This document shows positions 1 to 64,000 of a stretch of DNA of 64,000 bases, piece by piece. Position 1 is the stretch's first letter. Each line of letters opens with the position of its first letter. The notes under the pieces are model-generated. The model was not told the origin of the DNA and did not search any database. It saw nothing but the letters and a program-made list of their open reading frames with translations. The translations under genes were made by a program, and so were the position numbers. The stretch lies in contig NZ_CP071596.1 in assembly GCF_017357105.1 (NCBI RefSeq), forward strand, positions 2,604,001 to 2,668,000, given 5' to 3'. Source of the DNA: Natronosalvus caseinilyticus. Its GTDB lineage: Archaea; Halobacteriota; Halobacteria; Halobacteriales; Natrialbaceae.

Positions 1-29
1 TTTTTACGGGCTTCCGGACTAGGTAGCCC

Positions 30-248
30 ATGAAGCTCACGATAGCTGACGGAGCCATGTTCATGTACAACCTCGGCGTCCTGATCAGCGGCGGATTCGT
101 GGTGATGACGTACGACGTCGAGGGACCACCGTTCTTCGGAATCATGTTCGTGTTCGCCCTGATCTGGACGATCTACTTCCGGTTCTACGTCCAGCACCGT
201 TTGACGAGGGTGAACGAAGACGAAGACACGAACCCGAGCGAGGCCTAA
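30..248 (+). CDS. Small two-helix membrane protein (72 aa)
   Basis: I do not recognise a named family. The protein has two hydrophobic stretches, about residues 10-28 and 34-54, joined by a short Asp/Glu/Pro loop, then an Arg/His-containing boundary and a very acidic tail. That fits a two-helix hairpin in the cytoplasmic membrane. An in-frame TAG at 24-26 closes the frame upstream, so the ATG at 30 is the first possible ATG. It resembles in size and layout, though not obviously in sequence, the small membrane proteins at 14776 and 17385 that sit among the ABC transporter genes. It may therefore be the last gene of a transport operon that lies mostly outside the window. Function unknown. Confidence 0.6.
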   Translation: MKLTIADGAMFMYNLGVLISGGFVVMTYDVEGPPFFGIMFVFALIWTIYFRFYVQHRLTRVNEDEDTNPSEA

Positions 249-781
249 CAGTCTGCTACCGCGTTCAACTATAGCAGGCGTTGAACGTCGTTGCACCCCA
301 GTCGCGACTGGAGGGCCGGAACGGCTGGTTCCGACCGACTGCCTGCAACAGGTGGCTAAATCGTCTCGACGACTACTATACTGGGTCAGTTCCGTTCCGG
401 ACAGTTCGGAAGCTCCGTCCTCGAGTAGTCTCGTGAGCACCTACTGGTGGTCGCCACTCGAGCGGCGACTCGAATGAAGAGGAGATAACCGCTTTTGAAG
501 TCGAGCGAACCGCACCACCGATAATAGACCCTCGCACGCGAGTCGACCCATGGTCCGAACCGCTCGGTCGAGAATCGAGTCGACACACCGAACGACGCCG
601 TCAGGACGACCGTGGGCCGGCGTCAGAGACGGTCGGTCCGGTTCCAGCCGTTCTCCGTCGAGAATTCTCGAGATGCGTACGTCGCAGTGGCGTACGCACG
701 AGTCGGAAACGCCCCAAATGTCCGTCGGAAAGGTCTGAAGGGGGACGTAAACTTATGGTGCCCCCGTCAGTGACGTGCAGT
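249..781. other. Intergenic region, no gene seen
   Basis: About 530 bases between the small membrane protein and the sulfatase. Short open frames on both strands have Arg/Ser-rich compositions typical of out-of-frame GC-rich DNA and are not supported. The only element I can support is the TATA-like AAACTTA at 747-753, placed about 30 bases before the sulfatase ATG. Confidence 0.5.
747..753 (+). promoter_or_regulatory. TATA-like box for the sulfatase at 782
   Basis: AAACTTA lies about 30 bases before the ATG at 782, the spacing of a leaderless haloarchaeal transcript. It argues against the alternative ATG at 755, which would fall almost inside the promoter. Confidence 0.45.
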
Positions 782-2254
782 ATGTCGGAGCGCCCGAACA
801 TCCTGTGTATCGTTACCGATCAGCAGCGAGGCGACTGTATCGGTGCGGATCCGCACGCGCCGACCGATGCCGACGGCCGATCGCTCCTCCACACACCGAA
901 CATCGACAGTTTCGTCCGGAAGGGGGCGATGTTTACCCGGGCGTATACGCCCGCTCCATCGTGCATCCCCGCACGCCGATCACTGCTTACCGGGCAGACG
1001 CCGTACACCAACGGTGCGCCCGGATGGGTAACGACGCCGTGGGAGTTCGAACACACGCTCCCCCAGGAGCTTCGCGACGCGGGCTACCAGACCAAGCTCG
1101 CCGGCAAGATCCACTCGCTCCCGATTCGCAATCACGTCGGCTTCGAGAGCATGGACCAGCACGAGGCGCTTCACGCCCACCCCGACGACGACTACGCTCG
1201 CTGGCTCGAACAAGAGACCGACGGTCAGTGCGACGAGCTTGCCCACGGACTCGGGCGAAACTCCTGGGATTCGCGGCCGTGGCACCTCGAGGAGTACCAG
1301 CACCCGACGAACTGGACGACCAGGCGAGCGATCGAATTCCTCGATCAGCGGGATGACTCCCGCCCGTTCTTCCTCAACCTGTCTTACGTCCGCCCGCACA
1401 CGCCGTTCGATCCGCCGCAGGTGTACTGGGACATGTACGTCGACCGCGATACCCCGGAGCCGTACATGGGCGACTGGGTCGACGACGAACACGGCGAGAA
1501 GATACCCGACTATCCGGGGATCAGCGCCTGGGTCGCCGACCTTCCGCCGATGGTCGTCCACCGGGCGCGGGCGGCCTACTACGGTCTCATTACCCACATC
1601 GATCATCAGATCAAACGCGTCCTCGAAAAACTCCGTCTGATTGGCGAACGCGACAACACGTTCGTCGTGTTCTGCTCCGATCACGGCGAGATGCTCGGCG
1701 ATCACCACATGTGGCGAAAGACCTACGCTTACGAGGGCTCGGCTCGCGTCCCACTCCTGCTGCGGTTCCCCGACTCGATGGGGCTCCCACAGGAGCGGCT
1801 CATCGACCGGCCCGTCGGACTCGAGGACGTGATGCCGACGCTCCTATCGGTCGCCGACGTCGACGTTCCGGACGCCGTCGAGGGACGAAACCTGCTCGAC
1901 CTCGTTCGCGACCCCGACCGCGAGGACTGGCGCGAGTGGTACCACGGCGAGCACGCCGCCGGGAGCTACGATCCGGAGAACGGCACCCAGTACTTGGTCG
2001 ACGGTCGGTTCAAGTACGTCTGGAACCCCGTAACCGACAGCGAACTGCTCTTCGACCTCGCACACGATCCGGGCGAGGAGCGCGACCTCTCGAGCGAGGC
2101 CGAACACGCGAGCGATCTCGAGCGCGCCCGAATCGCGATGATCGACCAGCTTGCGGGTAGACCGGAAGGGTTCGTCGAGGACGGGGAACTCGTCCCGACG
2201 GATGCCGGGCCAGACGATATCGGAAATCCGGACGACTGCAGTTCGGACAGCTGA
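782..2254 (+). CDS. Type I sulfatase (formylglycine-dependent arylsulfatase family)
   Basis: Hydrolyses sulfate esters, here probably from imported sugars. The family signature C-x-P-x-R is present as C61-I-P-A-R65. The Cys is the residue converted to the catalytic formylglycine. The N-terminal strand ending in D15 and the D300-H301-G pair supply typical metal and active-site residues. At 490 aa it has normal family length. There is no signal peptide or membrane segment, so the enzyme should act in the cytoplasm. I start it at 782 rather than 755 because the upstream TATA-like box fits that ATG and because the protein then begins with the usual conserved first strand. The isomerase remnant at 2444 follows on the same strand. 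No formylglycine-generating enzyme is encoded nearby, so maturation must rely on a gene elsewhere. The exact substrate cannot be read from the sequence. Confidence 0.93.
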   Translation: MSERPNILCIVTDQQRGDCIGADPHAPTDADGRSLLHTPNIDSFVRKGAMFTRAYTPAPSCIPARRSLLTGQTPYTNGAPGWVTTPWEFEHTLPQELRDAGYQTKLAGKIHSLPIRNHVGFESMDQHEALHAHPDDDYARWLEQETDGQCDELAHGLGRNSWDSRPWHLEEYQHPTNWTTRRAIEFLDQRDDSRPFFLNLSYVRPHTPFDPPQVYWDMYVDRDTPEPYMGDWVDDEHGEKIPDYPGISAWVADLPPMVVHRARAAYYGLITHIDHQIKRVLEKLRLIGERDNTFVVFCSDHGEMLGDHHMWRKTYAYEGSARVPLLLRFPDSMGLPQERLIDRPVGLEDVMPTLLSVADVDVPDAVEGRNLLDLVRDPDREDWREWYHGEHAAGSYDPENGTQYLVDGRFKYVWNPVTDSELLFDLAHDPGEERDLSSEAEHASDLERARIAMIDQLAGRPEGFVEDGELVPTDAGPDDIGNPDDCSSDS

Positions 2255-2414
2255 TTGTCGACTCACGCCTCGAGTCCACCATCGAGAGGCCGTCGACGAG
2301 TAACTCGAGGACGGGCCGCGACTCGTTTCGACGCGACCGGTACCACGACGTTCGGTCAGTGGGTCGAACGCACAAGAGAGCACTCTCGACAGAGATGGGG
2401 CCGTGCAACAGTAC

Positions 2415-2420
2415 TTTTTA
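2415..2420 (+). promoter_or_regulatory. TATA box of the isomerase remnant at 2444
   Basis: TTTTTA is centred about 26 bases before the ATG at 2444, so the start is read as leaderless. It excludes the much longer open frame that runs from 2255. Confidence 0.5.
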
Positions 2421-2443
2421 CCCCACCTCGACATCTTCGGAGT

Positions 2444-3231
2444 ATGGTACGCACGGCGATACAGCTGTACACGCTGCGAGGCCTCGAGGAGCCGATCCGG
2501 GAGACGCTCTCGCGCGTGGCTGACACCACCTTCGAGGGCGTCGAACTCTACGACGCTCACTTCGACTCCTTCGCGGACGAATCGGCCCTCGAACGAACGG
2601 TGGACGCACTCGTCGAGACGGACCTCGCTGTCGCCGGTGTACACGTCGACGTCGACCGGATCGAAGACGAGTTCGACGACGTCGTGAGCGCGTGCGAGTC
2701 GGTCGACGTTTCCAGGGTCGTCGTTCCGTCGTACGACGCACGTGCCTTCCAGTCGGTCGAAGGGATCGAAGCGGCCGCCGGTCGCCTCGCCGACGTCGCC
2801 GTCGAACTCGACGTACACGACCTCGACCTGCTCTATCACAACCACACGTTCGAGTTCGACGTCGTCGACGGGAGGGTCGCTTTCGAGCGGTTCGCCGATT
2901 GCGCCGACGGGCGCTTCGGATTCGAACCGGACGTCGGCCTCGCGGCTCACGCCGGCTACGATCCCCTCGAGTTGCTGGAGTGTACGGCGGGAAGGCACCG
3001 CTCGTTCACCTCACGGACACGGTACCGGGGGACGAGTCCCTGCTCCACGTCGACGTCGGGGACGGTGTCGTCAACGTCGACGCCTGCGCGTCAGCAGCGG
3101 CGTCGGTGGGCACCGAGTGGCTCATCTGCGAGAACGGCCTCACCGAGAAGCCCCTCGCGTCGCTCGCACGTGGAAGCGCCACGTTCGCGGACAGATGTGC
3201 TCGAGCAGAGACCGTGGACGACGGCTGCTGA
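2444..3231 (+). pseudogene. Sugar phosphate isomerase/epimerase (xylose-isomerase-like TIM barrel), frameshifted
   Basis: The N-terminal 179 codons from 2444 read as a TIM-barrel isomerase/epimerase: an opening MVRTAIQLYTLR strand, F-x-G-V-E-L-Y, a YHNHTFEF segment and an FEPDVG strand. At about 2980-2983 the reading frame changes. The original frame continues into Ser/Thr/Arg-rich nonsense, while the -1 frame continues the family pattern (YGGKAPLVHLTD, then HVDVGDGVVN and WLICENG) to a TGA at 3229-3231. Joined together, the product would be about 262 aa, normal for the family. One missing base between GAG-TG and TAC explains it, so this is either a real inactivation or a sequencing error. 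Members bind a divalent metal and isomerise or epimerise sugars. Two intact relatives exist at 23995 and 44686. Confidence 0.82.
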
Positions 3232-3352
3232 CCGGAGCGTCCCACTGGATTGCGTGTACCTCCTCGCTGAGACGGCTCACACTCTCTCGAGACTCGTCCA
3301 AAACGAAGACGACGGGATCAGTCAATCGAGACGTGTGATCGGGTTTCAGCCC

Positions 3353-4804
3353 TCAATAGCCCACGTACACCGTCTTGCTGATGGTGAAGAAGTCGAGACC
3401 GGCGTCGCCCTGCTCGCGATAGGTTTCGCTCGAGGACGCTTTCATGCCGCCGAAGGGGACGTGGAGTTCCAGCCCCGTCGTCTGCTGATTCACCTTGACG
3501 ACGCCCGCCTCGACGTCGTCGACGAACGCGTTCGACTCGCGGAGATCGTTCGTGACGATGCTGGCCGACAGGCCGTACTCGACGTCGTTGGCGATCTCGA
3601 CGGCCTCGTCGTACGTCGCCGCCGGGATAACGCCGAGAACGGGGCCGAAAATCTCCTCCTGGGCGATCCGCATCTCGGGTGCGACGTCGGAGAACACCGT
3701 TGGCTCGACGTAGTAGCCGTTCGCGTGGTCGCCCTCGGTGAGGCGCTCCCCGCCCGTCTCGAGGGTCGCGCCCTCTCTCGTCCCGACGTCGACGTACTCG
3801 AGGGTGCTCTCGAGTTCGCTCTCGCTCACGTGCGGTCCGACGTCCGCTCCGTCGAGACCGTCGCCGACCGTTAGCGATTCCGCCCGGTCGACGAGGGCTT
3901 CCACGAACTCGTCGTAGAGCGACTCGTGAACGATCGCCCGCGAGGTCGCGGTGCAGGCCTGGCCGGTTACCCCGAACGCACCGCCGGCGGCGATGTCGGC
4001 GGCCTCCTCGACGTCGGCGCTGGCGGTGACGACGACCGGGTTCTTGCCACCCATCTCGAGCTGGACGCGCTTCTGGTCCTCGGTCGCCTGCTGATGCACC
4101 GTGTCGCCGACCTTCGCGCTGCCGGTGAACGAGACGGCGTCGACGTCCTCGTGGGTCGCGAACGTCGAGCCGACCGCGCTCCCGGGACCGGTGACGTAAT
4201 TGACGACGCCGTCCGGCAGTCCGGCGTCCTCGAGGCACTCGACGAGGATCCTCGCGACGTTGGGAGCGAGCGAGGCGGGTTTGAAGACGACGGCGTTGCC
4301 GGCGGCCAGCGCCGGTGCGAGTTTCCAGGCCGGGATCGCGATCGGGTAGTTCCACGGCGTGATCAACGCCGCGACGCCCAGCGGTTCGTCGACTGAGTAC
4401 AGACGGGTGTCCTGACTGCTCGAGGACTTCACCGTGCCCCCGATATCGGCGGCCTTCTCGCCGTAGTAGGCGAAGATGTCGATCGCTCGCTGGACCTCGC
4501 CCGCCGCCTCGGGCTCAGTCTTTCCTTCTTCCCTGACGAGCGCCGTCGTCGCCTCGTCCTTGCGATCTGCGAGCCGTTTCGACGTCTCTCGGAGGATGCG
4601 CCCGCGCCCGGGGCCCGGCGTAGCGGCCCACTCGTCTTTGGCCGCATTGGCCGCGTCAATCGCTCGTTCGGCGTCTTCGGCGTCTGATCGTTGAAAGACG
4701 CCGATCGTGTCGTTCACGTCGGCCGGATTCGTGTTTTCGAACGTTTCGCTGGTAGACGCTTCGGTCCACGTCCCGTCGACGAAGTTCAGATAGGTGTCGG
4801 CCAT
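3353..4804 (-). CDS. NAD(P)-dependent aldehyde dehydrogenase, alpha-ketoglutarate-semialdehyde / 2,5-dioxovalerate type
   Basis: A complete 483-aa aldehyde dehydrogenase. The cofactor-side WNYP motif has N152, the general-base glutamate is E250 (QLEMGGKN), and the catalytic cysteine is C284 in GQACTA. Overall pattern is closest to the alpha-ketoglutarate-semialdehyde dehydrogenases that end the oxidative pentose, uronate and glucarate routes of haloarchaea, such as XacF in the Haloferax xylose pathway. I infer that it oxidises alpha-ketoglutarate semialdehyde to alpha-ketoglutarate. That fits the DapA-type and FAH-type dehydratase candidates at 10027 and 37326. It sits on the minus strand behind the atypical SDR at 4918 (113-base gap) and converges with the broken isomerase. 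No signal peptide, cytoplasmic. A succinate-semialdehyde or betaine-aldehyde-like specificity cannot be excluded. Confidence 0.85.
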   Translation of the reverse strand: MADTYLNFVDGTWTEASTSETFENTNPADVNDTIGVFQRSDAEDAERAIDAANAAKDEWAATPGPGRGRILRETSKRLADRKDEATTALVREEGKTEPEAAGEVQRAIDIFAYYGEKAADIGGTVKSSSSQDTRLYSVDEPLGVAALITPWNYPIAIPAWKLAPALAAGNAVVFKPASLAPNVARILVECLEDAGLPDGVVNYVTGPGSAVGSTFATHEDVDAVSFTGSAKVGDTVHQQATEDQKRVQLEMGGKNPVVVTASADVEEAADIAAGGAFGVTGQACTATSRAIVHESLYDEFVEALVDRAESLTVGDGLDGADVGPHVSESELESTLEYVDVGTREGATLETGGERLTEGDHANGYYVEPTVFSDVAPEMRIAQEEIFGPVLGVIPAATYDEAVEIANDVEYGLSASIVTNDLRESNAFVDDVEAGVVKVNQQTTGLELHVPFGGMKASSSETYREQGDAGLDFFTISKTVYVGY

Positions 4805-4917
4805 CCACTCGTCAGTACCGACGCGAACGACTACACGTTTTCGGTGCTCGAGAGTATTGCGAGGGGTTGGACTGTTTCACTCGAGACAGCGGTTCCGGAT
4901 CGGATCCGGTCTACGGA

Positions 4918-5964
4918 TCAGAACTCGCCGTCCCGGACGTGGAACTTCGTGGGTTTGCCGAGGGTGGGACCGTCCTGTTCGACCCACGAGGCAACGAGTT
5001 CGACGACGTCGTCGACCGGCATCTTCGGAACCGCGAACTGCTTCTGGCATCGACTCGCGTCGTTGAGTAACGCCGTCTCCTTCTCCTCGCCCTGGAACGT
5101 CACGTCGCAGCCGAATTCGTCGGCGAACTGTTCGGCGAGGTCGCGCACCGAGAGGACGTTCGGCCCGGTGACGTTCAGAATGTCGGCCGGTGAATCCGCC
5201 AGGTCCAGGGAGCGGAAGCAGACGGAGTTGGCGTCACCCTGCCAGATCACGTTGACGTGGCCCATCTCGAGCGGAACCGGGTCTTCGGCGTACACTCGCT
5301 TCGCGAGGTCGAGTAACACGCCGTAGCGCAACTCGACGGCGTAATTGAGCCGGAGGAGACACGTGGGCGTCCCGTTCTCCTTCGAGAAGTGCTGGAAGAC
5401 GCGTTCGCGTCCCAGACACGACTGGGCGTACTCGCCCACCGGCCCCGTCTCGTCCGTCTCGACCGAGCCGCCGGAGTCGACCGGTACCGGCGGGTAGACG
5501 TTGCCCGTCGAGAGCGCGGTGATCCGCGAATCCGCGAACCGGCTCGCGACGCGGCCGGGGAGGTAGGCGTTGATCGCCCAGGTTTTGGGCTCCTGGCCGG
5601 TCGTACCGAACTTCATGCCCACCAGGTAGATGACGTTCTCGCAGTTCGGCAGCGACTCGAGCGCGCCCTCCTCGAGGAGGTCCGCCCGGATCGTCTCGGC
5701 GCCCCACGACTGGAGTCTCTCCTCGACAGCGGAATCGGAGTACCGCGAGACGGCGTACACGGTCGAATCGGATCCCGCCTCGCCGATTGCTCTGAGCATT
5801 CGCCTGATGAGCGTCGGCCCCATCTTCCCGCCCGCACCGAGAACCATGATATCGCCCTCGAGTTGTTCCGCGAATTCGACGTCCTCGGGGTAGGGTTCAG
5901 AGAGGAGATCCTCTAGCTGTGCTTCGGTCGTTATCGTCGATGAAATCGAATTTCCGTCACTCAT
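4918..5964 (-). CDS. NAD-dependent epimerase/dehydratase-like protein (atypical extended SDR)
   Basis: The N-terminal Rossmann fold has a glycine-rich loop at 43-49 (G-A-G-G-K-M-G). A TGNVYPP segment near 153-159 matches the Ser/Thr and sugar-binding region of extended SDRs, and a late GPNVLSVRDLAEQF helix also fits the epimerase family. The active-site Tyr is followed by A-Q-S-C (Y179 to C183), so the usual YxxxK lysine is missing, which makes this an atypical member. Possible roles are NAD-dependent oxidation, epimerisation or a redox/binding function with sugar substrates. A TATA-like box in reverse orientation (about 6018-6026) leaves a leader of roughly 30 bases. It is followed downstream on the same strand by the semialdehyde dehydrogenase. 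Cytoplasmic. The substrate is unknown. Confidence 0.78.
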   Translation of the reverse strand: MSDGNSISSTITTEAQLEDLLSEPYPEDVEFAEQLEGDIMVLGAGGKMGPTLIRRMLRAIGEAGSDSTVYAVSRYSDSAVEERLQSWGAETIRADLLEEGALESLPNCENVIYLVGMKFGTTGQEPKTWAINAYLPGRVASRFADSRITALSTGNVYPPVPVDSGGSVETDETGPVGEYAQSCLGRERVFQHFSKENGTPTCLLRLNYAVELRYGVLLDLAKRVYAEDPVPLEMGHVNVIWQGDANSVCFRSLDLADSPADILNVTGPNVLSVRDLAEQFADEFGCDVTFQGEEKETALLNDASRCQKQFAVPKMPVDDVVELVASWVEQDGPTLGKPTKFHVRDGEF

Positions 5965-6132
5965 AACTCTGTGTGTCAGTGGGTCTCGCTTCGTCCAGAG
6001 AGACCGCGAGTTCGACCATAAACTTACCGACCACCACTAACAGGGAGGCAATAACGTCTCGAGTGGGATCGAGGGCCGAACATGTTTCGTCCCCGCCACA
6101 AGTGATTAGTACGTAATGGGCAATGTGACCGC

Positions 6133-6591
6133 ATGGAACGACCACTCGTGGTGACGGACTCGAGCGACGCAGTCGTCGAGGTCATCCGTGAAGCCGGCGA
6201 ACTCGCGGCAGCAACCGACGCGCCGTTGCTCGTCCTGACCGTCGTGACCGAATCGGAGTACGAGAAGGACGTCGACGTACTCGGCACGATCGACCGAGTC
6301 GAACGGTCGGGTTTCGAACCGGATCCCGAAGAATACGCAGAGAAAGTTGCCCAGACGGCGATCAATGACCTCCTCTCCGACCTTGCTCTCGAGGCGGAAG
6401 CGGTCGGGAAGTACGTAGAAGACGATAACGACCAGGCCGACGCGATTCTCGACGTCGCGGCGGCGAACGACTGCGATTACGTCTTCCTCCTGGGACGCAA
6501 ACGAAGCCCGACCGGTAAGGCGCTGTTCGGGGACACGGCCCAGTCGGTCATCCTCAACTTCGACGGCTACGTCGTCACGATGGCGGAGTGA
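6133..6591 (+). CDS. Universal stress protein, UspA family
   Basis: A single-domain 152-aa UspA-fold protein. The first strand LVVTDSS and the C-terminal ATP-binding-like signature (LLGRKRSP, then G-x-x-A-Q-S-V) are visible. USP domains usually bind ATP or AMP and form dimers, and their direct role is often unclear. A GATTAGTA box at about 6103-6110 lies some 28 bases before the ATG, consistent with its own leaderless promoter. It is transcribed divergently from the SDR at 4918 and converges with the M14 gene. Nothing ties it specifically to polysaccharide metabolism. Confidence 0.88.
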   Translation: MERPLVVTDSSDAVVEVIREAGELAAATDAPLLVLTVVTESEYEKDVDVLGTIDRVERSGFEPDPEEYAEKVAQTAINDLLSDLALEAEAVGKYVEDDNDQADAILDVAAANDCDYVFLLGRKRSPTGKALFGDTAQSVILNFDGYVVTMAE

Positions 6592-6667
6592 CGCAAGCGA
6601 GACTCGCCGTTCCTTCAGTCGAATTGGAGCGCTCCGCTTCGAGGCGCTCGATACTGACTGTTCACAT

Positions 6668-7765
6668 CTACGATCCGGCTGGCTCGGCCGGTTCGACCGC
6701 GTGCCGAAAGACCGCCTCGTAGAACGCGAGTTGCACGTCCAGGATGCCCTCGTGGCTGATCTGAAACACGTCGTCGCCGGAGAGGCCGTGGGGACACTCG
6801 TGGAGTACGCCGGTCGTGCCGCTGACGTGGTACGCCGCGCTCACGAGATTGAAGTTCGGCCCCGGCCGCCCGGATTCGCCGGTGACGTCGTGGAGGTACA
6901 GCCGGGGAACGTCGAGGTCCGCGAGGAGCGTATTGTACGTCCGGTGAATCGATCGCGAGTCCGCCTGTTTGTGCAGGGGGACGAACTGCGGCCGGTGTAG
7001 CGTCGGCGGGTAACCGTGACTGTGGAGCGACACCGTCACGTCCGGCGCCTCCCGTCGAACGACGTCGAGAATCGCTGGCGCTTCGACCCCCATCGGATCG
7101 AAGGGTTCGTCGTGCATCGGGTTGACCCCGTCGTCGTTGAAGTAACACCCGAGGAAGCCGACGTCGTCGCCCGTCATCGGGTGTTGCTGTTTCGCGTCGG
7201 GCCACCCGATGAGGCGGTCGTCGGCCCAGGTTCCCTGTCCCCAGAACTCGAGGTCGGCCAGCGTGAGTCCCTGTAGCGAGTCCGGTTCGAATCGAGCGAG
7301 TCCGTCGGGGTTCCCACACGGGAGGATCACGACCCGGCATTCGTCGGCGAGGTCGCGGAGGGTCGGCTGTGCTCGTCCCCGAATATCCTGACCTGTCTCG
7401 AGGATCGACAGCAGGTTACAGAGTCCGGTCAGTCCCTCGACCTCGTGGCCGTGGACGGGACCGACGAAGCAGACGGCCGGCTTCTCGCGCCGTTCTCTGT
7501 CGGCGTAGTTCGTCGGATCCCGGGAGGCGACCGCCGAGTTGAAATTCGCCCGCGACTCGAGTTCCTCGAACGCCCCATAGGTAACCAATCGAATCGGTCG
7601 GCCACCGGCCGAGTCGGGGAGTTCTTCGATCGACCCGCGCTCGAGTGATCGCAACCGATCCTCGAGCGCCTCGAGGCTTCCGACCCAGAACTCGGGGACG
7701 GGGTCGTTGGGGAGTCGGTCGACGGCCTCCTCGTACGTCATCGTGTCGACGCTGACCTTCGTCAT
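6668..7765 (-). CDS. M14-family zinc carboxypeptidase-like protein
   Basis: Zinc peptidase or amidase of the M14 fold. The metal motif HxxE is H105-G-H-E108, the third ligand is within S-L-H248-S-H250-G, and the candidate general base is E323 in VLHECPHG. A GNPDG turn between the second and third motifs is also typical. The protein (365 aa) has no signal peptide or pro-domain, so it differs from secreted digestive carboxypeptidases and should act inside the cell on a small amide or peptide. A reversed GAGTTAAGCC box about 28 bases upstream supports the ATG at 7765. A second, divergent M14 protein is encoded at 58760. Substrates could be aminoacyl groups on sugars, but this is inference. Confidence 0.83.
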   Translation of the reverse strand: MTKVSVDTMTYEEAVDRLPNDPVPEFWVGSLEALEDRLRSLERGSIEELPDSAGGRPIRLVTYGAFEELESRANFNSAVASRDPTNYADRERREKPAVCFVGPVHGHEVEGLTGLCNLLSILETGQDIRGRAQPTLRDLADECRVVILPCGNPDGLARFEPDSLQGLTLADLEFWGQGTWADDRLIGWPDAKQQHPMTGDDVGFLGCYFNDDGVNPMHDEPFDPMGVEAPAILDVVRREAPDVTVSLHSHGYPPTLHRPQFVPLHKQADSRSIHRTYNTLLADLDVPRLYLHDVTGESGRPGPNFNLVSAAYHVSGTTGVLHECPHGLSGDDVFQISHEGILDVQLAFYEAVFRHAVEPAEPAGS

Positions 7766-7904
7766 CGGTCTGGTTCGATGGATCGATTCGGCTTAACTCT
7801 TCGGCTCATCTGAACGTCGGTGACGTAGGGCTACCAGTAGCCGTCGTTTCCAGAAGCGGACACGTCAGCGGTGATGGCGAGTAGCGCGGGGACCGACTAC
7901 CACT

Positions 7905-7980
7905 CGAGGCGAGAGTCGAGAGTCGATGGCTGAGAGGCGAGAGGGGAGAAACGGAAGACGAGAGACGAGAGACGAGTAGG
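7905..7980. repeat. GA-rich tract with three tandem AGACGAG copies
   Basis: A purine-rich stretch made of GAGAG/CGAGA variants. It ends in three exact 7-base tandem copies of AGACGAG at 7956-7976, just before the promoter of the RidA gene. Function unknown. Confidence 0.7.
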
Positions 7981-7982
7981 AG

Positions 7983-7990
7983 GATTTATT
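7983..7990 (+). promoter_or_regulatory. TATA box of the RidA gene
   Basis: GATTTATT lies about 28-30 bases before the ATG at 8017, so the transcript is probably leaderless. Confidence 0.6.
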
Positions 7991-8016
7991 CATCGGGCCT
8001 CCGTCCTCGAGAGCGT

Positions 8017-8391
8017 ATGAAAGAGGTCAGTACCGACGATGCGCCCGCCAGTATCGGCCCGTACTCGCAAGCGATGGTCCACGGCGACACGGTCTACGTC
8101 TCCGGACAGGGGCCAGCGAACCCCGAATCGAGGGAAGTCGAGGTCGACGACATTCGAGACCAGACGGCCCAGACCCTCGAGAACATCGGCGCCATCCTCG
8201 AGGCGGCAGGGGCGTCACTCGACAACGTGATCAAGGCCAACGTGTACGTCACCGACATGGACAACTACGACGCGGTCAACGAGGTGTACGCCGAGTACAT
8301 GTCCGAACCGTTCCCGGCGCGGTGTGCGGTCGAGGTGTCCGACCTCCCGATCGACATCGGCGTCGAAATCGAAGTCGTCGCGGCGTTGTAG
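8017..8391 (+). CDS. RidA family enamine/imine deaminase
   Basis: RidA (YjgF/YER057c/UK114) proteins hydrolyse reactive enamine/imine intermediates, such as 2-aminoacrylate released by PLP ammonia-lyases, to keto acids. This 124-aa protein is the usual length and shows IGPYSQA near the start, the YVSGQ strand, and the C-terminal P-A-R-C-A-V-E-V segment whose Arg binds the carboxylate of the substrate. A conserved Glu is present in the final strand region. It is cytoplasmic and probably trimeric, as in the family. In this island a plausible source of enamines is the SelA-like ammonia-lyase candidate at 36103, but RidA also serves general amino acid metabolism. Confidence 0.93.
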   Translation: MKEVSTDDAPASIGPYSQAMVHGDTVYVSGQGPANPESREVEVDDIRDQTAQTLENIGAILEAAGASLDNVIKANVYVTDMDNYDAVNEVYAEYMSEPFPARCAVEVSDLPIDIGVEIEVVAAL

Positions 8392-8636
8392 CACCCACCT
8401 CCGTTTTCCACCGTCGACTCGAGGGTAGCCGAGCCGAGACGACGGTCCCGATCCCATCGATGGACCGCAATTCCAGCGGTGACGTCGACTCCACTAGCGT
8501 CCGTTCGCCCCGTCGAACACGGAGCCAGACACGACGGACTTCCCGACGAACAGCTCTCGGACCCGGAACGGGCCCGTTTCGCACACATTGGGTTTGAAAT
8601 GACGAAACGTCACGGAAAGTGTTCGGCAGTAAGGAA

Positions 8637-8645
8637 CGTTTATTG
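8637..8645 (+). promoter_or_regulatory. TATA box of the IclR gene
   Basis: CGTTTATTG lies about 26 bases before the ATG at 8668. It marks that ATG as the start and rejects the longer frame from 8479. Confidence 0.6.
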
Positions 8646-8667
8646 TGGTCGAGTCCCATTCCCCGCT

Positions 8668-9438
8668 ATGAACCAAGAAGCCCTCCCCCCCGGCGGCCAG
8701 GTGCAAGCGACGCACCTTTCGCTCGACATCCTGGACGAGATTCGTCGCCGAGACGGGGCCGGCGTGACCGAACTCGCCACCCACTTCGATCGGTCGAAGA
8801 GCACGATTCACAGCCACCTGCGGACGCTGACGAGCGAGGGATACCTGATCAACGAGGACGGGTTCTACACCGTCGGCCTTCGAGCCCTCCAGCTGGGCGG
8901 TCACGCCAGGGTCAAACATCCCCTCTACCGGATGGCGAAAGACGAAATAGACGAACTCGCGAGAGAGACGGGGGAAACGGCCAAGATCGTCGTCGAAGAG
9001 GGTGGCAAAGGCGTCTACCTCTATCAGGCCCGGTCGAAACAGGCGGTTACGACGGACTCTCACGTAGGAACGCACGTGTTCTTGCACTCGACAGCGGTCG
9101 GCAAAGCGATTCTCGCTTACATGGACGAATCGGAACGGGAGGCCATCCTCGACGAGTACGGACTCCCCGAAGTGACCTCGAATACGGTCACCGATCGAGG
9201 AGCGCTCACGGCCAGACTCGAGGATATCCGGGAGCGTGGCTTCGCGTTCGACGATGGCGAACGGATCGAAGGGCTTCGGTGTGTCGCTGCCCCGATCAAA
9301 TCAGACGAGGAGGTGCTGGGTTCGATCAGCGTCTCCGGTCCGAAGAAGCGAATCGACGACGAAACCTTCCGATCGACGCTCCCGGAACTGGTACGGGATA
9401 CCGCTCGCGTCATCGAAATCAACGTGATCTATTCGTAA
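8668..9438 (+). CDS. IclR-family transcriptional regulator
   Basis: 256 aa. Residues about 12-75 form a winged helix-turn-helix (VTELATHFDRSKSTIHSHLRT). The remainder is the IclR effector-binding domain, recognised by HSTAVGKAILAY, then RGFAFDDGERIEGLRCVAAPI and LGSISVSGP. Haloarchaeal IclR proteins commonly control sugar catabolic genes, XacR of the Haloferax pentose pathway being one example. Being the only clear regulator in the window, this is the best candidate for control of the polysaccharide island, with a sugar acid as the likely ligand type. No operator can be assigned with certainty. The palindromes at 49204-49259 and 32189-32276 are candidates to test. It stands alone between RidA and a long non-coding stretch. 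Confidence 0.93.
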   Translation: MNQEALPPGGQVQATHLSLDILDEIRRRDGAGVTELATHFDRSKSTIHSHLRTLTSEGYLINEDGFYTVGLRALQLGGHARVKHPLYRMAKDEIDELARETGETAKIVVEEGGKGVYLYQARSKQAVTTDSHVGTHVFLHSTAVGKAILAYMDESEREAILDEYGLPEVTSNTVTDRGALTARLEDIRERGFAFDDGERIEGLRCVAAPIKSDEEVLGSISVSGPKKRIDDETFRSTLPELVRDTARVIEINVIYS

Positions 9439-10026
9439 TCGCCCCTCTTCGTCGGACTGTTCAGTATTTGGCTCGTGTTCGACTGACTCCCGTTTGCTCG
9501 AACGATGGACCGCACCGTTTTCCGGGAGCCACTATTGTGAGACGATACCACACTCGTTACTGACTTAGGTATGTAATGTTCTCGTCTCCTCCGGACCGAC
9601 GACGCTAATCGGAATGTCATCTACAATTTTCGTTCCCTACAAAAGTATGGATGTTCGGTGTGAGGGAACACCAGGGCGCTTTGGTACGTTCGATTCCGAT
9701 TCGAGGCCGAGTTCATCACCTCGAGTACCTTTCAGTGTGCTATCTCAGGGCAATCGAAGAGCGGATCGGGTTCGTGGGGTTCGACCGCAGTATCTACCGT
9801 AAAGAGTCAAAGGAGCCAGGGTAGGCCCATTTCGTTCGGTATCAGGGAACGCTCTCACGGGGGGTGGAGAAAGCGCGCGTTCGACCCAGCGTCCTCGCGA
9901 AACGATACACGGAACGACCGGACAGAGCGACCACCTGTCTGTTCAGCGGCTATCGATACGCGAGCGGTCAGCGAGCGAGTGCTCCAGGGACCTTACCCTG
10001 CCGTACTGTACAGCCCTTCGCTCGAG
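9439..10026. other. Intergenic region, no gene seen
   Basis: About 590 bases between the IclR gene and the 3' end of the DapA-type gene. Short frames such as 9614-9802 lack a promoter, a recognisable pattern or the acidic composition of this genome. I see nothing else here. Confidence 0.5.
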
Positions 10027-10974
10027 TTACGCCTCGAGAGAGATCGTCTCGTTCTGGCTCTCGAGTCGCTCGAGGTACCGTTCGACGCGGTCGCGATCGT
10101 CGCTCGAGAGTTCGACGAGGGGTTCACGAACGGGACCGCCGGCCATTCCCTGTAACTCCTGTCCGTATTTCACTACCGGTACGTTCTTTGCCGAACTGAA
10201 CGCGGACCCGCCACCGTGTTCTTCCCTGAAATCTTCGAACGGTCGGAGCGCGTCCTTGAGCTGTCTGGCGCGAGCCCAGTCGCCGGCCGAGAGCGCCTCG
10301 TCGAGCGCCAGAACTGGTTTCGGGACGAAGTTCCCGATTCCGGTGGTGAACCCGTCGGCACCCTCGATAGCGTACGCGAGCGCGTATCGCTCGGCCACGC
10401 CGTTGAGCCACTCGACGTCTCCCGGAACCGTCTGGACCAGCCGAGAGAAGAGTTTCACGTCGTTGACGGCGTACTTCACGGCGACGACGTTGTCGATCGT
10501 CGAGAGCTCGCCGAGTACCGTCTCGCTGAGCAGGTCGCCGCGCTTGTACAGGACGATTCCGAGGTCTGTGGCCGCAGCGAGCGTACGGTAGTACTCGATC
10601 AACCCCTGCTCGTGTACGTAGGTGTGTCTCGGGTACATGACCATGACGGCGTCAACTCCGGCCGCTTCGTACGCCTCGATCAGTTCGACGGCGTTCTTCG
10701 CACTGCCACCGACGCCACCGACGACCGTCGCGTCGTCGGGGAGGGCGTCGACCGTCGATTGGATCACGTCGATTCGTTCGTCCTGGGAGAGCGAGTAGTA
10801 CTCGCCCGTGTTTCCACAGGGGATGAACGTTCGAGCGCCCGCGTCGTAGAGCGTTCGAGCGTTCTGCTCGATTTTCTCGTGGAGTACTCGATCACGGTCG
10901 GCGCTAAACGGCGTCGGTGTCGTGAACGCTACGCTCTGCAGACTCTCGCGTAAGTCACCGTATGCGGTCGTCAT
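10027..10974 (-). CDS. DapA/NAL-superfamily aldolase or dehydratase
   Basis: A class I Schiff-base lyase of 315 aa. The Schiff-base lysine is K167 in VVAVKYAVND, the active-site Tyr is Y143 in VLYKRGD, and the carboxylate-binding loop is G54-N-T-G-E58. The superfamily includes dihydrodipicolinate synthase, N-acetylneuraminate lyase, 2-keto-3-deoxy-gluconate aldolase and 5-dehydro-4-deoxyglucarate dehydratase. The neighbourhood is sugar-acid catabolism, not lysine synthesis. I therefore favour a sugar-acid role: aldol cleavage of a 2-keto-3-deoxy acid, or a dehydratase/decarboxylase giving alpha-ketoglutarate semialdehyde for the dehydrogenase at 3353. An AATAAT element about 30 bases upstream on the minus strand may be its promoter. 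It is divergent from the HEAT-repeat gene. Confidence 0.85.
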   Translation of the reverse strand: MTTAYGDLRESLQSVAFTTPTPFSADRDRVLHEKIEQNARTLYDAGARTFIPCGNTGEYYSLSQDERIDVIQSTVDALPDDATVVGGVGGSAKNAVELIEAYEAAGVDAVMVMYPRHTYVHEQGLIEYYRTLAAATDLGIVLYKRGDLLSETVLGELSTIDNVVAVKYAVNDVKLFSRLVQTVPGDVEWLNGVAERYALAYAIEGADGFTTGIGNFVPKPVLALDEALSAGDWARARQLKDALRPFEDFREEHGGGSAFSSAKNVPVVKYGQELQGMAGGPVREPLVELSSDDRDRVERYLERLESQNETISLEA

Positions 10975-11229
10975 AGCAGACGTATTAGAAACTCCTACTC
11001 ATTATTGTTCCGGTCAGATCGGCTGTCGAAGCCTGCGGAACCTGCAGAGCGCCAGTGTCGAGACTCGCAGGATCGAGATACTCGAATTCTCGATACATTC
11101 GAGGAGTCGAGACGCTCGAGACGTGGTTCTACGCTCGAGCATACACCCGGCCGGCGCCGTCGTCGCTACGGGCGGACCGCCCGCGTTCCGAGCAGCAATT
11201 ATAAGTCGAGATGGTTGTAACTGCGTACC

Positions 11230-12384
11230 ATGTCGTCGAGAGAGTACAGGGAACGCGCCGAGGCGATTCGGACCGCCATCGAATCGAACCCGGAAACGGT
11301 CGACATCGACGAGCTCGCCGACCTCCTGGTGTCCGAATCCAGGGAGGCCCGCCGGACTGCGTTCGAGGCCTATCGGACCCTCGTCTCGGACCGGCCAACG
11401 GTCGCCGACGGCGTCGGTGCCCGACTCGAGTCCCACCTCACCGACGACGCGGCCGACGTCCGCGAGCGAGCGGCGTTGACGGCCGCCGCGTTCGCCGACG
11501 ACCATCCTGACGTCGTTGACGGGCTGGTCCCTGCGCTCCGATCGGTCGGCACCGACCCGGCCGAACCCGGGCGAGAGGCGGCCATCGTCGCCATCGCGAA
11601 ACTCGCACACACGCGGCCGGCATCGATCGCCCCGGCAGTCGACGCACTCGTCGCCATCTGTGACGATCCGATTTCTGCACCCGCGTCGGCTCGAGCCGAA
11701 CGCGGCGGCCCCGCCGGCAGATCGGACGCGGCGGCAGCACTTCAGCCGGAGCGAGAGCAGCGCGATCAGGCGCGCCTCCACGCGATCGCGGCGCTCACGC
11801 TGCTCGCCGCCGACGATCCGGCAGCCGTTCGATCCGCCGCGCCGTCGATCGCTTCCCTCCTCGAGGACGACCACCGCCTGATTCGAGCCGGCGCCTGCGA
11901 GGTGCTCGAGGACCTTGCGACGGCGTATCCGGCGTCCGTCGAGCCGTTCGCGTCTGAGCTCGCCGAACGGGTCGCGACCGACACGAAACACCCGGTTCCG
12001 TGGCGCGCGGCGGATGCACTGGTCGCCCTCGACGCCGAACGACCCGAGTGCGTCGGTGAGGCGGTGGCCCCGTTCGCGAACGACCTGTCTCGGTTTCTCG
12101 AGTCGTCGGACGTCGATCGGCGGCGGGCCGGCGTCGCATTGGTCGCCGACGCGGCGTTGGCTCGGCCGGAATCGCTCGAGTCGATACGCCCGACGCTTCG
12201 GGACCTGCTCTCGGACGACGACGCGTCCGTCCGGATGAACGCGGTAATTGCCCTCGGCACCGCCGGGACCGAGAGCGATCGGTCGACTGTCGCCGACCTC
12301 GCCGACTCGGACCCTGACGAACGGGTTCGAGAGACCGCTACCCGTGTCTGTGGGCGGTTCGACGGGGCGCTCGACAGCGAATAG
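11230..12384 (+). CDS. HEAT-repeat protein
   Basis: 384 aa made of repeated helix pairs. Alternating units of about 35-45 residues carry the pattern L-x-x-L-L-x-D-x-x-x-x-V-R-x-x-A, for example LLSDDDASVRMNAVIALG near the C terminus. A less ordered Ala/Arg/Gly-rich insert lies around residues 150-180. HEAT arrays are protein-interaction scaffolds, and the partner cannot be deduced. A TATA box AATTATAA at 11197-11204 lies about 30 bases before the ATG. The gene directly precedes the transporter operon but has its own promoter, and the transporter has another, so a functional link is uncertain. Confidence 0.8.
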   Translation: MSSREYRERAEAIRTAIESNPETVDIDELADLLVSESREARRTAFEAYRTLVSDRPTVADGVGARLESHLTDDAADVRERAALTAAAFADDHPDVVDGLVPALRSVGTDPAEPGREAAIVAIAKLAHTRPASIAPAVDALVAICDDPISAPASARAERGGPAGRSDAAAALQPEREQRDQARLHAIAALTLLAADDPAAVRSAAPSIASLLEDDHRLIRAGACEVLEDLATAYPASVEPFASELAERVATDTKHPVPWRAADALVALDAERPECVGEAVAPFANDLSRFLESSDVDRRRAGVALVADAALARPESLESIRPTLRDLLSDDDASVRMNAVIALGTAGTESDRSTVADLADSDPDERVRETATRVCGRFDGALDSE

Positions 12385-12441
12385 TCCTCACGTCGACCAC
12401 CTCGAAAGGCACGGCAGGGACCATTGTCGCCATGCAGACAA

Positions 12442-12450
12442 AGTTTATAT
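12442..12450 (+). promoter_or_regulatory. Promoter of the ABC transporter operon
   Basis: AGTTTATAT followed by AGCTCATATT forms a strong TATA region about 100 bases before the ATG at 12546. It implies a 5' leader of roughly 70 bases, unlike the leaderless genes around it. The leader could carry a control element, but I see no clear structure in it. Confidence 0.55.
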
Positions 12451-12545
12451 AGCTCATATTCAAACACGTACCTCAGGAAGACGAACGCAGTGAACACCGA
12501 TAACACGCAACTTATCACGACCAAGATCAGATCGATGGTAACGAA

Positions 12546-14720
12546 ATGACACAGTCTAAATCCGAACTCGAGTATCGAAACGCAACAGAAGAACCGATTC
12601 TAGAGGTACACGACGTCTCCGTAACGTTCGACATGGATCGGGGAACCTCTCGCGTGCTCGATACCGTCAGCTTCGACGTCCACCGCGACGAGATGCTCGG
12701 TATCATCGGTGAGAGTGGAAGCGGCAAGTCGATGTTCGCCTCGGCGTTGCTCAACGCGGTCGTCGATCCGGGCGTCGCTACCGGCGAAATTACCTACCGT
12801 CCCCCCGGCGAAGAGCCCGTGGACGTCCTCTCGTTGACCGACGACCAGCTCGAGAAGTTCCGCTGGGAAGAGATCGCGATGGTGTTCCAGGGGGCCATGA
12901 GCTCGTTCAACCCGACGATGAAGATCGGGGACCACTTCGAGGAGACGATCCACGCTCACCGGGCGAACATGGACGAGCAGATGGCCCACGCCCGCCAACT
13001 TCTCGCGGACCTCTATCTCGACCCGGATCGTGTGCTCAACTCCTACCCGCACGAGCTCTCCGGCGGCATGAAACAGCGCGCGCTCATCGCCCTGAGTCTC
13101 GTCCTCGAGCCGCAGGTGCTGGTCATGGACGAACCGACCGCCGCGCTCGACTTGCTCATGCAGCGGTCGATCATGAACCTTCTGGACACGCTCCAGAACG
13201 AGTACGATCTGACCATCGTCTTCATCACTCACGACCTGCCGCTCGTTGCCGGCCTGGCGGATCGACTGGCGGTGATGTACGCGTTCGAGTTCGTCGAGTA
13301 CGGGCCCAGCGAGCAGATTATTCGCGAGGCGGCCCATCCGTACACGCGCGCCCTGCTGAAGTCCGTCCCGAGCGTCGACGCCCCCCTCGAGGAGATGCAC
13401 CCGATCGAAGGCGAGAGCCCGGATCCGGTCGACACGCCGGCTGGCTGTTCGTACGCACCGCGCTGTCCGCTCTCGACGCCGAAGTGTATCAACGAGGACC
13501 CGGGGTATCACGACGTCGACGACGTACAGAAGGCGACGTGTTTCCACTGGGAACAGTCGGCTGAAGCGATTCCCTACACGCTCGGGACCGAAAACGTCGA
13601 CGCCCAGCTAGATCAGGCGACGGTCTCCGAGGAGGACACCGTCGTCTCGTTGACCGACCTCGAGGTGCACTTCGACCAGTCCGGGTTCATCGATCGGCTC
13701 TTTGACAAGGACATGACGGTTCGTGCGGTCGACGACATCTCCCTCGACATCAGAGAGAACGAGGTCATCGCGCTCGTCGGCGAGTCCGGGTGCGGCAAGA
13801 CGACGCTCGGAAAGACCGCCATCGGTCTCCAGGAGCCGACGGGCGGAACGGTCGCGTATCGGGGACAGGACATCTGGGAGGCCAGACGCGGCGACGGCGA
13901 GATCGACTTCGACGAGATTCGGCGCTCGCTGCAGATCATCCACCAGGATCCGGGAAGCTCGCTCAACCCCAGCCGAACCGTCCGTACGAGCCTCTCGGCG
14001 CCGTTGAAGCGATGGCGGCCGGACCTCAACGCCACGGATCGGGAGACCGTGGTGTACAACCTGCTCGAGCGGGTCGGCATGAAGCCGGCGGAGGACTACG
14101 CCCTTCGGTACCCCCACCAGCTCTCGGGCGGGGAGAAACAGCGCGTCGTCCTCCTGCGGGCGCTTCTGATGAGTCCGGACCTCATCCTGGCCGACGAGGC
14201 CGTCAGCGCGCTCGACGTCTCCTTGCGCGTGGAGATGATGGATCTGATGCTCAACCTCCAGGAGATGTTCGATACCTCCTACCTGTTCATCTCTCACGAC
14301 TTCTCGAACGCACGGTATCTCACCGAGAAGTCCGGCGGTCGAATCGGCATCATGTACCTGGGCAACCTCGTCGAAATCGGCCCGGCGGCGGAGATTATTC
14401 ACGAGCCGAAGCATCCGTACACGAAGGTCCTCCGATGGGCGACGCCGCCCCTCGACCCAGACGCGGCGAAGGAGGCCCAGTCGACCAAACCGCCGGTTCG
14501 AGAGATCGACATCCCCGATCCGACGGATCCGCCGAGTGGCTGTGAGTTCCACACGCGCTGTCCGGAGGCCCGCGAGGTCTGCCAGCGCGAGGAACCGGCC
14601 CTCCTCGAGACCGACGGCGCCTCGGTCGCGGCCTGTTTCCGGGAGGACGAGACCCACGAGTACTGGGAGAGCGACCCGCTGTACGACGACGAGTCGGTGT
14701 CGGTCGACGAGTTGCACTGA
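12546..14720 (+). CDS. Fused double ATPase of a dipeptide/oligosaccharide-type ABC importer (DppD-DppF-like)
   Basis: One 724-aa chain carries two complete ABC ATPase domains that power substrate import. Domain 1 has Walker A G55-E-S-G-S-G-K-S62, signature LSGGMKQR near 171-178 and Walker B VLVMDEP. Domain 2 has Walker A G412-E-S-G-C-G-K-T419, signature LSGGEKQR near 526-533 and LILADEA. Each domain ends with the oligopeptide-transporter C-terminal segment holding conserved cysteines (CSYAPRCP, then CINED; CEFHTRCP, then C). Normally DppD and DppF are separate genes, so this is a natural fusion. It is the first gene of the transporter, followed by a small membrane protein, DppB, DppC, another small membrane protein and the binding protein. 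In haloarchaea this importer class often handles sugars or oligosaccharides, which fits the neighbours. Confidence 0.95.
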   Translation: MTQSKSELEYRNATEEPILEVHDVSVTFDMDRGTSRVLDTVSFDVHRDEMLGIIGESGSGKSMFASALLNAVVDPGVATGEITYRPPGEEPVDVLSLTDDQLEKFRWEEIAMVFQGAMSSFNPTMKIGDHFEETIHAHRANMDEQMAHARQLLADLYLDPDRVLNSYPHELSGGMKQRALIALSLVLEPQVLVMDEPTAALDLLMQRSIMNLLDTLQNEYDLTIVFITHDLPLVAGLADRLAVMYAFEFVEYGPSEQIIREAAHPYTRALLKSVPSVDAPLEEMHPIEGESPDPVDTPAGCSYAPRCPLSTPKCINEDPGYHDVDDVQKATCFHWEQSAEAIPYTLGTENVDAQLDQATVSEEDTVVSLTDLEVHFDQSGFIDRLFDKDMTVRAVDDISLDIRENEVIALVGESGCGKTTLGKTAIGLQEPTGGTVAYRGQDIWEARRGDGEIDFDEIRRSLQIIHQDPGSSLNPSRTVRTSLSAPLKRWRPDLNATDRETVVYNLLERVGMKPAEDYALRYPHQLSGGEKQRVVLLRALLMSPDLILADEAVSALDVSLRVEMMDLMLNLQEMFDTSYLFISHDFSNARYLTEKSGGRIGIMYLGNLVEIGPAAEIIHEPKHPYTKVLRWATPPLDPDAAKEAQSTKPPVREIDIPDPTDPPSGCEFHTRCPEAREVCQREEPALLETDGASVAACFREDETHEYWESDPLYDDESVSVDELH

Positions 14721-14775
14721 GTCCGTGGCCGACGGCGGGGCAACTGTTTTCATGCCCCGACGAATCGTATGGCAC

Positions 14776-14997
14776 ATGACCGGTAAATACGACAAAAGTT
14801 TCCTCGAGCACCTCTGTGACTACGAGCAGGGCTGGCGCTTCCTGTTCACGTTCTCGGTCGGGTTTCTCGGCCTCTCGATCATCTGGCTCTACACTGCCGA
14901 CCCCGGAAGTCCGACGTACGTCGTCACGGTGATGAACGTCGTTGGACTGTCGGTGCTCTCCCTGTTGAGCGGATTCGTGCTGATTCGGTGTCGATAA
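14776..14997 (+). CDS. Small two-helix membrane protein in the transporter locus (73 aa)
   Basis: Two hydrophobic helices, about residues 22-42 and 50-70, separated by a short ADPGSP loop. The N-terminal 20 residues are hydrophilic. It lies between the fused ATPase and the first permease on the same strand. AACTGTTTT at 14742-14750 about 26 bases upstream supports the ATG at 14776. An in-frame ATG at 14752 would add eight residues. I do not recognise a family. Its position suggests an accessory subunit of the transporter or a membrane chaperone for it. A similar hairpin protein follows the second permease at 17385. Confidence 0.65.
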   Translation: MTGKYDKSFLEHLCDYEQGWRFLFTFSVGFLGLSIIWLYTADPGSPTYVVTVMNVVGLSVLSLLSGFVLIRCR

Positions 14998-15101
14998 CGC
15001 GGTGGGCCGTACTGAAATCTGGTGTCGGTTCGTCGACCGGTTCGAAAATCCACCGGTGGGACAAACTATATTAGTATCCGGACGACACACGATAGCAGTA
15101 C

Positions 15102-16187
15102 ATGAGACAGTATCTAGACCGTATCCGTAACGGGCTCGTCTCGCTCGTGGGCATGCTCGTCGGGTTACGATACTACTGGGAACGCATCGCCCACGCGTTC
15201 GTGACGCTTCTCGCGGTGACGACGATCACGTTCGCCCTGTTTCGACTGATGCCCGGTAGTCCGGCCGACGCGATGCGCGCGGAGTTCGAGCGTCGGCTCG
15301 CAGGGAGCGGGCAGACCGCCGATCCCGAAGTGGTCGATCAGATGATTCGAGTCCACACGGGATTCGATCCGGACAAACCCATCTACATCCAGTACGTCGA
15401 GTATCTCCGGGACGTCATCATCTACCAGGACTTCGGCCAGTCGATCCAGTACGGCGACCCGGTGTTCGACATCCTGTTCGCCGCGATGCCGTGGTCCATC
15501 TTCATCAGCGTCTACGGCCTGGCGTTCGGATACACGGCGAACATCCTGCTGGGAGCGGCGATGGCCTACAGAGAAGGGTCGCGCTTCGACAGCTACTCCA
15601 CGGTGGCCGCCACCTTCCTCAACTCGATTCCGTACTACGTCGGAGCTTTCTTCTTCCTGGCGTTCTTCGCGTACGATATCGGCTGGTTCCCGGGGAGTGG
15701 ACGATACGGCAGGGGCCTCGAGCAGGGACTCAATCCCGAATTCATGTGGAGTATCGTTCATCACGGGACGCTCCCGATCATGTCGAGTTTCATCGTCGGC
15801 TTCGGCGGCGGCGCGCTCGCCATGCGCGGCAACTCCGTGCGGATCCTGGGCGAGGATTACCTCCGGGTCGCCAGATTGCGAGGGATTAGCTCGAGTCGGA
15901 TTGCAACCAGGTACGTCGCCCGGAACGCGATCTTGCCGCTGTACACCCAGATGATGATCGGTATCGCCGCCGTCTTCTCGAGCAGCGTCGTTCTCGAGTA
16001 TATCTTTACGTATCCGGGTGTCGGCTGGTACACCTACGACGCGATCATGCGGCGTGACTATCCGTTGCTCATGGGATCGTTCCTGTTCTTCACGATCGTC
16101 ACGCTCATCGGCATCCTCATCGCGGAGTTCACGTACGGAATCGTCGATCCACGAGCGGGTTCAGGTGATCAGAGTGAAGCATACTGA
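15102..16187 (+). CDS. ABC importer permease, DppB-like
   Basis: 361 aa with about six membrane segments. The first, VTLLAVTTITFALFRLMPG, is the standard start of DppB/OppB proteins. The cytoplasmic EAA-like loop that contacts the ATPase is visible as D-Y-L-R-V-A-R-L-R-G-I-S near residues 252-263. It forms the membrane channel together with the DppC-like protein. A TATA box ACTATATTA near 15065-15073 gives it an additional promoter of its own. The end overlaps the start of the next gene, so the two permeases are translated together. Substrate specificity comes mainly from the binding protein. Confidence 0.95.
   Translation: MRQYLDRIRNGLVSLVGMLVGLRYYWERIAHAFVTLLAVTTITFALFRLMPGSPADAMRAEFERRLAGSGQTADPEVVDQMIRVHTGFDPDKPIYIQYVEYLRDVIIYQDFGQSIQYGDPVFDILFAAMPWSIFISVYGLAFGYTANILLGAAMAYREGSRFDSYSTVAATFLNSIPYYVGAFFFLAFFAYDIGWFPGSGRYGRGLEQGLNPEFMWSIVHHGTLPIMSSFIVGFGGGALAMRGNSVRILGEDYLRVARLRGISSSRIATRYVARNAILPLYTQMMIGIAAVFSSSVVLEYIFTYPGVGWYTYDAIMRRDYPLLMGSFLFFTIVTLIGILIAEFTYGIVDPRAGSGDQSEAY
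16163..16170 (+). promoter_or_regulatory. Shine-Dalgarno site that sets the DppC start
   Basis: AGGTGATC matches the 3' end of archaeal 16S rRNA over eight bases and lies four bases before the GTG at 16174. It is located inside the end of the DppB gene and explains internal initiation of the overlapping downstream gene. Confidence 0.7.
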
Positions 16188-17304
16188 CGAAACGGAAACG
16201 GCAACAGACGGCGGCGAACAGCTCAGCGACGACCAGTTGTTCGGCCAACTCGCCGAGGCCGACAGAGTGCAACTCTCGCGGAGAGAACGGTTCGGATTGC
16301 TCCTCGACGCCTACGTGCTCACGCCCGGCCGTGTTGCCTGGAGCGACTGGCGGACTCGGGTCGGCATCCTCGTCATCTCGCTGTTCTTTTTCACCGGGGT
16401 CGTGGCGAAGGCCTCGACCTCGAACTGGTGGCTCCTGGAACACGTAACGATCGTCGAATCTCCCGCGACGAACCAGGCGCCAACGAATCACCAGCCGTTC
16501 GACGGCGGGTTCGCCGCGATCACGGAAGAAGGCGGCTGGATGGATACGACCGCGTCGTTCCCGTGGGTCGAGTTCAACGCACCCCTGGGATCGACAAACT
16601 ACGGCGAACCGATCGGCCGACAGTTGATCCACTCGACGCCGGACATGATCGAGATGGTCGTGGCGGGCGCGTTCGTTTCCGTCGGCCTCGCGATCCTGAT
16701 CGGCATCACGGCCGGATACAAGGGCGGCAAGACCGACTCCGTGCTGATGTCGATTACCGACATCGTGATGACGATGCCGGCAATTCCACTGGTCATCGTC
16801 ATCGCGGCGATCTACCCGCCCCGCGAGGCCTGGCTCGTGGGCGTCATCCTCGCCATCGACGCCTGGCCGGGACTCGCTCGAGCGCTCCGCTCACAGGTAC
16901 TGACGCTCCGGGAGGAGTCCTACGTGGAGGCGTCCCGGACGATGGGAATCCCGTCGACGACGATCCTGAGCCGGGACATCACGCCGCAGTTGATGCCGTA
17001 CATCCTGATCAACGCCGCGCAAGCGGGGCGCAGCGTCATCTTCGAGTCCGTCGCGCTGTACTTCCTCGGCGTGTTGCCGTTCACGACGGCGAACTGGGGG
17101 ATCATGATGGACACGGCCTACAGCGAGGGGTTCGCCCTGGTCAACATGGCGAACTTCTACCAGATCTTCTGGCCGATGATGGCAGTCGTCATCATCTCGT
17201 TCGGATTGATCCTCTTTTCCCAGGGGATGGATCGCGTGTTCAATCCCCGAATCAGGGCGCGTCACTCGAAGAAAGTTGGCGGCAGCGAGGATCACGAGCA
17301 CTGA
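16174..17304 (+). CDS. ABC importer permease, DppC-like
   Basis: 376 aa from a GTG start at 16174. It overlaps the upstream permease by 14 bases. A longer frame from 16018 is an out-of-frame shadow of DppB and is Ser/Arg-rich, so I reject it. The protein has an N-terminal cytoplasmic segment, one membrane helix (about 65-85), a long extracytoplasmic stretch, then five helices. The ATPase-contact loop E-A-S-R-T-M-G-I-P-S is clear in the second half. DppC-type permeases pair with DppB to form the translocation pore. The extracytoplasmic segment of roughly 90 residues is of the usual DppC type. Confidence 0.94.
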   Translation: MKHTDETETATDGGEQLSDDQLFGQLAEADRVQLSRRERFGLLLDAYVLTPGRVAWSDWRTRVGILVISLFFFTGVVAKASTSNWWLLEHVTIVESPATNQAPTNHQPFDGGFAAITEEGGWMDTTASFPWVEFNAPLGSTNYGEPIGRQLIHSTPDMIEMVVAGAFVSVGLAILIGITAGYKGGKTDSVLMSITDIVMTMPAIPLVIVIAAIYPPREAWLVGVILAIDAWPGLARALRSQVLTLREESYVEASRTMGIPSTTILSRDITPQLMPYILINAAQAGRSVIFESVALYFLGVLPFTTANWGIMMDTAYSEGFALVNMANFYQIFWPMMAVVIISFGLILFSQGMDRVFNPRIRARHSKKVGGSEDHEH

Positions 17305-17348
17305 CCACGTTCCTGGTTCGAACCCGTACCGTTCGACGCCGAGACAAG

Positions 17349-17356
17349 ATTTATAT
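17349..17356 (+). promoter_or_regulatory. TATA box of the small membrane protein gene at 17385
   Basis: ATTTATAT is placed about 30 bases before the ATG at 17385, indicating a separate leaderless promoter inside the transporter locus. Confidence 0.6.
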
Positions 17357-17384
17357 CGACCTGTTGTGAAACCCCTGGTACGAA

Positions 17385-17657
17385 ATGTCTACCCAAACGA
17401 CGACGGATTCGACCCTCGCGACCGAGCATCTCTATCGGGTTCTCAAGACCCTCCGAGGATCGCTCTTGCTGTCCACCATCGTGATGGGCGTCATCCTGTT
17501 TCTCATCGCGGTGTTCTTCGAGGTCGTCAACCAGAGCTACCTGATGCTGACCGAACACGACGGCGTTTTCGCGGCGATGTTTGGCGTCTTCGGAATTTCA
17601 GCGGTCGTTGCTGGGAGTTTCTTTTACCTCGCGCTCAAAATCGTACAGCAACGGTAA
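17385..17657 (+). CDS. Small two-helix membrane protein in the transporter locus (90 aa)
   Basis: A Thr-rich polar N terminus, then helices at about residues 27-49 and 60-82, and a positively charged end (ALKIVQQR) that should lie in the cytoplasm. It sits between the DppC-like permease and the binding protein gene and has its own TATA box. No family is recognised. It is analogous in architecture to the proteins at 30 and 14776. It may be an accessory part of the importer, but no residue pattern proves this. Confidence 0.68.
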   Translation: MSTQTTTDSTLATEHLYRVLKTLRGSLLLSTIVMGVILFLIAVFFEVVNQSYLMLTEHDGVFAAMFGVFGISAVVAGSFFYLALKIVQQR

Positions 17658-17805
17658 GGCGATTTCCTCTCCGACGCGTCCCCAGACAAATCGTCACCAG
17701 GACGAGCTGACCGATGTGCGCGTCCTCCGTTCGCTACTCGGCTCCGTTCGATCGATTGAAACACGTCAACTCCTCGTTGTCCTAAGATAGTTGTGTAAGA
17801 ACTAT

Positions 17806-17821
17806 TATGGAAATATATTTA
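17806..17821 (+). promoter_or_regulatory. Strong promoter of the binding protein gene
   Basis: A purine-rich TFB-recognition-like GGAAA followed by TATATTTA lies about 30-35 bases before the ATG at 17849. The same GAAA-plus-TATAT arrangement precedes both large lyases at 27163 and 39932. Confidence 0.6.
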
Positions 17822-17848
17822 GGGTACTGTTTGTAACGTAGTCATCGT

Positions 17849-19729
17849 ATGCCGCAAGGTAACAAAGATAAGACTATCTCTTCCGCGAAGGAGTACCTCA
17901 CTCGGCGGAAGATGATGGCAGCAACCTCAGCAATGGTCACCGGTGGCGTTGCTGGTTGCTTCAGTACCGAAGACGATGGTAACGGCAATGGTGGAAATGG
18001 TGGGAACGGTGGGAACGGCGGTGATTCGACCACGATCACGACGTTCATGCAGTCGATCCCAACCGAGATGAACTGGAACACGTGGGCACCGAGCTATCCG
18101 TGGACGCCCTCGTGGCTGCTCCTCGAGCCGGTCCAGCGGTGGTACGCTGACGGTTCGATGTCCCTCGACCTCATCGAGGACTGGGAGTACGACGCCGACA
18201 CCCAGGAACTGACCGTCCACCACAACGAGGACTTCTACTGGTGGAACGGCGACGTGGTCAACGCCGCCGACAAGTACTGGTACGGCGAGGTCGCTCGCTT
18301 GCTCAACCCGGATTCTAGCGACTACGCGGCCCTCCACCTCGAGAACAACGGTGGGACAATCATCCGCGAGTACAAAGAGCCGCAGAACCCCGAACTGGTC
18401 GGGAACTACCTCGGGGGCTACCTCGGCGAGATGATGCGAGGACACCGAGACAAGTACAAACCGTGGGCCGAAGAACTCCAGGACGCCACGACCGACGACG
18501 AACGGGTCGAAATCGAGGAGCGGTTGGGCGAGGAGATGCCGATTGATATGGACACCTTCATCGACGAAGGTCTCGGCCTGGGTGCCTTCCAGGCCGTCGA
18601 CTACGACGAACAGGGCATCTACTGCGAACTGTTCGAAGATCACCCGTACGCCGACGAAATCGAGATCGACAAGCTCGACTACGTGCTCGCCTCCGGCGAC
18701 GCCATCGCCCAGCAGATGGTCGGCGGCGACCTCGACTTCGGGTTCGCCCAACTCTCGAACTGGCTCGGCGACCAGGAGGTGGATCACCTGGAGACGATCG
18801 GGGAGTTCGAGAGCACGTTCATGCGGAAACTCGAGTTCATGATGGACGGGCAAGGTTCCAAGCACATCCGTCAACTCGAGTTCCGCCGAGCCATCGCACA
18901 CCTCCTCAGCATCGAGAACGTCTCCGAGAACTTCGCGCCACCGAACACGGTTCGGACGGCACAGACGGGACTTCCCGAGGCGGTCACCGAGCAGCGCCTG
19001 GGCGACTACGCCGACGACTTCATCGAATACCCCGTCGGCGCGGACGAAGAGGGCGCAGCGGAGCTCCTCAACTCGATCGGCTACGAACAGGACGGCGACA
19101 GCTGGGTTGACGACGAAGGCGAGCCCATCTCGCTCGAGATGGTCGTCCCCGACTGGGCCTCGAACCCCGCCCGAACGGCAGCGGACAAGCTCTCGAACTT
19201 CGGGTTCGAGACGGATCTGCAAGTTCTCGAGGGTGCAGCGTACAACGACAGCACCGAGGACCACGTCGACTTCGACCTCTCCATGGGTAACCACGGTTCG
19301 CTGATCGCCCACCCGTACGCGTACTTCCGACCGACGCACGCTGCCGGCAACGACCTGGGCGACGAAGCGCTCATCGAGGATGCCCTGGCAAACGGCGAGA
19401 GTCGCTCGCCGTACAACGGCAAGGAACTCATCGTCGAAATTCCGGAGGAAGTCGGCCAGGAAGACCTCTCGGGGTCGACCCAGGAGGTCAACCTGTACGA
19501 ACTCTTCCAGGAGTGGATGACGGCGGATACCGAAGAACGGAGCAAGGAGATCGCCGAGACGTTCACCTGGTTCTGGAACTTCTACCTCCCCGGAATCGAC
19601 CTGTTCCAGCCGATGTCCGGTTCGTGGGGCAACGTCGAGAACTGGGAGTTTGCGACCGACAACAGCGACTGGGAAGCCTACCGTGGCGCGTTCCACGCCG
19701 CCATGCGCGGGCACATCTCCCCGAAGTAA
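17849..19729 (+). CDS. Extracellular solute-binding protein, family 5 (DppA/OppA-like), Tat lipoprotein
   Basis: 626 aa. The N terminus carries a twin arginine (R19-R20, in TRRKMM), a hydrophobic stretch and a lipobox ending in C37 (GGVAGC). It is therefore exported folded by Tat and anchored by a lipid. A Gly/Asn-rich linker (about 44-60) follows. The mature part is a large two-lobed binding protein of the peptide/nickel/oligosaccharide class that captures substrate outside and delivers it to the DppB/DppC channel. It has an unusually acidic surface, as expected for haloarchaea. Residues that would show a sugar rather than a peptide ligand cannot be identified by eye. The location at the end of the importer locus, inside a polysaccharide island, favours oligosaccharides. 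Confidence 0.94.
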   Translation: MPQGNKDKTISSAKEYLTRRKMMAATSAMVTGGVAGCFSTEDDGNGNGGNGGNGGNGGDSTTITTFMQSIPTEMNWNTWAPSYPWTPSWLLLEPVQRWYADGSMSLDLIEDWEYDADTQELTVHHNEDFYWWNGDVVNAADKYWYGEVARLLNPDSSDYAALHLENNGGTIIREYKEPQNPELVGNYLGGYLGEMMRGHRDKYKPWAEELQDATTDDERVEIEERLGEEMPIDMDTFIDEGLGLGAFQAVDYDEQGIYCELFEDHPYADEIEIDKLDYVLASGDAIAQQMVGGDLDFGFAQLSNWLGDQEVDHLETIGEFESTFMRKLEFMMDGQGSKHIRQLEFRRAIAHLLSIENVSENFAPPNTVRTAQTGLPEAVTEQRLGDYADDFIEYPVGADEEGAAELLNSIGYEQDGDSWVDDEGEPISLEMVVPDWASNPARTAADKLSNFGFETDLQVLEGAAYNDSTEDHVDFDLSMGNHGSLIAHPYAYFRPTHAAGNDLGDEALIEDALANGESRSPYNGKELIVEIPEEVGQEDLSGSTQEVNLYELFQEWMTADTEERSKEIAETFTWFWNFYLPGIDLFQPMSGSWGNVENWEFATDNSDWEAYRGAFHAAMRGHISPK

Positions 19730-20013
19730 CCGAGGAAACGACCGGACGAGCGATTCTCCTTCATCTTTTCGACGCGGATCGATGCAGTCGGGACCACACG
19801 GACTATCTGCAACACTGCCACACTCGAGTCGTCTTCGAGATTCGTAAAAGTCGAAGGCGCGAGTACTGTTCTGGATCGTCCATCTCGAGTACGATAGCCA
19901 GTCCGGACGATAGCCGAAGACGTGCTCGAGAAGCGAACCAAAGGGTCACACGGCAGTTCGGATGTTCGGGTGACGAAAAACCGTATCCAATCGAAACGAC
20001 TGCCCGACGATCC

Positions 20014-21666
20014 TTACTCTACCGGGAGTGACTCTAGCACGTCGTGATCCCGAGTAAGGACGTCGGCGAGTGCCACCCCGGCCGAGTCCGGCAGCGGCGA
20101 GGGCAGACCGAGACGGTCCTGGGCGTAGGTCGCGACGTAGGCCACGCCCTCTGGCAGGTCACGGTACTCGTTCGGGAGGCCGAGAGAGACGACGACGACC
20201 GGCACCGTCGTCGCGAGTTCCTCGACGATCCGTCGCTGACCCGCCGGAAACGCCTCGCGGGCGTAGGTCGTGACGACGGTGACGTCGACGCTGTCGGCGA
20301 CCGACCGGAGCGTCTCGAGGGATCGATCCGTCGACTCCGGCTCCATCGTCGGCTTCGGATCGTCGAGCGTACGCACGTCGCCGGGGGCGAGCGAGCAGGA
20401 GAGAACGTCGCCGAAGGCGGCGTCGAGGTGTGGTTCGAGATCCTGGACGCCCCTGATCCCGGTGAGGAGCACGGACGAATCCGCAGAAAGCGGGAGGACG
20501 TCGCCGTTGCCGAGGAGGGAGAACGACCGCTCGTAGGCCTCGCGAGCGATCGCTTCGTGCTCGGCACTCGCCATCGACTCGATGGCCTCGAGCGGATCGA
20601 CGTACCGGCGCTCACCGACATCGTAGTGGGCTTTCAGCGCCAGGATGCGTTCGACGGACTCGTCGATTCGAGATTCAGACAGGCGACCCGACTCGACCGC
20701 CTCGAGGATCGCGTCACGCGTCTCGAGAAGGTCGTCGGCGGGAACGAATCCGGTGAGGACGAGGTCGGCCCCGGCTTCGATCGCCTGGACGGCAGCCTCG
20801 CCGACGGGGTAGTTGTCGGCGATGGCGTCCATCATCATCGCGTCGGTGACGACGACGCCGTCGAAGCCGAGGTCGTCCCGGAGGAGGTCCGTGAGGATCG
20901 TCGGGGAGAGCGTCGCCGGAAGCTCGGGATCGAGACACTCGACGATGATGTGGGAGGTCATGATGCAGTCGACGCCCTCCTCGATCATCGCCTCGAACGG
21001 CGGCAGGTGCACGCGCTCGAGGGTTTCCCGGTCGTAGGTGACGTGTGGTAACTCCATGTGGGAGTCGAGTTCGGTGTCGCCGTGGCCCGGGAAGTGTTTG
21101 GCGACGGCGACCTGGTCTTCCGCGTGGATTCCCTCGAGCGTGGCCGTCGCGTACGTGGCGACCGTCTCGGGCGTGGTGCCGGGAGAACGAACGCCGATGA
21201 CGGGATTGTCGGGGTTGGTGTTGACGTCGACGACTGGCTGGTGGTTCATGGTGAGGCCTATACCCAGCATATCCTGGGCGATGGCCGCCGAGACGTCTCT
21301 CGCGAGGTCGACGTCGCCGGCGGCCGTCCGTCCCATGAGCGCCGGGTACGCACGAGTCTCGTGTCTGACGATGTCGACGGTCCCGTACTCGCAGTCCGCG
21401 GAGATCAACAGTGGTGCTCCGGGGTCCACGTCGGCTGCCCACTCCTGTAACTGATTCGTGTACTGGGCCATGAAGTGGGGCGTCACCCGGTGGTTTCCGT
21501 AGATCCGGAGTGCGCCCGGTCGGACGGTCTCGAGGACCGTCTTCATCTCCTCGGTGGGCCACCCGGCATCGGTCTCGAAGTTTCCGAGTCCGATTCCCGC
21601 GTGGATCAATTGTCCGACCTTCGCCTCCAGCGATAGCTCTTCGATGGTCGTCGGTGAGTCGGCCAT
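20014..21666 (-). CDS. Glycoside hydrolase family 3, NagZ-like beta-N-acetylhexosaminidase
   Basis: 550 aa. The NagZ-type signature K190-H-F-P-G-H-G-D-T-x-x-D-S-H203 is intact and supplies the His/Asp acid-base dyad. The nucleophile is D275 in VVTDAMMMDAI. The N-terminal (beta/alpha)8 barrel is followed by an alpha/beta sandwich domain, so this is the two-domain form rather than the short NagZ. It removes terminal beta-linked GlcNAc-type residues, probably from imported oligosaccharides, since no signal peptide is present. The ATG at 21666 gives the conserved MADSPTTIEEL start. The longer frame to 21792 is unsupported. It is divergent from the SDR at 21805 and complements the GH20 enzyme at 25089. 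Confidence 0.92.
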   Translation of the reverse strand: MADSPTTIEELSLEAKVGQLIHAGIGLGNFETDAGWPTEEMKTVLETVRPGALRIYGNHRVTPHFMAQYTNQLQEWAADVDPGAPLLISADCEYGTVDIVRHETRAYPALMGRTAAGDVDLARDVSAAIAQDMLGIGLTMNHQPVVDVNTNPDNPVIGVRSPGTTPETVATYATATLEGIHAEDQVAVAKHFPGHGDTELDSHMELPHVTYDRETLERVHLPPFEAMIEEGVDCIMTSHIIVECLDPELPATLSPTILTDLLRDDLGFDGVVVTDAMMMDAIADNYPVGEAAVQAIEAGADLVLTGFVPADDLLETRDAILEAVESGRLSESRIDESVERILALKAHYDVGERRYVDPLEAIESMASAEHEAIAREAYERSFSLLGNGDVLPLSADSSVLLTGIRGVQDLEPHLDAAFGDVLSCSLAPGDVRTLDDPKPTMEPESTDRSLETLRSVADSVDVTVVTTYAREAFPAGQRRIVEELATTVPVVVVSLGLPNEYRDLPEGVAYVATYAQDRLGLPSPLPDSAGVALADVLTRDHDVLESLPVE

Positions 21667-21804
21667 ACGTCCTCTCTCGAGCGATAGCTCAAAGGTCTTT
21701 CTGGACCGGCTATTCGGATGGCGAACGGTGAGCCAGCGATGGGTCGATTGGTTCCTGACGTGACCCAATCGGTTAAGACGATAGCATCGCATACCTCGAG
21801 TACG

Positions 21805-22668
21805 ATGTCGGGACTACTCGCAGACGAGACGGTGATCGTCACCGGCGGAACCCGCGGAATCGGCCGGGCCATCGTCGACCGATTCGCGGCCGAGGGAGCG
21901 AACCTGGTCGTCTCCTCGCGCAGCGAAGACGACGTGACGACCGTCGCGGAGGAACTTCGCGCTGAGTACGGCGTCGACGCCGTCGGCGTTCCCTGTGACG
22001 TCACGAACGTCGACGAAATCGAGGTGCTGGTCGACGCGACCCTCGAGCGATTCGGCGAGATCGACGCCCTCGTCAGCAACGCCGGCGGCTCGATCAACGA
22101 CGACAACCTCCATCGAATCGACGAAGACGCGTGGGATCGGACCGTCGAACTCAACCTGAAGTCGCTCTTTCTGACCGCTCGGGAGGTGCTCCCGCCGATG
22201 GTCGAGAGTGGCGGTGGCTCGATCGTCCACATGTCCTCGGTCAACGGCCTGGACGGAATCGGCCAGATCGCCTACTCCTCCGCCAGGAGCGGCGTCCTCG
22301 GCCTCTCGCGACTCATCGCGACGCAGTACGGCCGCCACGGCGTTCGATCGAACGTCGTCTGCCCGGGGACCATCGAGACCGACCGACGAAGCGGGCAGAT
22401 GGACAAGACCGGCGAGAGCCGCGCGTCGGACGAACACGACGGCGAGTGGACCCAACGCGACCAGTGGATCGACCAGTACCCCGCCGGCCGATTCGGCCGA
22501 CCGGAAGAGGTCGCCGACGCGACTCTCTTTCTCGCCTCGAACATGTCTTCGTTCGTCAACGGCACCCACCTCGTCGTCGACGGCGGGCTCACCGCTGGCC
22601 TGGACTGGAGCTTCCAGCAGCAAATCTTCGGGAGCGACGAGACGCCGACCCGGCCGAGCAAGCGATAA
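21805..22668 (+). CDS. Short-chain dehydrogenase/reductase with Arg in place of the catalytic Lys
   Basis: 287 aa, classical SDR fold: cofactor loop T13-G-G-T-R-G-I-G20, N-A-G at 92-94, active-site Ser at 144/145 and Tyr at Y157. The canonical YxxxK lysine is replaced, since Y157-S-S-A is followed by R161. Arginine could partly substitute, or the activity may be altered. A GGTTAAGA box about 30 bases upstream supports the ATG at 21805. The C terminus (LVVDGGLTAG) is typical of sugar or 3-oxoacyl SDRs. Probable role: NAD(P)-dependent oxidation or reduction of a sugar or sugar acid in the cytoplasm. It stands between the GH3 enzyme and the acetyltransferase. Confidence 0.88.
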   Translation: MSGLLADETVIVTGGTRGIGRAIVDRFAAEGANLVVSSRSEDDVTTVAEELRAEYGVDAVGVPCDVTNVDEIEVLVDATLERFGEIDALVSNAGGSINDDNLHRIDEDAWDRTVELNLKSLFLTAREVLPPMVESGGGSIVHMSSVNGLDGIGQIAYSSARSGVLGLSRLIATQYGRHGVRSNVVCPGTIETDRRSGQMDKTGESRASDEHDGEWTQRDQWIDQYPAGRFGRPEEVADATLFLASNMSSFVNGTHLVVDGGLTAGLDWSFQQQIFGSDETPTRPSKR

Positions 22669-22743
22669 GCTCGTCTCGAGACGTTCCTTACGCCGAAAAC
22701 GGAGTCCGAAGTGGAACCCGTGTCGAGATGGAGAGCGAGACCG

Positions 22744-23937
22744 TCAGACGTGCTCGGATGCCCACACGAAGAATCTGAGCGGCAGGGCCGTCTCGAGCAG
22801 CGGATCGCCCGCCCGAAGGTGGGCACACCGGTCGTGCATGCCGAACAGGAGCGACGACATCGCCGTTCGCTCGCACTCGATGTCCGGTTCTCGTCCGTCG
22901 CTTCCAGGCTCGACCGATACCCCATCGGGACCGTACACGATCCGGACCGACTGCTCACCCGCGATGGCGAGTTCGACGCTTCCCTCGCCGGATCGCCCGC
23001 TCTCGAGCCAGCGCTCCTCGAGGTGTCCCTCGAACGCCTCGAGCACGTCCTGCAGGTCGTTGATGCGGAACTTCCGGTGTGGACGCGCCGTCCAGAACCG
23101 GCTGTGACGAGAGACGATCGGCTCGAGCGGGTGCCACGGCGGGACGCGCGCCGTCAGTTCGTTCAGGTCGAGCAGCGCCAGGACGTGCGAGAGCAGTGTC
23201 TCGAGGCCGCGTTTGGAGCCGCCGAACTCCTCGATCGTGCGGCTGCGACTCGTTCGCGTGAGGCTCACGTAGGCGGGGCCGTTCGCGCTGGCGTCGGCAC
23301 CGTCATCCGCGTCACCGTCGGCACCGCCACCGCCGTACACGAACGTCTCCAGGTCGCGCTGTCCGAGGACGGTTCGAGTCCCGTCCAGGTCGCGGACCAC
23401 GCGGTACGGTTCGGCCTCGTGGATCTCGTGGAGCGTCTCGAGGTGGGTGTCGGCGTCGTAGCCGACGACGGCTTCCGAGGCGGTCGCGTCACCGTCGAAC
23501 GATCGCTCGGTGAGCTTGTACTGGTACTCGGTGCCGACGTTCTCGTAGCCGAAGTGGGCGTAGCGCTGACGGTTACCGCTCAGATCGGAGAGGGGAACGT
23601 CCTCGTCGGCCATCCGATCGAACCAGAACTCGAGCAACTGGCTCATGTAGCCGTTGCCGCGGTATCGTCTGTCGGTGGCGACGCCGCCGATACCCCAGCA
23701 CTCGACCGTCTCGCCGTCGACTCCGGTCGAGAGGGTCTGTGGGACGGCGCCGATGTGGCTCACGATGCGGTCGTCCTCGACGATGATCGCGTGGTAGTCG
23801 CTGTGGTCCGGGTCATATGCAAACGGGAGGCTGGCTTGCATCCCGCCGCGCTCGTAGGCGAAGTAACGGTCGAGCAGCCCCATCATCTCCGAGAACTCCT
23901 CCGGGGTCGCGAGTCGCGGACCGTCGGCGTCGGTCAT
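22744..23937 (-). CDS. GNAT-family N-acetyltransferase, Eis-like architecture
   Basis: 397 aa. The acetyl-CoA loop is seen as GGVATDRRYRGNGYMSQLL (R-x-x-G-x-G type), followed by a second GNAT-like half and a C-terminal region resembling the sterol-carrier-like domain of Eis proteins (MSSLLFGMH, then LPLRFFVWASEHV, a free C-terminal residue near the active site). Eis-type enzymes acetylate amines such as aminoglycosides or lysines. In this island an amino-sugar acceptor is conceivable. Low-complexity Gly/Asp/Ala residues near 235 look like a flexible loop. I choose ATG 23937 over a GTG three codons upstream. It follows the isomerase at 23995 by 57 bases and may be co-transcribed with it. Confidence 0.8.
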   Translation of the reverse strand: MTDADGPRLATPEEFSEMMGLLDRYFAYERGGMQASLPFAYDPDHSDYHAIIVEDDRIVSHIGAVPQTLSTGVDGETVECWGIGGVATDRRYRGNGYMSQLLEFWFDRMADEDVPLSDLSGNRQRYAHFGYENVGTEYQYKLTERSFDGDATASEAVVGYDADTHLETLHEIHEAEPYRVVRDLDGTRTVLGQRDLETFVYGGGGADGDADDGADASANGPAYVSLTRTSRSRTIEEFGGSKRGLETLLSHVLALLDLNELTARVPPWHPLEPIVSRHSRFWTARPHRKFRINDLQDVLEAFEGHLEERWLESGRSGEGSVELAIAGEQSVRIVYGPDGVSVEPGSDGREPDIECERTAMSSLLFGMHDRCAHLRAGDPLLETALPLRFFVWASEHV

Positions 23938-23994
23938 CGGGACCACCGCGTTGCTGGTCGGTCGGTTTCGGTACGAGCGTCGGTCGTAGAGTCG

Positions 23995-24897
23995 TCAGTT
24001 GACATGGTCGATGAGTGTGGTGAGTTGGTCGAATTCGTGCGTTGCAATCGCGACGTCGTCGCCGGGTTCGTCCTGTGGTACGCTACACTCGCCGGTGACG
24101 AACCCGTCGTAATCGGTCGCCGCCAGCGCCTCGAACAGGGGCGTGTGATCGACCTCGCCTTCGCCGAGCCGGCGGGGTCGATACGTCCGCAGGCCGTCGG
24201 CGGTCTCGAGGCGGAACGCTCCGGGGGCGCCCCCGTTCTCGCCCCCGTTTCTGTCCCTGTCCCCGTCGGCGACCAGTTGCTCGTCCTTGACGTGGACGTG
24301 GCGCAGGTCGTCGCCCAGTCGGTCGACGGAGTCGGCACCGTACGCCTCGCCGACGAGGAACATGTTTCCGGCGTCGTGGATGACGCCCACGTTGTCCCGG
24401 TCGATGGCCGACAGCAGTTGCTCCGTACCCGAGACCGTCTCGGAGAGCCAGCGGGCGTGAATTTCGATCAGGAGGGTGACGTCGTACGTCGCGGCCCGAT
24501 CAGCGGCCCGCTGATACCACGTCGCGGCCGTCTCGACGTCTTCGTCGGTCGCTTTCCACGGGGCCGGTCCGCCGGGATTGTGCCGAACGAAGTCGCACTC
24601 GAGCAGGGTCGCGAACTCGAGGAATCGCTCGAGTGCCTCGATCTGAGCCTCACACTCGGATCGGGACTTGCCGACGTACGCACCCGTGTAGGTCGCGAGA
24701 CACGGAACGTCGAGGTCGTGATCGTCGAGTCGTTCCCGGAGGGCAGCGACCTCGTCGGTCGTCCGGTCGACGTCGAGGTGGGGGCCCCGGCACATCGGTT
24801 CGAACCCGTCGTAGCCGATTTCGGCCGTCAGATCGACGGCCTTCTCGAGGCTCCGGTCGCGCAGAACCTTGCTGAACAGGGCTGGTTGGATCGCCAT
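23995..24897 (-). CDS. Sugar phosphate isomerase/epimerase (xylose-isomerase-like TIM barrel)
   Basis: 300 aa. Barrel strands with metal-site residues are visible: LLIEIHARW (Glu/His), VIHDAGNMF (Asp), HVHVKDEQL (His, Asp) and a final TGECSVPQ (Glu). The family includes tagatose/ribulose epimerases, inosose and keto-sugar isomerases and 3-keto-sugar processing enzymes. A reversed TATA box at 24921-24930 lies 28 bases upstream of ATG 24897, so the TTG-initiated longer version is rejected. An Asn/Gly/Asp-rich insert around residues 215-225 is unusual. It is transcribed toward the acetyltransferase and is divergent from the GH20 gene. The precise substrate is unknown. Confidence 0.86.
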   Translation of the reverse strand: MAIQPALFSKVLRDRSLEKAVDLTAEIGYDGFEPMCRGPHLDVDRTTDEVAALRERLDDHDLDVPCLATYTGAYVGKSRSECEAQIEALERFLEFATLLECDFVRHNPGGPAPWKATDEDVETAATWYQRAADRAATYDVTLLIEIHARWLSETVSGTEQLLSAIDRDNVGVIHDAGNMFLVGEAYGADSVDRLGDDLRHVHVKDEQLVADGDRDRNGGENGGAPGAFRLETADGLRTYRPRRLGEGEVDHTPLFEALAATDYDGFVTGECSVPQDEPGDDVAIATHEFDQLTTLIDHVN

Positions 24898-24920
24898 CTG
24901 GTGTAGGGTATTCTCGAACA

Positions 24921-24930
24921 ATTATAAATA
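24921..24930 (-). promoter_or_regulatory. TATA box of the isomerase at 23995-24897
   Basis: On the minus strand this reads TATTTATAAT and ends about 24 bases before ATG 24897. It overlaps the alternative TTG start at 24921, which therefore cannot be used from this promoter. Confidence 0.65.
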
Positions 24931-25088
24931 CTGGCACGGTATGGGTTCGTGGTCGTCGCCACCAAAAAACGACGCGTCGCACCTCGAGCGAAGGCGTGAC
25001 GATCAGTTATCGTGTTCAGTCGAGGGATTGCACGACGATTGGCGGTACAAACGATTAAGACCCTCGCCTCCATCGGACCCGATAGCAC

Positions 25089-26840
25089 ATGACAGCGACC
25101 GAGCTACGCGTCGTTCCTCGACCGCGTCGCGTCGAGACGGCGAGCGGAACCGTCCGATTCGAGCCGCCATTTGCGCTCGCCACGGGGGCGGACGTCCCCC
25201 CAGTCGTCGTTTCCCTGTTCGAAACGCTCCTCGAACGGGAGACGAACTCTCCGGTACAGCGGGGAACCGACGACGCGGACGTCGAACTCCGTCTTGAGGA
25301 CTCGCCCACCAATGCACCCTCCGACGCGGTCGGCGACCCGGAGGGGTACGTCCTCGAGGCGGACGCCGACGCAGAGAGGGTAACGATTCGCGCTGCGAGC
25401 GCCGACGGCCTTCGACACGGCTGCCAGACGTTCGTGACCGGAATTTCACGAGTCGGTGAGGGCGACGGACACGAACAGTGGACCCTGCCCGGCTGCGAAA
25501 TCCACGACTGGCCGGAGTCGTCCTGGCGGGAGTTCATGCTTGACCCGGCTCGCGGCTTTCTCCCGGTCGAGCAGGTGAAACGACGGATCGACCAGGCCGC
25601 GCGGGCAAAGTACAATCGACTCCACCTCCACCTGCTCGACGACGAAGGGTACGCCCTCGAGTCTGCGGCCTACCCCAGACTGAACCAGGACGCGGACGGC
25701 GCGCCCCACCCCGCGTACTCGCCGGAGGACGTCGATGAACTCGTCACCTACGCGAGCGACCGTGGGATCGACATCGTTCCCGAAATCGACGTTCCGGCCC
25801 ACGCCAGTCACCTCCTCGAGCGGTATCCCGAACTCCGGTGTACCGTCGAAGACGGCGAGCCCGCCGACCGAACGATCTGTATCGGCTCCGAAGAGACCGT
25901 CGAGTTCGTCGAGACGCTACTCGAGGAGGTGATCGAGCAGTTCCCCTTCGAGTACGTCCACGTTGGCGGCGACGAGTGGGAGATGCAGGGGTACTCTTGG
26001 AACGAGTGCGTCGATTGCCAGGCGAAGATGGCTGCGGACGGCTCCGAGACGGACACCGAGCACTTCTACGCGTTCGTTCGCCACCTCCACGACTTCCTCG
26101 CCGGCCACGACCGCCGGACAATTGTCTGGAACGACCAGATCGACATCTCGATGTCGCCCGACCTCCCCCGGGACCTGCTGATCCACTTCTGGCGCGTCGC
26201 GGCGCCCGACCGAGGTCCGGTAGAGGGGTGTAGCCTGGAGCGGTTCCTCGAGGGGCGATTCGACGTGATCAACTCCTACGTCCACGCGGCCTACGTCCGG
26301 GGCTGGATCACGGAGGACTACATGCTCGGGTGGGCGCCCACGCGTCGGCCGACGGTCCCGGACGATCGGGCGTCGCAGGTTCGCGGCGGGGGACTGCTCG
26401 CGTGGGAACCCTCTGACGAGGCGGAGCGGGCGTACTTCGAGCGGGCGCTCCCGTCGGCGATGCCGATCTTCGCGGACCGACTCTGGAACTCGACGGGCGT
26501 CGACGACCGGGAATCCTACTCGCTGTCGGTGACCCGACACGCGCTCGGCCCGTTCGTCCCGGACGGGTTCGACGTGTATCGCGAACTGGGTGGACTGATT
26601 CTGCCGACGTGGTGGAAGCGCCCATCCGGAACGCTGCTCGCCCACGTGAATCGTTCGCTCCGGGATCGAACGCCCGCCCAGGCCGAGGCGGACTACCGAT
26701 CGGCGATCGAGACGCTCTCGAGGCTGCGCGAGACCGATCGGACGATCTATCCCGAAACCGCATCGGCGTACGAATCGTCACTCGAGTGGCTGGTCGAGGT
26801 CGCCGAGCGAGACGGTCGGGGCGTTCTCGACCGGCCCTGA
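25089..26840 (+). CDS. Glycoside hydrolase family 20 beta-N-acetylhexosaminidase
   Basis: 583 aa. An N-terminal alpha/beta domain (about 1-130; GYVLEADADAERVTIRAAS) precedes the catalytic barrel. The substrate-assisted catalytic pair is D295-E296 in HVGGDEW. The barrel also shows LHLHLLDDEG and VPEIDVPAHAS, both typical of GH20. The enzyme releases terminal beta-GlcNAc or beta-GalNAc and requires the 2-acetamido group. There is no signal peptide, so the substrate is imported. A GATTAAG box at about 25053-25059 fits the ATG at 25089. Having both GH20 and GH3 hexosaminidases points to a substrate rich in N-acetylated amino sugars. It directly precedes the first large lyase. Confidence 0.95.
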   Translation: MTATELRVVPRPRRVETASGTVRFEPPFALATGADVPPVVVSLFETLLERETNSPVQRGTDDADVELRLEDSPTNAPSDAVGDPEGYVLEADADAERVTIRAASADGLRHGCQTFVTGISRVGEGDGHEQWTLPGCEIHDWPESSWREFMLDPARGFLPVEQVKRRIDQAARAKYNRLHLHLLDDEGYALESAAYPRLNQDADGAPHPAYSPEDVDELVTYASDRGIDIVPEIDVPAHASHLLERYPELRCTVEDGEPADRTICIGSEETVEFVETLLEEVIEQFPFEYVHVGGDEWEMQGYSWNECVDCQAKMAADGSETDTEHFYAFVRHLHDFLAGHDRRTIVWNDQIDISMSPDLPRDLLIHFWRVAAPDRGPVEGCSLERFLEGRFDVINSYVHAAYVRGWITEDYMLGWAPTRRPTVPDDRASQVRGGGLLAWEPSDEAERAYFERALPSAMPIFADRLWNSTGVDDRESYSLSVTRHALGPFVPDGFDVYRELGGLILPTWWKRPSGTLLAHVNRSLRDRTPAQAEADYRSAIETLSRLRETDRTIYPETASAYESSLEWLVEVAERDGRGVLDRP

Positions 26841-27162
26841 GCACACCTCGAGTCCCTCTCGTAGTCCCTTCAGCGGTCCTCTCGTGGCCCACTCGTGGTA
26901 CCTTCAAGTCCACTCCGAGGCCCCTCGTGGCCTGCTGACCGAATTTGAGGTCCTATCGGAGCGAAATTCTCTGGAAAGTGGATTCGGATGCAAAACGATC
27001 GACGCGCGACGAGTACACCGTATCGGTTTTGACGAATTAGAACCGGGAGTAACGGCTAAATCATTAGCCAGAGCAGACGCCTGTTTTATATACTCGAGAT
27101 ATGTGATAACGATACAATAGTTTGCGAAAATTATATTGTATTGTAAAATAATGTGTGGGTGG
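26841..27162. other. Intergenic region with AT-rich promoter end
   Basis: The first half is a C/T-rich tract with repeated CTCGTGGCC/CTCGTAG motifs. The last 100 bases become very AT-rich and carry the promoter of the lyase at 27163. No gene is seen. Confidence 0.55.
27124..27136 (+). promoter_or_regulatory. Promoter of lyase 1
   Basis: GCGAAAATTATAT combines a purine-rich TFB site (CGAAA) with TTATAT, about 28-35 bases before the ATG at 27163. It sets that ATG as the start and rejects the TTG at 27136 and the ATG at 27151. Confidence 0.6.
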
Positions 27163-30100
27163 ATGTCATATGACAAGCCACGTCGGGACCGTAGCGAGCG
27201 GTCTCGAGAGGAACTGGATGCAGTAACCGAACGGTCGAGCGCCTTCGACGTCTCGCGGCGATCGATGCTGGCGACGACGGGCGCCGGTATTCTCGGCGGG
27301 CTCTTCTCGAGCACCGGGACGGTCGGCGCCGCGGAGTCCGACGCGCTCAACGCGAAGACCCGAACCACGATCTGGACCGACGAGATGCGAGCGAACGCCC
27401 GACGGAACATCGGCCGGTACGACTGGGCCACGAGTCAACGGGACACCGCTGTCGCGGAAGCCGACGCGCGTCTGGAACGGCTGGGCCCCGACCTCGAGAG
27501 CCTCTGGAGCCTGGTCACTGCCCAGGGAATCCCTCGCGGCGGTGGACTGGTGAACCAGCGCGAGATCCTCGGCGGCTACCACGATTCGGGCGACGACCGC
27601 CTCTGGAAGATGAAGACGGAAGTCGACAATCCGCACGGCGACGGGAAACTCACCATGCCGACGAACGACTTCGGCGCCTACCGCGAGAGCGGCCTGGACG
27701 ACCGGGGAATGTTCGATCCCGACCTGGCCGACGACTCGCTGCTGGTCAACGAGGAACACCCCGAGATGGGCGAGGGCTGGGGCGTCGACGACGGCTGGGG
27801 ATGGATCGACGAGAACGACGACCTGGGCGGCGGCGCCGGTACCAGGTGGAACTTCGTCGCCTACTACAACCACTGGCACATCTGGCGGCCGGGAGGCATT
27901 CTCGGACTCGTTCGCCGCCTCACTGACGCCTACCTCTACACCGGCGACCGGAAGTACTCGAGGGCGGGAACCGTTCTCCTCGACCGGATTGCGGACGTCT
28001 ATCCCGAAATGGACCTCACCGAGTACACGTTCACGCTCGACGGGTTCTGGAACAGCCACGGCGGCCGCCAGACGGGGAAGGTGGTCGGTGCGTTCTGGGA
28101 GTCGAACCTCATGCGGCCGATCGTCCGCTCCTACGACGCGTTCTTCCCCGGCATGGAGGACGACGACGAACTCGTCGCGTTCCTCGAGGACAGAACCGAC
28201 GAGTACCCGGGTCTGGCGGACAAGGATTCGATCGAGAAGATCCGAAAGAACATCGAGGATGGTATCCACCGCGAGATCCTGCCAGCGAACAAGGATTCGA
28301 ACATGATCGTCGCGAGCGGCGGCGGGAGCGCACTCGTGCAGGCCGCTCGCGCACTCGACGAGCCCGACGGCTACACGAAGGAGGCGATCGAGTGGGTCTT
28401 CCAGCCCGGCGACGAGTACTTCGACGGTGACGTCTGGAACGAAGAGCCCGAGAACTGGTACACTACCGGCGGAAACATCCTCACCCCGCTGGTCGACCGG
28501 GCCGACCGCGACGGGTATTTCGAAATCGAGGCGCCACACTACAACCGCATCCCACACAGCTCGGTTCGACAGGTAGCCGACTATCTCCGGGGGTACGACG
28601 CGTTCGACGGCGCGGACCTCTACCAGCACCCCAAACTCCAGCAGTCGCTCCTCCAGAACACGCATCTGCTGTTGATCGACGAGTTCACACCCCAACTCGG
28701 CGACGCACACGGCCCGTCCGCCGTCGAGTGGAGCCAGACCTCGGTCGAGGAAGGATTCAAGCTGACTGGTGAGCCGATCTTCGCCCAACTGTGGCACTAC
28801 CAGAACGGCTACTCGACCGCGGGGATCAACGGCTCCATCTTCGACGCCGAGCCCGAGGACCTCAGCGACGACGTGCAGGCGATCATCGACGCCGAGGGGC
28901 CCCTCGACCTGCCGAGCCAGAACCTCGCGGGCTACGGCTTCGCCGCGCTCCGGGACGGCGAGAACTATCTGAACCAGTCGTTCGGGACGACCTACGACAC
29001 GTCGAACCTGTTCGCCGACGCCTCTACGGAGGTCAACGATAGCTTCGACGAAGCCATTCAGTTCCAGTGCTACGAACCCGGCGAGTGGTGGACCTTCGAG
29101 TTCGACGCCGACGAAGCCGGCGAGTACGACCTCGAGATCGAATCGCTGTTCGTCGGCTCGTACGGCATCTACGACCTGTTTCTCAACGGAGAGCAGGTCG
29201 ACACCGTCGACTTCTACAGCCCTTCGTTCACCCGCGACACCATCACGTACACGGTCGACCTCGAGGCTGGCACCAACGAACTCCGCTTCGAGTGCGTCGG
29301 CAAGAACGACGAGTCGAGCAACTACCTGATGGCGCTGTACTACCTCACGGTGGTCGGCGAGGACGAACGCGAGGACTGGGAGAACGCCAAAGAACTGGGC
29401 AACGCCAAGCGCGCGTTCTGGATGTACTACGGCCGAACGGGCATCAACGCGGGCGGCAGCACCCACAATCACGGCGACGCGCTCAACCTCGGCGTGGCAG
29501 CTCACCGGCTCGAGCTCTCGCCCGACCTTGGCTACCCCGAGCGGACCGGCAACTGGCCGAAACACGACTTCACGAAGGGGACGATTAGCCACAACACCGT
29601 CACGGTCGACCGATCGCGCCAGGAGCAGCGGTGGGTCGCCACGCCGCGTCACTTCGAGGGCGAGGACGAGCGAGTGAACCTGATCGACGTGGACGCCTAC
29701 CGAGCCTACGAGCAGTGCGACGAGTACCGGCGAACGACCGCGACGATCACCGTCGACGACGAGCACTCCTACGCCGTGGACTTCTTCCGCGTCGCCGGTG
29801 GCGACGATCACGTGTTCAGCTTCCACGGACAGGTCGGCGAGACGACGGCCGAGGGCGTCGACCTCGTCCCTCAGGGTGGCGGCACCTACGCAGGTGAGGA
29901 CATCCGGAAGCCGGACTACGGCGAGGAAACCGACTACAACCGCGAAGTCGGGAGCGGTTTCAACTACCTCACGAACGTCGAACGCGACACCGATCCCGGT
30001 TCCAGCGTGGCCGTCGACTGGGACATCGAGGACTACTGGAATCATCGCGACGACGACGCCGACGGTGTCCACCTGCGGCTGACCTCCTTCGGCGACTTCG

Positions 30101-30888
30101 ACGAGGTCGCCCTCGCGGACGGCCACCCACCTGACCGGAGCGGCAATCCCGACTCCCTGCGCTACGCACTCTTGCGTCGACAGGGGAGCGGCCTCGAGAG
30201 CGACTTCGTCTCGACGATCGAGCACTACGAGGGCGAGCGCGCCGTCGAGAACGTCGAGAAGGTTTCCGTCGAGGGCGGCGACGGTCACGCCGTCAGGGTC
30301 GAACTGACGAACGGGCGCACCGACTACGTGGTCTGCGCGTTCGACGAGACCGACACGCTGACGGTCGACGACACGTTCGAGTTCAAGGGCTTCTTCGGCC
30401 TCTACTCGGTCGAAGACGGCGAGCCCGAGTACGCCTACGTCCAGGACGGAACGCGGCTCAAGCCCCTCGACGAACCCGCACTCGTCCAGGAATCGGTCAG
30501 CCGCGTGCAGGGCATCGTCGAGGACTTCACCCGCGAGATGAGCCTCGAGAACGAACTGACGATCAGAGTTGCGGGTAACGGAGGCCACCTGGAGCGCCAC
30601 GCCGGCTTCGTCTACGTCGACAACGACGACTCCGATCCGTGGCGAGGTGAACCGGACCCGACGAACCCCATCGAAGGCCGCGACCAGCGCGGCCAGGGCA
30701 ACGGTACCTACCCGATCGAAGAGGTCGGGGACAGCAACGGGAATCTGGTGACGTTCGACACTGGTCGCCAGACGTTCACCCGGGACTTCGTCGACCCCGA
30801 CCAACTCGAGGACGGCGGCTACAACTACATCATCGACGACAACGACGACGTGCAGATTCCGTTGACGTCGACCTGGTCGGCAGAGTAA
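27163..30888 (+). CDS. Giant Tat-exported heparinase II/III-like polysaccharide lyase (lyase 1)
   Basis: 1241 aa. The Tat signal is S31-R-R-S-M-L followed by a hydrophobic stretch, with cleavage likely near residue 57. Regions in order: an alpha/alpha-toroid-like domain (about 65-590) with YYNH at 234-237 and NSHGGRQTG; a carbohydrate-binding-like beta domain (about 626-731; EWWTFEFD, then YGIYDLFLNGE); then the heparinase II/III beta-sandwich region. The latter has H768-x-H770-x-D, D788 in SPDLGYP and H810 in TISHNT. Lyases of this fold cleave uronate-containing chains by beta-elimination. In heparinase II an H-x-H pair provides a catalytic His and a zinc His. The protein should act outside the cell. 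It is very closely related to lyase 2 at 39932. Exact substrate unknown; heparan-, chondroitin- or archaeal wall-like polymers are possible. Confidence 0.9.
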   Translation: MSYDKPRRDRSERSREELDAVTERSSAFDVSRRSMLATTGAGILGGLFSSTGTVGAAESDALNAKTRTTIWTDEMRANARRNIGRYDWATSQRDTAVAEADARLERLGPDLESLWSLVTAQGIPRGGGLVNQREILGGYHDSGDDRLWKMKTEVDNPHGDGKLTMPTNDFGAYRESGLDDRGMFDPDLADDSLLVNEEHPEMGEGWGVDDGWGWIDENDDLGGGAGTRWNFVAYYNHWHIWRPGGILGLVRRLTDAYLYTGDRKYSRAGTVLLDRIADVYPEMDLTEYTFTLDGFWNSHGGRQTGKVVGAFWESNLMRPIVRSYDAFFPGMEDDDELVAFLEDRTDEYPGLADKDSIEKIRKNIEDGIHREILPANKDSNMIVASGGGSALVQAARALDEPDGYTKEAIEWVFQPGDEYFDGDVWNEEPENWYTTGGNILTPLVDRADRDGYFEIEAPHYNRIPHSSVRQVADYLRGYDAFDGADLYQHPKLQQSLLQNTHLLLIDEFTPQLGDAHGPSAVEWSQTSVEEGFKLTGEPIFAQLWHYQNGYSTAGINGSIFDAEPEDLSDDVQAIIDAEGPLDLPSQNLAGYGFAALRDGENYLNQSFGTTYDTSNLFADASTEVNDSFDEAIQFQCYEPGEWWTFEFDADEAGEYDLEIESLFVGSYGIYDLFLNGEQVDTVDFYSPSFTRDTITYTVDLEAGTNELRFECVGKNDESSNYLMALYYLTVVGEDEREDWENAKELGNAKRAFWMYYGRTGINAGGSTHNHGDALNLGVAAHRLELSPDLGYPERTGNWPKHDFTKGTISHNTVTVDRSRQEQRWVATPRHFEGEDERVNLIDVDAYRAYEQCDEYRRTTATITVDDEHSYAVDFFRVAGGDDHVFSFHGQVGETTAEGVDLVPQGGGTYAGEDIRKPDYGEETDYNREVGSGFNYLTNVERDTDPGSSVAVDWDIEDYWNHRDDDADGVHLRLTSFGDFDEVALADGHPPDRSGNPDSLRYALLRRQGSGLESDFVSTIEHYEGERAVENVEKVSVEGGDGHAVRVELTNGRTDYVVCAFDETDTLTVDDTFEFKGFFGLYSVEDGEPEYAYVQDGTRLKPLDEPALVQESVSRVQGIVEDFTREMSLENELTIRVAGNGGHLERHAGFVYVDNDDSDPWRGEPDPTNPIEGRDQRGQGNGTYPIEEVGDSNGNLVTFDTGRQTFTRDFVDPDQLEDGGYNYIIDDNDDVQIPLTSTWSAE

Positions 30889-30939
30889 TCGACGTCCGCT
30901 CGATCACCGACGGGTCGATCGTCGTTACCGTCGGTCATC

Positions 30940-32166
30940 TTACCGCTCACGGAGTTCGTCGACGTGGTCTTTCACCTTTCGAATCGCGGTGGGGATCGTT
31001 CGGATTCCCTCCTCGTCGGCGAGCAACACTGGATGGCTGTAAGCGACGTTCTCCCTGCACAGTTGCTCCGCACCGGGAAGGTGCAGGTTCCAGTAGTCCG
31101 GGACGTCCGTTCCGGGTGGGAGAAGCCGCCGAACCTGATCGCGGAAGAACGCCGGTTGCTTGTAGATCGGCACTTCGTAGCCGTCGTAGACCGGCACGCC
31201 CTCGGCGCGCACTGCTTCGATGAATCGGTCGCGGCTAAGTCCACCGAACGCCTCGCCGTCGTAGCGAACGTTCTCGAGACAGTAGCCACGAGCGGTAATG
31301 CGATCGTCTCGCGGTTTGGTGTGTATCCCGTCGATCTCCTCGAATTCTGCGAGGAGCAGTTCCTCGTTCGCTTCGCGTCGTTCGTTCTCCTCGGGCAGTT
31401 TCTCGAGCTGGCCGATCGCGACGGCGGCCTGGAACGCGGACATCCGGGAGTTCGAGGCGAGTTTGTAGTGACGATATCCCGTCTCACCTTGCGAACGGCC
31501 GATATTCTGCATGACCCGGGCTCGTTCCGCGAGCACGTCGTTGTCGGTGACGACGATGCCGCCTTCGCCGCTGGGAAGTGACTTCGATTCCTGGAACGAG
31601 AACGTCCCGAACTCGCCAAAGGTGCCGACCTTCTGGCCGCGCCACTCCGATCCCTGCGCGTGGGCTGCGTCCTCGATCAGGAAGAGGTCGTGTTCCTCGA
31701 CGATCGGCAGCAACTCGTCCATGTCCATCGGATACCCCGCGAAGTGGACGCCGATAACCCCGACCGTGTCGTCGGTGATCTGCTCGCGTACCGAGTCGGG
31801 ATCGATGTTGAACGTCTCCGGGTCGGTATCGGCGAATCGCGGGATTGCCCCCACGGCGGGAACGACGCTCGCACTCGCAATGAAGGAGTAGGAGGGGACG
31901 ATCACTTCGTCGCCGGGCTCGACGCCGACGGCCCGGAGCGCCAGTTCGATCGCAACGGTCCCGTTACTGACGGCGATCGCGTGTTCGGCGTCGTGGTACG
32001 CGCCAAATTCGTTCTCGAGGCGTTCGATCCACGGGCCGCGACACCAGTCGCCGCTCTCGAACGCCTCGAGGAGATACGCTCGAGACGTCTCCGTCGGCTG
32101 TGGCCACTCCGGGATCGAGAGTGCTTCGGCTGCTTTCGGTCCGCCGTCGATGGCAAGTTCGCCCAT
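30940..32166 (-). CDS. DegT/DnrJ/EryC1/StrS-family PLP-dependent sugar aminotransferase
   Basis: 408 aa. The PLP lysine is K195 in FSFQESKSLPSGEGG, with D166 in IEDAAHAQG holding the pyridine nitrogen. The family usually transfers an amino group to a keto-sugar. Here the enzyme could interconvert keto- and amino-sugars during degradation, or make amino sugars for the cell's own polymers. The ATG at 32166 is 30 bases from the reversed TATA box, whereas the in-frame ATG at 32181 is too close to it. The gene is divergent from 32297, and the two promoters form an inverted repeat. It converges with lyase 1. No signal peptide. Confidence 0.9.
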   Translation of the reverse strand: MGELAIDGGPKAAEALSIPEWPQPTETSRAYLLEAFESGDWCRGPWIERLENEFGAYHDAEHAIAVSNGTVAIELALRAVGVEPGDEVIVPSYSFIASASVVPAVGAIPRFADTDPETFNIDPDSVREQITDDTVGVIGVHFAGYPMDMDELLPIVEEHDLFLIEDAAHAQGSEWRGQKVGTFGEFGTFSFQESKSLPSGEGGIVVTDNDVLAERARVMQNIGRSQGETGYRHYKLASNSRMSAFQAAVAIGQLEKLPEENERREANEELLLAEFEEIDGIHTKPRDDRITARGYCLENVRYDGEAFGGLSRDRFIEAVRAEGVPVYDGYEVPIYKQPAFFRDQVRRLLPPGTDVPDYWNLHLPGAEQLCRENVAYSHPVLLADEEGIRTIPTAIRKVKDHVDELRER

Positions 32167-32188
32167 AGGTAGCCCTCTCATTTCTGTG

Positions 32189-32276
32189 CCGGCATAAAGA
32201 TACCGCGACCCCGTACGACCCTGGGGTCCGAGGATTCCCGTCCTTTCGACGGACGAGGCGACTACCTTTATGCCGG
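32189..32276. promoter_or_regulatory. Divergent promoter pair inside a 14-base inverted repeat
   Basis: The left arm (32189-32202, read on minus as TATCTTTATGCCGG) and right arm (32263-32276, TACCTTTATGCCGG) match in 13 of 14 positions in inverted orientation, 60 bases apart. Each arm contains the TATA box (CTTTATG) of one flanking gene and lies about 28-30 bases from its ATG (32166 and 32297). The extension beyond the TATA core (GCCGG) suggests a shared operator controlling both genes. Confidence 0.72.
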
Positions 32277-32296
32277 TCCCCTTCGACGTTCCCGAC

Positions 32297-33460
32297 ATGC
32301 CAGCACTGTGGACCTATCCCTGGACACTCGAGCACGAGGGACTCGAGGCGGCCTGTGAACGGCTCCGCGATCACGGGATCGACGCGATCAACGTGGCCAG
32401 CCACTATCACTCGGTTCGATCGATGCAGCCCCGGTTTCCCGACGACCTGTTTCGCGCCTACGGCGGCGGCTGTTACTTCGAGCCCGGCGAACGGTTCGAC
32501 GACCTGCCGATTGAGCCGCCGGTCAACCGCGTCGGCTCGTGGGACGAACCGCTCGCGGAAGTCGTCGACGGCGCACACGATCACGGGATGGCCGTCAACG
32601 CGTGGACGGTCTGTCTCCACAACACGCGACTGGGATCGACGAACCCCGACTACCGGTTCGAGAGCGCGTTCGGCGACGCTCACGACCACTCGCTGTGCCC
32701 GTCTCACCCCGCGGTCCGGGACTACTTCGCGGCGGTCGTCAGATCGATCCGCGACCGTGGCATCGACGAGATTCAGCTCGAGTCGGTCGGGTTCCCGAGC
32801 GCGTTCCACGACCACGGATCGCAGTACGGCCACGACAAGCGCCAGACAGTGACGACGGATAGCGAATCGGTGCTCCTCTCGCAGTGTTTCTGCGACGGCT
32901 GTCGATCCACGGCCGCGTCACACCGAGTCGACCTCGAGCGAGCGCGAGAGCGCGTCCAGGACCTCGTTCGCCCCTCGCTCGCCGATCCAAACGCCTCGCT
33001 GCCACCGGTCGACGACCTTCGCGAGCAAGAACCGCTCGTGGACGACCTGCTCGAGTTCCGGGCGACCGTGATCGAGGCATTGATCGAGCGACTCGCCGCG
33101 GCGTCCGGATCGGCCCCGCTCAATTACTACGCGATGGAGGCCTACGGCCAGGCGCCAGCGGCGCTCCCCGCGGCGGGCGTCGACCTGGCACGCCTCGAGG
33201 CCCACCTCGATCGGGTGACGGCGCTGTGTTACGTCGCCGACGCGGAGACGGCCCGCGAGCGAATTGCGGCGCTCGAGCGGGTCGTCGACCGTCCGATCGA
33301 TGCCGGAATCACGCTCGATCCGGCCGTCGTCTCCGGGGCCAATCAGGTGACCGACCTCGTGGAGGGGATCCGGTCGGCGACCGACGGCCGCCTCTCGATC
33401 TATCACCACTCACTGCTGACGGAGACGCACCTCGAGTGGATCGGCGAGGCGCTCTCGTAG
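32297..33460 (+). CDS. TIM-barrel protein, possible glycoside hydrolase-like
   Basis: 387 aa, not firmly recognised. Patterns resemble sugar-active (beta/alpha)8 barrels: GIDAINVASHYHS near the start, GMAVNAWTVCLHNT, a SLCPSHPAVRDYF segment as in alpha-amylase-like putative hydrolases, and EIQLESVGF, whose Glu could be catalytic. A CFCDGC cluster near residue 197 is typical of certain uncharacterised glycosidase-like proteins. No signal peptide. The start at 32297 is set by the TATA box in the inverted repeat. The alternative ATG at 32270 lies inside that box. It is divergent from the aminotransferase and followed by the PIG-L deacetylase on the same strand after 104 bases. Possible role: intracellular sugar hydrolase or epimerase-like enzyme. 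Confidence 0.6.
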   Translation: MPALWTYPWTLEHEGLEAACERLRDHGIDAINVASHYHSVRSMQPRFPDDLFRAYGGGCYFEPGERFDDLPIEPPVNRVGSWDEPLAEVVDGAHDHGMAVNAWTVCLHNTRLGSTNPDYRFESAFGDAHDHSLCPSHPAVRDYFAAVVRSIRDRGIDEIQLESVGFPSAFHDHGSQYGHDKRQTVTTDSESVLLSQCFCDGCRSTAASHRVDLERARERVQDLVRPSLADPNASLPPVDDLREQEPLVDDLLEFRATVIEALIERLAAASGSAPLNYYAMEAYGQAPAALPAAGVDLARLEAHLDRVTALCYVADAETARERIAALERVVDRPIDAGITLDPAVVSGANQVTDLVEGIRSATDGRLSIYHHSLLTETHLEWIGEALS

Positions 33461-33564
33461 CGCGATCCGTACGTCGTCCAGGGTCGCGACCGCTCTCGGC
33501 ACCAACCACGACCTCGCTCTCGAGCGACCGGAACGTTTTCGCACCCACCGGCCGTACTGTAGCC

Positions 33565-34386
33565 ATGTCCAGACGACTGCTGGTGATCGGTGCCCACCCC
33601 GACGACCCCGACATTCGCGCCGGCGGGCTGGCGTGTTCGTGGGCGGACGCCGGCCACGACGTCCGTTTCGTCTCGATGACCGACGGCCGCGGCGGCCACC
33701 ACGAACAGCACGGGAGCGAACTCGCCGAACGACGGCGTCGGGAAGCCGCTGCGGCCGCCGACACTGCCGGAATCGAGTACCGCGTCCTCCAGAACCCGGA
33801 CGGCCTGCTCGAGCCGACCCTCGAGAACCGCGAGACGGTCATCGAACTGATCCGCGAGTACGACCCCGACCTCGTGCTGACCCACCGGACGAACGATTAC
33901 CATCCGGATCACCGGTACACCTCGCAACTGGTTCGAGACGCGGCCTACATGGTCACCGTCCCGAACGTCTGTCCGGAGACGCCGGCGCTCGATGACAATC
34001 CCGTGTTCGCGTACCTGCTCGACACGTTCGAACGACCGTACCCGTTCACGCCGGACGTCGTCGTGCCGATCGCTCCCGAACACGTCGAGTGCAAGTACGA
34101 CGCGCTCGACTGCCACGAGTCCCAGATGTACGAGTGGTTGCCGTACAACAAGGGCGAACTCGAGGGCGTTCCCGACGATCCAGACGACCGGCGCGAGTGG
34201 CTCGAGACGGATCCGATTCCGGGACTCGCGGAGATGCGCGCGACGGCCGATCGGTTCCGCGACGACCTGATCGAGCAGCACGGACCCGAACGCGGCCGGG
34301 AGATCGAGTACGCCGAGGCGTTCGAGGTGTCCGAGTACGGCGGCGACCTCACGTCGCCTCTCGCCTCGGATCTCGTGTCCCCCTGA
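33565..34386 (+). CDS. PIG-L (LmbE) family zinc N-deacetylase
   Basis: 273 aa. The zinc motif A-H-P-D-D is at residues 10-14 and the second motif H-P-D-H near 115-118, both typical of PIG-L enzymes that remove acetyl from N-acetylglucosaminyl compounds. The residue after PDD is P-D rather than the more common x-E. No signal peptide, so it acts in the cytoplasm, where it could deacetylate GlcNAc released by the GH3/GH20 enzymes. ACGTTTTCG about 30 bases upstream supports ATG 33565. The long alternative frame from 32884 is a shadow of the TIM-barrel gene. It converges with the second sulfatase. Confidence 0.88.
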   Translation: MSRRLLVIGAHPDDPDIRAGGLACSWADAGHDVRFVSMTDGRGGHHEQHGSELAERRRREAAAAADTAGIEYRVLQNPDGLLEPTLENRETVIELIREYDPDLVLTHRTNDYHPDHRYTSQLVRDAAYMVTVPNVCPETPALDDNPVFAYLLDTFERPYPFTPDVVVPIAPEHVECKYDALDCHESQMYEWLPYNKGELEGVPDDPDDRREWLETDPIPGLAEMRATADRFRDDLIEQHGPERGREIEYAEAFEVSEYGGDLTSPLASDLVSP

Positions 34387-34506
34387 TTCCGTCGGCCCTT
34401 GACTCTGAGGCCTCGAGGGGCTCGAGCACCATTTCATCTGCAATTATCACAGTGGCAAAAAATAGCCGAGAGCCGCTAGAAGCGATCGCTAATAGTACGC
34501 GAGCGG

Positions 34507-35991
34507 TCAGCCGTGTCGCTCGAGCAGCGCCGTCGCGTGCTCGCCCCGGCCCGTCCGTCGAAGGTGTTCGGCGTAGTCCTCGAGCGCGTCCCACGTGTAA
34601 TACGGCCCCTTGCCGCGGAGGACCTGCCACATCGGGTCGGTGACGGCGTTTTCGGCGCCGGGGTTGCCGCCCCGGTCGCCCCGAGCGGCCTCGAGCAGGC
34701 GGTCGTCGACCCACTGCTGGAGCGTGCTCAATCCGTCGCGGACGACATCGGGGTGCTCGTCGACGAGATTCGTCGTCTCGTGCGGGTCGTGGGCCAGGTC
34801 GAACAGCATGAGGTCCTCGAGGTCGCTCTTGTACGCGTCGTGGTAGGTCTTGATCAGCAGCCAGTCGTCCCAGCGAACGGCCCGTTGGCAGGTCCAGGTT
34901 CCCTGACTGAGCACGAGGCGTTCGCGGCCGCTTCCGTCGTCCATCCCATCGGTGACTGATTCGGCGAACGACCGCCCGTCCCAGCCCTCGGGGACGTCGC
35001 CGCCGACGAGGTCGACGAGGGTCGGCGGGAAATCGATCTGGTACCGGAATTCGTCGTCGACGCCCGGTTCGATCCCGGGGCCGCGAACGATCAGCGGGAC
35101 GTTGCAGGTCGGCTCGTCGGCCGTCTGGTGGTCACCGTAGACGTTGAGTTCGCCCAGGTTCTCGCCGTGATCGGCACTCACAACGACGAGCGTGTCCTCG
35201 AAGACGCCGGCCTCGCGCAGGAGGTCGAACAGCTTCCCGACGTGGTGGTCCATGTAGTGGACGCCCACGTCATAGCCGTCGACCATGGTCTCGAAGTCCT
35301 CGCGCGAGGCGACATCGGGGGGCATCCGGGGCGCGTCTCGCTTGTCGCCCCAGCTACACAGGTCCTGTGCGCTCTGGGCGCCGGTTCCCTGATAGTGGCG
35401 CTCGATCACGTCCCCGGTCGGCCAGTCCGGGGCGGCGTCGTCCGCGAACGGGTGGCCGTACTCGAGCGGCGTCGTGTACTCGGTGTGGGGGTCCCAGAAG
35501 TTGACGTGGAGGTACCAGTCGTCCTCGGCGGCGTGCTCGGTGAGCCAGTCGCGGGCGTAGGGGTAGACCTCGTCAGCTCGCTCCGAGCCGTTGCCGCCGG
35601 TGTCGTAGAGTTCGTCGAATCCCTCGACGACCTGCCAGGCGTCGTGGCGGGCGGGAAACGGGCTGATCATCGCCGTGTCAAGCCCCTGTTCGCCGAGAAT
35701 CGAGGCGAGCGTTCTGAAGCGTCGCGGGTAGCGTTCGCCGCGGGCGGGACCGTGTCGGCGCGGATCGGCGTTGAGCCCGCCGTGATTGATCACGCCGGTG
35801 TGGATGCCGAACCGACCGGTGTAGAACGCCGTCCTCGAGGGGAGACACGGCGCGTCGGACGCGTAAACGTTCGTGAACCGGCGCCCGTCGGCGGCGATCT
35901 CGTCGATGTTCGGTGACGTCTCCCGGTGGTAGCCGTAACACCCGAGGTGATCGAGTCGTAGCGAATCGACGTCGATGTACAGTATCCGCAT
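34507..35991 (-). CDS. Type I sulfatase (second, intracellular)
   Basis: 494 aa. The formylglycine motif is C49-L-P-S-R53 followed by TAFYTGR. DSLRLDHLGCYGY at the N terminus (metal-binding Asp), NFWDPHTEY and VVSADHGENLGE complete the family pattern. The C terminus has the usual small subdomain with FDLAHDPHE. No signal peptide. It is the last gene of a minus-strand set with the D-aminoacylase, FAH protein and SelA-like enzyme, implying that desulfation is coordinated with sugar-acid catabolism. It differs strongly from the sulfatase at 782, so the two probably act on different positions. ATG 35991 has a plausible TATTC-type box about 30 bases upstream. Upstream extension to 36075 is not needed. 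Confidence 0.93.
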   Translation of the reverse strand: MRILYIDVDSLRLDHLGCYGYHRETSPNIDEIAADGRRFTNVYASDAPCLPSRTAFYTGRFGIHTGVINHGGLNADPRRHGPARGERYPRRFRTLASILGEQGLDTAMISPFPARHDAWQVVEGFDELYDTGGNGSERADEVYPYARDWLTEHAAEDDWYLHVNFWDPHTEYTTPLEYGHPFADDAAPDWPTGDVIERHYQGTGAQSAQDLCSWGDKRDAPRMPPDVASREDFETMVDGYDVGVHYMDHHVGKLFDLLREAGVFEDTLVVVSADHGENLGELNVYGDHQTADEPTCNVPLIVRGPGIEPGVDDEFRYQIDFPPTLVDLVGGDVPEGWDGRSFAESVTDGMDDGSGRERLVLSQGTWTCQRAVRWDDWLLIKTYHDAYKSDLEDLMLFDLAHDPHETTNLVDEHPDVVRDGLSTLQQWVDDRLLEAARGDRGGNPGAENAVTDPMWQVLRGKGPYYTWDALEDYAEHLRRTGRGEHATALLERHG

Positions 35992-36102
35992 AGGGTGAGA
36001 TTCTCGTCCAGGAGAATAGGTGTTTTCGTCTATTGCCGGCTCGACGTCGTCCATCGGTGACATCGAGCCGGGCAACCCCCGAAGGTCGTCCTCGAGGTAC
36101 CC

Positions 36103-37329
36103 TTACTCGGTCTCGAAACCGACGTGAGCGGCGATCCGCTCGACGACGTACTCGGCCTGGTCGTCCGGGAGACACCGGGGGTTGATCGTGAACTGGGACT
36201 GGTGGACGTCGTCGGCGCCGACGAAGATTCGCGGGTTCTCCGCCCGGAGCCCTCCGACCAGCGATACGGTATCGACCGGCGACCGCTCCTCGTCTACGGT
36301 CACGACGACGCTGGTGACCGCGTCGGTCTTCCCGGCGTTGGCGAGGTCAGCGTCGAGACAGTCGATCCCCTCGAGTCGGCCGGCGATTCGCTCGGCGCGG
36401 TCGTGCCATTCCTCGAGTACCGCCTGGTCGTCCTGCTCGATGAACGCGTCGAGCGCGGCGATCAGTCCGGCCAGTTCCTCCTTGCCGACCTTCATCGACC
36501 GACCGATCCCCTGTCGGGGAACGCCGGGGAGGTCGTCGACGTCGACGAGGCTCTCAGGCGGGTCGTACACGGGCTCGGAAGCGTGCATGTCGAGGTGCTG
36601 GCGAGCGACCGATGTGATCAGGTCCTCGCGTCCGGCGAGGATTCCAGAGGATTGGGGGCCGCGGATCGCCTTTCCGCCGCTGAAAGCGACGAGATCGGCG
36701 CCCTGCTCGACGAATTTCGAGAGGTTCTCGGTCGGCGGCAACTCGGCCGCCGCATCGACGATGACCGGGACGTCGTGGTCGTGGGCGATCTCGACGACCG
36801 TCTCGAGCGGCGGTCGTGTGTAGGGTTTCTCCATGTAGGCCACCGCGACCGTCTCGTCGGTGATCGCCGCCTCGATCTCCCATGGCTCGGTGTTCTCCGA
36901 ACCGGTGCCGAGGGTATAGTCGTTCGCCCCGACGTCGACGATTTCGGCGCCAGCGACGCGCAGGGCGTGGTCGTAGCCGTTTCGGTGGGTGCGAGGCATC
37001 ACGATCTCGCTCGGGACGTCCTCGGTGTCGGGCAGCCGGGCCATGACCTCGAGGTCGTCGCCGGCGATACACGCGGCCGCCGCCAGCGTGAGCGCGGAAC
37101 TCGCGCCGTTGGTGACGTAGCCGGCGTCAGCGCCAGTCGCCTCGGCGATGCGCTCGGAAGCGGCCGCCTGCAGGTCCGAGAGGCGGACGAACGCCTCTGC
37201 CGCACGATTCATGGCCTCGAGGGACTCCTCCCGGATGAGCGTGCCGCCGATCCGTGTCTTGGTCCCGGTCGCGTTGACGACCGGCGGGACGCCGAGGTCG
37301 TCGTAGATCGTGTCCCCGTCGAGCGTCAT
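36103..37329 (-). CDS. SelA-like PLP enzyme, D-glucosaminate ammonia-lyase type
   Basis: 408 aa. The fold-type I PLP lysine is K220 in AFSGGKAIRGPQSSG, with D192 in VIVDAAAELPP. The SelA-like family contains L-seryl-tRNA(Sec) selenium transferase and also catabolic enzymes such as DgaE, which removes ammonia from D-glucosaminate-6-phosphate to give 2-keto-3-deoxygluconate-6-phosphate. The opening VVNATGTKTRIGG matches the catabolic branch. I infer an amino-sugar-acid dehydratase/ammonia-lyase. Selenocysteine synthesis is unlikely because archaea use a different enzyme. Its ATG overlaps the stop of the FAH gene by four bases (ATGA), so the pair is translationally coupled and their products probably act in sequence. 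The long upstream frame to 38010 is a shadow. Confidence 0.83.
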   Translation of the reverse strand: MTLDGDTIYDDLGVPPVVNATGTKTRIGGTLIREESLEAMNRAAEAFVRLSDLQAAASERIAEATGADAGYVTNGASSALTLAAAACIAGDDLEVMARLPDTEDVPSEIVMPRTHRNGYDHALRVAGAEIVDVGANDYTLGTGSENTEPWEIEAAITDETVAVAYMEKPYTRPPLETVVEIAHDHDVPVIVDAAAELPPTENLSKFVEQGADLVAFSGGKAIRGPQSSGILAGREDLITSVARQHLDMHASEPVYDPPESLVDVDDLPGVPRQGIGRSMKVGKEELAGLIAALDAFIEQDDQAVLEEWHDRAERIAGRLEGIDCLDADLANAGKTDAVTSVVVTVDEERSPVDTVSLVGGLRAENPRIFVGADDVHQSQFTINPRCLPDDQAEYVVERIAAHVGFETE

Positions 37330-38060
37330 CGGGCGATCACCCGGTTCTCGAGGACGCCGACACCCTCGAACTCGACCTCGACGACGTCGCCCTCGCTCAG
37401 ATCGTCCGGTCCGAAGGGCGTCCCGGTCGCGATGACGTCGCCCTGCTCGAGGGTGATGAGTTCGGAGACGTCCGAGACGAGTTCCGGCACCGTGAAGATC
37501 AGGTGTTCGCGCGTGCTCTCCTGTTTCGTCTCGCCGTTCAGGCGCAACTCGAGGGTGGCGTCGTCGGGCACCTCGTGCGGCGTGGCCACCACGGGCCCCA
37601 TCGGGAGCGAGGCGTCGAAGGCCTTCCCGCGCACCCAGTTGCGCTCCTCCGCTTGGTCGTCCCGGTTCGAGATGTCGTTGAGGCAGGTGAAGCCTTCGAC
37701 GACGTCCATCGCCTCTTCGACCGAGACGTCGCGACACTGCTCGGCGATGACGACGCCGAACTCGGCCTCGAACTCGACGCTCTCGCGTCCTGGCGGTAGT
37801 TCGATGGCGTCGCCGTGGGCGACGACGCAGTTGGGCGTCTTCAAGAAGAGTTCCGGGCGTTCCGGTCGGTCGTCGAAGCCCGACTCCCGGCGGTGGTCCA
37901 TGTAGCCGCCGGCCTGGCAGATAATCTTCGTCGGTTCCGACGGCGGGAGGACGTCCACCTCGTCGGGATCGTACGTCTTGCCGTCGGCGACGATGCCGTC
38001 GCCGGTCCACTCACCGCGTCGTGCGTAGCCAGTCTGGTCGCTGAATCGTACCGTTCGCAT
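37326..38060 (-). CDS. Fumarylacetoacetate hydrolase (FAH)-family protein, likely 2-keto-3-deoxy sugar acid dehydratase
   Basis: 244 aa. The family metal ligands appear as E98 and E100 in FEAEFGVVI, together with NDISNRD and KAFDASLPMGP (binding of the keto acid). The final IATGTPFGPDDLSEGD motif is typical. FAH-fold enzymes include acylpyruvate hydrolases and the 2-keto-3-deoxy-arabinonate/xylonate dehydratases of Sulfolobus and Haloferax. Given the coupled ammonia-lyase gene and the semialdehyde dehydrogenase in this window, a sugar-acid dehydratase is the best guess. ATG 38060 gives the conserved start. It follows the D-aminoacylase gene by 73 bases. Cytoplasmic. Acylpyruvase activity remains possible. 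Confidence 0.85.
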   Translation of the reverse strand: MRTVRFSDQTGYARRGEWTGDGIVADGKTYDPDEVDVLPPSEPTKIICQAGGYMDHRRESGFDDRPERPELFLKTPNCVVAHGDAIELPPGRESVEFEAEFGVVIAEQCRDVSVEEAMDVVEGFTCLNDISNRDDQAEERNWVRGKAFDASLPMGPVVATPHEVPDDATLELRLNGETKQESTREHLIFTVPELVSDVSELITLEQGDVIATGTPFGPDDLSEGDVVEVEFEGVGVLENRVIAR

Positions 38061-38133
38061 TGTCACTCGAGCATTCCCGCGAGACACCAACGTTCTTTCG
38101 ATCCCGCCAGTAATCGGTCGATCGAGGCGGTAC

Positions 38134-39732
38134 TCAGGCCCGAATCGCACCGCCCGGCCGAGCGCCGGTGTCCTCGCCGTCGCGAACGATTGGCGTCCCG
38201 TCGACCACGACGTGTTCGATCCCGAGCGGGTACTGTTCCGGGTCGTCGAACGTCGCGCGATCGTCGACCACCGCCGGATCGAAGACGACCAGGTCCGCGT
38301 CGAGGCCCGGACGGAGCACGCCCTTCGAATCGAGTCCCATCGCTCGAGCGGGGAGCGACGTCATCGATCGGACGGCCTCCTCGAGCGACAGGAGGTTTTC
38401 CTGGCGCACGTACTTCGCCAGGATTCGGGGAAACGAGCCGTAGACGCGGGGGTGGGGACGAGCGCCGAACAGGCCATCGGTGCCGACCATGACGCGCTCG
38501 CTCCCCATGATCGTCCGGACGTCCTCCTCGATCAGTCCGTGGGCGATCATCGACGCCTCGAAGTCCTCCGCGAGCAGGACGTCACAGAGGACGTCGATCG
38601 GCGTGCTGTCGCGCTCGGTCGCGATGGTCGCGATGTCGCGTCCACCCTCCTCGCCGAATTCCTCGGAGGTGAGGTTCGTCACCTCGATGCGGTCCCAGCC
38701 GGTCTTGCCGCCGACGTTCTCCCAGCCGTCGATGCGCCACTCCTCGATGTCGCGACGAATCTCCTCGCGCTGGTCGGGGTCCGAGAGCGTCTCGCGGAGG
38801 GCGTCTGCGTCGCCCGACTGCACCCACGGCGGCAACAACGACGTCAGCATGCTACTGCCCGCCGTGTAGGGGTACTGGTCCGCAGTGACGTCCACGCCGC
38901 GCTCGCGGGCAGTCTCGACCTGTGCGAGCAGGCGGTCGGCCTTTCCCTGCTGTTCGCTGCCGGTGACCTTGAAGTGCGAAATCTGCAGCGGAATGTCGTG
39001 GTCGGCGCCGATGTCGACGAACTCGTCCAGTGCCTCCCAGATCCAGCGACCCTCGCTGCGGATGTGGGCGACGAACGGCCGGCCGTAGGGGGCGAGTTCG
39101 GCCGCGAGTCGGGACACCTCCTCGGTCTCCGAGTACACCTGCGGCGTGTAGACGAGTCCCGTCGAGAAGCCGATCGCGCCGTCCTCGAACCCCTCGCGGA
39201 CGAGCGCTGCCATCTCTTCGACTTCGTCGTCGGTCGGCTGGACATCGTCCATGCCGAGCACGTCGTAGCGGGCGGTGCCGTGGCCGACCAGCGTCGCGAC
39301 GTTCGGCGCGATGTTCGCGTCGTCGACCGCGTCGAGGTACTCGCCGAGGGAGTTCCACGTCCACTCGCGCTCGAGTCGCCCCGCGAGGCCGCTGAGGTAC
39401 TCCTGCCACGGACCGATGCCCTCCTCCCGGTAGAGTGGGGCCATCGAGAACCCGTCCTGGCCGAGAATCTCGGTGGTGATCCCCTGTCGGGTCTTCGGGG
39501 CAAGGGAGGGGTCGGCGAACAGCTCGAGGTCGGAGTGGGAGTGGGCGTCGATGAAGCCCGGGGAAACGACGCTCCCGTCAGCGTCGATCCGCGTGTCGGC
39601 GTCGAGGCCGTGGTCGGGGGCCGTCGCGATTCGATCGATGCGACCGTCGACGACGCCGACCGCGCCACGAAACCAGGGCGCGCCCGTGCCATCGACGATC
39701 CGGGCGTTCTCGACGAGTAAATCGAGGCTCAT
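38134..39732 (-). CDS. N-acyl-D-amino-acid deacylase (D-aminoacylase) family amidohydrolase
   Basis: 532 aa. The amidohydrolase metal motif is SPGFIDAHSHSD near residues 58-69, followed by HIRSEG and LQISHFKVTG (His ligands and the Lys/Glu region). The C-terminal VMVGTDGLFG supplies the metal-binding Asp. Two beta-sheet segments at the ends form the usual composite domain. These zinc enzymes remove N-acyl groups from D-amino acids, and related ones act on other amides. In this island the substrate may be an N-acylated amino-sugar acid or aminoacyl sugar. It is the first gene of the four-gene minus-strand operon. A reversed GGATTTAGG box about 28 bases upstream supports ATG 39732. Confidence 0.9.
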   Translation of the reverse strand: MSLDLLVENARIVDGTGAPWFRGAVGVVDGRIDRIATAPDHGLDADTRIDADGSVVSPGFIDAHSHSDLELFADPSLAPKTRQGITTEILGQDGFSMAPLYREEGIGPWQEYLSGLAGRLEREWTWNSLGEYLDAVDDANIAPNVATLVGHGTARYDVLGMDDVQPTDDEVEEMAALVREGFEDGAIGFSTGLVYTPQVYSETEEVSRLAAELAPYGRPFVAHIRSEGRWIWEALDEFVDIGADHDIPLQISHFKVTGSEQQGKADRLLAQVETARERGVDVTADQYPYTAGSSMLTSLLPPWVQSGDADALRETLSDPDQREEIRRDIEEWRIDGWENVGGKTGWDRIEVTNLTSEEFGEEGGRDIATIATERDSTPIDVLCDVLLAEDFEASMIAHGLIEEDVRTIMGSERVMVGTDGLFGARPHPRVYGSFPRILAKYVRQENLLSLEEAVRSMTSLPARAMGLDSKGVLRPGLDADLVVFDPAVVDDRATFDDPEQYPLGIEHVVVDGTPIVRDGEDTGARPGGAIRA

Positions 39733-39892
39733 GCACACCCAATTCGCGGCCCCCGTCCTAAATCCACCGCTCGTGGACGGCAACTGTCCCGCTGACTAGC
39801 CGTCGGACGCGCATCCTCGTTCCGTCTCGAGCCACCTGTTCTCGCTCCGAAGGGACCTATCGTTTCGTGTTATTGTGAAATGTATCTCAACC

Positions 39893-39908
39893 ATGAAAAT
39901 CTATATAT
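39893..39908 (+). promoter_or_regulatory. Promoter of lyase 2
   Basis: TGAAAATCTATATAT sits about 25-38 bases before ATG 39932. It shows the same GAAAAT-plus-TATAT layout as the lyase 1 promoter, suggesting parallel control, and rules out the upstream start at 39875. Confidence 0.6.
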
Positions 39909-39931
39909 CCTACGAGTTAGAGTGTTATTTG

Positions 39932-42900
39932 ATGTCACAGCGCAAGCAACGTGAGCGTGAGGAGCACCCTTCCGAAACGGGTGACGACCACCAGTGGGAA
40001 ATTGACCAGTTGGGCGCGGTTCGAAATCCCCTGACGAATCCGAATCTCTCGCGGCGATCGGTCCTGACGGCGACCGGTGCCGGGTTGCTCGCCGGATTGG
40101 TCCCGACGGGTACCGTCACCGCGGCTGAAGACGACGAGCGCTATCACCGCAAGACCCGGCCGACGATGTGGACCGAGACGATGCGGGCGAACGCTCGACG
40201 GAACATCGGTCGCTACGACTGGGCCGCGGGCCAGCGCGACAACGCCGTCGAGTCGGCCGATAGCTACCTCGAGAAGTACGGTCCTGACCTCGATAGCCTC
40301 TGGAGCCTCGTTACGTCCCAGCAGGTTCCGCGTGGTGGTGGCCTCTCGAACGAACGCCTCGTCCTGGGCGGCGACAGCGACCCCGGCACCGACCGCCTGT
40401 GGAAGATCGAGACGAACGTCGACGACCCCCACGGCGACGGCAAGTTGACGGTACCGACGAACGACTTCGGCGCCTACCGAGAGAGCGGCCTGAACGACCG
40501 GGGAATGTTCGACCCTGACCTGGCCGACGACTCGCTGCTGGTCAACGAGGAACACCCCGAGATGGGCGAGGGCTGGGGCGTCGACGACGGCTGGGGCTGG
40601 GTCGACGAGAACGACGACCTCGGGATGGGCGAGGGCAACCGGTGGAACTTCGTCGCCTACTACAACCACTGGTTCGTCTGGCGCCCCGGTGGGGTTCGTC
40701 GAATTCTCGACGCGCTGGTCGACGCCTACCTGCTCACCGAGGAATCGAAGTACGCGGTCGCCGGACTGGTACTCATTGATCGGATCGCGGACGTCTACCC
40801 CGAGATGACGATCGCGGACTACCAGCAGAACGCCCACGGCTTCTGGAACAGCCACGGCGGCCGCCAGACCGGTCGCATCATCGGGTCACACTGGGAGGGC
40901 AACCTCGCCCGGCGGCTGCTTGTCGCCTACGACGCGTTCTTCCCCGCGCTCGACGATCCGGCGGTCGCGGACGATGTCGTGAGATTCCTGGATGGGAAGA
41001 CCGACGAATACCCCGGACTGGCCGCCAAGGATTCGGTTGCGCGTATCCGAGAGAACATCGAGGAGAACTACATCCAGGAGATCTTCCTGGCCGCGAAGGC
41101 GTCCCAGATCGCCCCTGGGCGGGGCCAGTTGTCGGCACTCGCGATTTCGGCCCGGGTGCTCGACGACACGCGCGAGAACGGCTATACGCGGGAGGCCATC
41201 GAGTGGATCTTCCAGCCCGGCAACGAGTACTTCGACGGCGACGTCTGGAACGAGGAACCCGAGAACTGGTACACGACGGGTGGAAACGTGCTCGCTCCGA
41301 TCGTCGACCAGTGCGACCGCGACGGGTACTGGCACGAGGGCTCCCTCGGCTACAACCGGATCCGGATGTCCTCGATCCTGCAAGTCGCCCAGAACCTGCA
41401 GGGCTACGACGGGTTCGACGGCGCCGACCTCTACCAGCATCCGAAGTTCCAGAGCGCCCTCAAGATCAACTCGGACCTCCTGCTCCTGGACGAATTCTCG
41501 CCTGCGCTCGGGGACACCCACCACCCGGCGGGCAACGAGATGAGCCAGAGCGGCATTTCGGACGGCTACGAGGTGACGGGCGGTTCCCGATTCGCCAAGC
41601 TGTGGCACTACTCGAACGGCTACTCGACGACTGGAATCAGAGGCTCCATCTACGACGCCGAACCCGAGGGACTCGCCGAGGAAATCCAGTCGATCGTCGA
41701 CGCCGAGGGACCCCTCGACCTGCCGAGCCAGAACCTTGCGGGCTTCGGCTTTGCAGCCCTCCGGGACGGCGAGAACTACACGACCGAATCCTTCGGCGAA
41801 ACCTACGACACGTCCGACCTGTTCGCCGAGGCCTCCGCCCCGATCAACGACAGCTTCGACGAGGCGATCCAGTTCGAAGCCAGCCAGGCGGGCGAGTGGT
41901 GGACGTTCGAGTTCGACGTCGCAGACGCCGACGAGTACGAACTCGATCTCGAGACGCTGTTCGTCAGCACCTACGGCATCTACGACCTGTCCATCAACGG
42001 CGAGTACGTCGACACCATCGACTTTATGGCCGATGGCAGCGGTCGAGACACCATCTCGTACCTGCTCGAGTTGCCCGCGGGAACCAACACGATGCGCTTC
42101 GAGTGCGTCGGCAAGAACGACGACTCCGGGGGGTACAAGATGGCGCTGTACTACTTGACGTTGTTCGACGAAGAAGCCCGCGAACGTCGGGACGCGGCCG
42201 AACTGGGGAACGCGAAGCGCGCGTTCTGGATGTATTACGGCCGGAACGGAATCGGCGGCGGTGGAACCCCGCACGCTCACCGCGATACGCTACAGATCGG
42301 CGGTGCGGCCCACGAGATGGAACTCTCTCGGGACCTCGGCTATCCCGAGGCCACTGGTTCCCACCCGCCGCGACAGTTCTTCACGGACAACACGATCAGC
42401 CACAACACGGTCGTAGTCAACGAACGCGGCCAGGATCACCACTGGGTCGGCCAGCCACGACACTTCGAGGGCGAGGACGAACGGGTGAACCTGATCGACG
42501 TCGAGGCACCTCACGTCTACGAGGAGACCGACGAGTACCGGCGAACGACCGCGATGATCACCGTCGACGAGGAACACTCCTACGCCGTGGACTTCTTCCG
42601 CGTCGCCGGCGGCGACGACCACCGTTACGGCTTCCACACCACGAAAGCCGACCTCGCCACCGAGGGCCTCAACCCCGAGGCCCAGGACGGCGGGACGTTA
42701 GCCGGAGAAGGCGTGCCGTACGCAGATTCGTCGTACAACAGTCCGCGGTCGCCAGACTCGCGAGGGGCCGGGCTCAACTACTTCGACCAGGTCGAACGCG
42801 ACGACGACCCCGCAGACCGGGTCGTCCTCGACTGGGATATCGAGGACCACTTCAACATGCGGGACGACGACGCCGACGGTGTCCACCTGCGACTCACGTC

Positions 42901-43711
42901 GTTCGGCGACTTCGACGACGTCGAACTGGCCAACGGCTATCCCCCGAACAGCTCCGGGGGCGCCGCGCCAGAGGACAGCCTCAGGTACGCCTTCCTCAAC
43001 CGGCGTGGATCGGACCTCGAAACGACGTACACGTCCGTGATCGAGCACTTCGACGGCGACCGAGTCGTCGACTCGATCGAGGAGGTTCCGGTTTCGGGCG
43101 GGCCGGGCCACGCCGTCAAAGTCGAACTGACGAACGGGCGCACCGACTACGTCGTCTGTTCGTTCGAGAAGACCGACACGCTGACGGTCGACGACACCTT
43201 CGAGTTCAAGGGCTTCTTCGGCCTCTACTCGGTCGAAGACGGCGAGCCCGAGTACGGTTACGTCCAGGACGGAACGCACCTCGAGCCCCTCGACGAATCA
43301 CCGCTCATCCAGGAAGCCGAGGGGTTCGTCCGGGGCACCGTCGAGGACTTCACCCGGGAGATGAGCCTCGAGAACGAACTGACGATCCGAATTGCCGCCG
43401 ACAAGAACCTCCTCGAGCGCCACACCGGATTCGTCTACGTCGACAACGACCAGCGCGACCCCTGGCGGGGCGAACCCGACCCGGAGAACCCGGTCCTGGG
43501 TCGCGACCAGCGCGGCCGAGGGAACGGTTCCTATCCGGTCGAGGCCCTGGAGGGCGGGCGCGGAAACCTGCTGACGGTCGACGTCGGCGAGAAGACCTTC
43601 ACCCGTGATTTCGTCGACCCAGACCGGCTCGAGGACGGCGGGTACAACTACATCATCGAGGAAGGCGACGACGTTCGGATTCCGCTGACGTCGGTGTGGT
43701 CGCGGGAGTAG
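39932..43711 (+). CDS. Giant Tat-exported heparinase II/III-like polysaccharide lyase (lyase 2)
   Basis: 1259 aa. The Tat signal has R41-R42 (SRRSVLTATG), with cleavage probably near 64. The domain order equals lyase 1: toroid with YYNH at 243-246 and NSHGGRQTGR, inserted beta domain, then beta-sandwich with H781-x-H783-x-D, D801 (SRDLGYP) and H824 (TISHNT). All residues proposed as catalytic or zinc-binding in lyase 1 are conserved. The two proteins are highly similar along their length and share an identical 80-base stretch, yet loops differ around residues 500-560 and in the 940-960 region. They probably act on related but not identical linkages. The protein works outside the cell and feeds the importer. 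Flanked by the divergent D-aminoacylase operon and convergent with the amidotransferase. Confidence 0.9.
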   Translation: MSQRKQREREEHPSETGDDHQWEIDQLGAVRNPLTNPNLSRRSVLTATGAGLLAGLVPTGTVTAAEDDERYHRKTRPTMWTETMRANARRNIGRYDWAAGQRDNAVESADSYLEKYGPDLDSLWSLVTSQQVPRGGGLSNERLVLGGDSDPGTDRLWKIETNVDDPHGDGKLTVPTNDFGAYRESGLNDRGMFDPDLADDSLLVNEEHPEMGEGWGVDDGWGWVDENDDLGMGEGNRWNFVAYYNHWFVWRPGGVRRILDALVDAYLLTEESKYAVAGLVLIDRIADVYPEMTIADYQQNAHGFWNSHGGRQTGRIIGSHWEGNLARRLLVAYDAFFPALDDPAVADDVVRFLDGKTDEYPGLAAKDSVARIRENIEENYIQEIFLAAKASQIAPGRGQLSALAISARVLDDTRENGYTREAIEWIFQPGNEYFDGDVWNEEPENWYTTGGNVLAPIVDQCDRDGYWHEGSLGYNRIRMSSILQVAQNLQGYDGFDGADLYQHPKFQSALKINSDLLLLDEFSPALGDTHHPAGNEMSQSGISDGYEVTGGSRFAKLWHYSNGYSTTGIRGSIYDAEPEGLAEEIQSIVDAEGPLDLPSQNLAGFGFAALRDGENYTTESFGETYDTSDLFAEASAPINDSFDEAIQFEASQAGEWWTFEFDVADADEYELDLETLFVSTYGIYDLSINGEYVDTIDFMADGSGRDTISYLLELPAGTNTMRFECVGKNDDSGGYKMALYYLTLFDEEARERRDAAELGNAKRAFWMYYGRNGIGGGGTPHAHRDTLQIGGAAHEMELSRDLGYPEATGSHPPRQFFTDNTISHNTVVVNERGQDHHWVGQPRHFEGEDERVNLIDVEAPHVYEETDEYRRTTAMITVDEEHSYAVDFFRVAGGDDHRYGFHTTKADLATEGLNPEAQDGGTLAGEGVPYADSSYNSPRSPDSRGAGLNYFDQVERDDDPADRVVLDWDIEDHFNMRDDDADGVHLRLTSFGDFDDVELANGYPPNSSGGAAPEDSLRYAFLNRRGSDLETTYTSVIEHFDGDRVVDSIEEVPVSGGPGHAVKVELTNGRTDYVVCSFEKTDTLTVDDTFEFKGFFGLYSVEDGEPEYGYVQDGTHLEPLDESPLIQEAEGFVRGTVEDFTREMSLENELTIRIAADKNLLERHTGFVYVDNDQRDPWRGEPDPENPVLGRDQRGRGNGSYPVEALEGGRGNLLTVDVGEKTFTRDFVDPDRLEDGGYNYIIEEGDDVRIPLTSVWSRE

Positions 43712-43714
43712 GCG

Positions 43715-43760
43715 GTCACGGTTTCCGATTTTCTGTCCTGGCGTTCACGTTCCCGTTTTC
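43715..43760 (+). terminator. T-rich termination region behind lyase 2
   Basis: Several T-runs (TTTCCGATTTTC and CCCGTTTTCG) directly follow the stop codon at 43709-43711, resembling intrinsic archaeal T-rich terminators. No strong hairpin is needed for this type. Confidence 0.4.
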
Positions 43761-43930
43761 GTCGAGTAACAGTAACTCCAGACCCTCGTTCGACGTACTC
43801 AACCTGAACCTCGCCGCCTGTTCCACCGCTCGAGCGAGCAGGATTCGCTGGAACAGTATGGCGCTCGAGCGGTGTTCGGGTGGAACGGCGAAGTACTCGA
43901 GCGAGGTTCGTTGAAACGAAGGAACGCTCG

Positions 43931-43936
43931 AAAAAC
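43931..43936 (-). terminator. T-run behind the amidotransferase gene
   Basis: On the minus strand CCGTTTTTCG directly follows the stop codon of the gene at 43939-44646, a plausible archaeal T-run terminator. Confidence 0.4.
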
Positions 43937-43938
43937 GG

Positions 43939-44646
43939 TCAGGCTCGCGATTCGCTCGTCGGCCGCTCGGCCGACAGCGACTCGACGTACTCGAGGAAGT
44001 TGTCGAACAGCACTTTGGCGTCAGCCGCCGTGACGACGTTCTCTTCGGTGATCCCGTCGAGGACGGCGGCGATTCGTTCCTCGGGCAGGTCCTTCTCGCG
44101 GGTGATCCGTTCGGCGGTTGCGCGGTCGTACTCCGGGTGAAACTGGACGCCGAAGACGTGGCCGGCGCGAAAGCCGTGGATCGAGTAGTCGTTCTCGGCG
44201 GTGAGTTCGGCTCCAGGCGGGAGTTTCGTCACCTCGTCGGAGTGGGTCGTGAACGCCAGGAAACGGTCGGGGAGACTCGACAGCAACTGCGAATCGCCGA
44301 CGCGTTCGATCTCCCGGTAGCCGATTTCGTACTCCCCCATCGGTTCGACTCGGCCGCCGAGGACGTGTGCGAGTAACTGGTGGCCGAAACAGACGCCGAG
44401 CACGGGAAGGTCGCGATCGATCGCCTCGTCTACCCACTCGAGCAGTGGCGGAATCCACGGTTCGTCGCCGTAGACCGACGCGCCAGACCCGCTGACGATC
44501 ACGGCGTCGTAGTCGTAGGTGTCGGGGAGTTCGCCTTCGTCCACCGCGAACGAGTGGACCTCGGCTCGTACGTCTCGATCGAAGTTCCGCGCCGTCGCCT
44601 CGTCGTTGTACGAGGCGTTCAACAGCGCGACTCGGAGTGCGTGCAT
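43939..44646 (-). CDS. Class I glutamine amidotransferase-like protein
   Basis: 235 aa, single domain. The nucleophile C86 sits in PVLGVCFGHQLL, with H170 and E172 in VQFHPEYD, so the Cys-His-Glu triad is complete. GSGASVYGDEPW corresponds to the oxyanion region. Stand-alone members often resemble GMP synthase glutaminase domains or gamma-glutamyl hydrolase-type enzymes that hydrolyse gamma-glutamyl amides (PuuD-like). It is last in a minus-strand row of Gfo/Idh, aldo/keto reductase and isomerase genes, 39 bases after the isomerase stop, but may have a separate promoter. The role in this context is unclear: removal of a glutamyl group or provision of ammonia. Confidence 0.85.
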   Translation of the reverse strand: MHALRVALLNASYNDEATARNFDRDVRAEVHSFAVDEGELPDTYDYDAVIVSGSGASVYGDEPWIPPLLEWVDEAIDRDLPVLGVCFGHQLLAHVLGGRVEPMGEYEIGYREIERVGDSQLLSSLPDRFLAFTTHSDEVTKLPPGAELTAENDYSIHGFRAGHVFGVQFHPEYDRATAERITREKDLPEERIAAVLDGITEENVVTAADAKVLFDNFLEYVESLSAERPTSESRA

Positions 44647-44685
44647 TCTCGTTGTCCGGTACGAAACACTGGAGCGTCAAATACG

Positions 44686-45465
44686 TTACCGTCCCGTCGA
44701 GACGATGGATCGGACGGTCTCGAGGTCGGCCTCGATCGCCTCCCGGTAGGGACGCTCGTCGGTCACGAACTCCACGTTCGCGAAGCCGTCGAACCCGCCC
44801 TCGAGGAACGGTTCGAGGATCGCCTCGAGGTCGTAGTACGCCTCCGCGAGCGGGGCGCGAGCGCGTTCGGTTCGCTCACGCGTCGTCTGGAGGTGAAGCT
44901 GATTCGAGAGCGGCGCGAGTTCCTGGGCCTCGCGCTCGAGTTCGGCTGCTGGAATCGAAAAGCCCGGCTGGTAGTTCAGGCAACAGCGCTCGTCGTCGAT
45001 CGTCTCGATCAGCCGTCTGGCGCCCTCGCGGGTGTGCGTGACCGTGTTGTTGTGCTTCTCGACGGTGATCTGCACGTCGTAGTCGGCGGCGCGCTCGGTC
45101 AGTTGCTCGAGATCGGCGACGACTCGATTCCAGTGATCCTCGTCGTGATCACCGTACTCCTGGCTACCCGCCCAGACTCGGATGATATCCGTGTCGAGGC
45201 GGTCGGTCACCGCGAGTTCGTGCTCGAGGTCGGCGGCGAAGTCGTCGCTGCCACAGCGCAGGTACGAGCCATGGGAGGCAATCTCGAGGCCGCGAGCGCT
45301 CGTCGCCTCGTTGATCCGCTCGCAAGTCGCCTCGGAGCCGTCACCGACGTGATCGCGGCCCCAGAGTTCGACGCCGTCGTACCCGGCCTCAGCGGCCAGA
45401 TCGAGGACTTCCTCGAGGGAGCGCCCTTTGGCCGAGATCGTACACAGGCCGACGCGAATCGTCAT
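44686..45465 (-). CDS. Sugar phosphate isomerase/epimerase (TIM barrel)
   Basis: 259 aa. The start MTIRVGLCTIS and the repeated barrel pattern (AAEAGYDGVELWGRD, then QITVEKHNN with metal-site Glu/His, and FANVEFV with the last Glu) place it in the xylose-isomerase-like/AP-endonuclease 2 superfamily. The third metal ligand region (CCLNYQPGFS) is less typical, which may reflect a distinct substrate. Its ATG overlaps the stop of the aldo/keto reductase gene by four bases, so the two are translationally coupled. With two Gfo/Idh proteins upstream it may process keto-sugars. The long frame extending to 46545 is a shadow of the reductase gene. Confidence 0.84.
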   Translation of the reverse strand: MTIRVGLCTISAKGRSLEEVLDLAAEAGYDGVELWGRDHVGDGSEATCERINEATSARGLEIASHGSYLRCGSDDFAADLEHELAVTDRLDTDIIRVWAGSQEYGDHDEDHWNRVVADLEQLTERAADYDVQITVEKHNNTVTHTREGARRLIETIDDERCCLNYQPGFSIPAAELEREAQELAPLSNQLHLQTTRERTERARAPLAEAYYDLEAILEPFLEGGFDGFANVEFVTDERPYREAIEADLETVRSIVSTGR

Positions 45466-46430
45466 CGCGCTCCCTCCACGTCGGCGTAGGCGTCCGTGAT
45501 ACGGTCCAGCTGGTCGTCGGTCACCGACAGGTCCACCGCCCCCGCGTTCTCCTCGAGCTGGTCGACCGTCCGGGCGCCGACTATAGGGACGCAGGTAAAC
45601 CGGTCGCGAGCCATACACCACCGGAGCGCGACCTGCGCGGGAGTCGCCCCGGTCTCGGTCGCGACCGACCGGACGACCTCGAGGACGCGCCACTGACGCT
45701 CGTCGAACCGGTCGTTCCACCCCTCCAGGTCGCCCCGCGATCCGGCGGGTGCCTCGCCGTAGCGGTCGTACTTCCCCGTGAGGAAGCCGCCCTCGAGTGG
45801 CGAGTACGGACAGACAGCCAGGCCCTGGTCGGCACAGACGTCGAGGTAGTCGGCGACCTCGTCCCGGTAGGCGGCGTTGAACCGCGGCTGGGTGATCTCG
45901 AATCGCTCGAGGTCCTCGCGGTCGCTCTCCCAGAGCGCCTTCGTCAGCTTCCAGGCGGCGCCCGCAGACGCCCCGAGGTAGCGGACGGTGCCCTCTCGGG
46001 CGAGGTCGTCGAGGGTTCGCAGCGTCTCTCGGAGGGGCGTCCCGTCGTCGAATCGGTGGATGTAGTAGACGTCGAGGTAGTCCGTGCCGAGTCGCTCGAG
46101 CGTGTCCTGAATCTCCGAGCGGATCGACTTCCGCGAGAGGCTCGTCTTGGGCACGCCACGCGTTCGCCACCACACTTTGCTCGCGATCACGAAATCCTCG
46201 CGGTCGTGGTCGGCGAGCCACTCGCCGATCCAGCGTTCGCTCCTTCCGCCGCCGTAACTGTTGGCCGTGTCGACGAAGTTGATCCCCTGCTCCCAGGCCG
46301 CGTCTAGCAGGTCGTGTGCGGTCTCGCGATCCGTCTCGAGCGTCCCGTTCGATTCCTTGCCGAACCGCCAGGTGCCGAGACACAGCGGCGACACCGTCAG
46401 TCCGGTCGAGCCCAGTCGTCGGTACTCCAT
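45462..46430 (-). CDS. Aldo/keto reductase
   Basis: 322 aa, (beta/alpha)8 NADPH-dependent oxidoreductase. The catalytic tetrad is visible in order: D and Y in FVDTANSYGGGRSE, K in VIASKVW, H in YYIHRFDD. The C-terminal cofactor region VPIVGARTVDQLEEN is typical. It belongs to the potassium-channel-beta-like/AKR7-type group that reduces aldehydes or sugars. It is coupled by a four-base overlap to the isomerase downstream. An upstream ATG at 46526 is not supported, because the conserved MEYRRLGSTGL start is at 46430. Probable role: redox step on a released sugar or keto-sugar in the cytoplasm. Confidence 0.92.
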   Translation of the reverse strand: MEYRRLGSTGLTVSPLCLGTWRFGKESNGTLETDRETAHDLLDAAWEQGINFVDTANSYGGGRSERWIGEWLADHDREDFVIASKVWWRTRGVPKTSLSRKSIRSEIQDTLERLGTDYLDVYYIHRFDDGTPLRETLRTLDDLAREGTVRYLGASAGAAWKLTKALWESDREDLERFEITQPRFNAAYRDEVADYLDVCADQGLAVCPYSPLEGGFLTGKYDRYGEAPAGSRGDLEGWNDRFDERQWRVLEVVRSVATETGATPAQVALRWCMARDRFTCVPIVGARTVDQLEENAGAVDLSVTDDQLDRITDAYADVEGAR

Positions 46431-46602
46431 GTGTGGGTACTGTGACCCCGCCACCAAAGAGATAGGGGGAGCGGCAGGGTACGCGGTCGGTCGCCGCTCG
46501 AAGGGTGTCTCGCCCTGGTATGCCATCGCTCGTTTGGCCCGTCATTCCCCTCGTCGCTCGGCTCGCTCATACGAATACTCCCGCACTCGCGTACTCACAC
46601 AC

Positions 46603-47649
46603 TCACTCGTCCGGCGGCAACTCCCCTGACTCGATGAGCGCAGCCAGCGGATTGTCCTCGATGTCCAGCGGAAGACTGACGCGTCCCCGTTTGCGCGCCG
46701 ACTCCCAGATGCCGAAGACGATCTCCGTCGACCCGAGCGCTCGTCGGCCGCTGATAATCGGTTCCTCGCCGGTCTCGAGGGCCTCGAGGAGCGTCACGAT
46801 GGCCGCGTCTTGGGTGGGGCCGCCGCCGACTTCGACGGTCTGCCACTCGCCGTCGGTTCGAATGCGATACTCGTCTCCGAGTTGGAACTCAATCTCGCCG
46901 TCGGTCCCGACGAAGCGATTGGTGTGGGGGCCCACGGCCTCGGCACCTGCGCCCGTCGAACAGAGCGCGTGAACGCCGGATTCGTACGCCCACATGCCGA
47001 GCCCCTGGCGTTCGGACGGCATGTTCGTGTACCAGACGTGCTCGTCCGGGTAGTCGATCTGCCCGAGCACCCACGCAACCGGTTCGTCGCCGAGGACGTA
47101 GTTCGCGAGGTCGACGTGGTGGAGCCCCGTCTGGAGCAGGTCCTGGCGACCGATCTCGACGCGCTCGAGGTCGCCGATCGCCCCGTCCTCGATGATCCGC
47201 TTGATCTCGCCAGCGGCGTCGCTGCACCGGTTCTGGAGGTTGATCGTCAATTGGACGTCAGCGGCTTCACAGACCTCGACGAGACGCCGGCTCTCCCCGA
47301 CCGTCTCGGCCATCGGCTTCTCGCAGTGGACCGCCTGCACCGACTCGTGGTGGGCACACGTTTCGACCAGCGCCCCGTGCGTCGACGGCGGGGTGCAGAT
47401 GCTGACGACGTCGGGGGTCGCCCCGTCGAGCATCTCCTGGACGTCCGTGAAGACCTGGTCGTCGTCGAGACCGAACTCGTCCCCGAACGCGGCCGCGTGA
47501 TCGGCCACGATGTCCGCGCAGGCGGCCACCTGGCAGCCGTCGGCCCGTCGAAAACTCCGCGCGTGGCGGTGACCCATGGAGTAGCCGTCGTGATCCGAGC
47601 CCTCGGGATGTGGCCCGGTTCCAACGATTCCAACCGTGTAGTCGCTCAT
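46603..47649 (-). CDS. Gfo/Idh/MocA-family oxidoreductase (first)
   Basis: 348 aa. The N-terminal Rossmann domain (VGIVGTG) is followed by the cofactor/substrate motif H-C-E-K-P-M-A-E near residue 110, and a C-terminal alpha/beta domain with GLHHVDLANYVLG, where the His and Asp are the usual catalytic residues. Such enzymes oxidise or reduce sugar hydroxyls with NAD(P). A reversed CTTATAGG box about 28 bases upstream gives it its own promoter. The neighbouring oxidoreductase at 47711 is a distant paralogue. The frame extending to 48066 is not supported. Confidence 0.91.
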   Translation of the reverse strand: MSDYTVGIVGTGPHPEGSDHDGYSMGHRHARSFRRADGCQVAACADIVADHAAAFGDEFGLDDDQVFTDVQEMLDGATPDVVSICTPPSTHGALVETCAHHESVQAVHCEKPMAETVGESRRLVEVCEAADVQLTINLQNRCSDAAGEIKRIIEDGAIGDLERVEIGRQDLLQTGLHHVDLANYVLGDEPVAWVLGQIDYPDEHVWYTNMPSERQGLGMWAYESGVHALCSTGAGAEAVGPHTNRFVGTDGEIEFQLGDEYRIRTDGEWQTVEVGGGPTQDAAIVTLLEALETGEEPIISGRRALGSTEIVFGIWESARKRGRVSLPLDIEDNPLAALIESGELPPDE

Positions 47650-47710
47650 GGTGTAACGAATCGTAGTTCCGGCGACCGTCCTATAAGCGTGGCGGTGGCC
47701 TCGAGGGCGG

Positions 47711-48790
47711 CTACGTCGCGGAAGCGTCCGTATCGACGTCGATCCACTCGCTCGTCTCCGCGGACTCGTAGGCAGCGTCGAGAACCCGGAGGACCGAAGC
47801 GGCGTCCTCGAGCGAAACCGGCGGATCGCGCTTGCCGTCGCAGGCCTCGAAGAACGCCTCGACGAACTCCTTGCCCCACGACCCACCGTAGCCCGGTGCC
47901 GGGTCGTACTCGTGGGTGATCGTCCGGTGAGGCGTACACGCCCACTCGCCGCTCGCGTCGTCGAGTTCGAGCGTCGTCTCGCCGTCGAACCCGAACTCCC
48001 GCCCCATCGGGTCCCAGCTTCCTCGTCCGTCGCTTCCGTACAGGTCGAACCTGGTGTCGTAGACACCCTCGCCGAGGTGGTACCCGCAGTGGAGCGTCCC
48101 GATCGCCCCGTCGGCCGTCTCCAGCTGGAGCGTCGCGACGTCCTCGACGGCGACCCCTTCGGTACCCGATACCATGTTCGCGTTGACGCGTACGATGGGT
48201 TCCTCGAGGAGGGAGTCGATCAGCTGAAGCCAGTGAATGCCGAGCCACTGGAGGATACCGCCGCGACTCGCGTCCTCGTCGAAGATGAAGTGGTCGGTGT
48301 CCCGGAACGACAGCTGGGAGGCGACGTAGCGCGCCTCGAACGCGCGGACGTCGCCGAAGAAGCCGTCTTCGACCAGCCCACGGAGGTCTCGAGCGATCGG
48401 GTGAGATTGCCACGGATACGACACGCAGACGGTTTCGTCGGCGGTGGCGGCCCGCTCGAGCACGGGCTCGAGGTCGGCCACTTGGCGGGCTGCCGGCTTC
48501 TCCGTGTAGACGTCGACCCCGGCGTCGAGCGCCCGTTCGATGGCGTCGGGCGTATCGCGGTTTGGAAGCGTGAGGAAGACCACGTCGACCGATTCGGCCG
48601 CCAGCAATGCCTCGAGAGAGTCGTAGACGGGGGCGTCAACGAGGGAGTCGACGGTGGACGGGTCGAAAGCCGGGTTCGGTTCGCATGCGCACGTTACCGT
48701 CGCCTTTGCCTGGAGCGCGTCGAGTGTCTGCAGATATGGCTCGGCGTGGTGGTGGTCGAGTCCGACGTAGCCAACGGTTCGCTCCGTCAT
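47711..48790 (-). CDS. Gfo/Idh/MocA-family oxidoreductase (second)
   Basis: 359 aa. The Rossmann start is GYVGLDHHHAE, so the usual glycine-rich loop is partly replaced by His residues. The EKP motif is present (DVYTEKPAARQ). The C-terminal half has a W-L-G-I-H-W-L-Q-L-I-D helix with the conserved His/Asp. It should oxidise or reduce a cyclic sugar. Unlike most genes here it has a Shine-Dalgarno GGAGG seven bases before the ATG, so its mRNA has a leader. It is the first gene of the minus-strand set that continues with the first Gfo/Idh protein, the aldo/keto reductase and the isomerase. Confidence 0.88.
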   Translation of the reverse strand: MTERTVGYVGLDHHHAEPYLQTLDALQAKATVTCACEPNPAFDPSTVDSLVDAPVYDSLEALLAAESVDVVFLTLPNRDTPDAIERALDAGVDVYTEKPAARQVADLEPVLERAATADETVCVSYPWQSHPIARDLRGLVEDGFFGDVRAFEARYVASQLSFRDTDHFIFDEDASRGGILQWLGIHWLQLIDSLLEEPIVRVNANMVSGTEGVAVEDVATLQLETADGAIGTLHCGYHLGEGVYDTRFDLYGSDGRGSWDPMGREFGFDGETTLELDDASGEWACTPHRTITHEYDPAPGYGGSWGKEFVEAFFEACDGKRDPPVSLEDAASVLRVLDAAYESAETSEWIDVDTDASAT

Positions 48791-48797
48791 TTCGTTG

Positions 48798-48802
48798 CCT
48801 CC
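48798..48802 (-). promoter_or_regulatory. Shine-Dalgarno site of the Gfo/Idh gene at 47711-48790
   Basis: GGAGG on the minus strand, seven bases from the ATG. It marks a leadered transcript, rare among the genes of this window. Confidence 0.65.
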
Positions 48803-49203
48803 AGGTGGTCGTCAGTTCGTTCGACCGTGTAAGCGTCGCGGTGACGGTCATCGTTCCTGTTGCACCGCATCGTTCGCAACTGGTGGCGGGCGACGGTTGT
48901 CAGCATCACTGTCTGCCTGCCGACGGTGTTCGATTCGAACGGTTCGTGTCGGGTTCGGGGACCAGGAGGGATCACGTCAGGCTCACCTGCGGGAGATCCG
49001 ATTCGCATAGCTGCATCGTTACTAACCTGTTCATGGTGGCAAGTTGTAATGTACGTTGCGGTGAGAGACGTGGCACTCTCGACACACGGGTGGTTTCGAG
49101 ATTCCAAAATCGAACACTCGTCACCACAAGTGGCGGACGGAGTCGACCTCGCTGGCACTATTCTCGAGCGACCGTAGTCGCAAACGCCGTCACGACCGAA
49201 TAG

Positions 49204-49259
49204 CGAGCGTAAAAAAAGCCGGATATTGTTTACCATACGTAAACAACTGTTTACGCTCG
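49204..49259. promoter_or_regulatory. Nested GTTTAC/GTAAAC palindromes, candidate operator
   Basis: Three nested inverted repeats: CGAGCGTAAA (49204-49213) with its exact complement at 49250-49259; GTTTAC (49228-49233) with GTAAAC (49239-49244); and the perfect 18-base palindrome CGTAAACA-AC-TGTTTACG (49238-49255). The arrangement of repeated half-sites suggests binding by a dimeric regulator, or a cruciform/terminator structure. It is not next to a clear TATA box. Confidence 0.6.
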
Positions 49260-49800
49260 AGAGCGAACGTCACTATCGCCTTCTTACGCCCATTCTATCG
49301 AGTAAGACTGCCACAGAGAAACAAAACGTGACTCTCGTAGGCTTGTAACAGTTTGTGACCAAATCTCACCCTTTGTTTTGCTATTCAAAACGATTAGCCG
49401 AACAATCTTCGAAAGCGCCATCCCGATACGGTATACGTCTGCCAGGAGGGCTAACTTAGCCTCCTCGTCGGTGAACCCGATGCGACCGTCGTCATCGCCC
49501 GATTAGCGCAGTCCCCGTCGACGGGGAACTCGAGGCCAATTCGAGCCTCCTCAAACCGTTTCAGGTACCACGACGTGGGATCGCTCGTTCGTGGACGTGC
49601 TGTCCCAGGCGCCCAAACGTTGTCTTGGTGCCGGCCAGGGGCATAGTATTCGGCCGTCGCCCTGAACAGGGACGAAAGTGGGGTGTTCGACGCTCGAAAA
49701 CGACTCGATGAGGACTGACGTCGATAGCTGGCGACTGACATCAGTGCATGCCAACGACCGGTGGCTTGATACCCGGACGCTCCCTCGTGTCGAGCGACCC

Positions 49801-50532
49801 ATGACGAACGTACTCCTCGCCGGTGAGTCCTGGCAGTTGCTCACCTTCGAGATCAAGGGACAGGACGTCCTCACCGGGGCGTCCTACGACGAAGCACCGG
49901 ACCACCTCGTAGCAGCCCTCGAGGTCGCGGGGGCGTCGGTGACCTATCAGCCCTGTCACGTCGCGACCCGCGAGTTCCCTCGCACGCGGGCCGAACTCGA
50001 GGCGTACGACCTCGTGATCCTGAGCGACATCGGCGCTGACACCCTCCAGCTCACGCCGCAGGTCCGGCGGGGCGAGGCCGACGTCGACCGCTGTGAACTC
50101 CTGGCGTCGTACGTCGAAGACGGCGGCGCACTGGGGATGATCGGCGGCTACATGAGTTTCGCGGGCGTCAACGGCCAGGCGCGGTACGACCGCACCGCGC
50201 TCGCCGACGTTCTGCCGGTCTCGATCGGTCCCGGCGACGACCGGGTGGAAGCGCCGGCCGGCGTTCGGCCGACGAACGAAGGGGTTCCAGGAGCGACCCT
50301 CGACGACGAGTGGCCCGCCGTCCTCGGCTACAACCGGGTCGTCGCCGACGCCGACGCAGACGTCTGGGCGACGGTCGGCGACGATCCTCTGGTCGCCGTC
50401 GGCTCGTACGGGGACGGACGGTCGTTCGCGTTCACCACCGACTGTGCGCCCCACTGGGCGCCGCCGGCGTTCCTCGAGTGGGACGGCCTTCCCACCCTCT
50501 GGGAGGCACTGCTCGAGGACGTCGTCGGCTGA
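49801..50532 (+). CDS. PF07090-like putative glutamine amidotransferase fold protein
   Basis: 243 aa. The start NVLLAGESWQLLTFEIKG and the GGYMSFAGVNG, SYGDGRSFAFTTDCAPHW segments match the class I amidotransferase-like proteins of unknown function often found in sugar catabolic clusters (STM3548 type). I see no obvious Cys nucleophile elbow. The cysteines present do not lie in a G-x-C-x-G context, so it may be non-catalytic or act in carbohydrate binding. Choosing the ATG at 49801 removes an unsupported N-terminal extension from 49678. It is the first plus-strand gene after a long intergenic region. Cytoplasmic. Confidence 0.75.
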   Translation: MTNVLLAGESWQLLTFEIKGQDVLTGASYDEAPDHLVAALEVAGASVTYQPCHVATREFPRTRAELEAYDLVILSDIGADTLQLTPQVRRGEADVDRCELLASYVEDGGALGMIGGYMSFAGVNGQARYDRTALADVLPVSIGPGDDRVEAPAGVRPTNEGVPGATLDDEWPAVLGYNRVVADADADVWATVGDDPLVAVGSYGDGRSFAFTTDCAPHWAPPAFLEWDGLPTLWEALLEDVVG

Positions 50533-50637
50533 CCAGGGTGGTAGGAGATGGGTCGCCTAATCTGAGACCGAAAAGAAGACCGGTCGACCGCCTGGTGATC
50601 CAAACGTACTTTTGCGTGACTCACGCTACGCCAACGT

Positions 50638-50997
50638 ATGAAACGCTACGAAACGCGGCTCGAAGGCGGAACGGTCTACCTCGAGACCGACGATGAGGAC
50701 CTCGAGATCGGTGACCTCGATACCATCGTGGACGTGATCGGCAACGAGACGTACACGGTCACTTACGACGAAAAGCAACGAACCCAGGCGTGGCTCGAGA
50801 CCGACGAGGACGGAAGAGTGACGTTCGACGTCCGTGAGACCATCGTCGACCTGGACCATCGGCGAGAGTTCGTCGAGAAGATGCGGGCGATCGATCGCTC
50901 CGAGGAGAAGTACGGATTGCCGGAGCGGGCCGTCGAATTTGCCGAGGAGATTGCGTCGATCTTCGAGCAGCAGGGCGCCTCCACGCAGACGGAGTAG
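50638..50997 (+). CDS. Small acidic haloarchaeal protein, unknown function (119 aa)
   Basis: Composition is typical of haloarchaeal cytoplasmic proteins, with many Asp/Glu. The N-terminal half has alternating beta-strand-like segments (GGTVYLETDDEDLEIG) and the C-terminal half is helical (VEKMRAIDRSEEKYG, then VEFAEEIASIFEQQ). GTACTTTTG about 28 bases before the ATG is a plausible TATA region. No signal, membrane segment or motif that names a function. Not obviously tied to polysaccharide metabolism. Confidence 0.75.
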   Translation: MKRYETRLEGGTVYLETDDEDLEIGDLDTIVDVIGNETYTVTYDEKQRTQAWLETDEDGRVTFDVRETIVDLDHRREFVEKMRAIDRSEEKYGLPERAVEFAEEIASIFEQQGASTQTE

Positions 50998-51053
50998 CAG
51001 TCTCGTGAGTCTGTCAGCCTGAACTGACCGCTCACTAACGGCCGAGGACTGGT

Positions 51054-51118
51054 GCTCGAGTGTTCCGAACGCTTCGAGCACTCCGAGCGCCTCAAGCACC
51101 TCGAGCACTCCGAGCACG
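51054..51118. repeat. Degenerate 9-base tandem repeat, consensus CTCCGAGCA
   Basis: About seven imperfect copies with a 9-base period: TTCCGAACG, CTTCGAGCA, CTCCGAGCG, CCTCAAGCA, CCTCGAGCA, CTCCGAGCA. It lies in the gap before the ceramidase-like gene. Function unknown, and its length may vary between strains. Confidence 0.75.
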
Positions 51119-51136
51119 AAACGCCGCCACACCCAT

Positions 51137-52549
51137 ATGGGATCGGACCGAACCGATAACCGATCTTCGATGCCACGAGACGCACGCGATACGTCGCCGA
51201 GCCAGTACGGGTGGCAAGCCGGCACCGCTACCCGCGTCATTACGCCCGAGCAACCGATGTGGATGGCAGGCTTCGCAAAGCGAGACGACCCTGCCACGGG
51301 CGTCGAACACGACCTCGAGGCGACGGCGCTGGCGCTCGAGGACGAGTCGGGAATGCTCGCGGCCATCGTCTCCGCCGACGTGTTGTTCATTCCGAGAGCG
51401 ATCCGAGACGCGGTCACAGAGCGCTGTGAGGCGACATACGGACTGGATCCCGATGCCATCGTGCTCGCGGCGACGCACACCCACTGCGGACCCGAGTTCC
51501 GGGATTTCAAGGTGAAAATGTACGCCGACGACGTCGAGCGATATCGAACGAACGCGGCCGACTATCGCGAACGACTCGAGGACGAACTGGTCGCCGTGAT
51601 CGGCGAGGCACTCGAGGACCGAGCACCGGTACGGCTCAGTCACAGCCACGCCCGGTGTGGGTTCGCGATGAATCGACGACTGCCTGTCGAGGACGGAATC
51701 GCCCACGAGCAAAACCCTGATGGACCGGTCGATCACGAGGTTCCGGTTCTCGTCGTCGAACCCTACGACGGGCCCGATAGGACTGACAGAGGGGGCAACC
51801 CAACCGACGGAGCGACGCCTTCGGCCATCGTGTTCGGCTACGCGTGTCACACGACGACCCTCTCGTTCACGAAGTACTGCAGCGACTGGGCCGGGTTCGC
51901 CCGTCGATACCTCGAGGAACGATACCCGGGAGTCACTGCGCTCTGCCTCCTTGGTTGTGCCGGCGACCAGAATCCATACCCCCGCGGTGACGTCGACCTG
52001 GCGAAACACCACGGACGCACGATGGCCACGACCGTCCGCGCGGCGATCGAGTCCCGAAGACGGCCGGTTCGAGGGCCGCTCAGAACCGGCTTCGAGGACT
52101 GTGAACTCGAGTTCGAGGACCCGCCGAGCAGGGACGAACTCGAGGCGATGCGGAAAGGCGACGTACGACACCTGCGCGTCCGTGCGGAGGCGCTCCTCGA
52201 CGAACTCGAGGAGACCGGTGCGATTCGAACCGAGCACCCGTATCCGATACAGGCGTTCGGCTTCGGCGACGACCTCACGCTGGTGGCCCTTGGCGGCGAA
52301 GTGCTCGTCGAGTACGGGATTCAATTGAAGGATTGCCTCGAGGGGCCGGTCTGGATGGCCGGGTACGCGAACGACGAGTTCACGTACGTGCCGACGGCCA
52401 GAGTGAGGGCCGAGGGTGGCTACGAGAGCGAGGGGGCGATCCGTCGGTCGACGTTTTCGGGACCGCTCGACCCGAACGCCGAAGAACGGATCCTACAGCA
52501 CGCGCAGGCGCTCGGCGAGCGGGTAGGCGGCTCGAGAACGGTACAATAG
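51137..52549 (+). CDS. Neutral/alkaline ceramidase-like hydrolase
   Basis: 470 aa. Motifs follow the N-terminal domain of neutral ceramidases: AGTATRVITPEQPMWMAGF at the start, ATHTHCGPE (zinc His), and FGYACHTTTL, where a further zinc His lies. Ceramidases cleave amide bonds. Haloarchaea lack ordinary ceramide, and proteins with this domain are common in sugar and amide catabolic clusters with unknown substrates. There is no signal peptide or C-terminal immunoglobulin-like domain, so the protein is a shortened cytoplasmic version. A nearby in-frame ATG at 51170 is an alternative start. It is followed by the transposon-like element at about 52765. Confidence 0.82.
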   Translation: MGSDRTDNRSSMPRDARDTSPSQYGWQAGTATRVITPEQPMWMAGFAKRDDPATGVEHDLEATALALEDESGMLAAIVSADVLFIPRAIRDAVTERCEATYGLDPDAIVLAATHTHCGPEFRDFKVKMYADDVERYRTNAADYRERLEDELVAVIGEALEDRAPVRLSHSHARCGFAMNRRLPVEDGIAHEQNPDGPVDHEVPVLVVEPYDGPDRTDRGGNPTDGATPSAIVFGYACHTTTLSFTKYCSDWAGFARRYLEERYPGVTALCLLGCAGDQNPYPRGDVDLAKHHGRTMATTVRAAIESRRRPVRGPLRTGFEDCELEFEDPPSRDELEAMRKGDVRHLRVRAEALLDELEETGAIRTEHPYPIQAFGFGDDLTLVALGGEVLVEYGIQLKDCLEGPVWMAGYANDEFTYVPTARVRAEGGYESEGAIRRSTFSGPLDPNAEERILQHAQALGERVGGSRTVQ

Positions 52550-52764
52550 GTGCGATAGAATAAATAGGTGCGATAGGTACAATAAATAGAGATCGGGCAT
52601 CAGGTCCAGTGAGATAGACCGGGACATCCACCGAGCTCGAGTGGGCGAGTGCGTCGAGCCGCGGACACCGATCCGAATACCTCGACTCGAGGACGTCGAG
52701 CTGCGGACACTGATCTGAGGACGTCAGTCCGAGGACGTCGACCCAACCGACCCAATGACTTTAG
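52550..52764. repeat. Short direct repeats before the IS element
   Basis: AATAGGTGCGATA occurs exactly twice (52545-52557, overlapping the stop codon of the ceramidase-like gene, and 52563-52575). A 24-base unit starting GTCGAGC occurs at 52653-52676 and 52695-52718 with three C/T differences. No gene is seen in the 308 bases up to the TnpB start; the last part belongs to the left end of the element. Confidence 0.7.
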
Positions 52765-54141
52765 CTGAAAGAGAGGGCGCTAAGCCCCCGCACGAGTGTC
52801 AAACCATTCTAATCAGAACATTTAATTAACCACAACCACTAGCAGAGGACAAGTCGCATGGAGTACAGTTCACGATACAGGCTCTTCCCAACGACCGACC
52901 AACGCGAGAGCCTCGACTGGACTCGTGACATCGTGCGACAAGTGTATAACCACGCACTCTACGAATTCAACCAGATACCAGAAGACGACGGAACCCTTCG
53001 ACAACGCGTCTGGAGCGTCCGAGACGAACTGCCAGCCTGGAAAGACTGGTGGGCAGGACTCACCAACGTCTACTCAACCGTCTTGCAGAAAGCTGTCGAA
53101 CGTATCCGAACCAACATCCAAAACCTCGGCAAGTTGAAAGCCAAAGGGTACGATGTTGGCTCGTTGAACTGGAAGAAACCGCGAGAGTACAGGTCGTTCA
53201 CGTATCGGCAATCGGGCTTCGAACTCGACAAGAAGAGTGGCCCGCGAGGCCGAGCAATTCTCCGACTCAAAAAAGTCCGCGGCGACACCCTGGAAATCCC
53301 AATCCGACTCCACCGAGACCTTCCAGCACACGACGCTATCAAAGAGGTTACGGTGAAGAAAGAACCCACCGGGGCGTGGTACGCCTCGTTCTGCATCAGC
53401 ACGGAGACGCCAGAGAAACCCGCTCCAGATGATATCAATGCCGAAGACACTGTAGGTCTCGACCTCGGTGTACTCAACTTCATCCACGACTCGGACGGTT
53501 GCTCCATCGGGCGACTCGACTTGGTCGATGAGCGAGAGCGCCTGGAACGCGAGCAGCGCTCGCTCTCCCGAAAGCAATACGAGTCGAATAACTGGGAGAA
53601 ACAGCGCCTCCGCGTTGCTGAGGTTCACGCTCGCATGTCGAACAAGAAATGCGATTACAAGCACAAACTCGCGCATTTCTACGCGACGGAGTACGACGCC
53701 GTGTTCGTCGAGAACTTGAACGTGAAGTCGATGCTGGAGTCGGAGGGCAACGCTCGGAACAAGGCTGAAGTGGGTTGGAGTGATTTCCGTTCGGCACTCA
53801 AACATCACTGCAAGAAGCACGGCACGCACTACGTGGAAGTCAACCCACGAGGCACGACGAAGGAGTGTGTGTCGTGTGGCGTAGAAACCGAGAAACCGCT
53901 GTGGGTTCGGGAACACTCGTGTCCCGCGTGTGGGTTCGAGTTGGATAGGGATTGGAACGCCGCGTTGAACGTGAAATCGCGTGGTCTGTCGAAACTAGGA
54001 GTGGTTCACTCCAAAGCAACGCCTGTGAAGACTGCGACCGCTGTGGACTCGGTTTCCATGTCTGCAAGTCGCGTCGTGGAAACAGGAAGCCCCCGCCTCA
54101 AGGAACGAGCACAAGCGAGTGAGTAAGCAGGGGTAGTTCAC
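52765..54141 (+). mobile_element. IS1341-type element (IS200/IS605 family, TnpB only)
   Basis: The left end has a GGGC-GCTAA-GCCC hairpin at 52775-52787. The right end has a partial hairpin, CCCCCGCCT (54090-54098) against AAGCAGGGG (54125-54133), followed by GTAGTTCAC. Only tnpB is present, with no TnpA Y1 transposase, as usual for IS1341-type elements of haloarchaea. No terminal inverted repeats or target duplications are expected. The exact left border is uncertain by a few bases. It sits between the ceramidase-like gene and the esterase gene. Confidence 0.8.
52858..54126 (+). CDS. tnpB: TnpB (IS605 OrfB), RNA-guided nuclease of an IS1341-type element
   Basis: 422 aa, full length. TnpB proteins are ancestors of Cas12 and cut DNA at sites specified by a guide RNA made from the element's right end. 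The RuvC-like triad is complete: D202 in VGLDLGVLNF, E285 in VFVENLNV, and D363/D365 in ELDRDWNAALN. The zinc ribbon has CVSC and CPAC pairs before the last Asp. The N-terminal MEYSSRYRLFPT and the basic helix region are typical. With all catalytic residues intact it may be active, although without TnpA it cannot move alone. An AT-rich leader with TTTAATTAA precedes the ATG. Base use is more AT-rich than in its neighbours, a sign of foreign origin. Confidence 0.95.
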   Translation: MEYSSRYRLFPTTDQRESLDWTRDIVRQVYNHALYEFNQIPEDDGTLRQRVWSVRDELPAWKDWWAGLTNVYSTVLQKAVERIRTNIQNLGKLKAKGYDVGSLNWKKPREYRSFTYRQSGFELDKKSGPRGRAILRLKKVRGDTLEIPIRLHRDLPAHDAIKEVTVKKEPTGAWYASFCISTETPEKPAPDDINAEDTVGLDLGVLNFIHDSDGCSIGRLDLVDERERLEREQRSLSRKQYESNNWEKQRLRVAEVHARMSNKKCDYKHKLAHFYATEYDAVFVENLNVKSMLESEGNARNKAEVGWSDFRSALKHHCKKHGTHYVEVNPRGTTKECVSCGVETEKPLWVREHSCPACGFELDRDWNAALNVKSRGLSKLGVVHSKATPVKTATAVDSVSMSASRVVETGSPRLKERAQASE

Positions 54142-54160
54142 TCTCGAGGCCGACCAGTAC
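53990..54160 (+). ncRNA. Predicted right-end guide RNA (omega/reRNA) of the TnpB element
   Basis: By analogy with characterised TnpB systems, the guide RNA covers the 3' end of tnpB and the right end of the element, then continues into flanking DNA that serves as guide. Here the structured right end is at about 54085-54141 and the guide would start with TCTCGAGGCC. The 5' border is a guess. Confidence 0.35.
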
Positions 54161-54180
54161 CCATCGAACCAACCGACACC

Positions 54181-56598
54181 ATGCCAGCAGACACACCTCC
54201 CGACGACTACCCGCTACACCCCGAACGTATCCACGGACAGCCATCGTCTGCACAGGAGAGACAACGGCGACGAGACTATCTCGATGAACTGCGCCCCCTG
54301 CTCGCGCCAGAGGCCGACGAGTACGGCTCCGATCCTCGCGTCTCTCACCGCGACGACAGCTGGCTCGAGTGGCAAGAACGGACCGGCGAACTTCCACCAG
54401 ACTTCGAGCGGTTGCCGGCACTCGCCGAACTTCCCGACCCCCTCGTTCAGTACGGACCTGGAGGGGAACGCCACGCCGAGGTTACGACCCGCAAGGAGTG
54501 GGAACAGCAGCGAGATCGATACAAACACCAGCTCGAGCACTGGCTCTACGGACGGATGCCCCCTGCACCGGGGAACGTTCGGGCGAGCGATCTCGACTCT
54601 CGGTCAGTTGAGGGAGCAACGATTCGCGACGTCCGCCTCGAGTTCGGTCCGAACCACGACCTGACGCTCGACCTCGAACTCATGGTCCCGGACGGGGAAG
54701 GGCCGTTTCCGGTGTTCATGACCCAGTGGAACCACCGCAAGTGGGCGCTGCTCGCCCTCCAGCGGGGCTACGCGGCCGTCGTCTACGCGGCGGCCGACGC
54801 CCGGGACGACGCGGCCGACTACGGGGAGTACTACCCCGACTACGACTTCCAGTTGCTCGCTCGGCGGGCGTGGGCCGCCCATCGCGTCGTTGACTACCTC
54901 GAGACGGTGCCCGAGGCTGACGACGATCAGATTGCGATCACGGGTGCGTCGCGAAACGGCAAGCAGTCGCTGATCGCCGCGGCGTTCGACGACCGCATCG
55001 CCGCGGTCGCCCCCTGTAGCGCCGGGAGCGGCGCCGTCGTTCCAGCACGGTTCGATCGGGACGACTGCTACGCCGGCGATATGTCGGTCCATGCGCGGCT
55101 TCGGCGCAGCTGGTTCCACCCGCGCTGGCGGTTCTTCGTGGGCCGGGAGAATCGCCTCCCCGTCGACGCCAACCACCTCGTCTCGCTCGTCGCGCCGCGC
55201 GCCTGTCTGGTCCACACGGCGCTGAACGAGCGGACGACGAGTGCGTGGGCCGTCGCGCAGGTGTACCACTCCGCCAACTCAGTCTACGACCTCCTGGACG
55301 CCGGCGACCGACTCGCCCTGCAGTATCGCCAGGGTCGTCACGCCAGGACCACGCGAGATATTCACCAGATCCTCGACTTCTTCGACGACGCGTTCGGACG
55401 CGGCGAGTACGACGACCCGACGCGGCTCTACCACGACTTTTCGTTCGAGGAGTGGTGTCGGACGGCGGCCGATGACATCGACGTCGCCGAATTCCCCGAA
55501 CGCGGACTCGAGGACCCCCTGCTCGACGATGGTACCCGAGCCGAGACGATCGAGGAGTGGGCAGATCGAAAATCGACTCTCCGGGACCGCATCCGCTGGA
55601 GCTTCGGCGAGCGACCGCCGCGCGCGTCGGACCCGCCGGCGTCCTCGCTCGAGGAGGCGGGTCGAGGCGGGAAACCGGACTACCTCGCGGACGTCATCGG
55701 TCGACCCGACCCGCCGGACGGCGTCGAGAAACGGTGGCTGTCGCCGTCGCGCACCTACGGCGAACGTGTCGAGGGCGACCTCTACTATCCGCAGTCGACC
55801 GATAGTGACCGTCCGGACGAACGGTTGCCCGCCATCGTCTGGTTGCATCCCTACGCCTACAACACCGGGTCCGGAGCGGGCGGACGTGGCCAGGTCCCAG
55901 TCGAGGGGGCCACCGACCGCGGGTTCGCGCTGTACGCCTACGACCAACTCGGCTTCGGCACCCGGATCGAGGAGGGTGAACGTTTCTACGAGCGCCACCC
56001 GAACTGGTCGAAGATGGGCAAGCTGGTCGACGACGCGTTGGCCGCCGTCGAGACACTCTCGGGGCTCGAGTGCATCGACTCGGACCGGATCTTCGTCCTC
56101 GGATACTCCCTCGGAGCCACCGTCGGGCTGTACGCGGCGGCGCTCGACGAGCGCATTGCCGGCGTCGCCTCGGTCGGTGGGTTCGCGCCGTTCCGGACGA
56201 GCGATTCCGAAACCGAACGAGCCAACGCGGTGATCGGCCGACTGTCGCACATGCACGGGCTCCAACCCCGTCTTGGGCTGTTTCGGGACGACCCTGAGCG
56301 AGTCCCGTTCGACTTCCACGAGGTGCTCGGACTGATCACACCCCGACCGACGCTCGCGGTAGCCCCGTCGCTCGACTGGACCCATCCACAGGCGGACGTC
56401 CTTCGGTGCGTCTCCGAGGCCCGGTCCGTCTACGACCTGTACGGGGTGCCCGAGGCGCTCGAGGTCCGCGCGCCGGACGACCTGTTGAGCTTCGATTATC
56501 ACGAGGCCCGTCTCGGCGGCGGATCCGAGGAGTCGCCCGAGGCGTTCTCCACGGACCGACGGGACGCAATCTTCGACTGGATCGCCGACCAGGCCTGA
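54181..56598 (+). CDS. Tandem alpha/beta-hydrolase: glucuronoyl-esterase-like N half plus acetyl-esterase-like C half
   Basis: 805 aa with two hydrolase domains. The N half contains G-A-S257-R-N-G-K, the G-x-S-R-x-G-K motif characteristic of CE15 glucuronoyl esterases, which hydrolyse esters of uronic acid carboxyls. The C half (about 490-805) has a standard nucleophile elbow G-Y-S643-L-G with a late ASVGGFAPF and His-containing end (SFDYHEARL), like acetyl-xylan-esterase or dienelactone-hydrolase folds. No signal peptide is present, so it should act on imported fragments. The pair could remove carboxyl esters and acyl esters from the same oligosaccharide. The TnpB element ends only about 40 bases before the ATG and no TATA box is seen between them. 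Confidence 0.85.
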   Translation: MPADTPPDDYPLHPERIHGQPSSAQERQRRRDYLDELRPLLAPEADEYGSDPRVSHRDDSWLEWQERTGELPPDFERLPALAELPDPLVQYGPGGERHAEVTTRKEWEQQRDRYKHQLEHWLYGRMPPAPGNVRASDLDSRSVEGATIRDVRLEFGPNHDLTLDLELMVPDGEGPFPVFMTQWNHRKWALLALQRGYAAVVYAAADARDDAADYGEYYPDYDFQLLARRAWAAHRVVDYLETVPEADDDQIAITGASRNGKQSLIAAAFDDRIAAVAPCSAGSGAVVPARFDRDDCYAGDMSVHARLRRSWFHPRWRFFVGRENRLPVDANHLVSLVAPRACLVHTALNERTTSAWAVAQVYHSANSVYDLLDAGDRLALQYRQGRHARTTRDIHQILDFFDDAFGRGEYDDPTRLYHDFSFEEWCRTAADDIDVAEFPERGLEDPLLDDGTRAETIEEWADRKSTLRDRIRWSFGERPPRASDPPASSLEEAGRGGKPDYLADVIGRPDPPDGVEKRWLSPSRTYGERVEGDLYYPQSTDSDRPDERLPAIVWLHPYAYNTGSGAGGRGQVPVEGATDRGFALYAYDQLGFGTRIEEGERFYERHPNWSKMGKLVDDALAAVETLSGLECIDSDRIFVLGYSLGATVGLYAAALDERIAGVASVGGFAPFRTSDSETERANAVIGRLSHMHGLQPRLGLFRDDPERVPFDFHEVLGLITPRPTLAVAPSLDWTHPQADVLRCVSEARSVYDLYGVPEALEVRAPDDLLSFDYHEARLGGGSEESPEAFSTDRRDAIFDWIADQA

Positions 56599-56620
56599 CC
56601 TCGCGCTCGAGCAAAGGTAT

Positions 56621-58078
56621 ATGGTCGAGCCGAAAAAACCGGTTGGCCGATGGACGTCCGATCGCTCGAGAGCCGGTTCCGAATCGATCCCGAAACCGCT
56701 GGCCAGGGAAACGAGGAAGCCGATGAGTGAGGAGGGCTCGAGAGGTACGAGTGACGATCGTTCGAAGGACTCGAGTGTCGAAGACTCGACCGTCTTGAGC
56801 GACGACCTGGAAACGGTGATCGACCTCGACCTCGTAACGGATCGCGACCGATCCGGCGGTGACCGCTGGTCGATGGTCGTCGCTGGCGACTGCGCACTCA
56901 ACCGGGACGACGAACCGACCGCCGACCGAACGGTGTCGTCGCCCCTTCGAGAACGGATCGGCGCGGCCGACGTCTCGATCCTCAACGTCGAAGCCCCTAT
57001 CGTCTCCGATGCGGCGACGCCGATCGACAAGAGCGGGCCGTGCGTCGAGAACCCAGACGGGACGGCCGAAACCGTGGCGGACGTCGGCTTCGACGTCTGC
57101 ACGCTCGCGAACAATCACGTCCGCGACTACGGACCCGAGGGCGTCGTGACGACGCTCGAGGCGCTTCACGACGCCGACCTCGCGACCGTGGGCGTTGGCT
57201 CGACGCCCGATGAAGCGTACGAACCGCTCGCGGTCGGGCCCAACGGGTCGACCGCGATCGTCAACGTCTGCGAACAGGAGTTCAACCTCGTCGACGAGCG
57301 GGGCCACGGGGCGGCGTGGTTCTCTGATCGCCGCGCTCGAGAGGCCATCCGTGCGGCCGATCGCGAGTACGACAGCGTGGTCGTCGTCGCCCACAGCGGC
57401 GTGGAGTACGTCCCGTTCCCGGCTCCCCAGCTCCAGGGGCTCCTGCGGGAGTTCGTCGACATCGGGGCCGATCTCGTCGTCGGGCACCACCCGCACGTCC
57501 CCCAGGGCTGGGAGCGCTACGGCGACGGGGCAATCTTCTACAGCCTCGGCAACTTCCTGTTCGACAGCATGGCCGACGAGGAGAACACGTCCTGGGGGCT
57601 CGTTCTGGAGGTCGAATTCGACGGGTCGACGCCGGTTGCTGTCGAACTCGTTCCAACCGAGACCGTCGACGGCGTCGTTCACCCGCTCGGACTGACTCGC
57701 GATCGTGAGGATTACCTGTCGTACCTCAACCGTCTCGCCGAGATCACCACCGACGCGGCGACGCTCGAGGCCTACTGGCAAGAAATCGCCGTTCAGGTGT
57801 TCTACGAACGGTACTCCAACTGGCTCCACACGGGCGTCGGGGCGAACCTCTCGCGGGCACGCTCGGCGCCGAACGACCCGCGACTGCAGCGGTCGATCTG
57901 GGATCCCGAAACCCGACGGGCGGAACTCTTCGTCCTGTTGAACGTCATTCGGGCGGAGTCCCACCGCTGGCTCACGACGACAGCGCTCGAGGTGCTCTCC
58001 GGCGAAGGGATCGACAGGCGGACCCCGGAGGTTAGCGGCGAAGCGCAACGATTGCTGGCTCGAACCGCCCGCGAGTGA
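56621..58078 (+). CDS. CapA family (poly-gamma-glutamate capsule-type) metallophosphoesterase-like protein
   Basis: 485 aa. After a hydrophilic acidic N-terminal region (about 1-80) the CapA fold begins with VVAGD90. Further motifs are LNVEAPI, LANNHVRDYG, VVVAHSGVEY, VVGHHPHVPQG and YSLGNFLFD, the typical metal-site pattern. Family members take part in synthesis or breakdown of gamma-linked polyglutamate, and their chemistry is poorly defined. No export signal. It follows the esterase by 22 bases and is probably co-transcribed. The start is uncertain: ATG 56621 gives the long version, ATG 56723 a shorter one that keeps the whole fold. An amide or phosphate bond in the island's substrate is a possible target. 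Confidence 0.85.
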   Translation: MVEPKKPVGRWTSDRSRAGSESIPKPLARETRKPMSEEGSRGTSDDRSKDSSVEDSTVLSDDLETVIDLDLVTDRDRSGGDRWSMVVAGDCALNRDDEPTADRTVSSPLRERIGAADVSILNVEAPIVSDAATPIDKSGPCVENPDGTAETVADVGFDVCTLANNHVRDYGPEGVVTTLEALHDADLATVGVGSTPDEAYEPLAVGPNGSTAIVNVCEQEFNLVDERGHGAAWFSDRRAREAIRAADREYDSVVVVAHSGVEYVPFPAPQLQGLLREFVDIGADLVVGHHPHVPQGWERYGDGAIFYSLGNFLFDSMADEENTSWGLVLEVEFDGSTPVAVELVPTETVDGVVHPLGLTRDREDYLSYLNRLAEITTDAATLEAYWQEIAVQVFYERYSNWLHTGVGANLSRARSAPNDPRLQRSIWDPETRRAELFVLLNVIRAESHRWLTTTALEVLSGEGIDRRTPEVSGEAQRLLARTARE

Positions 58079-58759
58079 GGTCGCTCGAGCGGTCGAACGA
58101 GACGGGACGGGTAACTGCATACCAGTTTTATCGAATTTACTTTATACTTTGAATGGTGATAGCTCGCTTCGTACCAGAGCAAAACGCTCCGTTTGAGGTT
58201 AGTCCTATAAATGGCAATAAAGCTTTAAATACTCCTCGACGCACTCCCGGTAATCCGAATACGGTTCGAATTCTGGATGCGGCAATCAGGAGACAGTGAC
58301 CTGAATCGTCCGTCCAAAACGGCCGTCAAAACCCGCCCAAAGGAGTCATAACAAGGTTGGCGTATCTGATTTGTTCACCCGTTCGGCCTGGGATTCAGCA
58401 ACACCCCACTCGTCGATGACAGTCTCCCGATCTAGCTGACGTCTCGTTTGCTCGGGACTCGAGTCGAACGGAAACTATTCTCTCAGTATTCAGAGTAATA
58501 GTTGAAACTTATGGAATACATACACTTCACCAGGAACCAGTTCGCGAAGAGTTACGGATTCACACGCCGATAGCTGGAATTCGGTAGTGTACGGAACGAA
58601 ACCGACGTCCTCGAGAAAACACGTAGTCCAAGTGGTGACACCAGAAAACGGCGACGGTCACGTCGAGACTTCTGGAGGGTCGAATCGGTAGTACGTCGTG
58701 CGATTGTCACGAACGACGAGGTTCACCACTCCATTCACCGTTCTACCCGACCGGAACAC
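58079..58759. other. AT-rich region between convergent genes, nothing assigned
   Basis: About 680 bases. Between 58120 and 58260 the DNA is AT-rich with TATA-like stretches (TTTACTTTATAC, AGCTTTAAATACT) although both flanking genes end here, so these are not their promoters. A 48-codon frame at 58153-58299 has no recognisable pattern. Confidence 0.5.
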
Positions 58760-59773
58760 TCACCTGACGTGTGGGATTTCCTCGACGCGATCGGGATCGC
58801 GATCGTGAATGTCACCGGTAGCCGCCGTTCCGATCAGCGAGAGGAGCGACGGCAGCGTCGTGCGCGTTCGAGTCCGATACTGATCGACCGACTTCGGTTC
58901 GACGACTTCGTAGATGATGCTCCCTCTGTCCTGTAATCCATACGCCTTGTGAGCGACGCCGGGATACGCTGCCGTCGCCGGATATCGGCTGACGACGCGA
59001 TCGAATCGGCTGAGGTGGTCGTAGACCTGCACGCACATCTTTTTGGACAGTGTGAGTCCGTCCTCGGGAACCGGCTTTTCTCCCAGGACGGGCCACATCA
59101 CCGAGTGCGTGACGGCTGCTCCGTCATCGGTCGTTTTCTCGCCCTGCCCGTGGATGTCGACGAACAATTCGGGGTCGACGCGATCGACGGCCTCGGTTAC
59201 TGCCCGCGCTTCTGGAACCGGATTCTCCGGGAACTGCTCCGGGTGGTGCCTGTAGAGGCGACTCTCGGTCCAGTCGGGGAAGTGATACCGGTTCGGATCC
59301 CAGCCACGACCCTGGTAGGTCGTCGTGAAAATGCCCTCGTCGGTATTCGGGTCCGGCGCGTCCGGATCGACGTTCCCGCGGAACTCGATCTCCGCGCCGT
59401 CCGGGTTCGCCCGCGGGACGACGTGAACGGTCACGTCGTCCAGGTGGGCCTCGGACTTTCCGCTCGCGAGGTAGTGCAAGAGCGCGACGAGGCTCGTCGA
59501 CCCGGACGATTCGTTCCCGTGTTGCTGTCCGACGAACAGGACGTCCGTGTCGCCGCGGCCGACCGAGATCATGTCGATGTCCCAGCCCTGGTTCGACGTG
59601 CCGACCGTCGTCCTCGAGAACAGCCGTCCGGCCATCTCGAGGTGGTCGAGTACCCGCTGTAGTTCAACGTAGGGTCGATGTTTTTCGTCGCGAGGGGTCG
59701 CGTCGGTTCCGAGCGGTGCGTCGCCGAATATGCCGTCGTGTTTCGTCTCTGTCAATGGTCGAATTCGTGTCAT
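58760..59773 (-). CDS. M14-family zinc carboxypeptidase-like protein (second)
   Basis: 337 aa. Metal motif H85-G-N-E88 in GQQHGNESSG, NPDGAE at 123-128, third ligand H208 in FVDIHGQG, and candidate catalytic Glu E289 or E292 (IIYEVVEP). It is distinct from the M14 protein at 6668, mainly in the inserted DPNTDEGIFTTTYQGRGWDPNRY loop region. There is no signal peptide in the sequence as read. It follows the divergent lyase by only 30 bases on the same strand, so the two form an operon. M14 enzymes remove C-terminal amino acids or cleave related amides. Here a peptide or aminoacyl substituent of the polysaccharide is possible. Confidence 0.87.
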   Translation of the reverse strand: MTRIRPLTETKHDGIFGDAPLGTDATPRDEKHRPYVELQRVLDHLEMAGRLFSRTTVGTSNQGWDIDMISVGRGDTDVLFVGQQHGNESSGSTSLVALLHYLASGKSEAHLDDVTVHVVPRANPDGAEIEFRGNVDPDAPDPNTDEGIFTTTYQGRGWDPNRYHFPDWTESRLYRHHPEQFPENPVPEARAVTEAVDRVDPELFVDIHGQGEKTTDDGAAVTHSVMWPVLGEKPVPEDGLTLSKKMCVQVYDHLSRFDRVVSRYPATAAYPGVAHKAYGLQDRGSIIYEVVEPKSVDQYRTRTRTTLPSLLSLIGTAATGDIHDRDPDRVEEIPHVR

Positions 59774-59803
59774 TCGTGAGTTCTCGTAGTTGTTTTCGAA
59801 CGG

Positions 59804-62800
59804 TCAGTCGACGCGTTCCCAGGTGTGGGATAGCGGAATGCGCATCGGTGCGCCCGATTCGATCGTGTACTCGTAGCCGGCGTCGGGATTCGACGGATCG
59901 ACGTACCTCTCGACGGTCGTCGTTTCGCCGATATCCAGGGTGAGCTGGTTGCCCCGGTCGCTCGTCGCGCCCTCGATGCGGTACGCTTCGGCGCCCGTTC
60001 CCGTCTCGACGTAGAGCCACTCGCCGACGAGGTCGTCGGCGTCGTCGGGTCGATGCTCCGACGTCAGTCGGACCTGAATTTCGTTCGTCCGCGACGGCTC
60101 GCGTGTGAAGTCCACCACGTGCCCGTCGAATGCGTCGGGTTGATCGCGAATCAGTGGCGGTCCATCGCGAGCGGGCGCGAGCATCGATCCGTCCTCGAGG
60201 AACGCCGACTTCGCAACCCCGTCGCGCTCGGAGTAGACGGCCAGGAACCCCTCGAACCGGAACACGTCCCCGACCCGGCAGGTCGAGTCGCCGGGTGCGT
60301 AGGCGACGTAGTCAGTACGGCCGTTCGACAGCGTCACCTGCACGGCTCTCGCAACGCCGTCGTCCGAGTGAACGGGTACCGGTTCGATCGACTCGACGTT
60401 TCGCGACTCGCGGTAGGGTTCGATAACGGAGGTGAACGTGCTCTTGAGGTTCGACCCGTGACGTCGAGCGAGAGCGTAGCGGAGGCTCCACGGATTCCCG
60501 GTGTGACGAGGCGGCCGGCCGTCCGCGAGCGCGACCTCGTCGACGTCGCCGACCATCGTCAGCCGGAGGTGGGCATCCCCTTCGTCAGGGACGACTCCCG
60601 GTGCGTCCGTGACCTCCCAGTCGACGCTGAATCGCTCGTCCGGGTCGTCGTCGTGGACGACGGCGTCCAGGTAGTCGAAGCCGTTGCCGACCCTCCGGTC
60701 GTGGGCGGATTCCTCGCCGTAGACTGGTCGGGGGACGTCTGGTCCGGCGTAGGTTCCGCCGTCCTGGGCCTCGAGGTCGAGCCCGCTCGTCGTGGTTGAC
60801 TCGGCCGCACCGTGGAAACTGAAGCGATGATCATCGCCACCGACGATCCGGAAGAAGTCGACCGCGTACGAGTGGTGGTTGTTGATCCGCACCATCGCAG
60901 TGGTGCGGCGGTACTGGCTCGTCGTCGGGTACGCGCCCGTCGAGTCGACGTCGGCGAGGCGTACCCGATCTGTCTCCCTGAAGTGGTGGGGTGACCCACC
61001 CTCGGTTTCCGACTGCGGGGACTCGTCGACCACGACAGTGTTGTGACTGATCGTGTTCGACGTCCAGTGCTCTCCCTTCGGCCACGCCGACAACTCGGCG
61101 GGCGAGTCTGGATCTCGCCAGAAGCCGGTGTGCTCGGGATAGCCCAGGGCTGGCGCGAGGTCGCCGCCGTAGGCGTGGACGTCCAAGTGTAACGCGTCGC
61201 GATACGACCGGTCCGATCCCCGGCCGTCCGGCGTCGAGGCCCCGTACCGGAGGGCAAACGACCGCTGGGTGTTCCCGCGTTCGGCCTCGAGTTCCTCCTC
61301 GCGCTGGGCGCGCTCGTCGAGGAACTTGCACTCGATGACGCCCATTTTGTAGTTCGTGGCGGCGGGTCGCTTGCCAGTGTTCTCGAACGTGATCCGGTGT
61401 TCGCCCCTCGAGAGGTCGACCTCGTCGGCGAGGACGGTGAACTCTTTAGCGCCCGTCACCTCGTCGTAGAAGTCGTACTCGGCGATCCGCTCGCCGTCGA
61501 TCAGCACGTCGTAGGTGCCGTACCCCGACGACCTGAACGGCTTCAGGCTGAACTCGTAGGTTTCGGCGACCGGGATCGAGAACTGGAACGTGATCGACTG
61601 ACCCACCGTGTCCGCCTCGAACTGGACCGTGCCGCTGTTGCTGTAGACGGTGTAGTCGGTCGTGTGCTCGAGGACGATCATCGAGGGGAACTGGTCGACG
61701 ACGCGGTAGCCGCCGCGGATGTAGTGGTCGCCGTCCCGAAGCGCGACGAACCCGGTTCCCGCCTGGTTCGTGCTCGAAAGTTCCAGCGGCCCGTCGGCGT
61801 CGATAACCTCGCGCACCGCCTTCGCAGTGCCCGCCGGGTCCGGGCTGAAGATGCTGCCGTGGAGGTCGTCGTACCCGTACCCGTTCGCGAGGAACGCCCC
61901 CTTCGCGAACTGGCCGTCGCCGAACGACTCCAGGGCGGTCGTCATCGCTTCGGTCTCAATCGGCAGCCACGGCGTGCCGGTTCGTCCCATCGCCCCCATA
62001 CTGGGCAGGTACGCTTCGCGAAGCACCTGCGGGAGTCGGCCGCCGGCCGCTCGTTCAAGTTTCGGGTGGTCGGCCAGCGCCGGATCGTTGTCTCCCTCGT
62101 ACCCCTCGAGGACGGCCGTCACGCGCTCGAGCGCCCGATACGCCCGTTCGGCGGCCGCTGGCGATCCCGGCGCGTTGCCGTCCCGATCGACGGCGTCGAC
62201 CAGTTCGGCGCGCAGGCTGCCGCCGGTGACGCCCCACTCGCCCCAATACGAGCCGTCGTCGCGGTGGGTCCGCTCACCAGGTCGAAGGAGAAACTCGAGG
62301 ACGTCACCGGTGTACCCATCAGGGTCGTTCTGGACGGCCCCAGCCATCGCGAGCGCCGTTCGGTGACCGCCCGACGGCGAGTGAATCTGGTGGGATTTCA
62401 CGGCAGGTAACACCGCTCGGACGACGTTCGATTCGACGTTCTCGCGGAGGTCGTCGGCCGTTCCTTTCGAGCCGATCTCGTACTCGGTCGCCCGCTCGTC
62501 CAGGAACGCGAGCAGTTCGGCGTCGTCCGTCGCGGGGAGGAACGCGTCGTACGCGCTCAGGAGGACGCGAACGGTGATCGTCTCCTGGACGCAGCCACAG
62601 ATTTTCCCCTGGCCGGTCCACTGGTGGACGCCGGCGTAGCCGTCGTCATAACGGTGAGTGGACAGATCCATCTCGGGGTAGACGTCCGCGATGCGGTCCA
62701 AGAGGACGAGTCCGGCCCGCGCGTACTCGGCGTCCTCGGTGAACAGGTACGCGTCGCGAAACGCCCTGAGCGCCTCGAGCAGTTGCTCCCAGCGGTAAAT

Positions 62801-63574
62801 CCGGTTGTAGTATGCCACGAAGTGGTAGCGGGCGCCTTCGACGCCGAGGTAGCCGTCCTCGTCGACCCAGCCAGTGCCGTCGTCGACGCCCCAGTCGTCC
62901 GGTTTGTCGGGCCGTCGCTCGTTGACGAACAGCGAGTCGTCGGCCAGGTCCGGGTCGAAGACGCCGCGATCGTCGAGACCGCTCTCGCGGTAGGCGGCGA
63001 AGTCGTTCGTCGGGAACACGCCGCCGCTCGAGGGTTCGACGACGGTCCACGGTTCGTCGGTCGCGAACGTCACGTCCTGGCGCTCGACGCCTGGGGTCGA
63101 GTCGATCAGTTCCCACGGCCGTCGCGTCGACTCGGCCTCGAACGGAACCTCGTCGAACGACTCGTATACGCCCGCGTCGTTGAGCGGGCGATCACCCTCG
63201 GCCATCGTGGAGAGCGCCACGCTCCGGGGAACGGATTGCCCGGTAACGGCCTGCCACAGTCCGTCAAACCCGTCGTAGGTCTCGAGGTACTCGGTCGCGG
63301 TTTCGACGGCCGACGCTCGCCGGTCGGCCGCCCAGGTGTAGTTCTGGACGTTCTCGAGCGCCGCGTTTCGCCGCTCCGGCGTGTACAGATTCGATCGGTG
63401 CTTCTCGGCCTGGATTACGGTTGGCCTGGAGCCTTCGCCCCGCGTCGGGTCGGCCGACAGGAACAAACCGAGCGAGAGCAGGCTCGTGGTCTGAAGAAAC
63501 TCCCGACGGCCGTGCCCTCGAGAATCCGATAGTTCGTCGTCCGGGCGATTCGTCCGCTCCACACTGTTACTCAT
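59804..63574 (-). CDS. Tat-exported heparinase II/III-like protein with altered active site (lyase 3)
   Basis: 1256 aa. Tat signal with R23-R24 (GRREFLQTT). Same domain order as the other two lyases: toroid, inserted beta domain (SGYGTYDVLIDGE), beta-sandwich with TISH844NT and a matching C terminus. However, positions equal to H768, H770 and D788 of lyase 1 are R789, Y791 and A809 in an ungapped alignment. The YYNH of the toroid reads YYNR. The loop equal to NSHGGRQTG is also changed. It may therefore be an inactive binding protein, or use other residues. Exported and likely extracellular. ATG 63574 is preferred over the upstream start at 63589. It heads an operon with the M14 protein at 58760. 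Confidence 0.85.
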   Translation of the reverse strand: MSNSVERTNRPDDELSDSRGHGRREFLQTTSLLSLGLFLSADPTRGEGSRPTVIQAEKHRSNLYTPERRNAALENVQNYTWAADRRASAVETATEYLETYDGFDGLWQAVTGQSVPRSVALSTMAEGDRPLNDAGVYESFDEVPFEAESTRRPWELIDSTPGVERQDVTFATDEPWTVVEPSSGGVFPTNDFAAYRESGLDDRGVFDPDLADDSLFVNERRPDKPDDWGVDDGTGWVDEDGYLGVEGARYHFVAYYNRIYRWEQLLEALRAFRDAYLFTEDAEYARAGLVLLDRIADVYPEMDLSTHRYDDGYAGVHQWTGQGKICGCVQETITVRVLLSAYDAFLPATDDAELLAFLDERATEYEIGSKGTADDLRENVESNVVRAVLPAVKSHQIHSPSGGHRTALAMAGAVQNDPDGYTGDVLEFLLRPGERTHRDDGSYWGEWGVTGGSLRAELVDAVDRDGNAPGSPAAAERAYRALERVTAVLEGYEGDNDPALADHPKLERAAGGRLPQVLREAYLPSMGAMGRTGTPWLPIETEAMTTALESFGDGQFAKGAFLANGYGYDDLHGSIFSPDPAGTAKAVREVIDADGPLELSSTNQAGTGFVALRDGDHYIRGGYRVVDQFPSMIVLEHTTDYTVYSNSGTVQFEADTVGQSITFQFSIPVAETYEFSLKPFRSSGYGTYDVLIDGERIAEYDFYDEVTGAKEFTVLADEVDLSRGEHRITFENTGKRPAATNYKMGVIECKFLDERAQREEELEAERGNTQRSFALRYGASTPDGRGSDRSYRDALHLDVHAYGGDLAPALGYPEHTGFWRDPDSPAELSAWPKGEHWTSNTISHNTVVVDESPQSETEGGSPHHFRETDRVRLADVDSTGAYPTTSQYRRTTAMVRINNHHSYAVDFFRIVGGDDHRFSFHGAAESTTTSGLDLEAQDGGTYAGPDVPRPVYGEESAHDRRVGNGFDYLDAVVHDDDPDERFSVDWEVTDAPGVVPDEGDAHLRLTMVGDVDEVALADGRPPRHTGNPWSLRYALARRHGSNLKSTFTSVIEPYRESRNVESIEPVPVHSDDGVARAVQVTLSNGRTDYVAYAPGDSTCRVGDVFRFEGFLAVYSERDGVAKSAFLEDGSMLAPARDGPPLIRDQPDAFDGHVVDFTREPSRTNEIQVRLTSEHRPDDADDLVGEWLYVETGTGAEAYRIEGATSDRGNQLTLDIGETTTVERYVDPSNPDAGYEYTIESGAPMRIPLSHTWERVD

Positions 63575-64000
63575 TATCAACCACACCACACCTTTCGAAG
63601 ATTTCGTAATATTATTTTGGGTTACATTCTGTGAGGGTGATGAGAATATTCCCTAGGATTAATCTAACAATCTCGTAAAACAATCACCGAGAGTTTTGGT
63701 TTATTCAGGCGTAATAAGACACGCCGGCGAACGGATGGGCGGTGACCCACTTCGCGAAAGAAGCGAACGCGCTCCGGCAACGTGAACGGACACCCTCCGT
63801 TGCGCACGATGCGACGATTCCGCTTCGTCACTCGAGAACCGACGGGCGATTTGGTGTTTATACCGACCGATAGCACCGCGGAGCCCCGTCCAATCGAGGG
63901 CACCGCGGAGATTCGTCAAACCGGATGCTCAGTCGTCCGTGGCGACCGATCGTCGCATCCTCGAGAGCGTCGAACCCCCGCGTTTCTCCGCGTGTGACTC
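63575..64000. other. Window end, no gene seen
   Basis: The first 80 bases are AT-rich and contain the minus-strand promoter of lyase 3 (AATATTACGAAA around 63602-63613). The rest has only short Arg/Pro-rich frames without support. Confidence 0.5.

Follow-up and report, generated by a model that had tools for sequence, protein, structure and literature searches.

The window, a stretch of 64,000 nucleotides from contig NZ_CP071596.1 of Natronosalvus caseinilyticus, probably carries a polysaccharide-utilisation island that would combine lyases acting outside the cell with an Opp-type importer, sulfatases and hexosaminidases in the cytoplasm, and a phosphate-free oxidative catabolism of amino-sugar acids. 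Pfam and NCBIfam searches together with sequence motifs confirmed the families named in the original prediction, as the sulfatases, GH20, the NagZ-like GH3, the CE15-like, PIG-L and D-aminoacylase enzymes, an importer and sugar-acid enzymes were all present among the following genes (position in the window, strand, product, evidence):

782-2254 (+), S1sulfA, S1 sulfatase, cytoplasmic-looking; PF00884 E 8.8e-49 in 755-2254, CIPAR motif
3353-4804 (-), AldDH, 2,5-dioxovalerate (alpha-ketoglutarate semialdehyde) dehydrogenase; NF052305 849.7 bits, cut-off 750
4918-5964 (-), EpimA, SDR-extended, epimerase-like; PF01370
8017-8391 (+), RidA, enamine/imine deaminase family; PF01042, TIGR00004 above cut-off
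8479-9438 (+), IclR-type regulator; PF01614
10027-10974 (-), DHDPS-superfamily (KdgD-like) lyase; PF00701, NF002958 164.8 bits, cut-off 278
11230-12384 (+), HEAT-repeat protein; PF13646
12546-14720 (+), OppDF-type double ATPase; two PF00005, PF08352
15102-16187 and 16174-17304 (+), two Opp-type permeases; PF00528
17849-19729 (+), SBP5 substrate-binding protein; PF00496, RR motif then Cys, Tat-lipoprotein-like
20014-21666 (-), GH3, NagZ-type hexosaminidase; PF00933 E 3e-76 in 20014-21792, KHFPGHGD..DSH motif
21805-22668 (+), SDR dehydrogenase; PF13561, NF005559 221 bits, cut-off 215
22744-23946 (-), GNAT-like protein; named from the annotation of island homologs
23995-24921 (-), IsoB, sugar isomerase/epimerase-like; weak NCBIfam matches
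25089-26840 (+), GH20 hexosaminidase; PF00728 E 5.6e-59, PF02838, GGDE
27136-30888 (+), HepA, lyase giant, putatively secreted; PF07940, predicted structure
30940-32298 (-), DegT-type aminotransferase; PF01041
32270-33460 (+), GHx, TIM-barrel-like in a low-confidence model; PF13200, weak
33565-34386 (+), PIG-L deacetylase; PF02585
34507-35991 (-), S1sulfB sulfatase; PF00884 E 2.1e-44 in 34507-36075, CLPSR motif
36103-37329 (-), DgaE-family PLP ammonia-lyase; TIGR01437 and NF047797, both below cut-offs
37326-38060 (-), FAH-superfamily enzyme; PF01557, overlaps DgaE by 4 bases
38134-39732 (-), DAmAc, D-aminoacylase/OngB-superfamily deacetylase; PF07969
39875-43711 (+), HepB, giant, putatively secreted; HepA paralog
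44686-45465 (-), IsoC, sugar isomerase-like; PF01261
45462-46526 (-), aldo/keto reductase-like; translation, Halomontanus homolog annotated likewise
46603-47649 and 47711-48790 (-), two GFO/IDH/MocA dehydrogenases; PF01408, PF22725
49678-50532 (+), glutamine-amidotransferase-like protein; PF07090
51137-52549 (+), neutral-ceramidase-like protein; PF04734
54181-56598 (+), CE15-like esterase with a second alpha/beta-hydrolase domain; PF22244 E 8.8e-46, PF05448
59804-63589 (-), HepC, giant, putatively secreted; HepA paralog

A TnpB is also present in the right half of the window.

The three giants proved to be paralogs, HepB and HepC being 65% and 41% identical to HepA, respectively. Pfam Hepar_II_III_C (PF07940) matched HepA with 31.2 bits (cut-off 24), and the Pfam search of HepB and HepC gave no match. 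In its predicted structure (pLDDT 87.2), HepA comprises a toroid, an inserted XBM-like module and a beta-sandwich, and lyases of the heparinase II/III-type fold matched this model at Z about 19-34, the best match being PL40 (Z 33.9); PL17 reached Z about 30 and heparinases 21-26, and PL39, PL12, PL21 and PL33-type lyases were also matched, some of these PL numbers being presumed from the entry names. As judged from the model, HepA has a heparinase-type lyase fold. Human dermatan sulfate epimerase was matched as well (Z 24.2), and the inserted, xanthan-binding-like module matched MiXBM (Z 18.0). Assignment of the giants to PL12, PL15 or PL21 was rejected, as these share the fold but ranked below PL40 and PL17. 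Structural alignment with PL40 and PL17 gave 15-19% identity, and profile alignments were partial only. HepA is similar to the PL40 ulvan lyase Uly1040 and the PL17 alginate lyases in overall fold and in the histidine of the HxH motif, but its chain is longer than theirs and has the CBM-like module inserted. The equivalent of His413 in PL17 Alg17c, which we take to be the active-site histidine, is kept in HepA and HepB, and is histidine in 40 of the 42 giants aligned (42 of 46 rows chosen from the window and 76 loci, leaving out L093, L101 (stop codons), L102 and L104). HepB retains the HxH motif, whereas HepC carries Arg and Tyr at these positions and has thus lost the conserved histidine pair; the region of PL17 Tyr450 could not be aligned with the giants. 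The predicted presence of three giants of this kind is confirmed, with the lost histidine pair of HepC as a correction. By eye and with a simple scan, an RR motif and a hydrophobic stretch were recognised near the N-terminus of all three giants and of SBP5.

Giants occur in only 14 of 391 Halobacteria. Co-conservation in other Halobacteria, which had been named beforehand as a test, was seen in nine further haloarchaeal islands, which share 7-17 of the 37 partner genes (at least 50% identity over more than 50% of the length), compared with one in the 19 control stretches; the islands were hand-picked among giant-bearing loci with deliberate exclusion of two same-genus genomes, the count leaves out G182, G243, G266, G276 and G379 (stretches without the cluster) as well as G263, G350, L034-L036, L038, L088 and L101, and of 20 controls L201 was dropped, its contig carrying a second DgaE. 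Named representatives of eight genera have the island core, with identities of 50-87%, and the controls almost lack it. Several islands sit on megaplasmids, and HepA-bearing plasmid records originate from a salt mine and from sediments. In the five genomes without the cluster, out of 13 other giant-bearing genomes, the giants are only about 37-46% identical and the core is absent from the 40-kb stretches around them. The GNAT-like gene is conserved across islands, and the aldo/keto reductase-like gene has a homolog in Halomontanus. Both window ends are poorly conserved outside the genus. Matches of the CE15 and M14B genes were found only within the same genus, and those of the PGA_cap and ceramidase-like genes, at about 49-61%, only in a small number of further loci. 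HepC and M14B were not found in the 80 kb examined of G250. A DgaE match is missing in three of the 14 giant-bearing genomes, and where G182 and G276 carry DgaE it is remote from the giants, the distance in G355 being about 20 kb. Bacterial giant loci (n = 65) contain few partner genes, none of them in more than six loci, and are therefore uninformative on the substrate.

The predicted ABC importer is indeed present, but its family was corrected to peptide/Opp: 12546-19729 encodes an Opp-type system of a double ATPase, two permeases and SBP5, and other islands keep the HEAT-repeat gene close to those of the importer or of its binding protein. Both sulfatases show the features of formylglycine-dependent S1 enzymes (PF00884 and CxPxR), and the best PDB match of S1sulfA, for which alone the closest solved structure was sought, was 7OZ8 (330 bits), i.e. 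BT1918, an S1_46 3S-GlcNAc sulfatase. No signal was recognised by eye and simple scan in the sulfatases or GH3, nor a signal peptide in GH20; GH20 has RR at position 13 and, starting at position 30 within its GH20b domain, a mildly hydrophobic stretch, which we did not read as a signal. GH3 matched best NF003740 (NagZ-type hexosaminidase) among NCBIfam models, with 143.9 bits, below the cut-off of 207. Islands of other genera encode homologs of GHx with 65-76% identity. The GHx alignment comprises three distinct genes, as L033 and L039 overlap and represent one Natrinema gene twice, and its model was so poor (pLDDT 56) that the weak glycosidase-like matches support a barrel-like fold only. EpimA gave no NCBIfam match as a uronate dehydrogenase, and its homologs lie near FAH/DgaE in two other genomes, G200 and G215. 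The DHDPS-superfamily lyase was nearest to 5-keto-4-deoxyglucarate dehydratase, though below the cut-off of that model.

Questions concerning the whole genome were addressed by profile searches only. GH88 (PF07470) gave no match in the genome and was positive in 3 of 14 control genomes including Hfx volcanii; likewise, FGE (PF03781) and NagB gave none, with four and eight of the 14 controls positive, respectively. The best scores in the genome were 27.8 bits for anSME (TIGR03942, cut-off 349.45) and 29.5 bits for NagA (cut-off 225.65). The best anSME candidate was rejected as a member of the heme-type pseudo-SAM family (TIGR04347 above cut-off). The PL8 profile was silent in the genome, but equally so in the controls, and its absence cannot be claimed.

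In order to compare the ammonia-lyase with characterised DgaE (reference residues from PMC9529869), 56 rows were reduced to 35 non-identical haloarchaeal sequences, drawn from part of the 88 genomes, and the pocket positions were counted by hand on the alignment. The PLP lysine is kept in all 35 sequences, the equivalent of residue 332 is glycine in all, that of residue 301 is arginine in none, and that of residue 163 is Tyr or Phe in 34; a further residue is arginine in the window and in 21 of 35, lysine in eight, aspartate in five and glycine in one. On this alignment, the residues of the 6-phosphate pocket are lost in all 35 sequences, which is a new observation. A single arginine of the pocket persists in nine of 35, in which the equivalent of residue 346 is arginine (R-type), and each of these genes directly adjoins an FAH-family gene. 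With four M-type rows (G019, G166, G167 and G185) outside the neighbour counts, DHDPS or dioxovalerate dehydrogenase lay in the viewed stretch of six of nine R-type loci and of none of 22 others, three of the six being from one genus and the stretches being about 9-80 kb long. Around M-type DgaE genes without giants (17 stretches), PIG-L was found in 11, RidA in nine and the glutamine-amidotransferase-like gene in six. Among 62 of the 88 listed flanking proteins of 12 DgaE stretches, two of them R-type (G200 and G194), there were four glucose dehydrogenases and one GH18. DAmAc scored higher against 1rjp (283 bits) than against PpOngB (212 bits), plain D-aminoacylases thus ranking above OngB; it has GSS where AfDam has GST, the Thr of which was taken, by counting, as the site of OngB Ser292, and the Gln298 site lies beyond the DAmAc/AfDam alignment, where ungapped counting gives Leu. 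FAH was closest to HpaG-type enzymes, with HpaG/HpcE scoring above rhamnonate hydrolase. A 2,4-diketo-3-deoxy-acid hydrolase, for which Haloferax rhamnose breakdown offers a precedent, is thus only a candidate role of FAH.

From these data we infer a pathway in which HepA and HepB, exported via Tat, would act extracellularly on an acidic polysaccharide and cleave it through beta-elimination, the XBM-like module possibly aiding polysaccharide binding. Sulfated oligosaccharides would enter via the SBP5/Opp importer and be broken down in the cytoplasm by the two S1 sulfatases, GH20, the NagZ-like GH3, PIG-L and probably GHx. The N-acetyl amino sugar would then be oxidised at C1 to an acid without phosphorylation and deacetylated by DAmAc, or earlier by PIG-L, after which the DgaE-family lyase may split it into a 2-keto-3-deoxy acid and ammonia, while RidA would remove the imine. 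Finally, FAH, DHDPS and dioxovalerate dehydrogenase would feed this keto acid into central metabolism.

That haloarchaea can grow on hyaluronan and chondroitin sulfate A, with PL8, GH88 and GH154, was published in 2026 (PMC13260240), the only relevant report among the matches listed in a literature search on haloarchaeal heparinase and sulfated polysaccharides, with subscription journals mostly outside its range. Thus, the view that no archaeal pathway of this kind had been characterised no longer holds as such, although the enzymes differ. According to the sections of that report cited here, the H-hyl GAG loci of Natronoarchaeum and Haloarcula resemble the island in being haloarchaeal, in having a Tat-secreted extracellular lyase, a sulfatase and ABC import, and in being plasmid-borne, as are several islands here; they rely, however, on PL8, GH88 and GH154 instead of giants, GH20, NagZ-like GH3 and DAmAc/FAH/DgaE without GH88, and their authors send the amino sugar via phosphorylated intermediates (PMC13260240). 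A bacterial precedent is the ong system of Pseudoalteromonas prydzensis, in which, in the parts described, the GlcNAc1A deacetylase OngB is followed by an ammonia-lyase and the RidA-family OngD is needed (PMC9537276). The island shares with this system (PMC9537276; PMC12017989) a D-aminoacylase-fold deacetylase, an ammonia-lyase, RidA and, as predicted, the lack of an initial phosphorylation, but OngC is of fold type III and the island DgaE belongs to a DGL/SelA-like family; moreover, DAmAc is nearer to D-aminoacylases, and the island polymer need not be chitin. The GlcNAc route predicted for Natrarchaeobius likewise includes, in the passages cited, a DgaE-like lyase, CE14, glucose dehydrogenase, IclR and RutC (RidA family), but posits an unknown kinase making glucosaminate-6-phosphate (PMC12343721); that none of the 35 DgaE sequences has retained the phosphate pocket argues against this step.

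As to the polymer, its uronic or amino-uronic content is tentatively suggested by the lyase fold and the downstream sugar-acid genes. A glycosaminoglycan of vertebrate type (hyaluronan, chondroitin sulfate or heparan sulfate), as in the GAG-degrading haloarchaea, is an unlikely substrate: hexosaminidases, S1 sulfatases and heparinase-fold lyases do occur together, the closest solved structure to S1sulfA, BT1918, has 3S-GlcNAc in mucin and heparan sulfate as its substrate, and haloarchaea are known to grow on GAGs, but profile search found no GH88 in the genome, whereas the H-hyl plasmid islands, as far as described, always have it beside PL8, and their authors argue that GAGs reach brines only via bird carcasses (PMC13260240); the sources of the HepA plasmid records are weak evidence either way. 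Of the sulfated amino-uronic polymer pathway originally proposed, the part supported is a catabolic island, equipped with lyase-fold enzymes, for a polymer that contains sulfate and amino sugars; the absence of GH88 speaks against a plain glycosaminoglycan route. A surface or secreted polymer of haloarchaea, such as a halococcal-type wall polymer or the sulfated GlcNAcA EPS that Haloferax mediterranei makes, scavenged from neighbours' slime, is a tentative possibility. The cited account gives the Hfx mediterranei EPS as a Man/GlcNAcA polymer with GlcNAcA-3-O-sulfate and that of Hfx denitrificans as GlcA2,3NAc with Gal (PMC3191746). S1sulfA has a 3-O-sulfo-GlcNAc sulfatase as its closest solved structure, R384 in the DgaE clade of the islands might contact a C6 carboxylate, and the association of R-type loci with DHDPS or dioxovalerate dehydrogenase points the same way. 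Against this, any link to a polymer is indirect, R346 represents just one of the three phosphate arginines and may be structural, and that association is limited by the single genus behind three of the six loci and by the range of stretch lengths. Quite unlikely in its full detail is a phosphate-free 2-acetamido-2-deoxy-uronate pathway recycling archaeal slime, in which a GlcNAcA-type residue from sulfated EPS would become an amino-aldarate and, via DAmAc and an Arg384-type DgaE, a 2-keto-3-deoxy-aldarate that the KdgD-like DHDPS and dioxovalerate dehydrogenase would convert to 2-oxoglutarate, implying undescribed lyases, an undescribed ammonia-lyase specificity and possibly an undescribed sulfatase-maturation route.

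That general sugar genes have only loosely gathered in this region and do not form one pathway seems very unlikely, since the core repeats across eight genera and hardly in controls, even though many families are common (SDR, GFO/IDH, ABC, FAH), CE15 and M14B are confined to the genus, TnpB lies in the right half and the cluster is missing in five genomes with divergent giants. The giants could instead be epimerases or binding proteins of the lyase fold, for which the dermatan sulfate epimerase match, the lost histidine pair of HepC and the unaligned Tyr450 region would speak; this is decidedly improbable, as the top structural matches are lyases (PL40 and PL17), HepA and HepB keep the histidine, and they have export-like N-termini and cluster with an importer and hexosaminidases.

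The proposed polysaccharide-utilisation island with extracellular lyases makes two questions testable, namely the activation of S1 sulfatases in a haloarchaeon without FGE and the removal of unsaturated residues without GH88. If true, it would correct the predicted haloarchaeal amino-sugar route to one without a 6-phosphate, would provide a heparinase-fold lyase system for archaea, and would explain the recycling of sulfated amino-sugar polymers by haloarchaea in brines.

Gene calls based on codon-position G+C, acidic composition and Pfam and NCBIfam profiles bore out, nearly item for item, the enzyme families that the original prediction had listed for the window. Beyond that list, the window encodes a DgaE-family PLP ammonia-lyase, an FAH-superfamily enzyme, RidA and a conserved protein designated GHx, as well as a 2,5-dioxovalerate dehydrogenase (849.7 bits versus an NCBIfam cut-off of 750) and a KdgD-like DHDPS enzyme scoring under its family cut-off. 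Three of the genes lie in the same direction, and the last two of them share a 4-base overlap, with the S1 sulfatase gene S1sulfB coming next:

38134-39732, same direction as FAH and DgaE: DAmAc, a D-aminoacylase/OngB-superfamily deacetylase
37326-38060, same direction as DAmAc and DgaE: FAH, the FAH-superfamily enzyme
36103-37329, same direction as DAmAc and FAH: DgaE, the PLP ammonia-lyase

The island is real and no artefact. The window is largely kept, in the same order, in two genomes of the same genus (G250 and G277), both of which lack TnpB and AKR; G277 has in addition lost the isomerase-like gene found at 2.4 kb in the window, and M14B and HepC are missing from the 80-kb stretch viewed in G250. 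In both relatives the ceramidase-like gene directly adjoins the CE15 gene; in the window the TnpB-like transposon gene (52858-54126) lies between them. A frameshift is apparent in the sugar-isomerase-like gene of the window (2444-3338), of which G250 has an open copy (stretch L111).

Conserved clustering in relatives had been set as a test of the proposed pathway, and it was found. Excluding the giants and TnpB from the 41 window genes left 37 partner genes, one of them a frameshifted fragment, which were counted at ≥50% identity over >50% of the length. Nine islands (24-80 kb) that we picked from other haloarchaea held 17, 15, 12, 11, 16, 12, 10, 9 and 7 partners, versus a single partner gene across 19 controls, each a 20-kb stretch. 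The core, which comprises OppDF, permeases, SBP5, GH3, SDR, GNAT, GH20, DgaE, FAH, DAmAc, GHx, PIG-L, IsoB/IsoC and one or both sulfatases, was found again, often plasmid-borne, in Halomontanus rarus, Natrinema zhouii, Natrononativus amylolyticus, Natronococcus and Haladaptatus, and was complete in none of the islands. The window ends (AldDH to IclR, and ceramidase-like to HepC) are conserved less than the core. The giants of five further genomes (G182, G243, G266, G276 and G379) share just ∼37-46% identity with those of the window, and the 40-kb stretches around them contain no part of the core cluster.

Among smaller features, a HEAT-repeat protein (11230-12384) is retained in the islands of other genera, close to either the importer or the associated binding protein, and a GNAT-like protein (22744-23946) occurs in seven of the nine counted islands. 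The Halomontanus and Natrononativus islands carry a long protein annotated as a SufS-family cysteine desulfurase (L223, 38087-39727; L225, 6512-8140); none of this type was seen among the window proteins scanned.

The three giants are paralogs, as HepB and HepC are 65% and 41% identical to HepA. The predicted model of HepA without its signal region (pLDDT 87.2, pTM 0.85; alignment of 42 sequences) came nearest to a PL40 ulvan lyase among solved folds (Z 33.9, 712 residues, rmsd 3.7), and also resembled PL17 alginate lyases (Z ∼30), heparinases (Z 21-26) and further folds; its residues 547-672 form a module similar to the xanthan-binding module MiXBM (Z 18.0, 28% identity). In a profile alignment the HxH motif of the giants matched His413/His415 of Alg17c, the former of which we take to be catalytic. 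Of 42 aligned giants, 40 have the first His and 41 the second. HepC (59804-63589) is among the exceptions, with Arg and Tyr at these positions; it may be inactive, a binder, or work through other residues. At E ≤ 1e-20, giants were detected in 14 of the 391 genomes of Halobacteria and in at least 76 loci of a GTDB-based collection; the matches listed comprise 11 from haloarchaea and 65 from bacteria, Paenibacillus accounting for 42 of the bacterial ones. The family is large, with multiple copies in some Paenibacillus genomes, frequently as open frames of ∼2,000 aa (L041-L106).

Two CxPxR sulfatases are encoded at 755-2254 and 34507-36075. The best PDB match of S1sulfA was 7oz8 (330 bits), followed by 9koq, called only a sulfatase (319 bits), the next scoring 153; 7oz8 is described as BT1918, a 3S-GlcNAc sulfatase of subfamily S1_46 (PMC10154620, PMC10154612). 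S1sulfB scored at most 93 bits in the PDB search and lacks a close relative of solved structure. Profile searches of the own genome returned no FGE match and no anSME over the cut-off, and FGE was found in 16 of 194 Halobacteria; the window sulfatases possibly depend on a different maturase.

The reading of the island as degrading a sulfated amino-uronic polymer was partly supported: the gene content fits an acidic, sulfated polymer with N-acetyl-hexosamine, the amino-uronate part is inferred, and a profile search of the own genome found no GH88 match. Acidic haloarchaeal polymers built from amino-uronates are described for Haloferax mediterranei, whose EPS contains Man and GlcNAcA with one GlcNAcA 3-O-sulfated, and for Hfx denitrificans, with GlcA2,3NAc and Gal (PMC3191746). 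A glycosaminoglycan is a possible substrate as well, since haloarchaeal growth on hyaluronan and chondroitin sulfate A is reported; the haloarchaea so described use PL8, GH88, GH154, sulfatase and ABC import (PMC13260240). With no GH88 match, the lyase product must be dealt with by other means, for which GHx is only a candidate.

A possible hint of the amino-uronate component comes from DgaE and its gene neighbours. At residue 384 of the window's DgaE (346 in the characterised enzyme DGL), 35 non-identical haloarchaeal sequences have Arg (9), Met (25) or Ala (1). FAH directly adjoins DgaE in all nine Arg-type loci, with DAmAc beside both in eight, whereas neither arrangement was seen in the 22 other loci viewed, which had no DAmAc and, in four cases, an FAH gene at a distance (∼5 kb from DgaE in G270, farther in G230, G350 and G297). 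DHDPS or dioxovalerate dehydrogenase lay within the viewed stretch in six of the nine Arg-type loci (three from one genus) versus none of the 22. Judging from this one residue and the gene neighbours, the substrate of the Arg-type enzymes may carry a charge at C6 and be an amino-aldarate derived from an amino-uronate.

At E ≤ 1e-30, 88 of the 391 Halobacteria have a DgaE relative. Eleven of them are among the 14 genomes with giants; the DgaE gene lies inside the island in eight, ∼20 kb from a giant in G355 and far off in G182 and G276. In the own genome (4.24 Mb, two contigs) profile searches found no nagB and only sub-threshold stretches for nagA, one within DAmAc. Of 17 giant-free stretches around Met-type DgaE genes, 11 contain PIG-L (39-63% identity) and nine RidA, and 62 further proteins flanking DgaE in 12 stretches included four glucose dehydrogenases and one GH18, GFO/IDH being the most frequent family (9/62). 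These neighbours fit an oxidation of GlcN to glucosaminate. Such a route was predicted in 2025 for Natrarchaeobius, but via an unidentified kinase and glucosaminate-6-phosphate (PMC12343721).

In DGL, phosphate is reported to be bound by Arg301, 332 and 346 and the carboxylate by Arg226, His162/163 also being named, with the PLP lysine numbered Lys-217 (PMC9529869); in the aligned chain (7lc0) this lysine is residue 213. In the alignment of the window's DgaE to 7lc0, with positions counted by hand, residues 301, 332 and 346 correspond to Ser, Gly and Arg, and Pro-Tyr replaces His-His. All of 35 non-identical haloarchaeal sequences have Gly at position 332 and none has Arg at 301; 34 carry Tyr or Phe at position 163, and Arg226 is retained in only 21. 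Judged from this loss of phosphate-binding residues, the haloarchaeal enzyme very likely acts on an unphosphorylated acid. Polysaccharide-utilisation islands such as this one are a known kind of locus; the haloarchaeal DgaE sequences speak against the 6-phosphate step in the amino-sugar route predicted for haloarchaea.

Follow-up and report, generated by a model that had tools for sequence, protein, structure and literature searches.

W3, a predicted pseudo-lyase of the heparinase II/III fold maintained beside two active-type paralogues in a haloarchaeal glycan-degradation locus

Introduction

Can a protein that has the fold of a polysaccharide lyase, but lacks the residues of its active site, be kept by selection beside paralogues that retain them? 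The question is raised by the window analyzed here, the whole 64,000-nucleotide stretch of Natronosalvus caseinilyticus contig NZ_CP071596.1 (positions 2,604,001 to 2,668,000). The window is a glycan-degradation locus that encodes sulfatases (SGSH_C), GH3 and GH20 proteins, a PIG-L deacetylase, a glucuronoyl-esterase-like protein, an oligopeptide-type ABC importer, Gfo/Idh oxidoreductases and three related lyase-like proteins (W1–W3).

In solved lyases of this fold the first His of an H-x-H motif is the base and a Tyr of the toroid is the acid, the metal is held by the second His, an Asp and a later His, and the carboxylate is neutralized by an Asn, often with a His (PMC12088678 Table 4, PMC12915356). 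Mutation of the His, Asp or Tyr residues abolishes or strongly reduces the activity of PL35 GAGase II and PL40 Uly1040 (PMC12088678, PMC12915356), and the Y305R and Y305K variants of Uly1040 are dead (PMC12915356).

Dead CAZymes under selection are already known in insects. The leaf-beetle GH28 pseudo-polygalacturonases have lost catalysis, are under purifying selection and contribute to pectin digestion; their importance was shown by gene silencing, and regulator or decoy roles have been discussed (PMC6549527). In the literature library searched, no dead CAZyme under selection was found among heparinase-fold lyases or in archaea.

Results

W3 is an intact gene whose product is predicted to be exported and to keep a lyase-like fold

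The three genes and the parts of W3 are as follows. Residues of W1 are numbered from the TTG of its ORF, and H768, H770 and D788 of a preliminary description of this DNA are these positions minus 9.

27136..30888, plus strand: lyase 1 (W1, P0001), with the full catalytic set H777, H779, D781, D797, H819 and Y469
39875..43711, plus strand: lyase 2 (W2, P0002), with the full catalytic set
59804..63574, minus strand: W3 (lyase 3, P0003), 1256 aa from ATG, a predicted pseudo-lyase
63503..63508, minus strand: twin-arginine pair R23-R24 of the W3 export signal (RREFLQTT, residues 23–30)
61730..63409, minus strand: W3 toroid domain, about residues 56–615
61325..61657, minus strand: W3 CBM84-like (MiXBM-like) domain, about residues 640–750, between toroid and sandwich
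60245..61306, minus strand: W3 beta-sandwich (Hepar_II_III_C-like), about residues 757–1110

The W3 frame is intact and encodes, in order, a Tat signal, an alpha/alpha toroid, the CBM84-like domain, a beta-sandwich and a C-terminal domain. W1 and W2 share this domain order at ∼38–41% identity to W3, and by this clear homology W3 belongs by descent and fold with the heparinase II/III-fold polysaccharide lyases. The PF07940 profile matched W3 with E = 0.0012 and 18.9 bits, below the 24-bit cut-off, and W1 above it (Pfam); a search of NCBIfam found no family for W1–W3.

AlphaFold models of W1 and W3 had a pLDDT of 79.9 and of 69.6 (moderate quality), respectively. When compared with the PDB by Foldseek, both models matched PL17 and PL40 entries first (1e-15 to 1e-18), and in its model W3 keeps a lyase-like fold. 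Heparinase II (PL21), the comparison chosen in the preliminary description, is not the nearest template, as entries 2fuq and 3e7j rank much lower. The nearest solved enzymes are those of PL17 and PL40 (Alg17c, AlgL17 and Uly1040), followed by PL15, PL39, PL35, PL12 and PL21. The likeness to PL17 and PL40 covers toroid and beta-sandwich: the TISHNT region and the sandwich of W3 align with AlgL17, and the sandwich residues of the W3 family map by sequence onto this enzyme. Residues 640–750 align in sequence and in fold with the CBM84/MiXBM xanthan-binding module, although the W3 copy differs in being an insert inside a lyase.

The base, the probable acid and metal ligands are replaced in W3

A MAFFT alignment of W1–W3 and wider family alignments were used to map residues. 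The positions that bear on the active site are listed below.

61202..61210, minus strand: R789-x-Y791, in place of H-x-H (base and metal ligand; H777/H779 of W1)
61148..61150, minus strand: A809, in place of the metal-ligand Asp (D797 of W1); the Haladaptatus orthologue retains Asp
61043..61045, minus strand: H844 (TISHNT), the last metal ligand, retained in W3; Asn in Haladaptatus
62153..62155, minus strand: A474, in place of the probable proton-donor Tyr (Y469 of W1); Haladaptatus retains Tyr
62801..62803, minus strand: R258, in place of the YYNH His; Arg in 3/3 W3-like proteins, His in 41/44 others
62618..62620, minus strand: W319, in place of Gly; Trp in 3/3 W3-like proteins, Gly in 40/44 others
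61169..61189, minus strand: H796-x-D798-x-H800-x-Y802 on one strand, a candidate relocated site

The replacement of the H/H/D residues of lyases 1 and 2 by R789, Y791 and A809, first seen in an ungapped alignment, was reproduced, as were the shift from YYNH to YYNR and the retention of TISHNT with H844. D793 of the HxHxD motif is also retained. The loss proved more extensive than first described, because two toroid changes had been missed: Y469 to A474, and the Asp of the "GD" motif (D523 of W1, a position that is Asn in some intact members) to A528. The residues called putatively catalytic deserved the name, since their equivalents are the ones essential in GAGase II and Uly1040.

Y469 is probably the acid Tyr, an assignment well supported by its invariance in the family, its motif and its spacing. 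It sits in DRDG...APHYN in W1 (DRDG...EGSLGYN in lyase 2), and the motif resembles EGTSYW of PL33, in which the Tyr is the one mutated in 8r70 (Y291A). Y469 lies ∼308 residues ahead of the base, or ∼190 when the CBM insert (∼120) is subtracted, and the value for Uly1040 is 180. A profile alignment of the region to a PL33-like protein yielded no alignment. The YYNH motif was rejected as a catalytic Asn-His pair, because it precedes the Tyr by ∼223 residues when compared with 50–60 for the neutralizing Asn of solved lyases. In the W1 model YYNH falls on an early toroid helix and probably provides a substrate-side residue rather than the catalytic pair; its shift to YYNR is nonetheless clade-wide. 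The position that best fits the spacing of the neutralizer, 389 of W1, is occupied by Q, D, N, E, H or R among intact members.

To ask how far these changes exceed the general divergence of W3, we used the 181 family columns with at least 95% one residue, of which W3 is changed at 24. Four of the six active-site columns, a set fixed beforehand from the fold, are among the changed ones (hypergeometric P = 0.003, the test treating columns that are not independent of one another). Compared with PL17 and PL40, W3 lacks the base His, the probable acid Tyr, the second His and the metal Asp, so that of the features that mark a heparinase II/III-fold lyase as an enzyme (base His, acid Tyr and metal site) none is found intact.

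Loss of the base defines a small clade

The family was sampled from haloarchaeal genomes, plasmids and two Opitutia contigs, giving 44 further members and, with six added later, 50. H777, H779 and Y469 are invariant in 50/50 of these other members. The base is missing from only three proteins, namely W3, its orthologue in genome G277 (91% identity) and an orthologue of Haladaptatus sp. DYSN1 (49% identity), the last encoded on plasmid NZ_CP120472 (L037:19989-23660) and annotated "hypothetical protein". The Tat signal of the Haladaptatus protein (RRDFLKT) precedes its annotated start, and many proteins of this plasmid are reciprocal best matches to the window locus. Two higher-scoring matches from another family (L115 and L116) were discarded as further orthologues because their active sites are intact. 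A search of viral contigs found no relative.

The grouping of the three W3-like proteins received 100 SH-aLRT with active-site columns removed, under both LG+G4 and a mixture model. Long branches were flagged in both trees, and the grouping is also backed by a shared N-terminal insert, the export signal and the neighbour gene. The trees rule out a recent duplication of lyase 1 or lyase 2 as the origin of W3, and place W3 as an old, deep branch. W1, W2 and their haloarchaeal relatives resemble W3 in domain order, locus and export route; they keep the whole catalytic set, which is incomplete in each of the three W3-like proteins.

Only four alignment columns carry one residue in all three W3-like proteins and another in at least 90% of the rest; H246R, G310W and H777R (W1 numbering) account for three of these. 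The two Arg and the Trp acquired by the ancestor would be suited to binding an acidic sugar chain. The R-x-Y pattern, whose conservation in other genomes had been suggested as a check, is not the conserved one: the R789 position is Arg in all three proteins, but the Y791 position is His in Haladaptatus, so that what the clade shares is base to Arg, YYNR and the new Trp. The Haladaptatus protein has YYNR and R-T-H, retains the Asp and the Tyr, and has TASNNT in place of TISHNT. Because it retains the Tyr, the second His and the Asp yet has lost the last ligand, the simplest order places loss of the base before independent erosion of the other residues. The order of loss is therefore readable, with a base loss common to both lineages and a remaining site eroded differently in each. 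Such differing erosion of the metal site is expected once catalysis is gone, and is the pattern of a site that would no longer be catalytic.

W3 is under purifying selection, with relaxation in the toroid

Pairwise dN/dS was estimated between W3 and its G277 orthologue with bootstrap limits, and likewise for W1 and W2. Over the whole gene the ratio was 0.20 (0.156–0.253) for W3, 0.10 for W1 and 0.12 for W2. In the toroid it was 0.19 for W3 vs. 0.04 and 0.07 for W1 and W2, about three to five times higher and greater in every bootstrap comparison, whereas in the sandwich the values were equal (0.16, 0.14 and 0.14 for W3, W1 and W2). The CBM84-like domain of W3 gave 0.04, with wide limits (0–0.14).

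The gene is therefore being maintained, although constraint is relaxed in the half where the acid and substrate residues used to lie. Decay or sequencing error is disfavoured by a frame that is intact in both genomes, by the 49% orthologue and by the whole-gene ratio, and the earlier view that W3 is full length, exported and not decaying is supported by the same evidence together with the Tat signal. Active-site loss fixed across the clade is thus combined with purifying selection on the gene, as in a pseudoenzyme.

W3 travels with an M14 carboxypeptidase gene

The neighbour of W3 and the stretch that they share are:

58760..59773, minus strand: M14 zinc carboxypeptidase (P0004), 30 bp downstream of W3
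58109..63874, no strand: W3 + M14 stretch, 5.77 kb, replaced by about 755 bp in genome G250

The motif residues of P0004 are present (HxxE with H85/E88, His208 and Glu289); no export signal was seen in its sequence. An M14 gene adjoins W3 in 3/3 genomes carrying W3, and in Haladaptatus it comes after the W3 orthologue and its product is 55% identical to P0004. Elsewhere, less similar M14 proteins (46% and below) are found unaccompanied by W3. W3 is present in 2/8 genomes of its genus. Genome G250 is syntenic on both flanks and holds lyases 1 and 2 without W3 and M14, and its ∼755 bp contain no convincing remnant of either gene. As the two are both absent from syntenic G250 and adjacent elsewhere, they were gained or lost as a pair.

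Discussion

In our view W3 is probably a pseudo-lyase that is secreted and binds glycan without cleaving it. In the common ancestor of a small clade of haloarchaeal proteins, a heparinase II/III-fold lyase would first have lost its Bronsted base; the acid and metal residues would then have been lost in differing combinations along two lineages, and the protein retained as a non-catalytic glycan binder. The cleft, with two Arg and a Trp for His, His and Gly, and the CBM84-like domain may bind an acidic polymer, as judged from residue identities rather than coordinates. The polymer would be uronate- or sulfate-bearing, presumably the one that lyases 1 and 2 cut, and W3 might hold substrate or products near the cell or present them to other secreted enzymes. 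Of the two options offered in the preliminary description, glycan capture would be the better one, and the erosion of metal ligands along different paths in the two lineages argues against one coherent R-x-Y-based new mechanism. The orthologue set behind the pseudo-lyase reading is three proteins, and some observations sit less easily with it: the polar strand H796/D798/H800/Y802 might, together with the retained D793 and H844, make up a shifted site, the relaxation of the toroid could equally be slow decay, and six of the eight genomes of the genus do without W3.

The first of these observations leads to a different view, in which an active site has been relocated to H796, D798, H800 and Y802 on the strand that follows the former H-x-H, with D793 and H844 as possible further members or Arg789 as the base, and W3 would still act on glycans as a lyase, epimerase or hydrolase of different chemistry. 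We regard this as unlikely. The four residues do alternate along one stretch; H800 and Y802 are common to W3 and the Haladaptatus orthologue, the His at the H800 position occurs in no other member, and D798 stands at a Gly invariant in 44 others. In lyase families such as PL1 and PL6, the base or acid can be an Arg or Lys. However, Haladaptatus has Ser and Gly in place of H796 and D798, which means that the clade as a whole does not keep the complete cluster; the acid Tyr is no longer present in the window genus, the toroid half is under relaxed constraint, and Arg or Lys at Y305 left PL40 Uly1040 dead (PMC12915356).

About as improbable, in our judgment, is a regulator or decoy that pairs with lyase 1 or 2, or titrates an inhibitor or product, rather than binding a glycan of its own. 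W3 shares genome, export route and fold with the two active-type paralogues, and the beetle GH28 proteins offer a precedent (PMC6549527), but W3 is an old, deep branch that does not stem from recent duplication of either lyase, and G250 has lyases 1 and 2 without W3.

That the gene is on its way out, with falling constraint and no selected role in this genome, would fit the raised toroid ratio, the absence of W3 from most genomes of the genus and the short stretch that replaces W3 and M14 in G250. This is very unlikely given a frame intact in two species, an orthologue from a different family that shares both the export signal and the M14 neighbour, and a dN/dS that is still 0.20, the CBM84-like domain not being relaxed. 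No more probable is a re-tooled fold, in which W3, having lost its base in an ancestor, would have gained a His/Asp/His/Tyr face (H796, D798, H800 and Y802) on the neighbouring strand and would act with the linked M14 enzyme on an acidic glycan decorated with peptides or amino acids, through chemistry that is not known from this fold; that the M14 partner implies a peptide-bearing substrate is a guess.

The closest parallel to the pseudo-lyase reading is the beetle GH28 case, which likewise places a dead CAZyme under purifying selection beside active paralogues, but with another fold, chemistry and host, and with an importance that for W3 is only inferred (PMC6549527). Among haloarchaea, the PL8 hyaluronate/chondroitin lyases are also Tat-exported and found in glycan loci, but are a different lyase family from W3; in the passages of that source devoted to them, a single PL8 lyase is given per strain and the W3 family is not described (PMC13260240).

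The locus provides a natural set, with two active-type lyases and one predicted dead member that share a putative substrate, plus a close relative without the dead one, so the contribution of the pseudoenzyme could be tested by deletion. It also carries a warning for annotation, as assignment by fold only overcalls lyases in the W1–W3 family.

Presence and absence of the W3-M14 segment

The synteny comparison located the segment carrying the secreted predicted pseudo-lyase W3 and the adjoining M14 gene in the window and in G277, the genome with a 91%-identical W3 orthologue. At this position the relative G250, elsewhere syntenic, has ∼755 bp.

58109-63874, segment holding W3 and M14 (5.77 kb)
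58760-59773 (-), M14 zinc carboxypeptidase, following W3 downstream after a gap of 30 bp

The two genes are adjacent in all three genomes having W3, and such a carboxypeptidase is an unexpected partner for a secreted protein of a glycan locus. No export signal was visible in the M14 product. The annotated start of the Haladaptatus W3 orthologue (P0648_RS19175) truncates the protein and removes its twin-arginine signal, which lies in frame upstream (L037:19506-19989, plasmid NZ_CP120472).

The lyase family is haloarchaeal apart from relatives with intact sites encoded on two contigs of Opitutia (Verrucomicrobiota; L005 and L006), suggesting transfer between Opitutia and haloarchaea.

Other regions of the window

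52858-54126 (+), candidate TnpB-like ORF, assigned by eye
22711-24906 (+), long ORF opposite minus-strand ORFs

The ∼52.7-54.1 kb stretch, which contains the TnpB-like ORF, looks like an insertion confined to the present genome, because it is unmatched in syntenic G250 and G277. Within the syntenic block, 45465-46602 also did not align with either genome, although both flanks did; an ORF inside it has a Haladaptatus match. The long plus-strand ORF had no match in Pfam or NCBIfam, and the minus-strand ORFs facing it have Haladaptatus matches; it is likely a shadow ORF of this high-GC genome.
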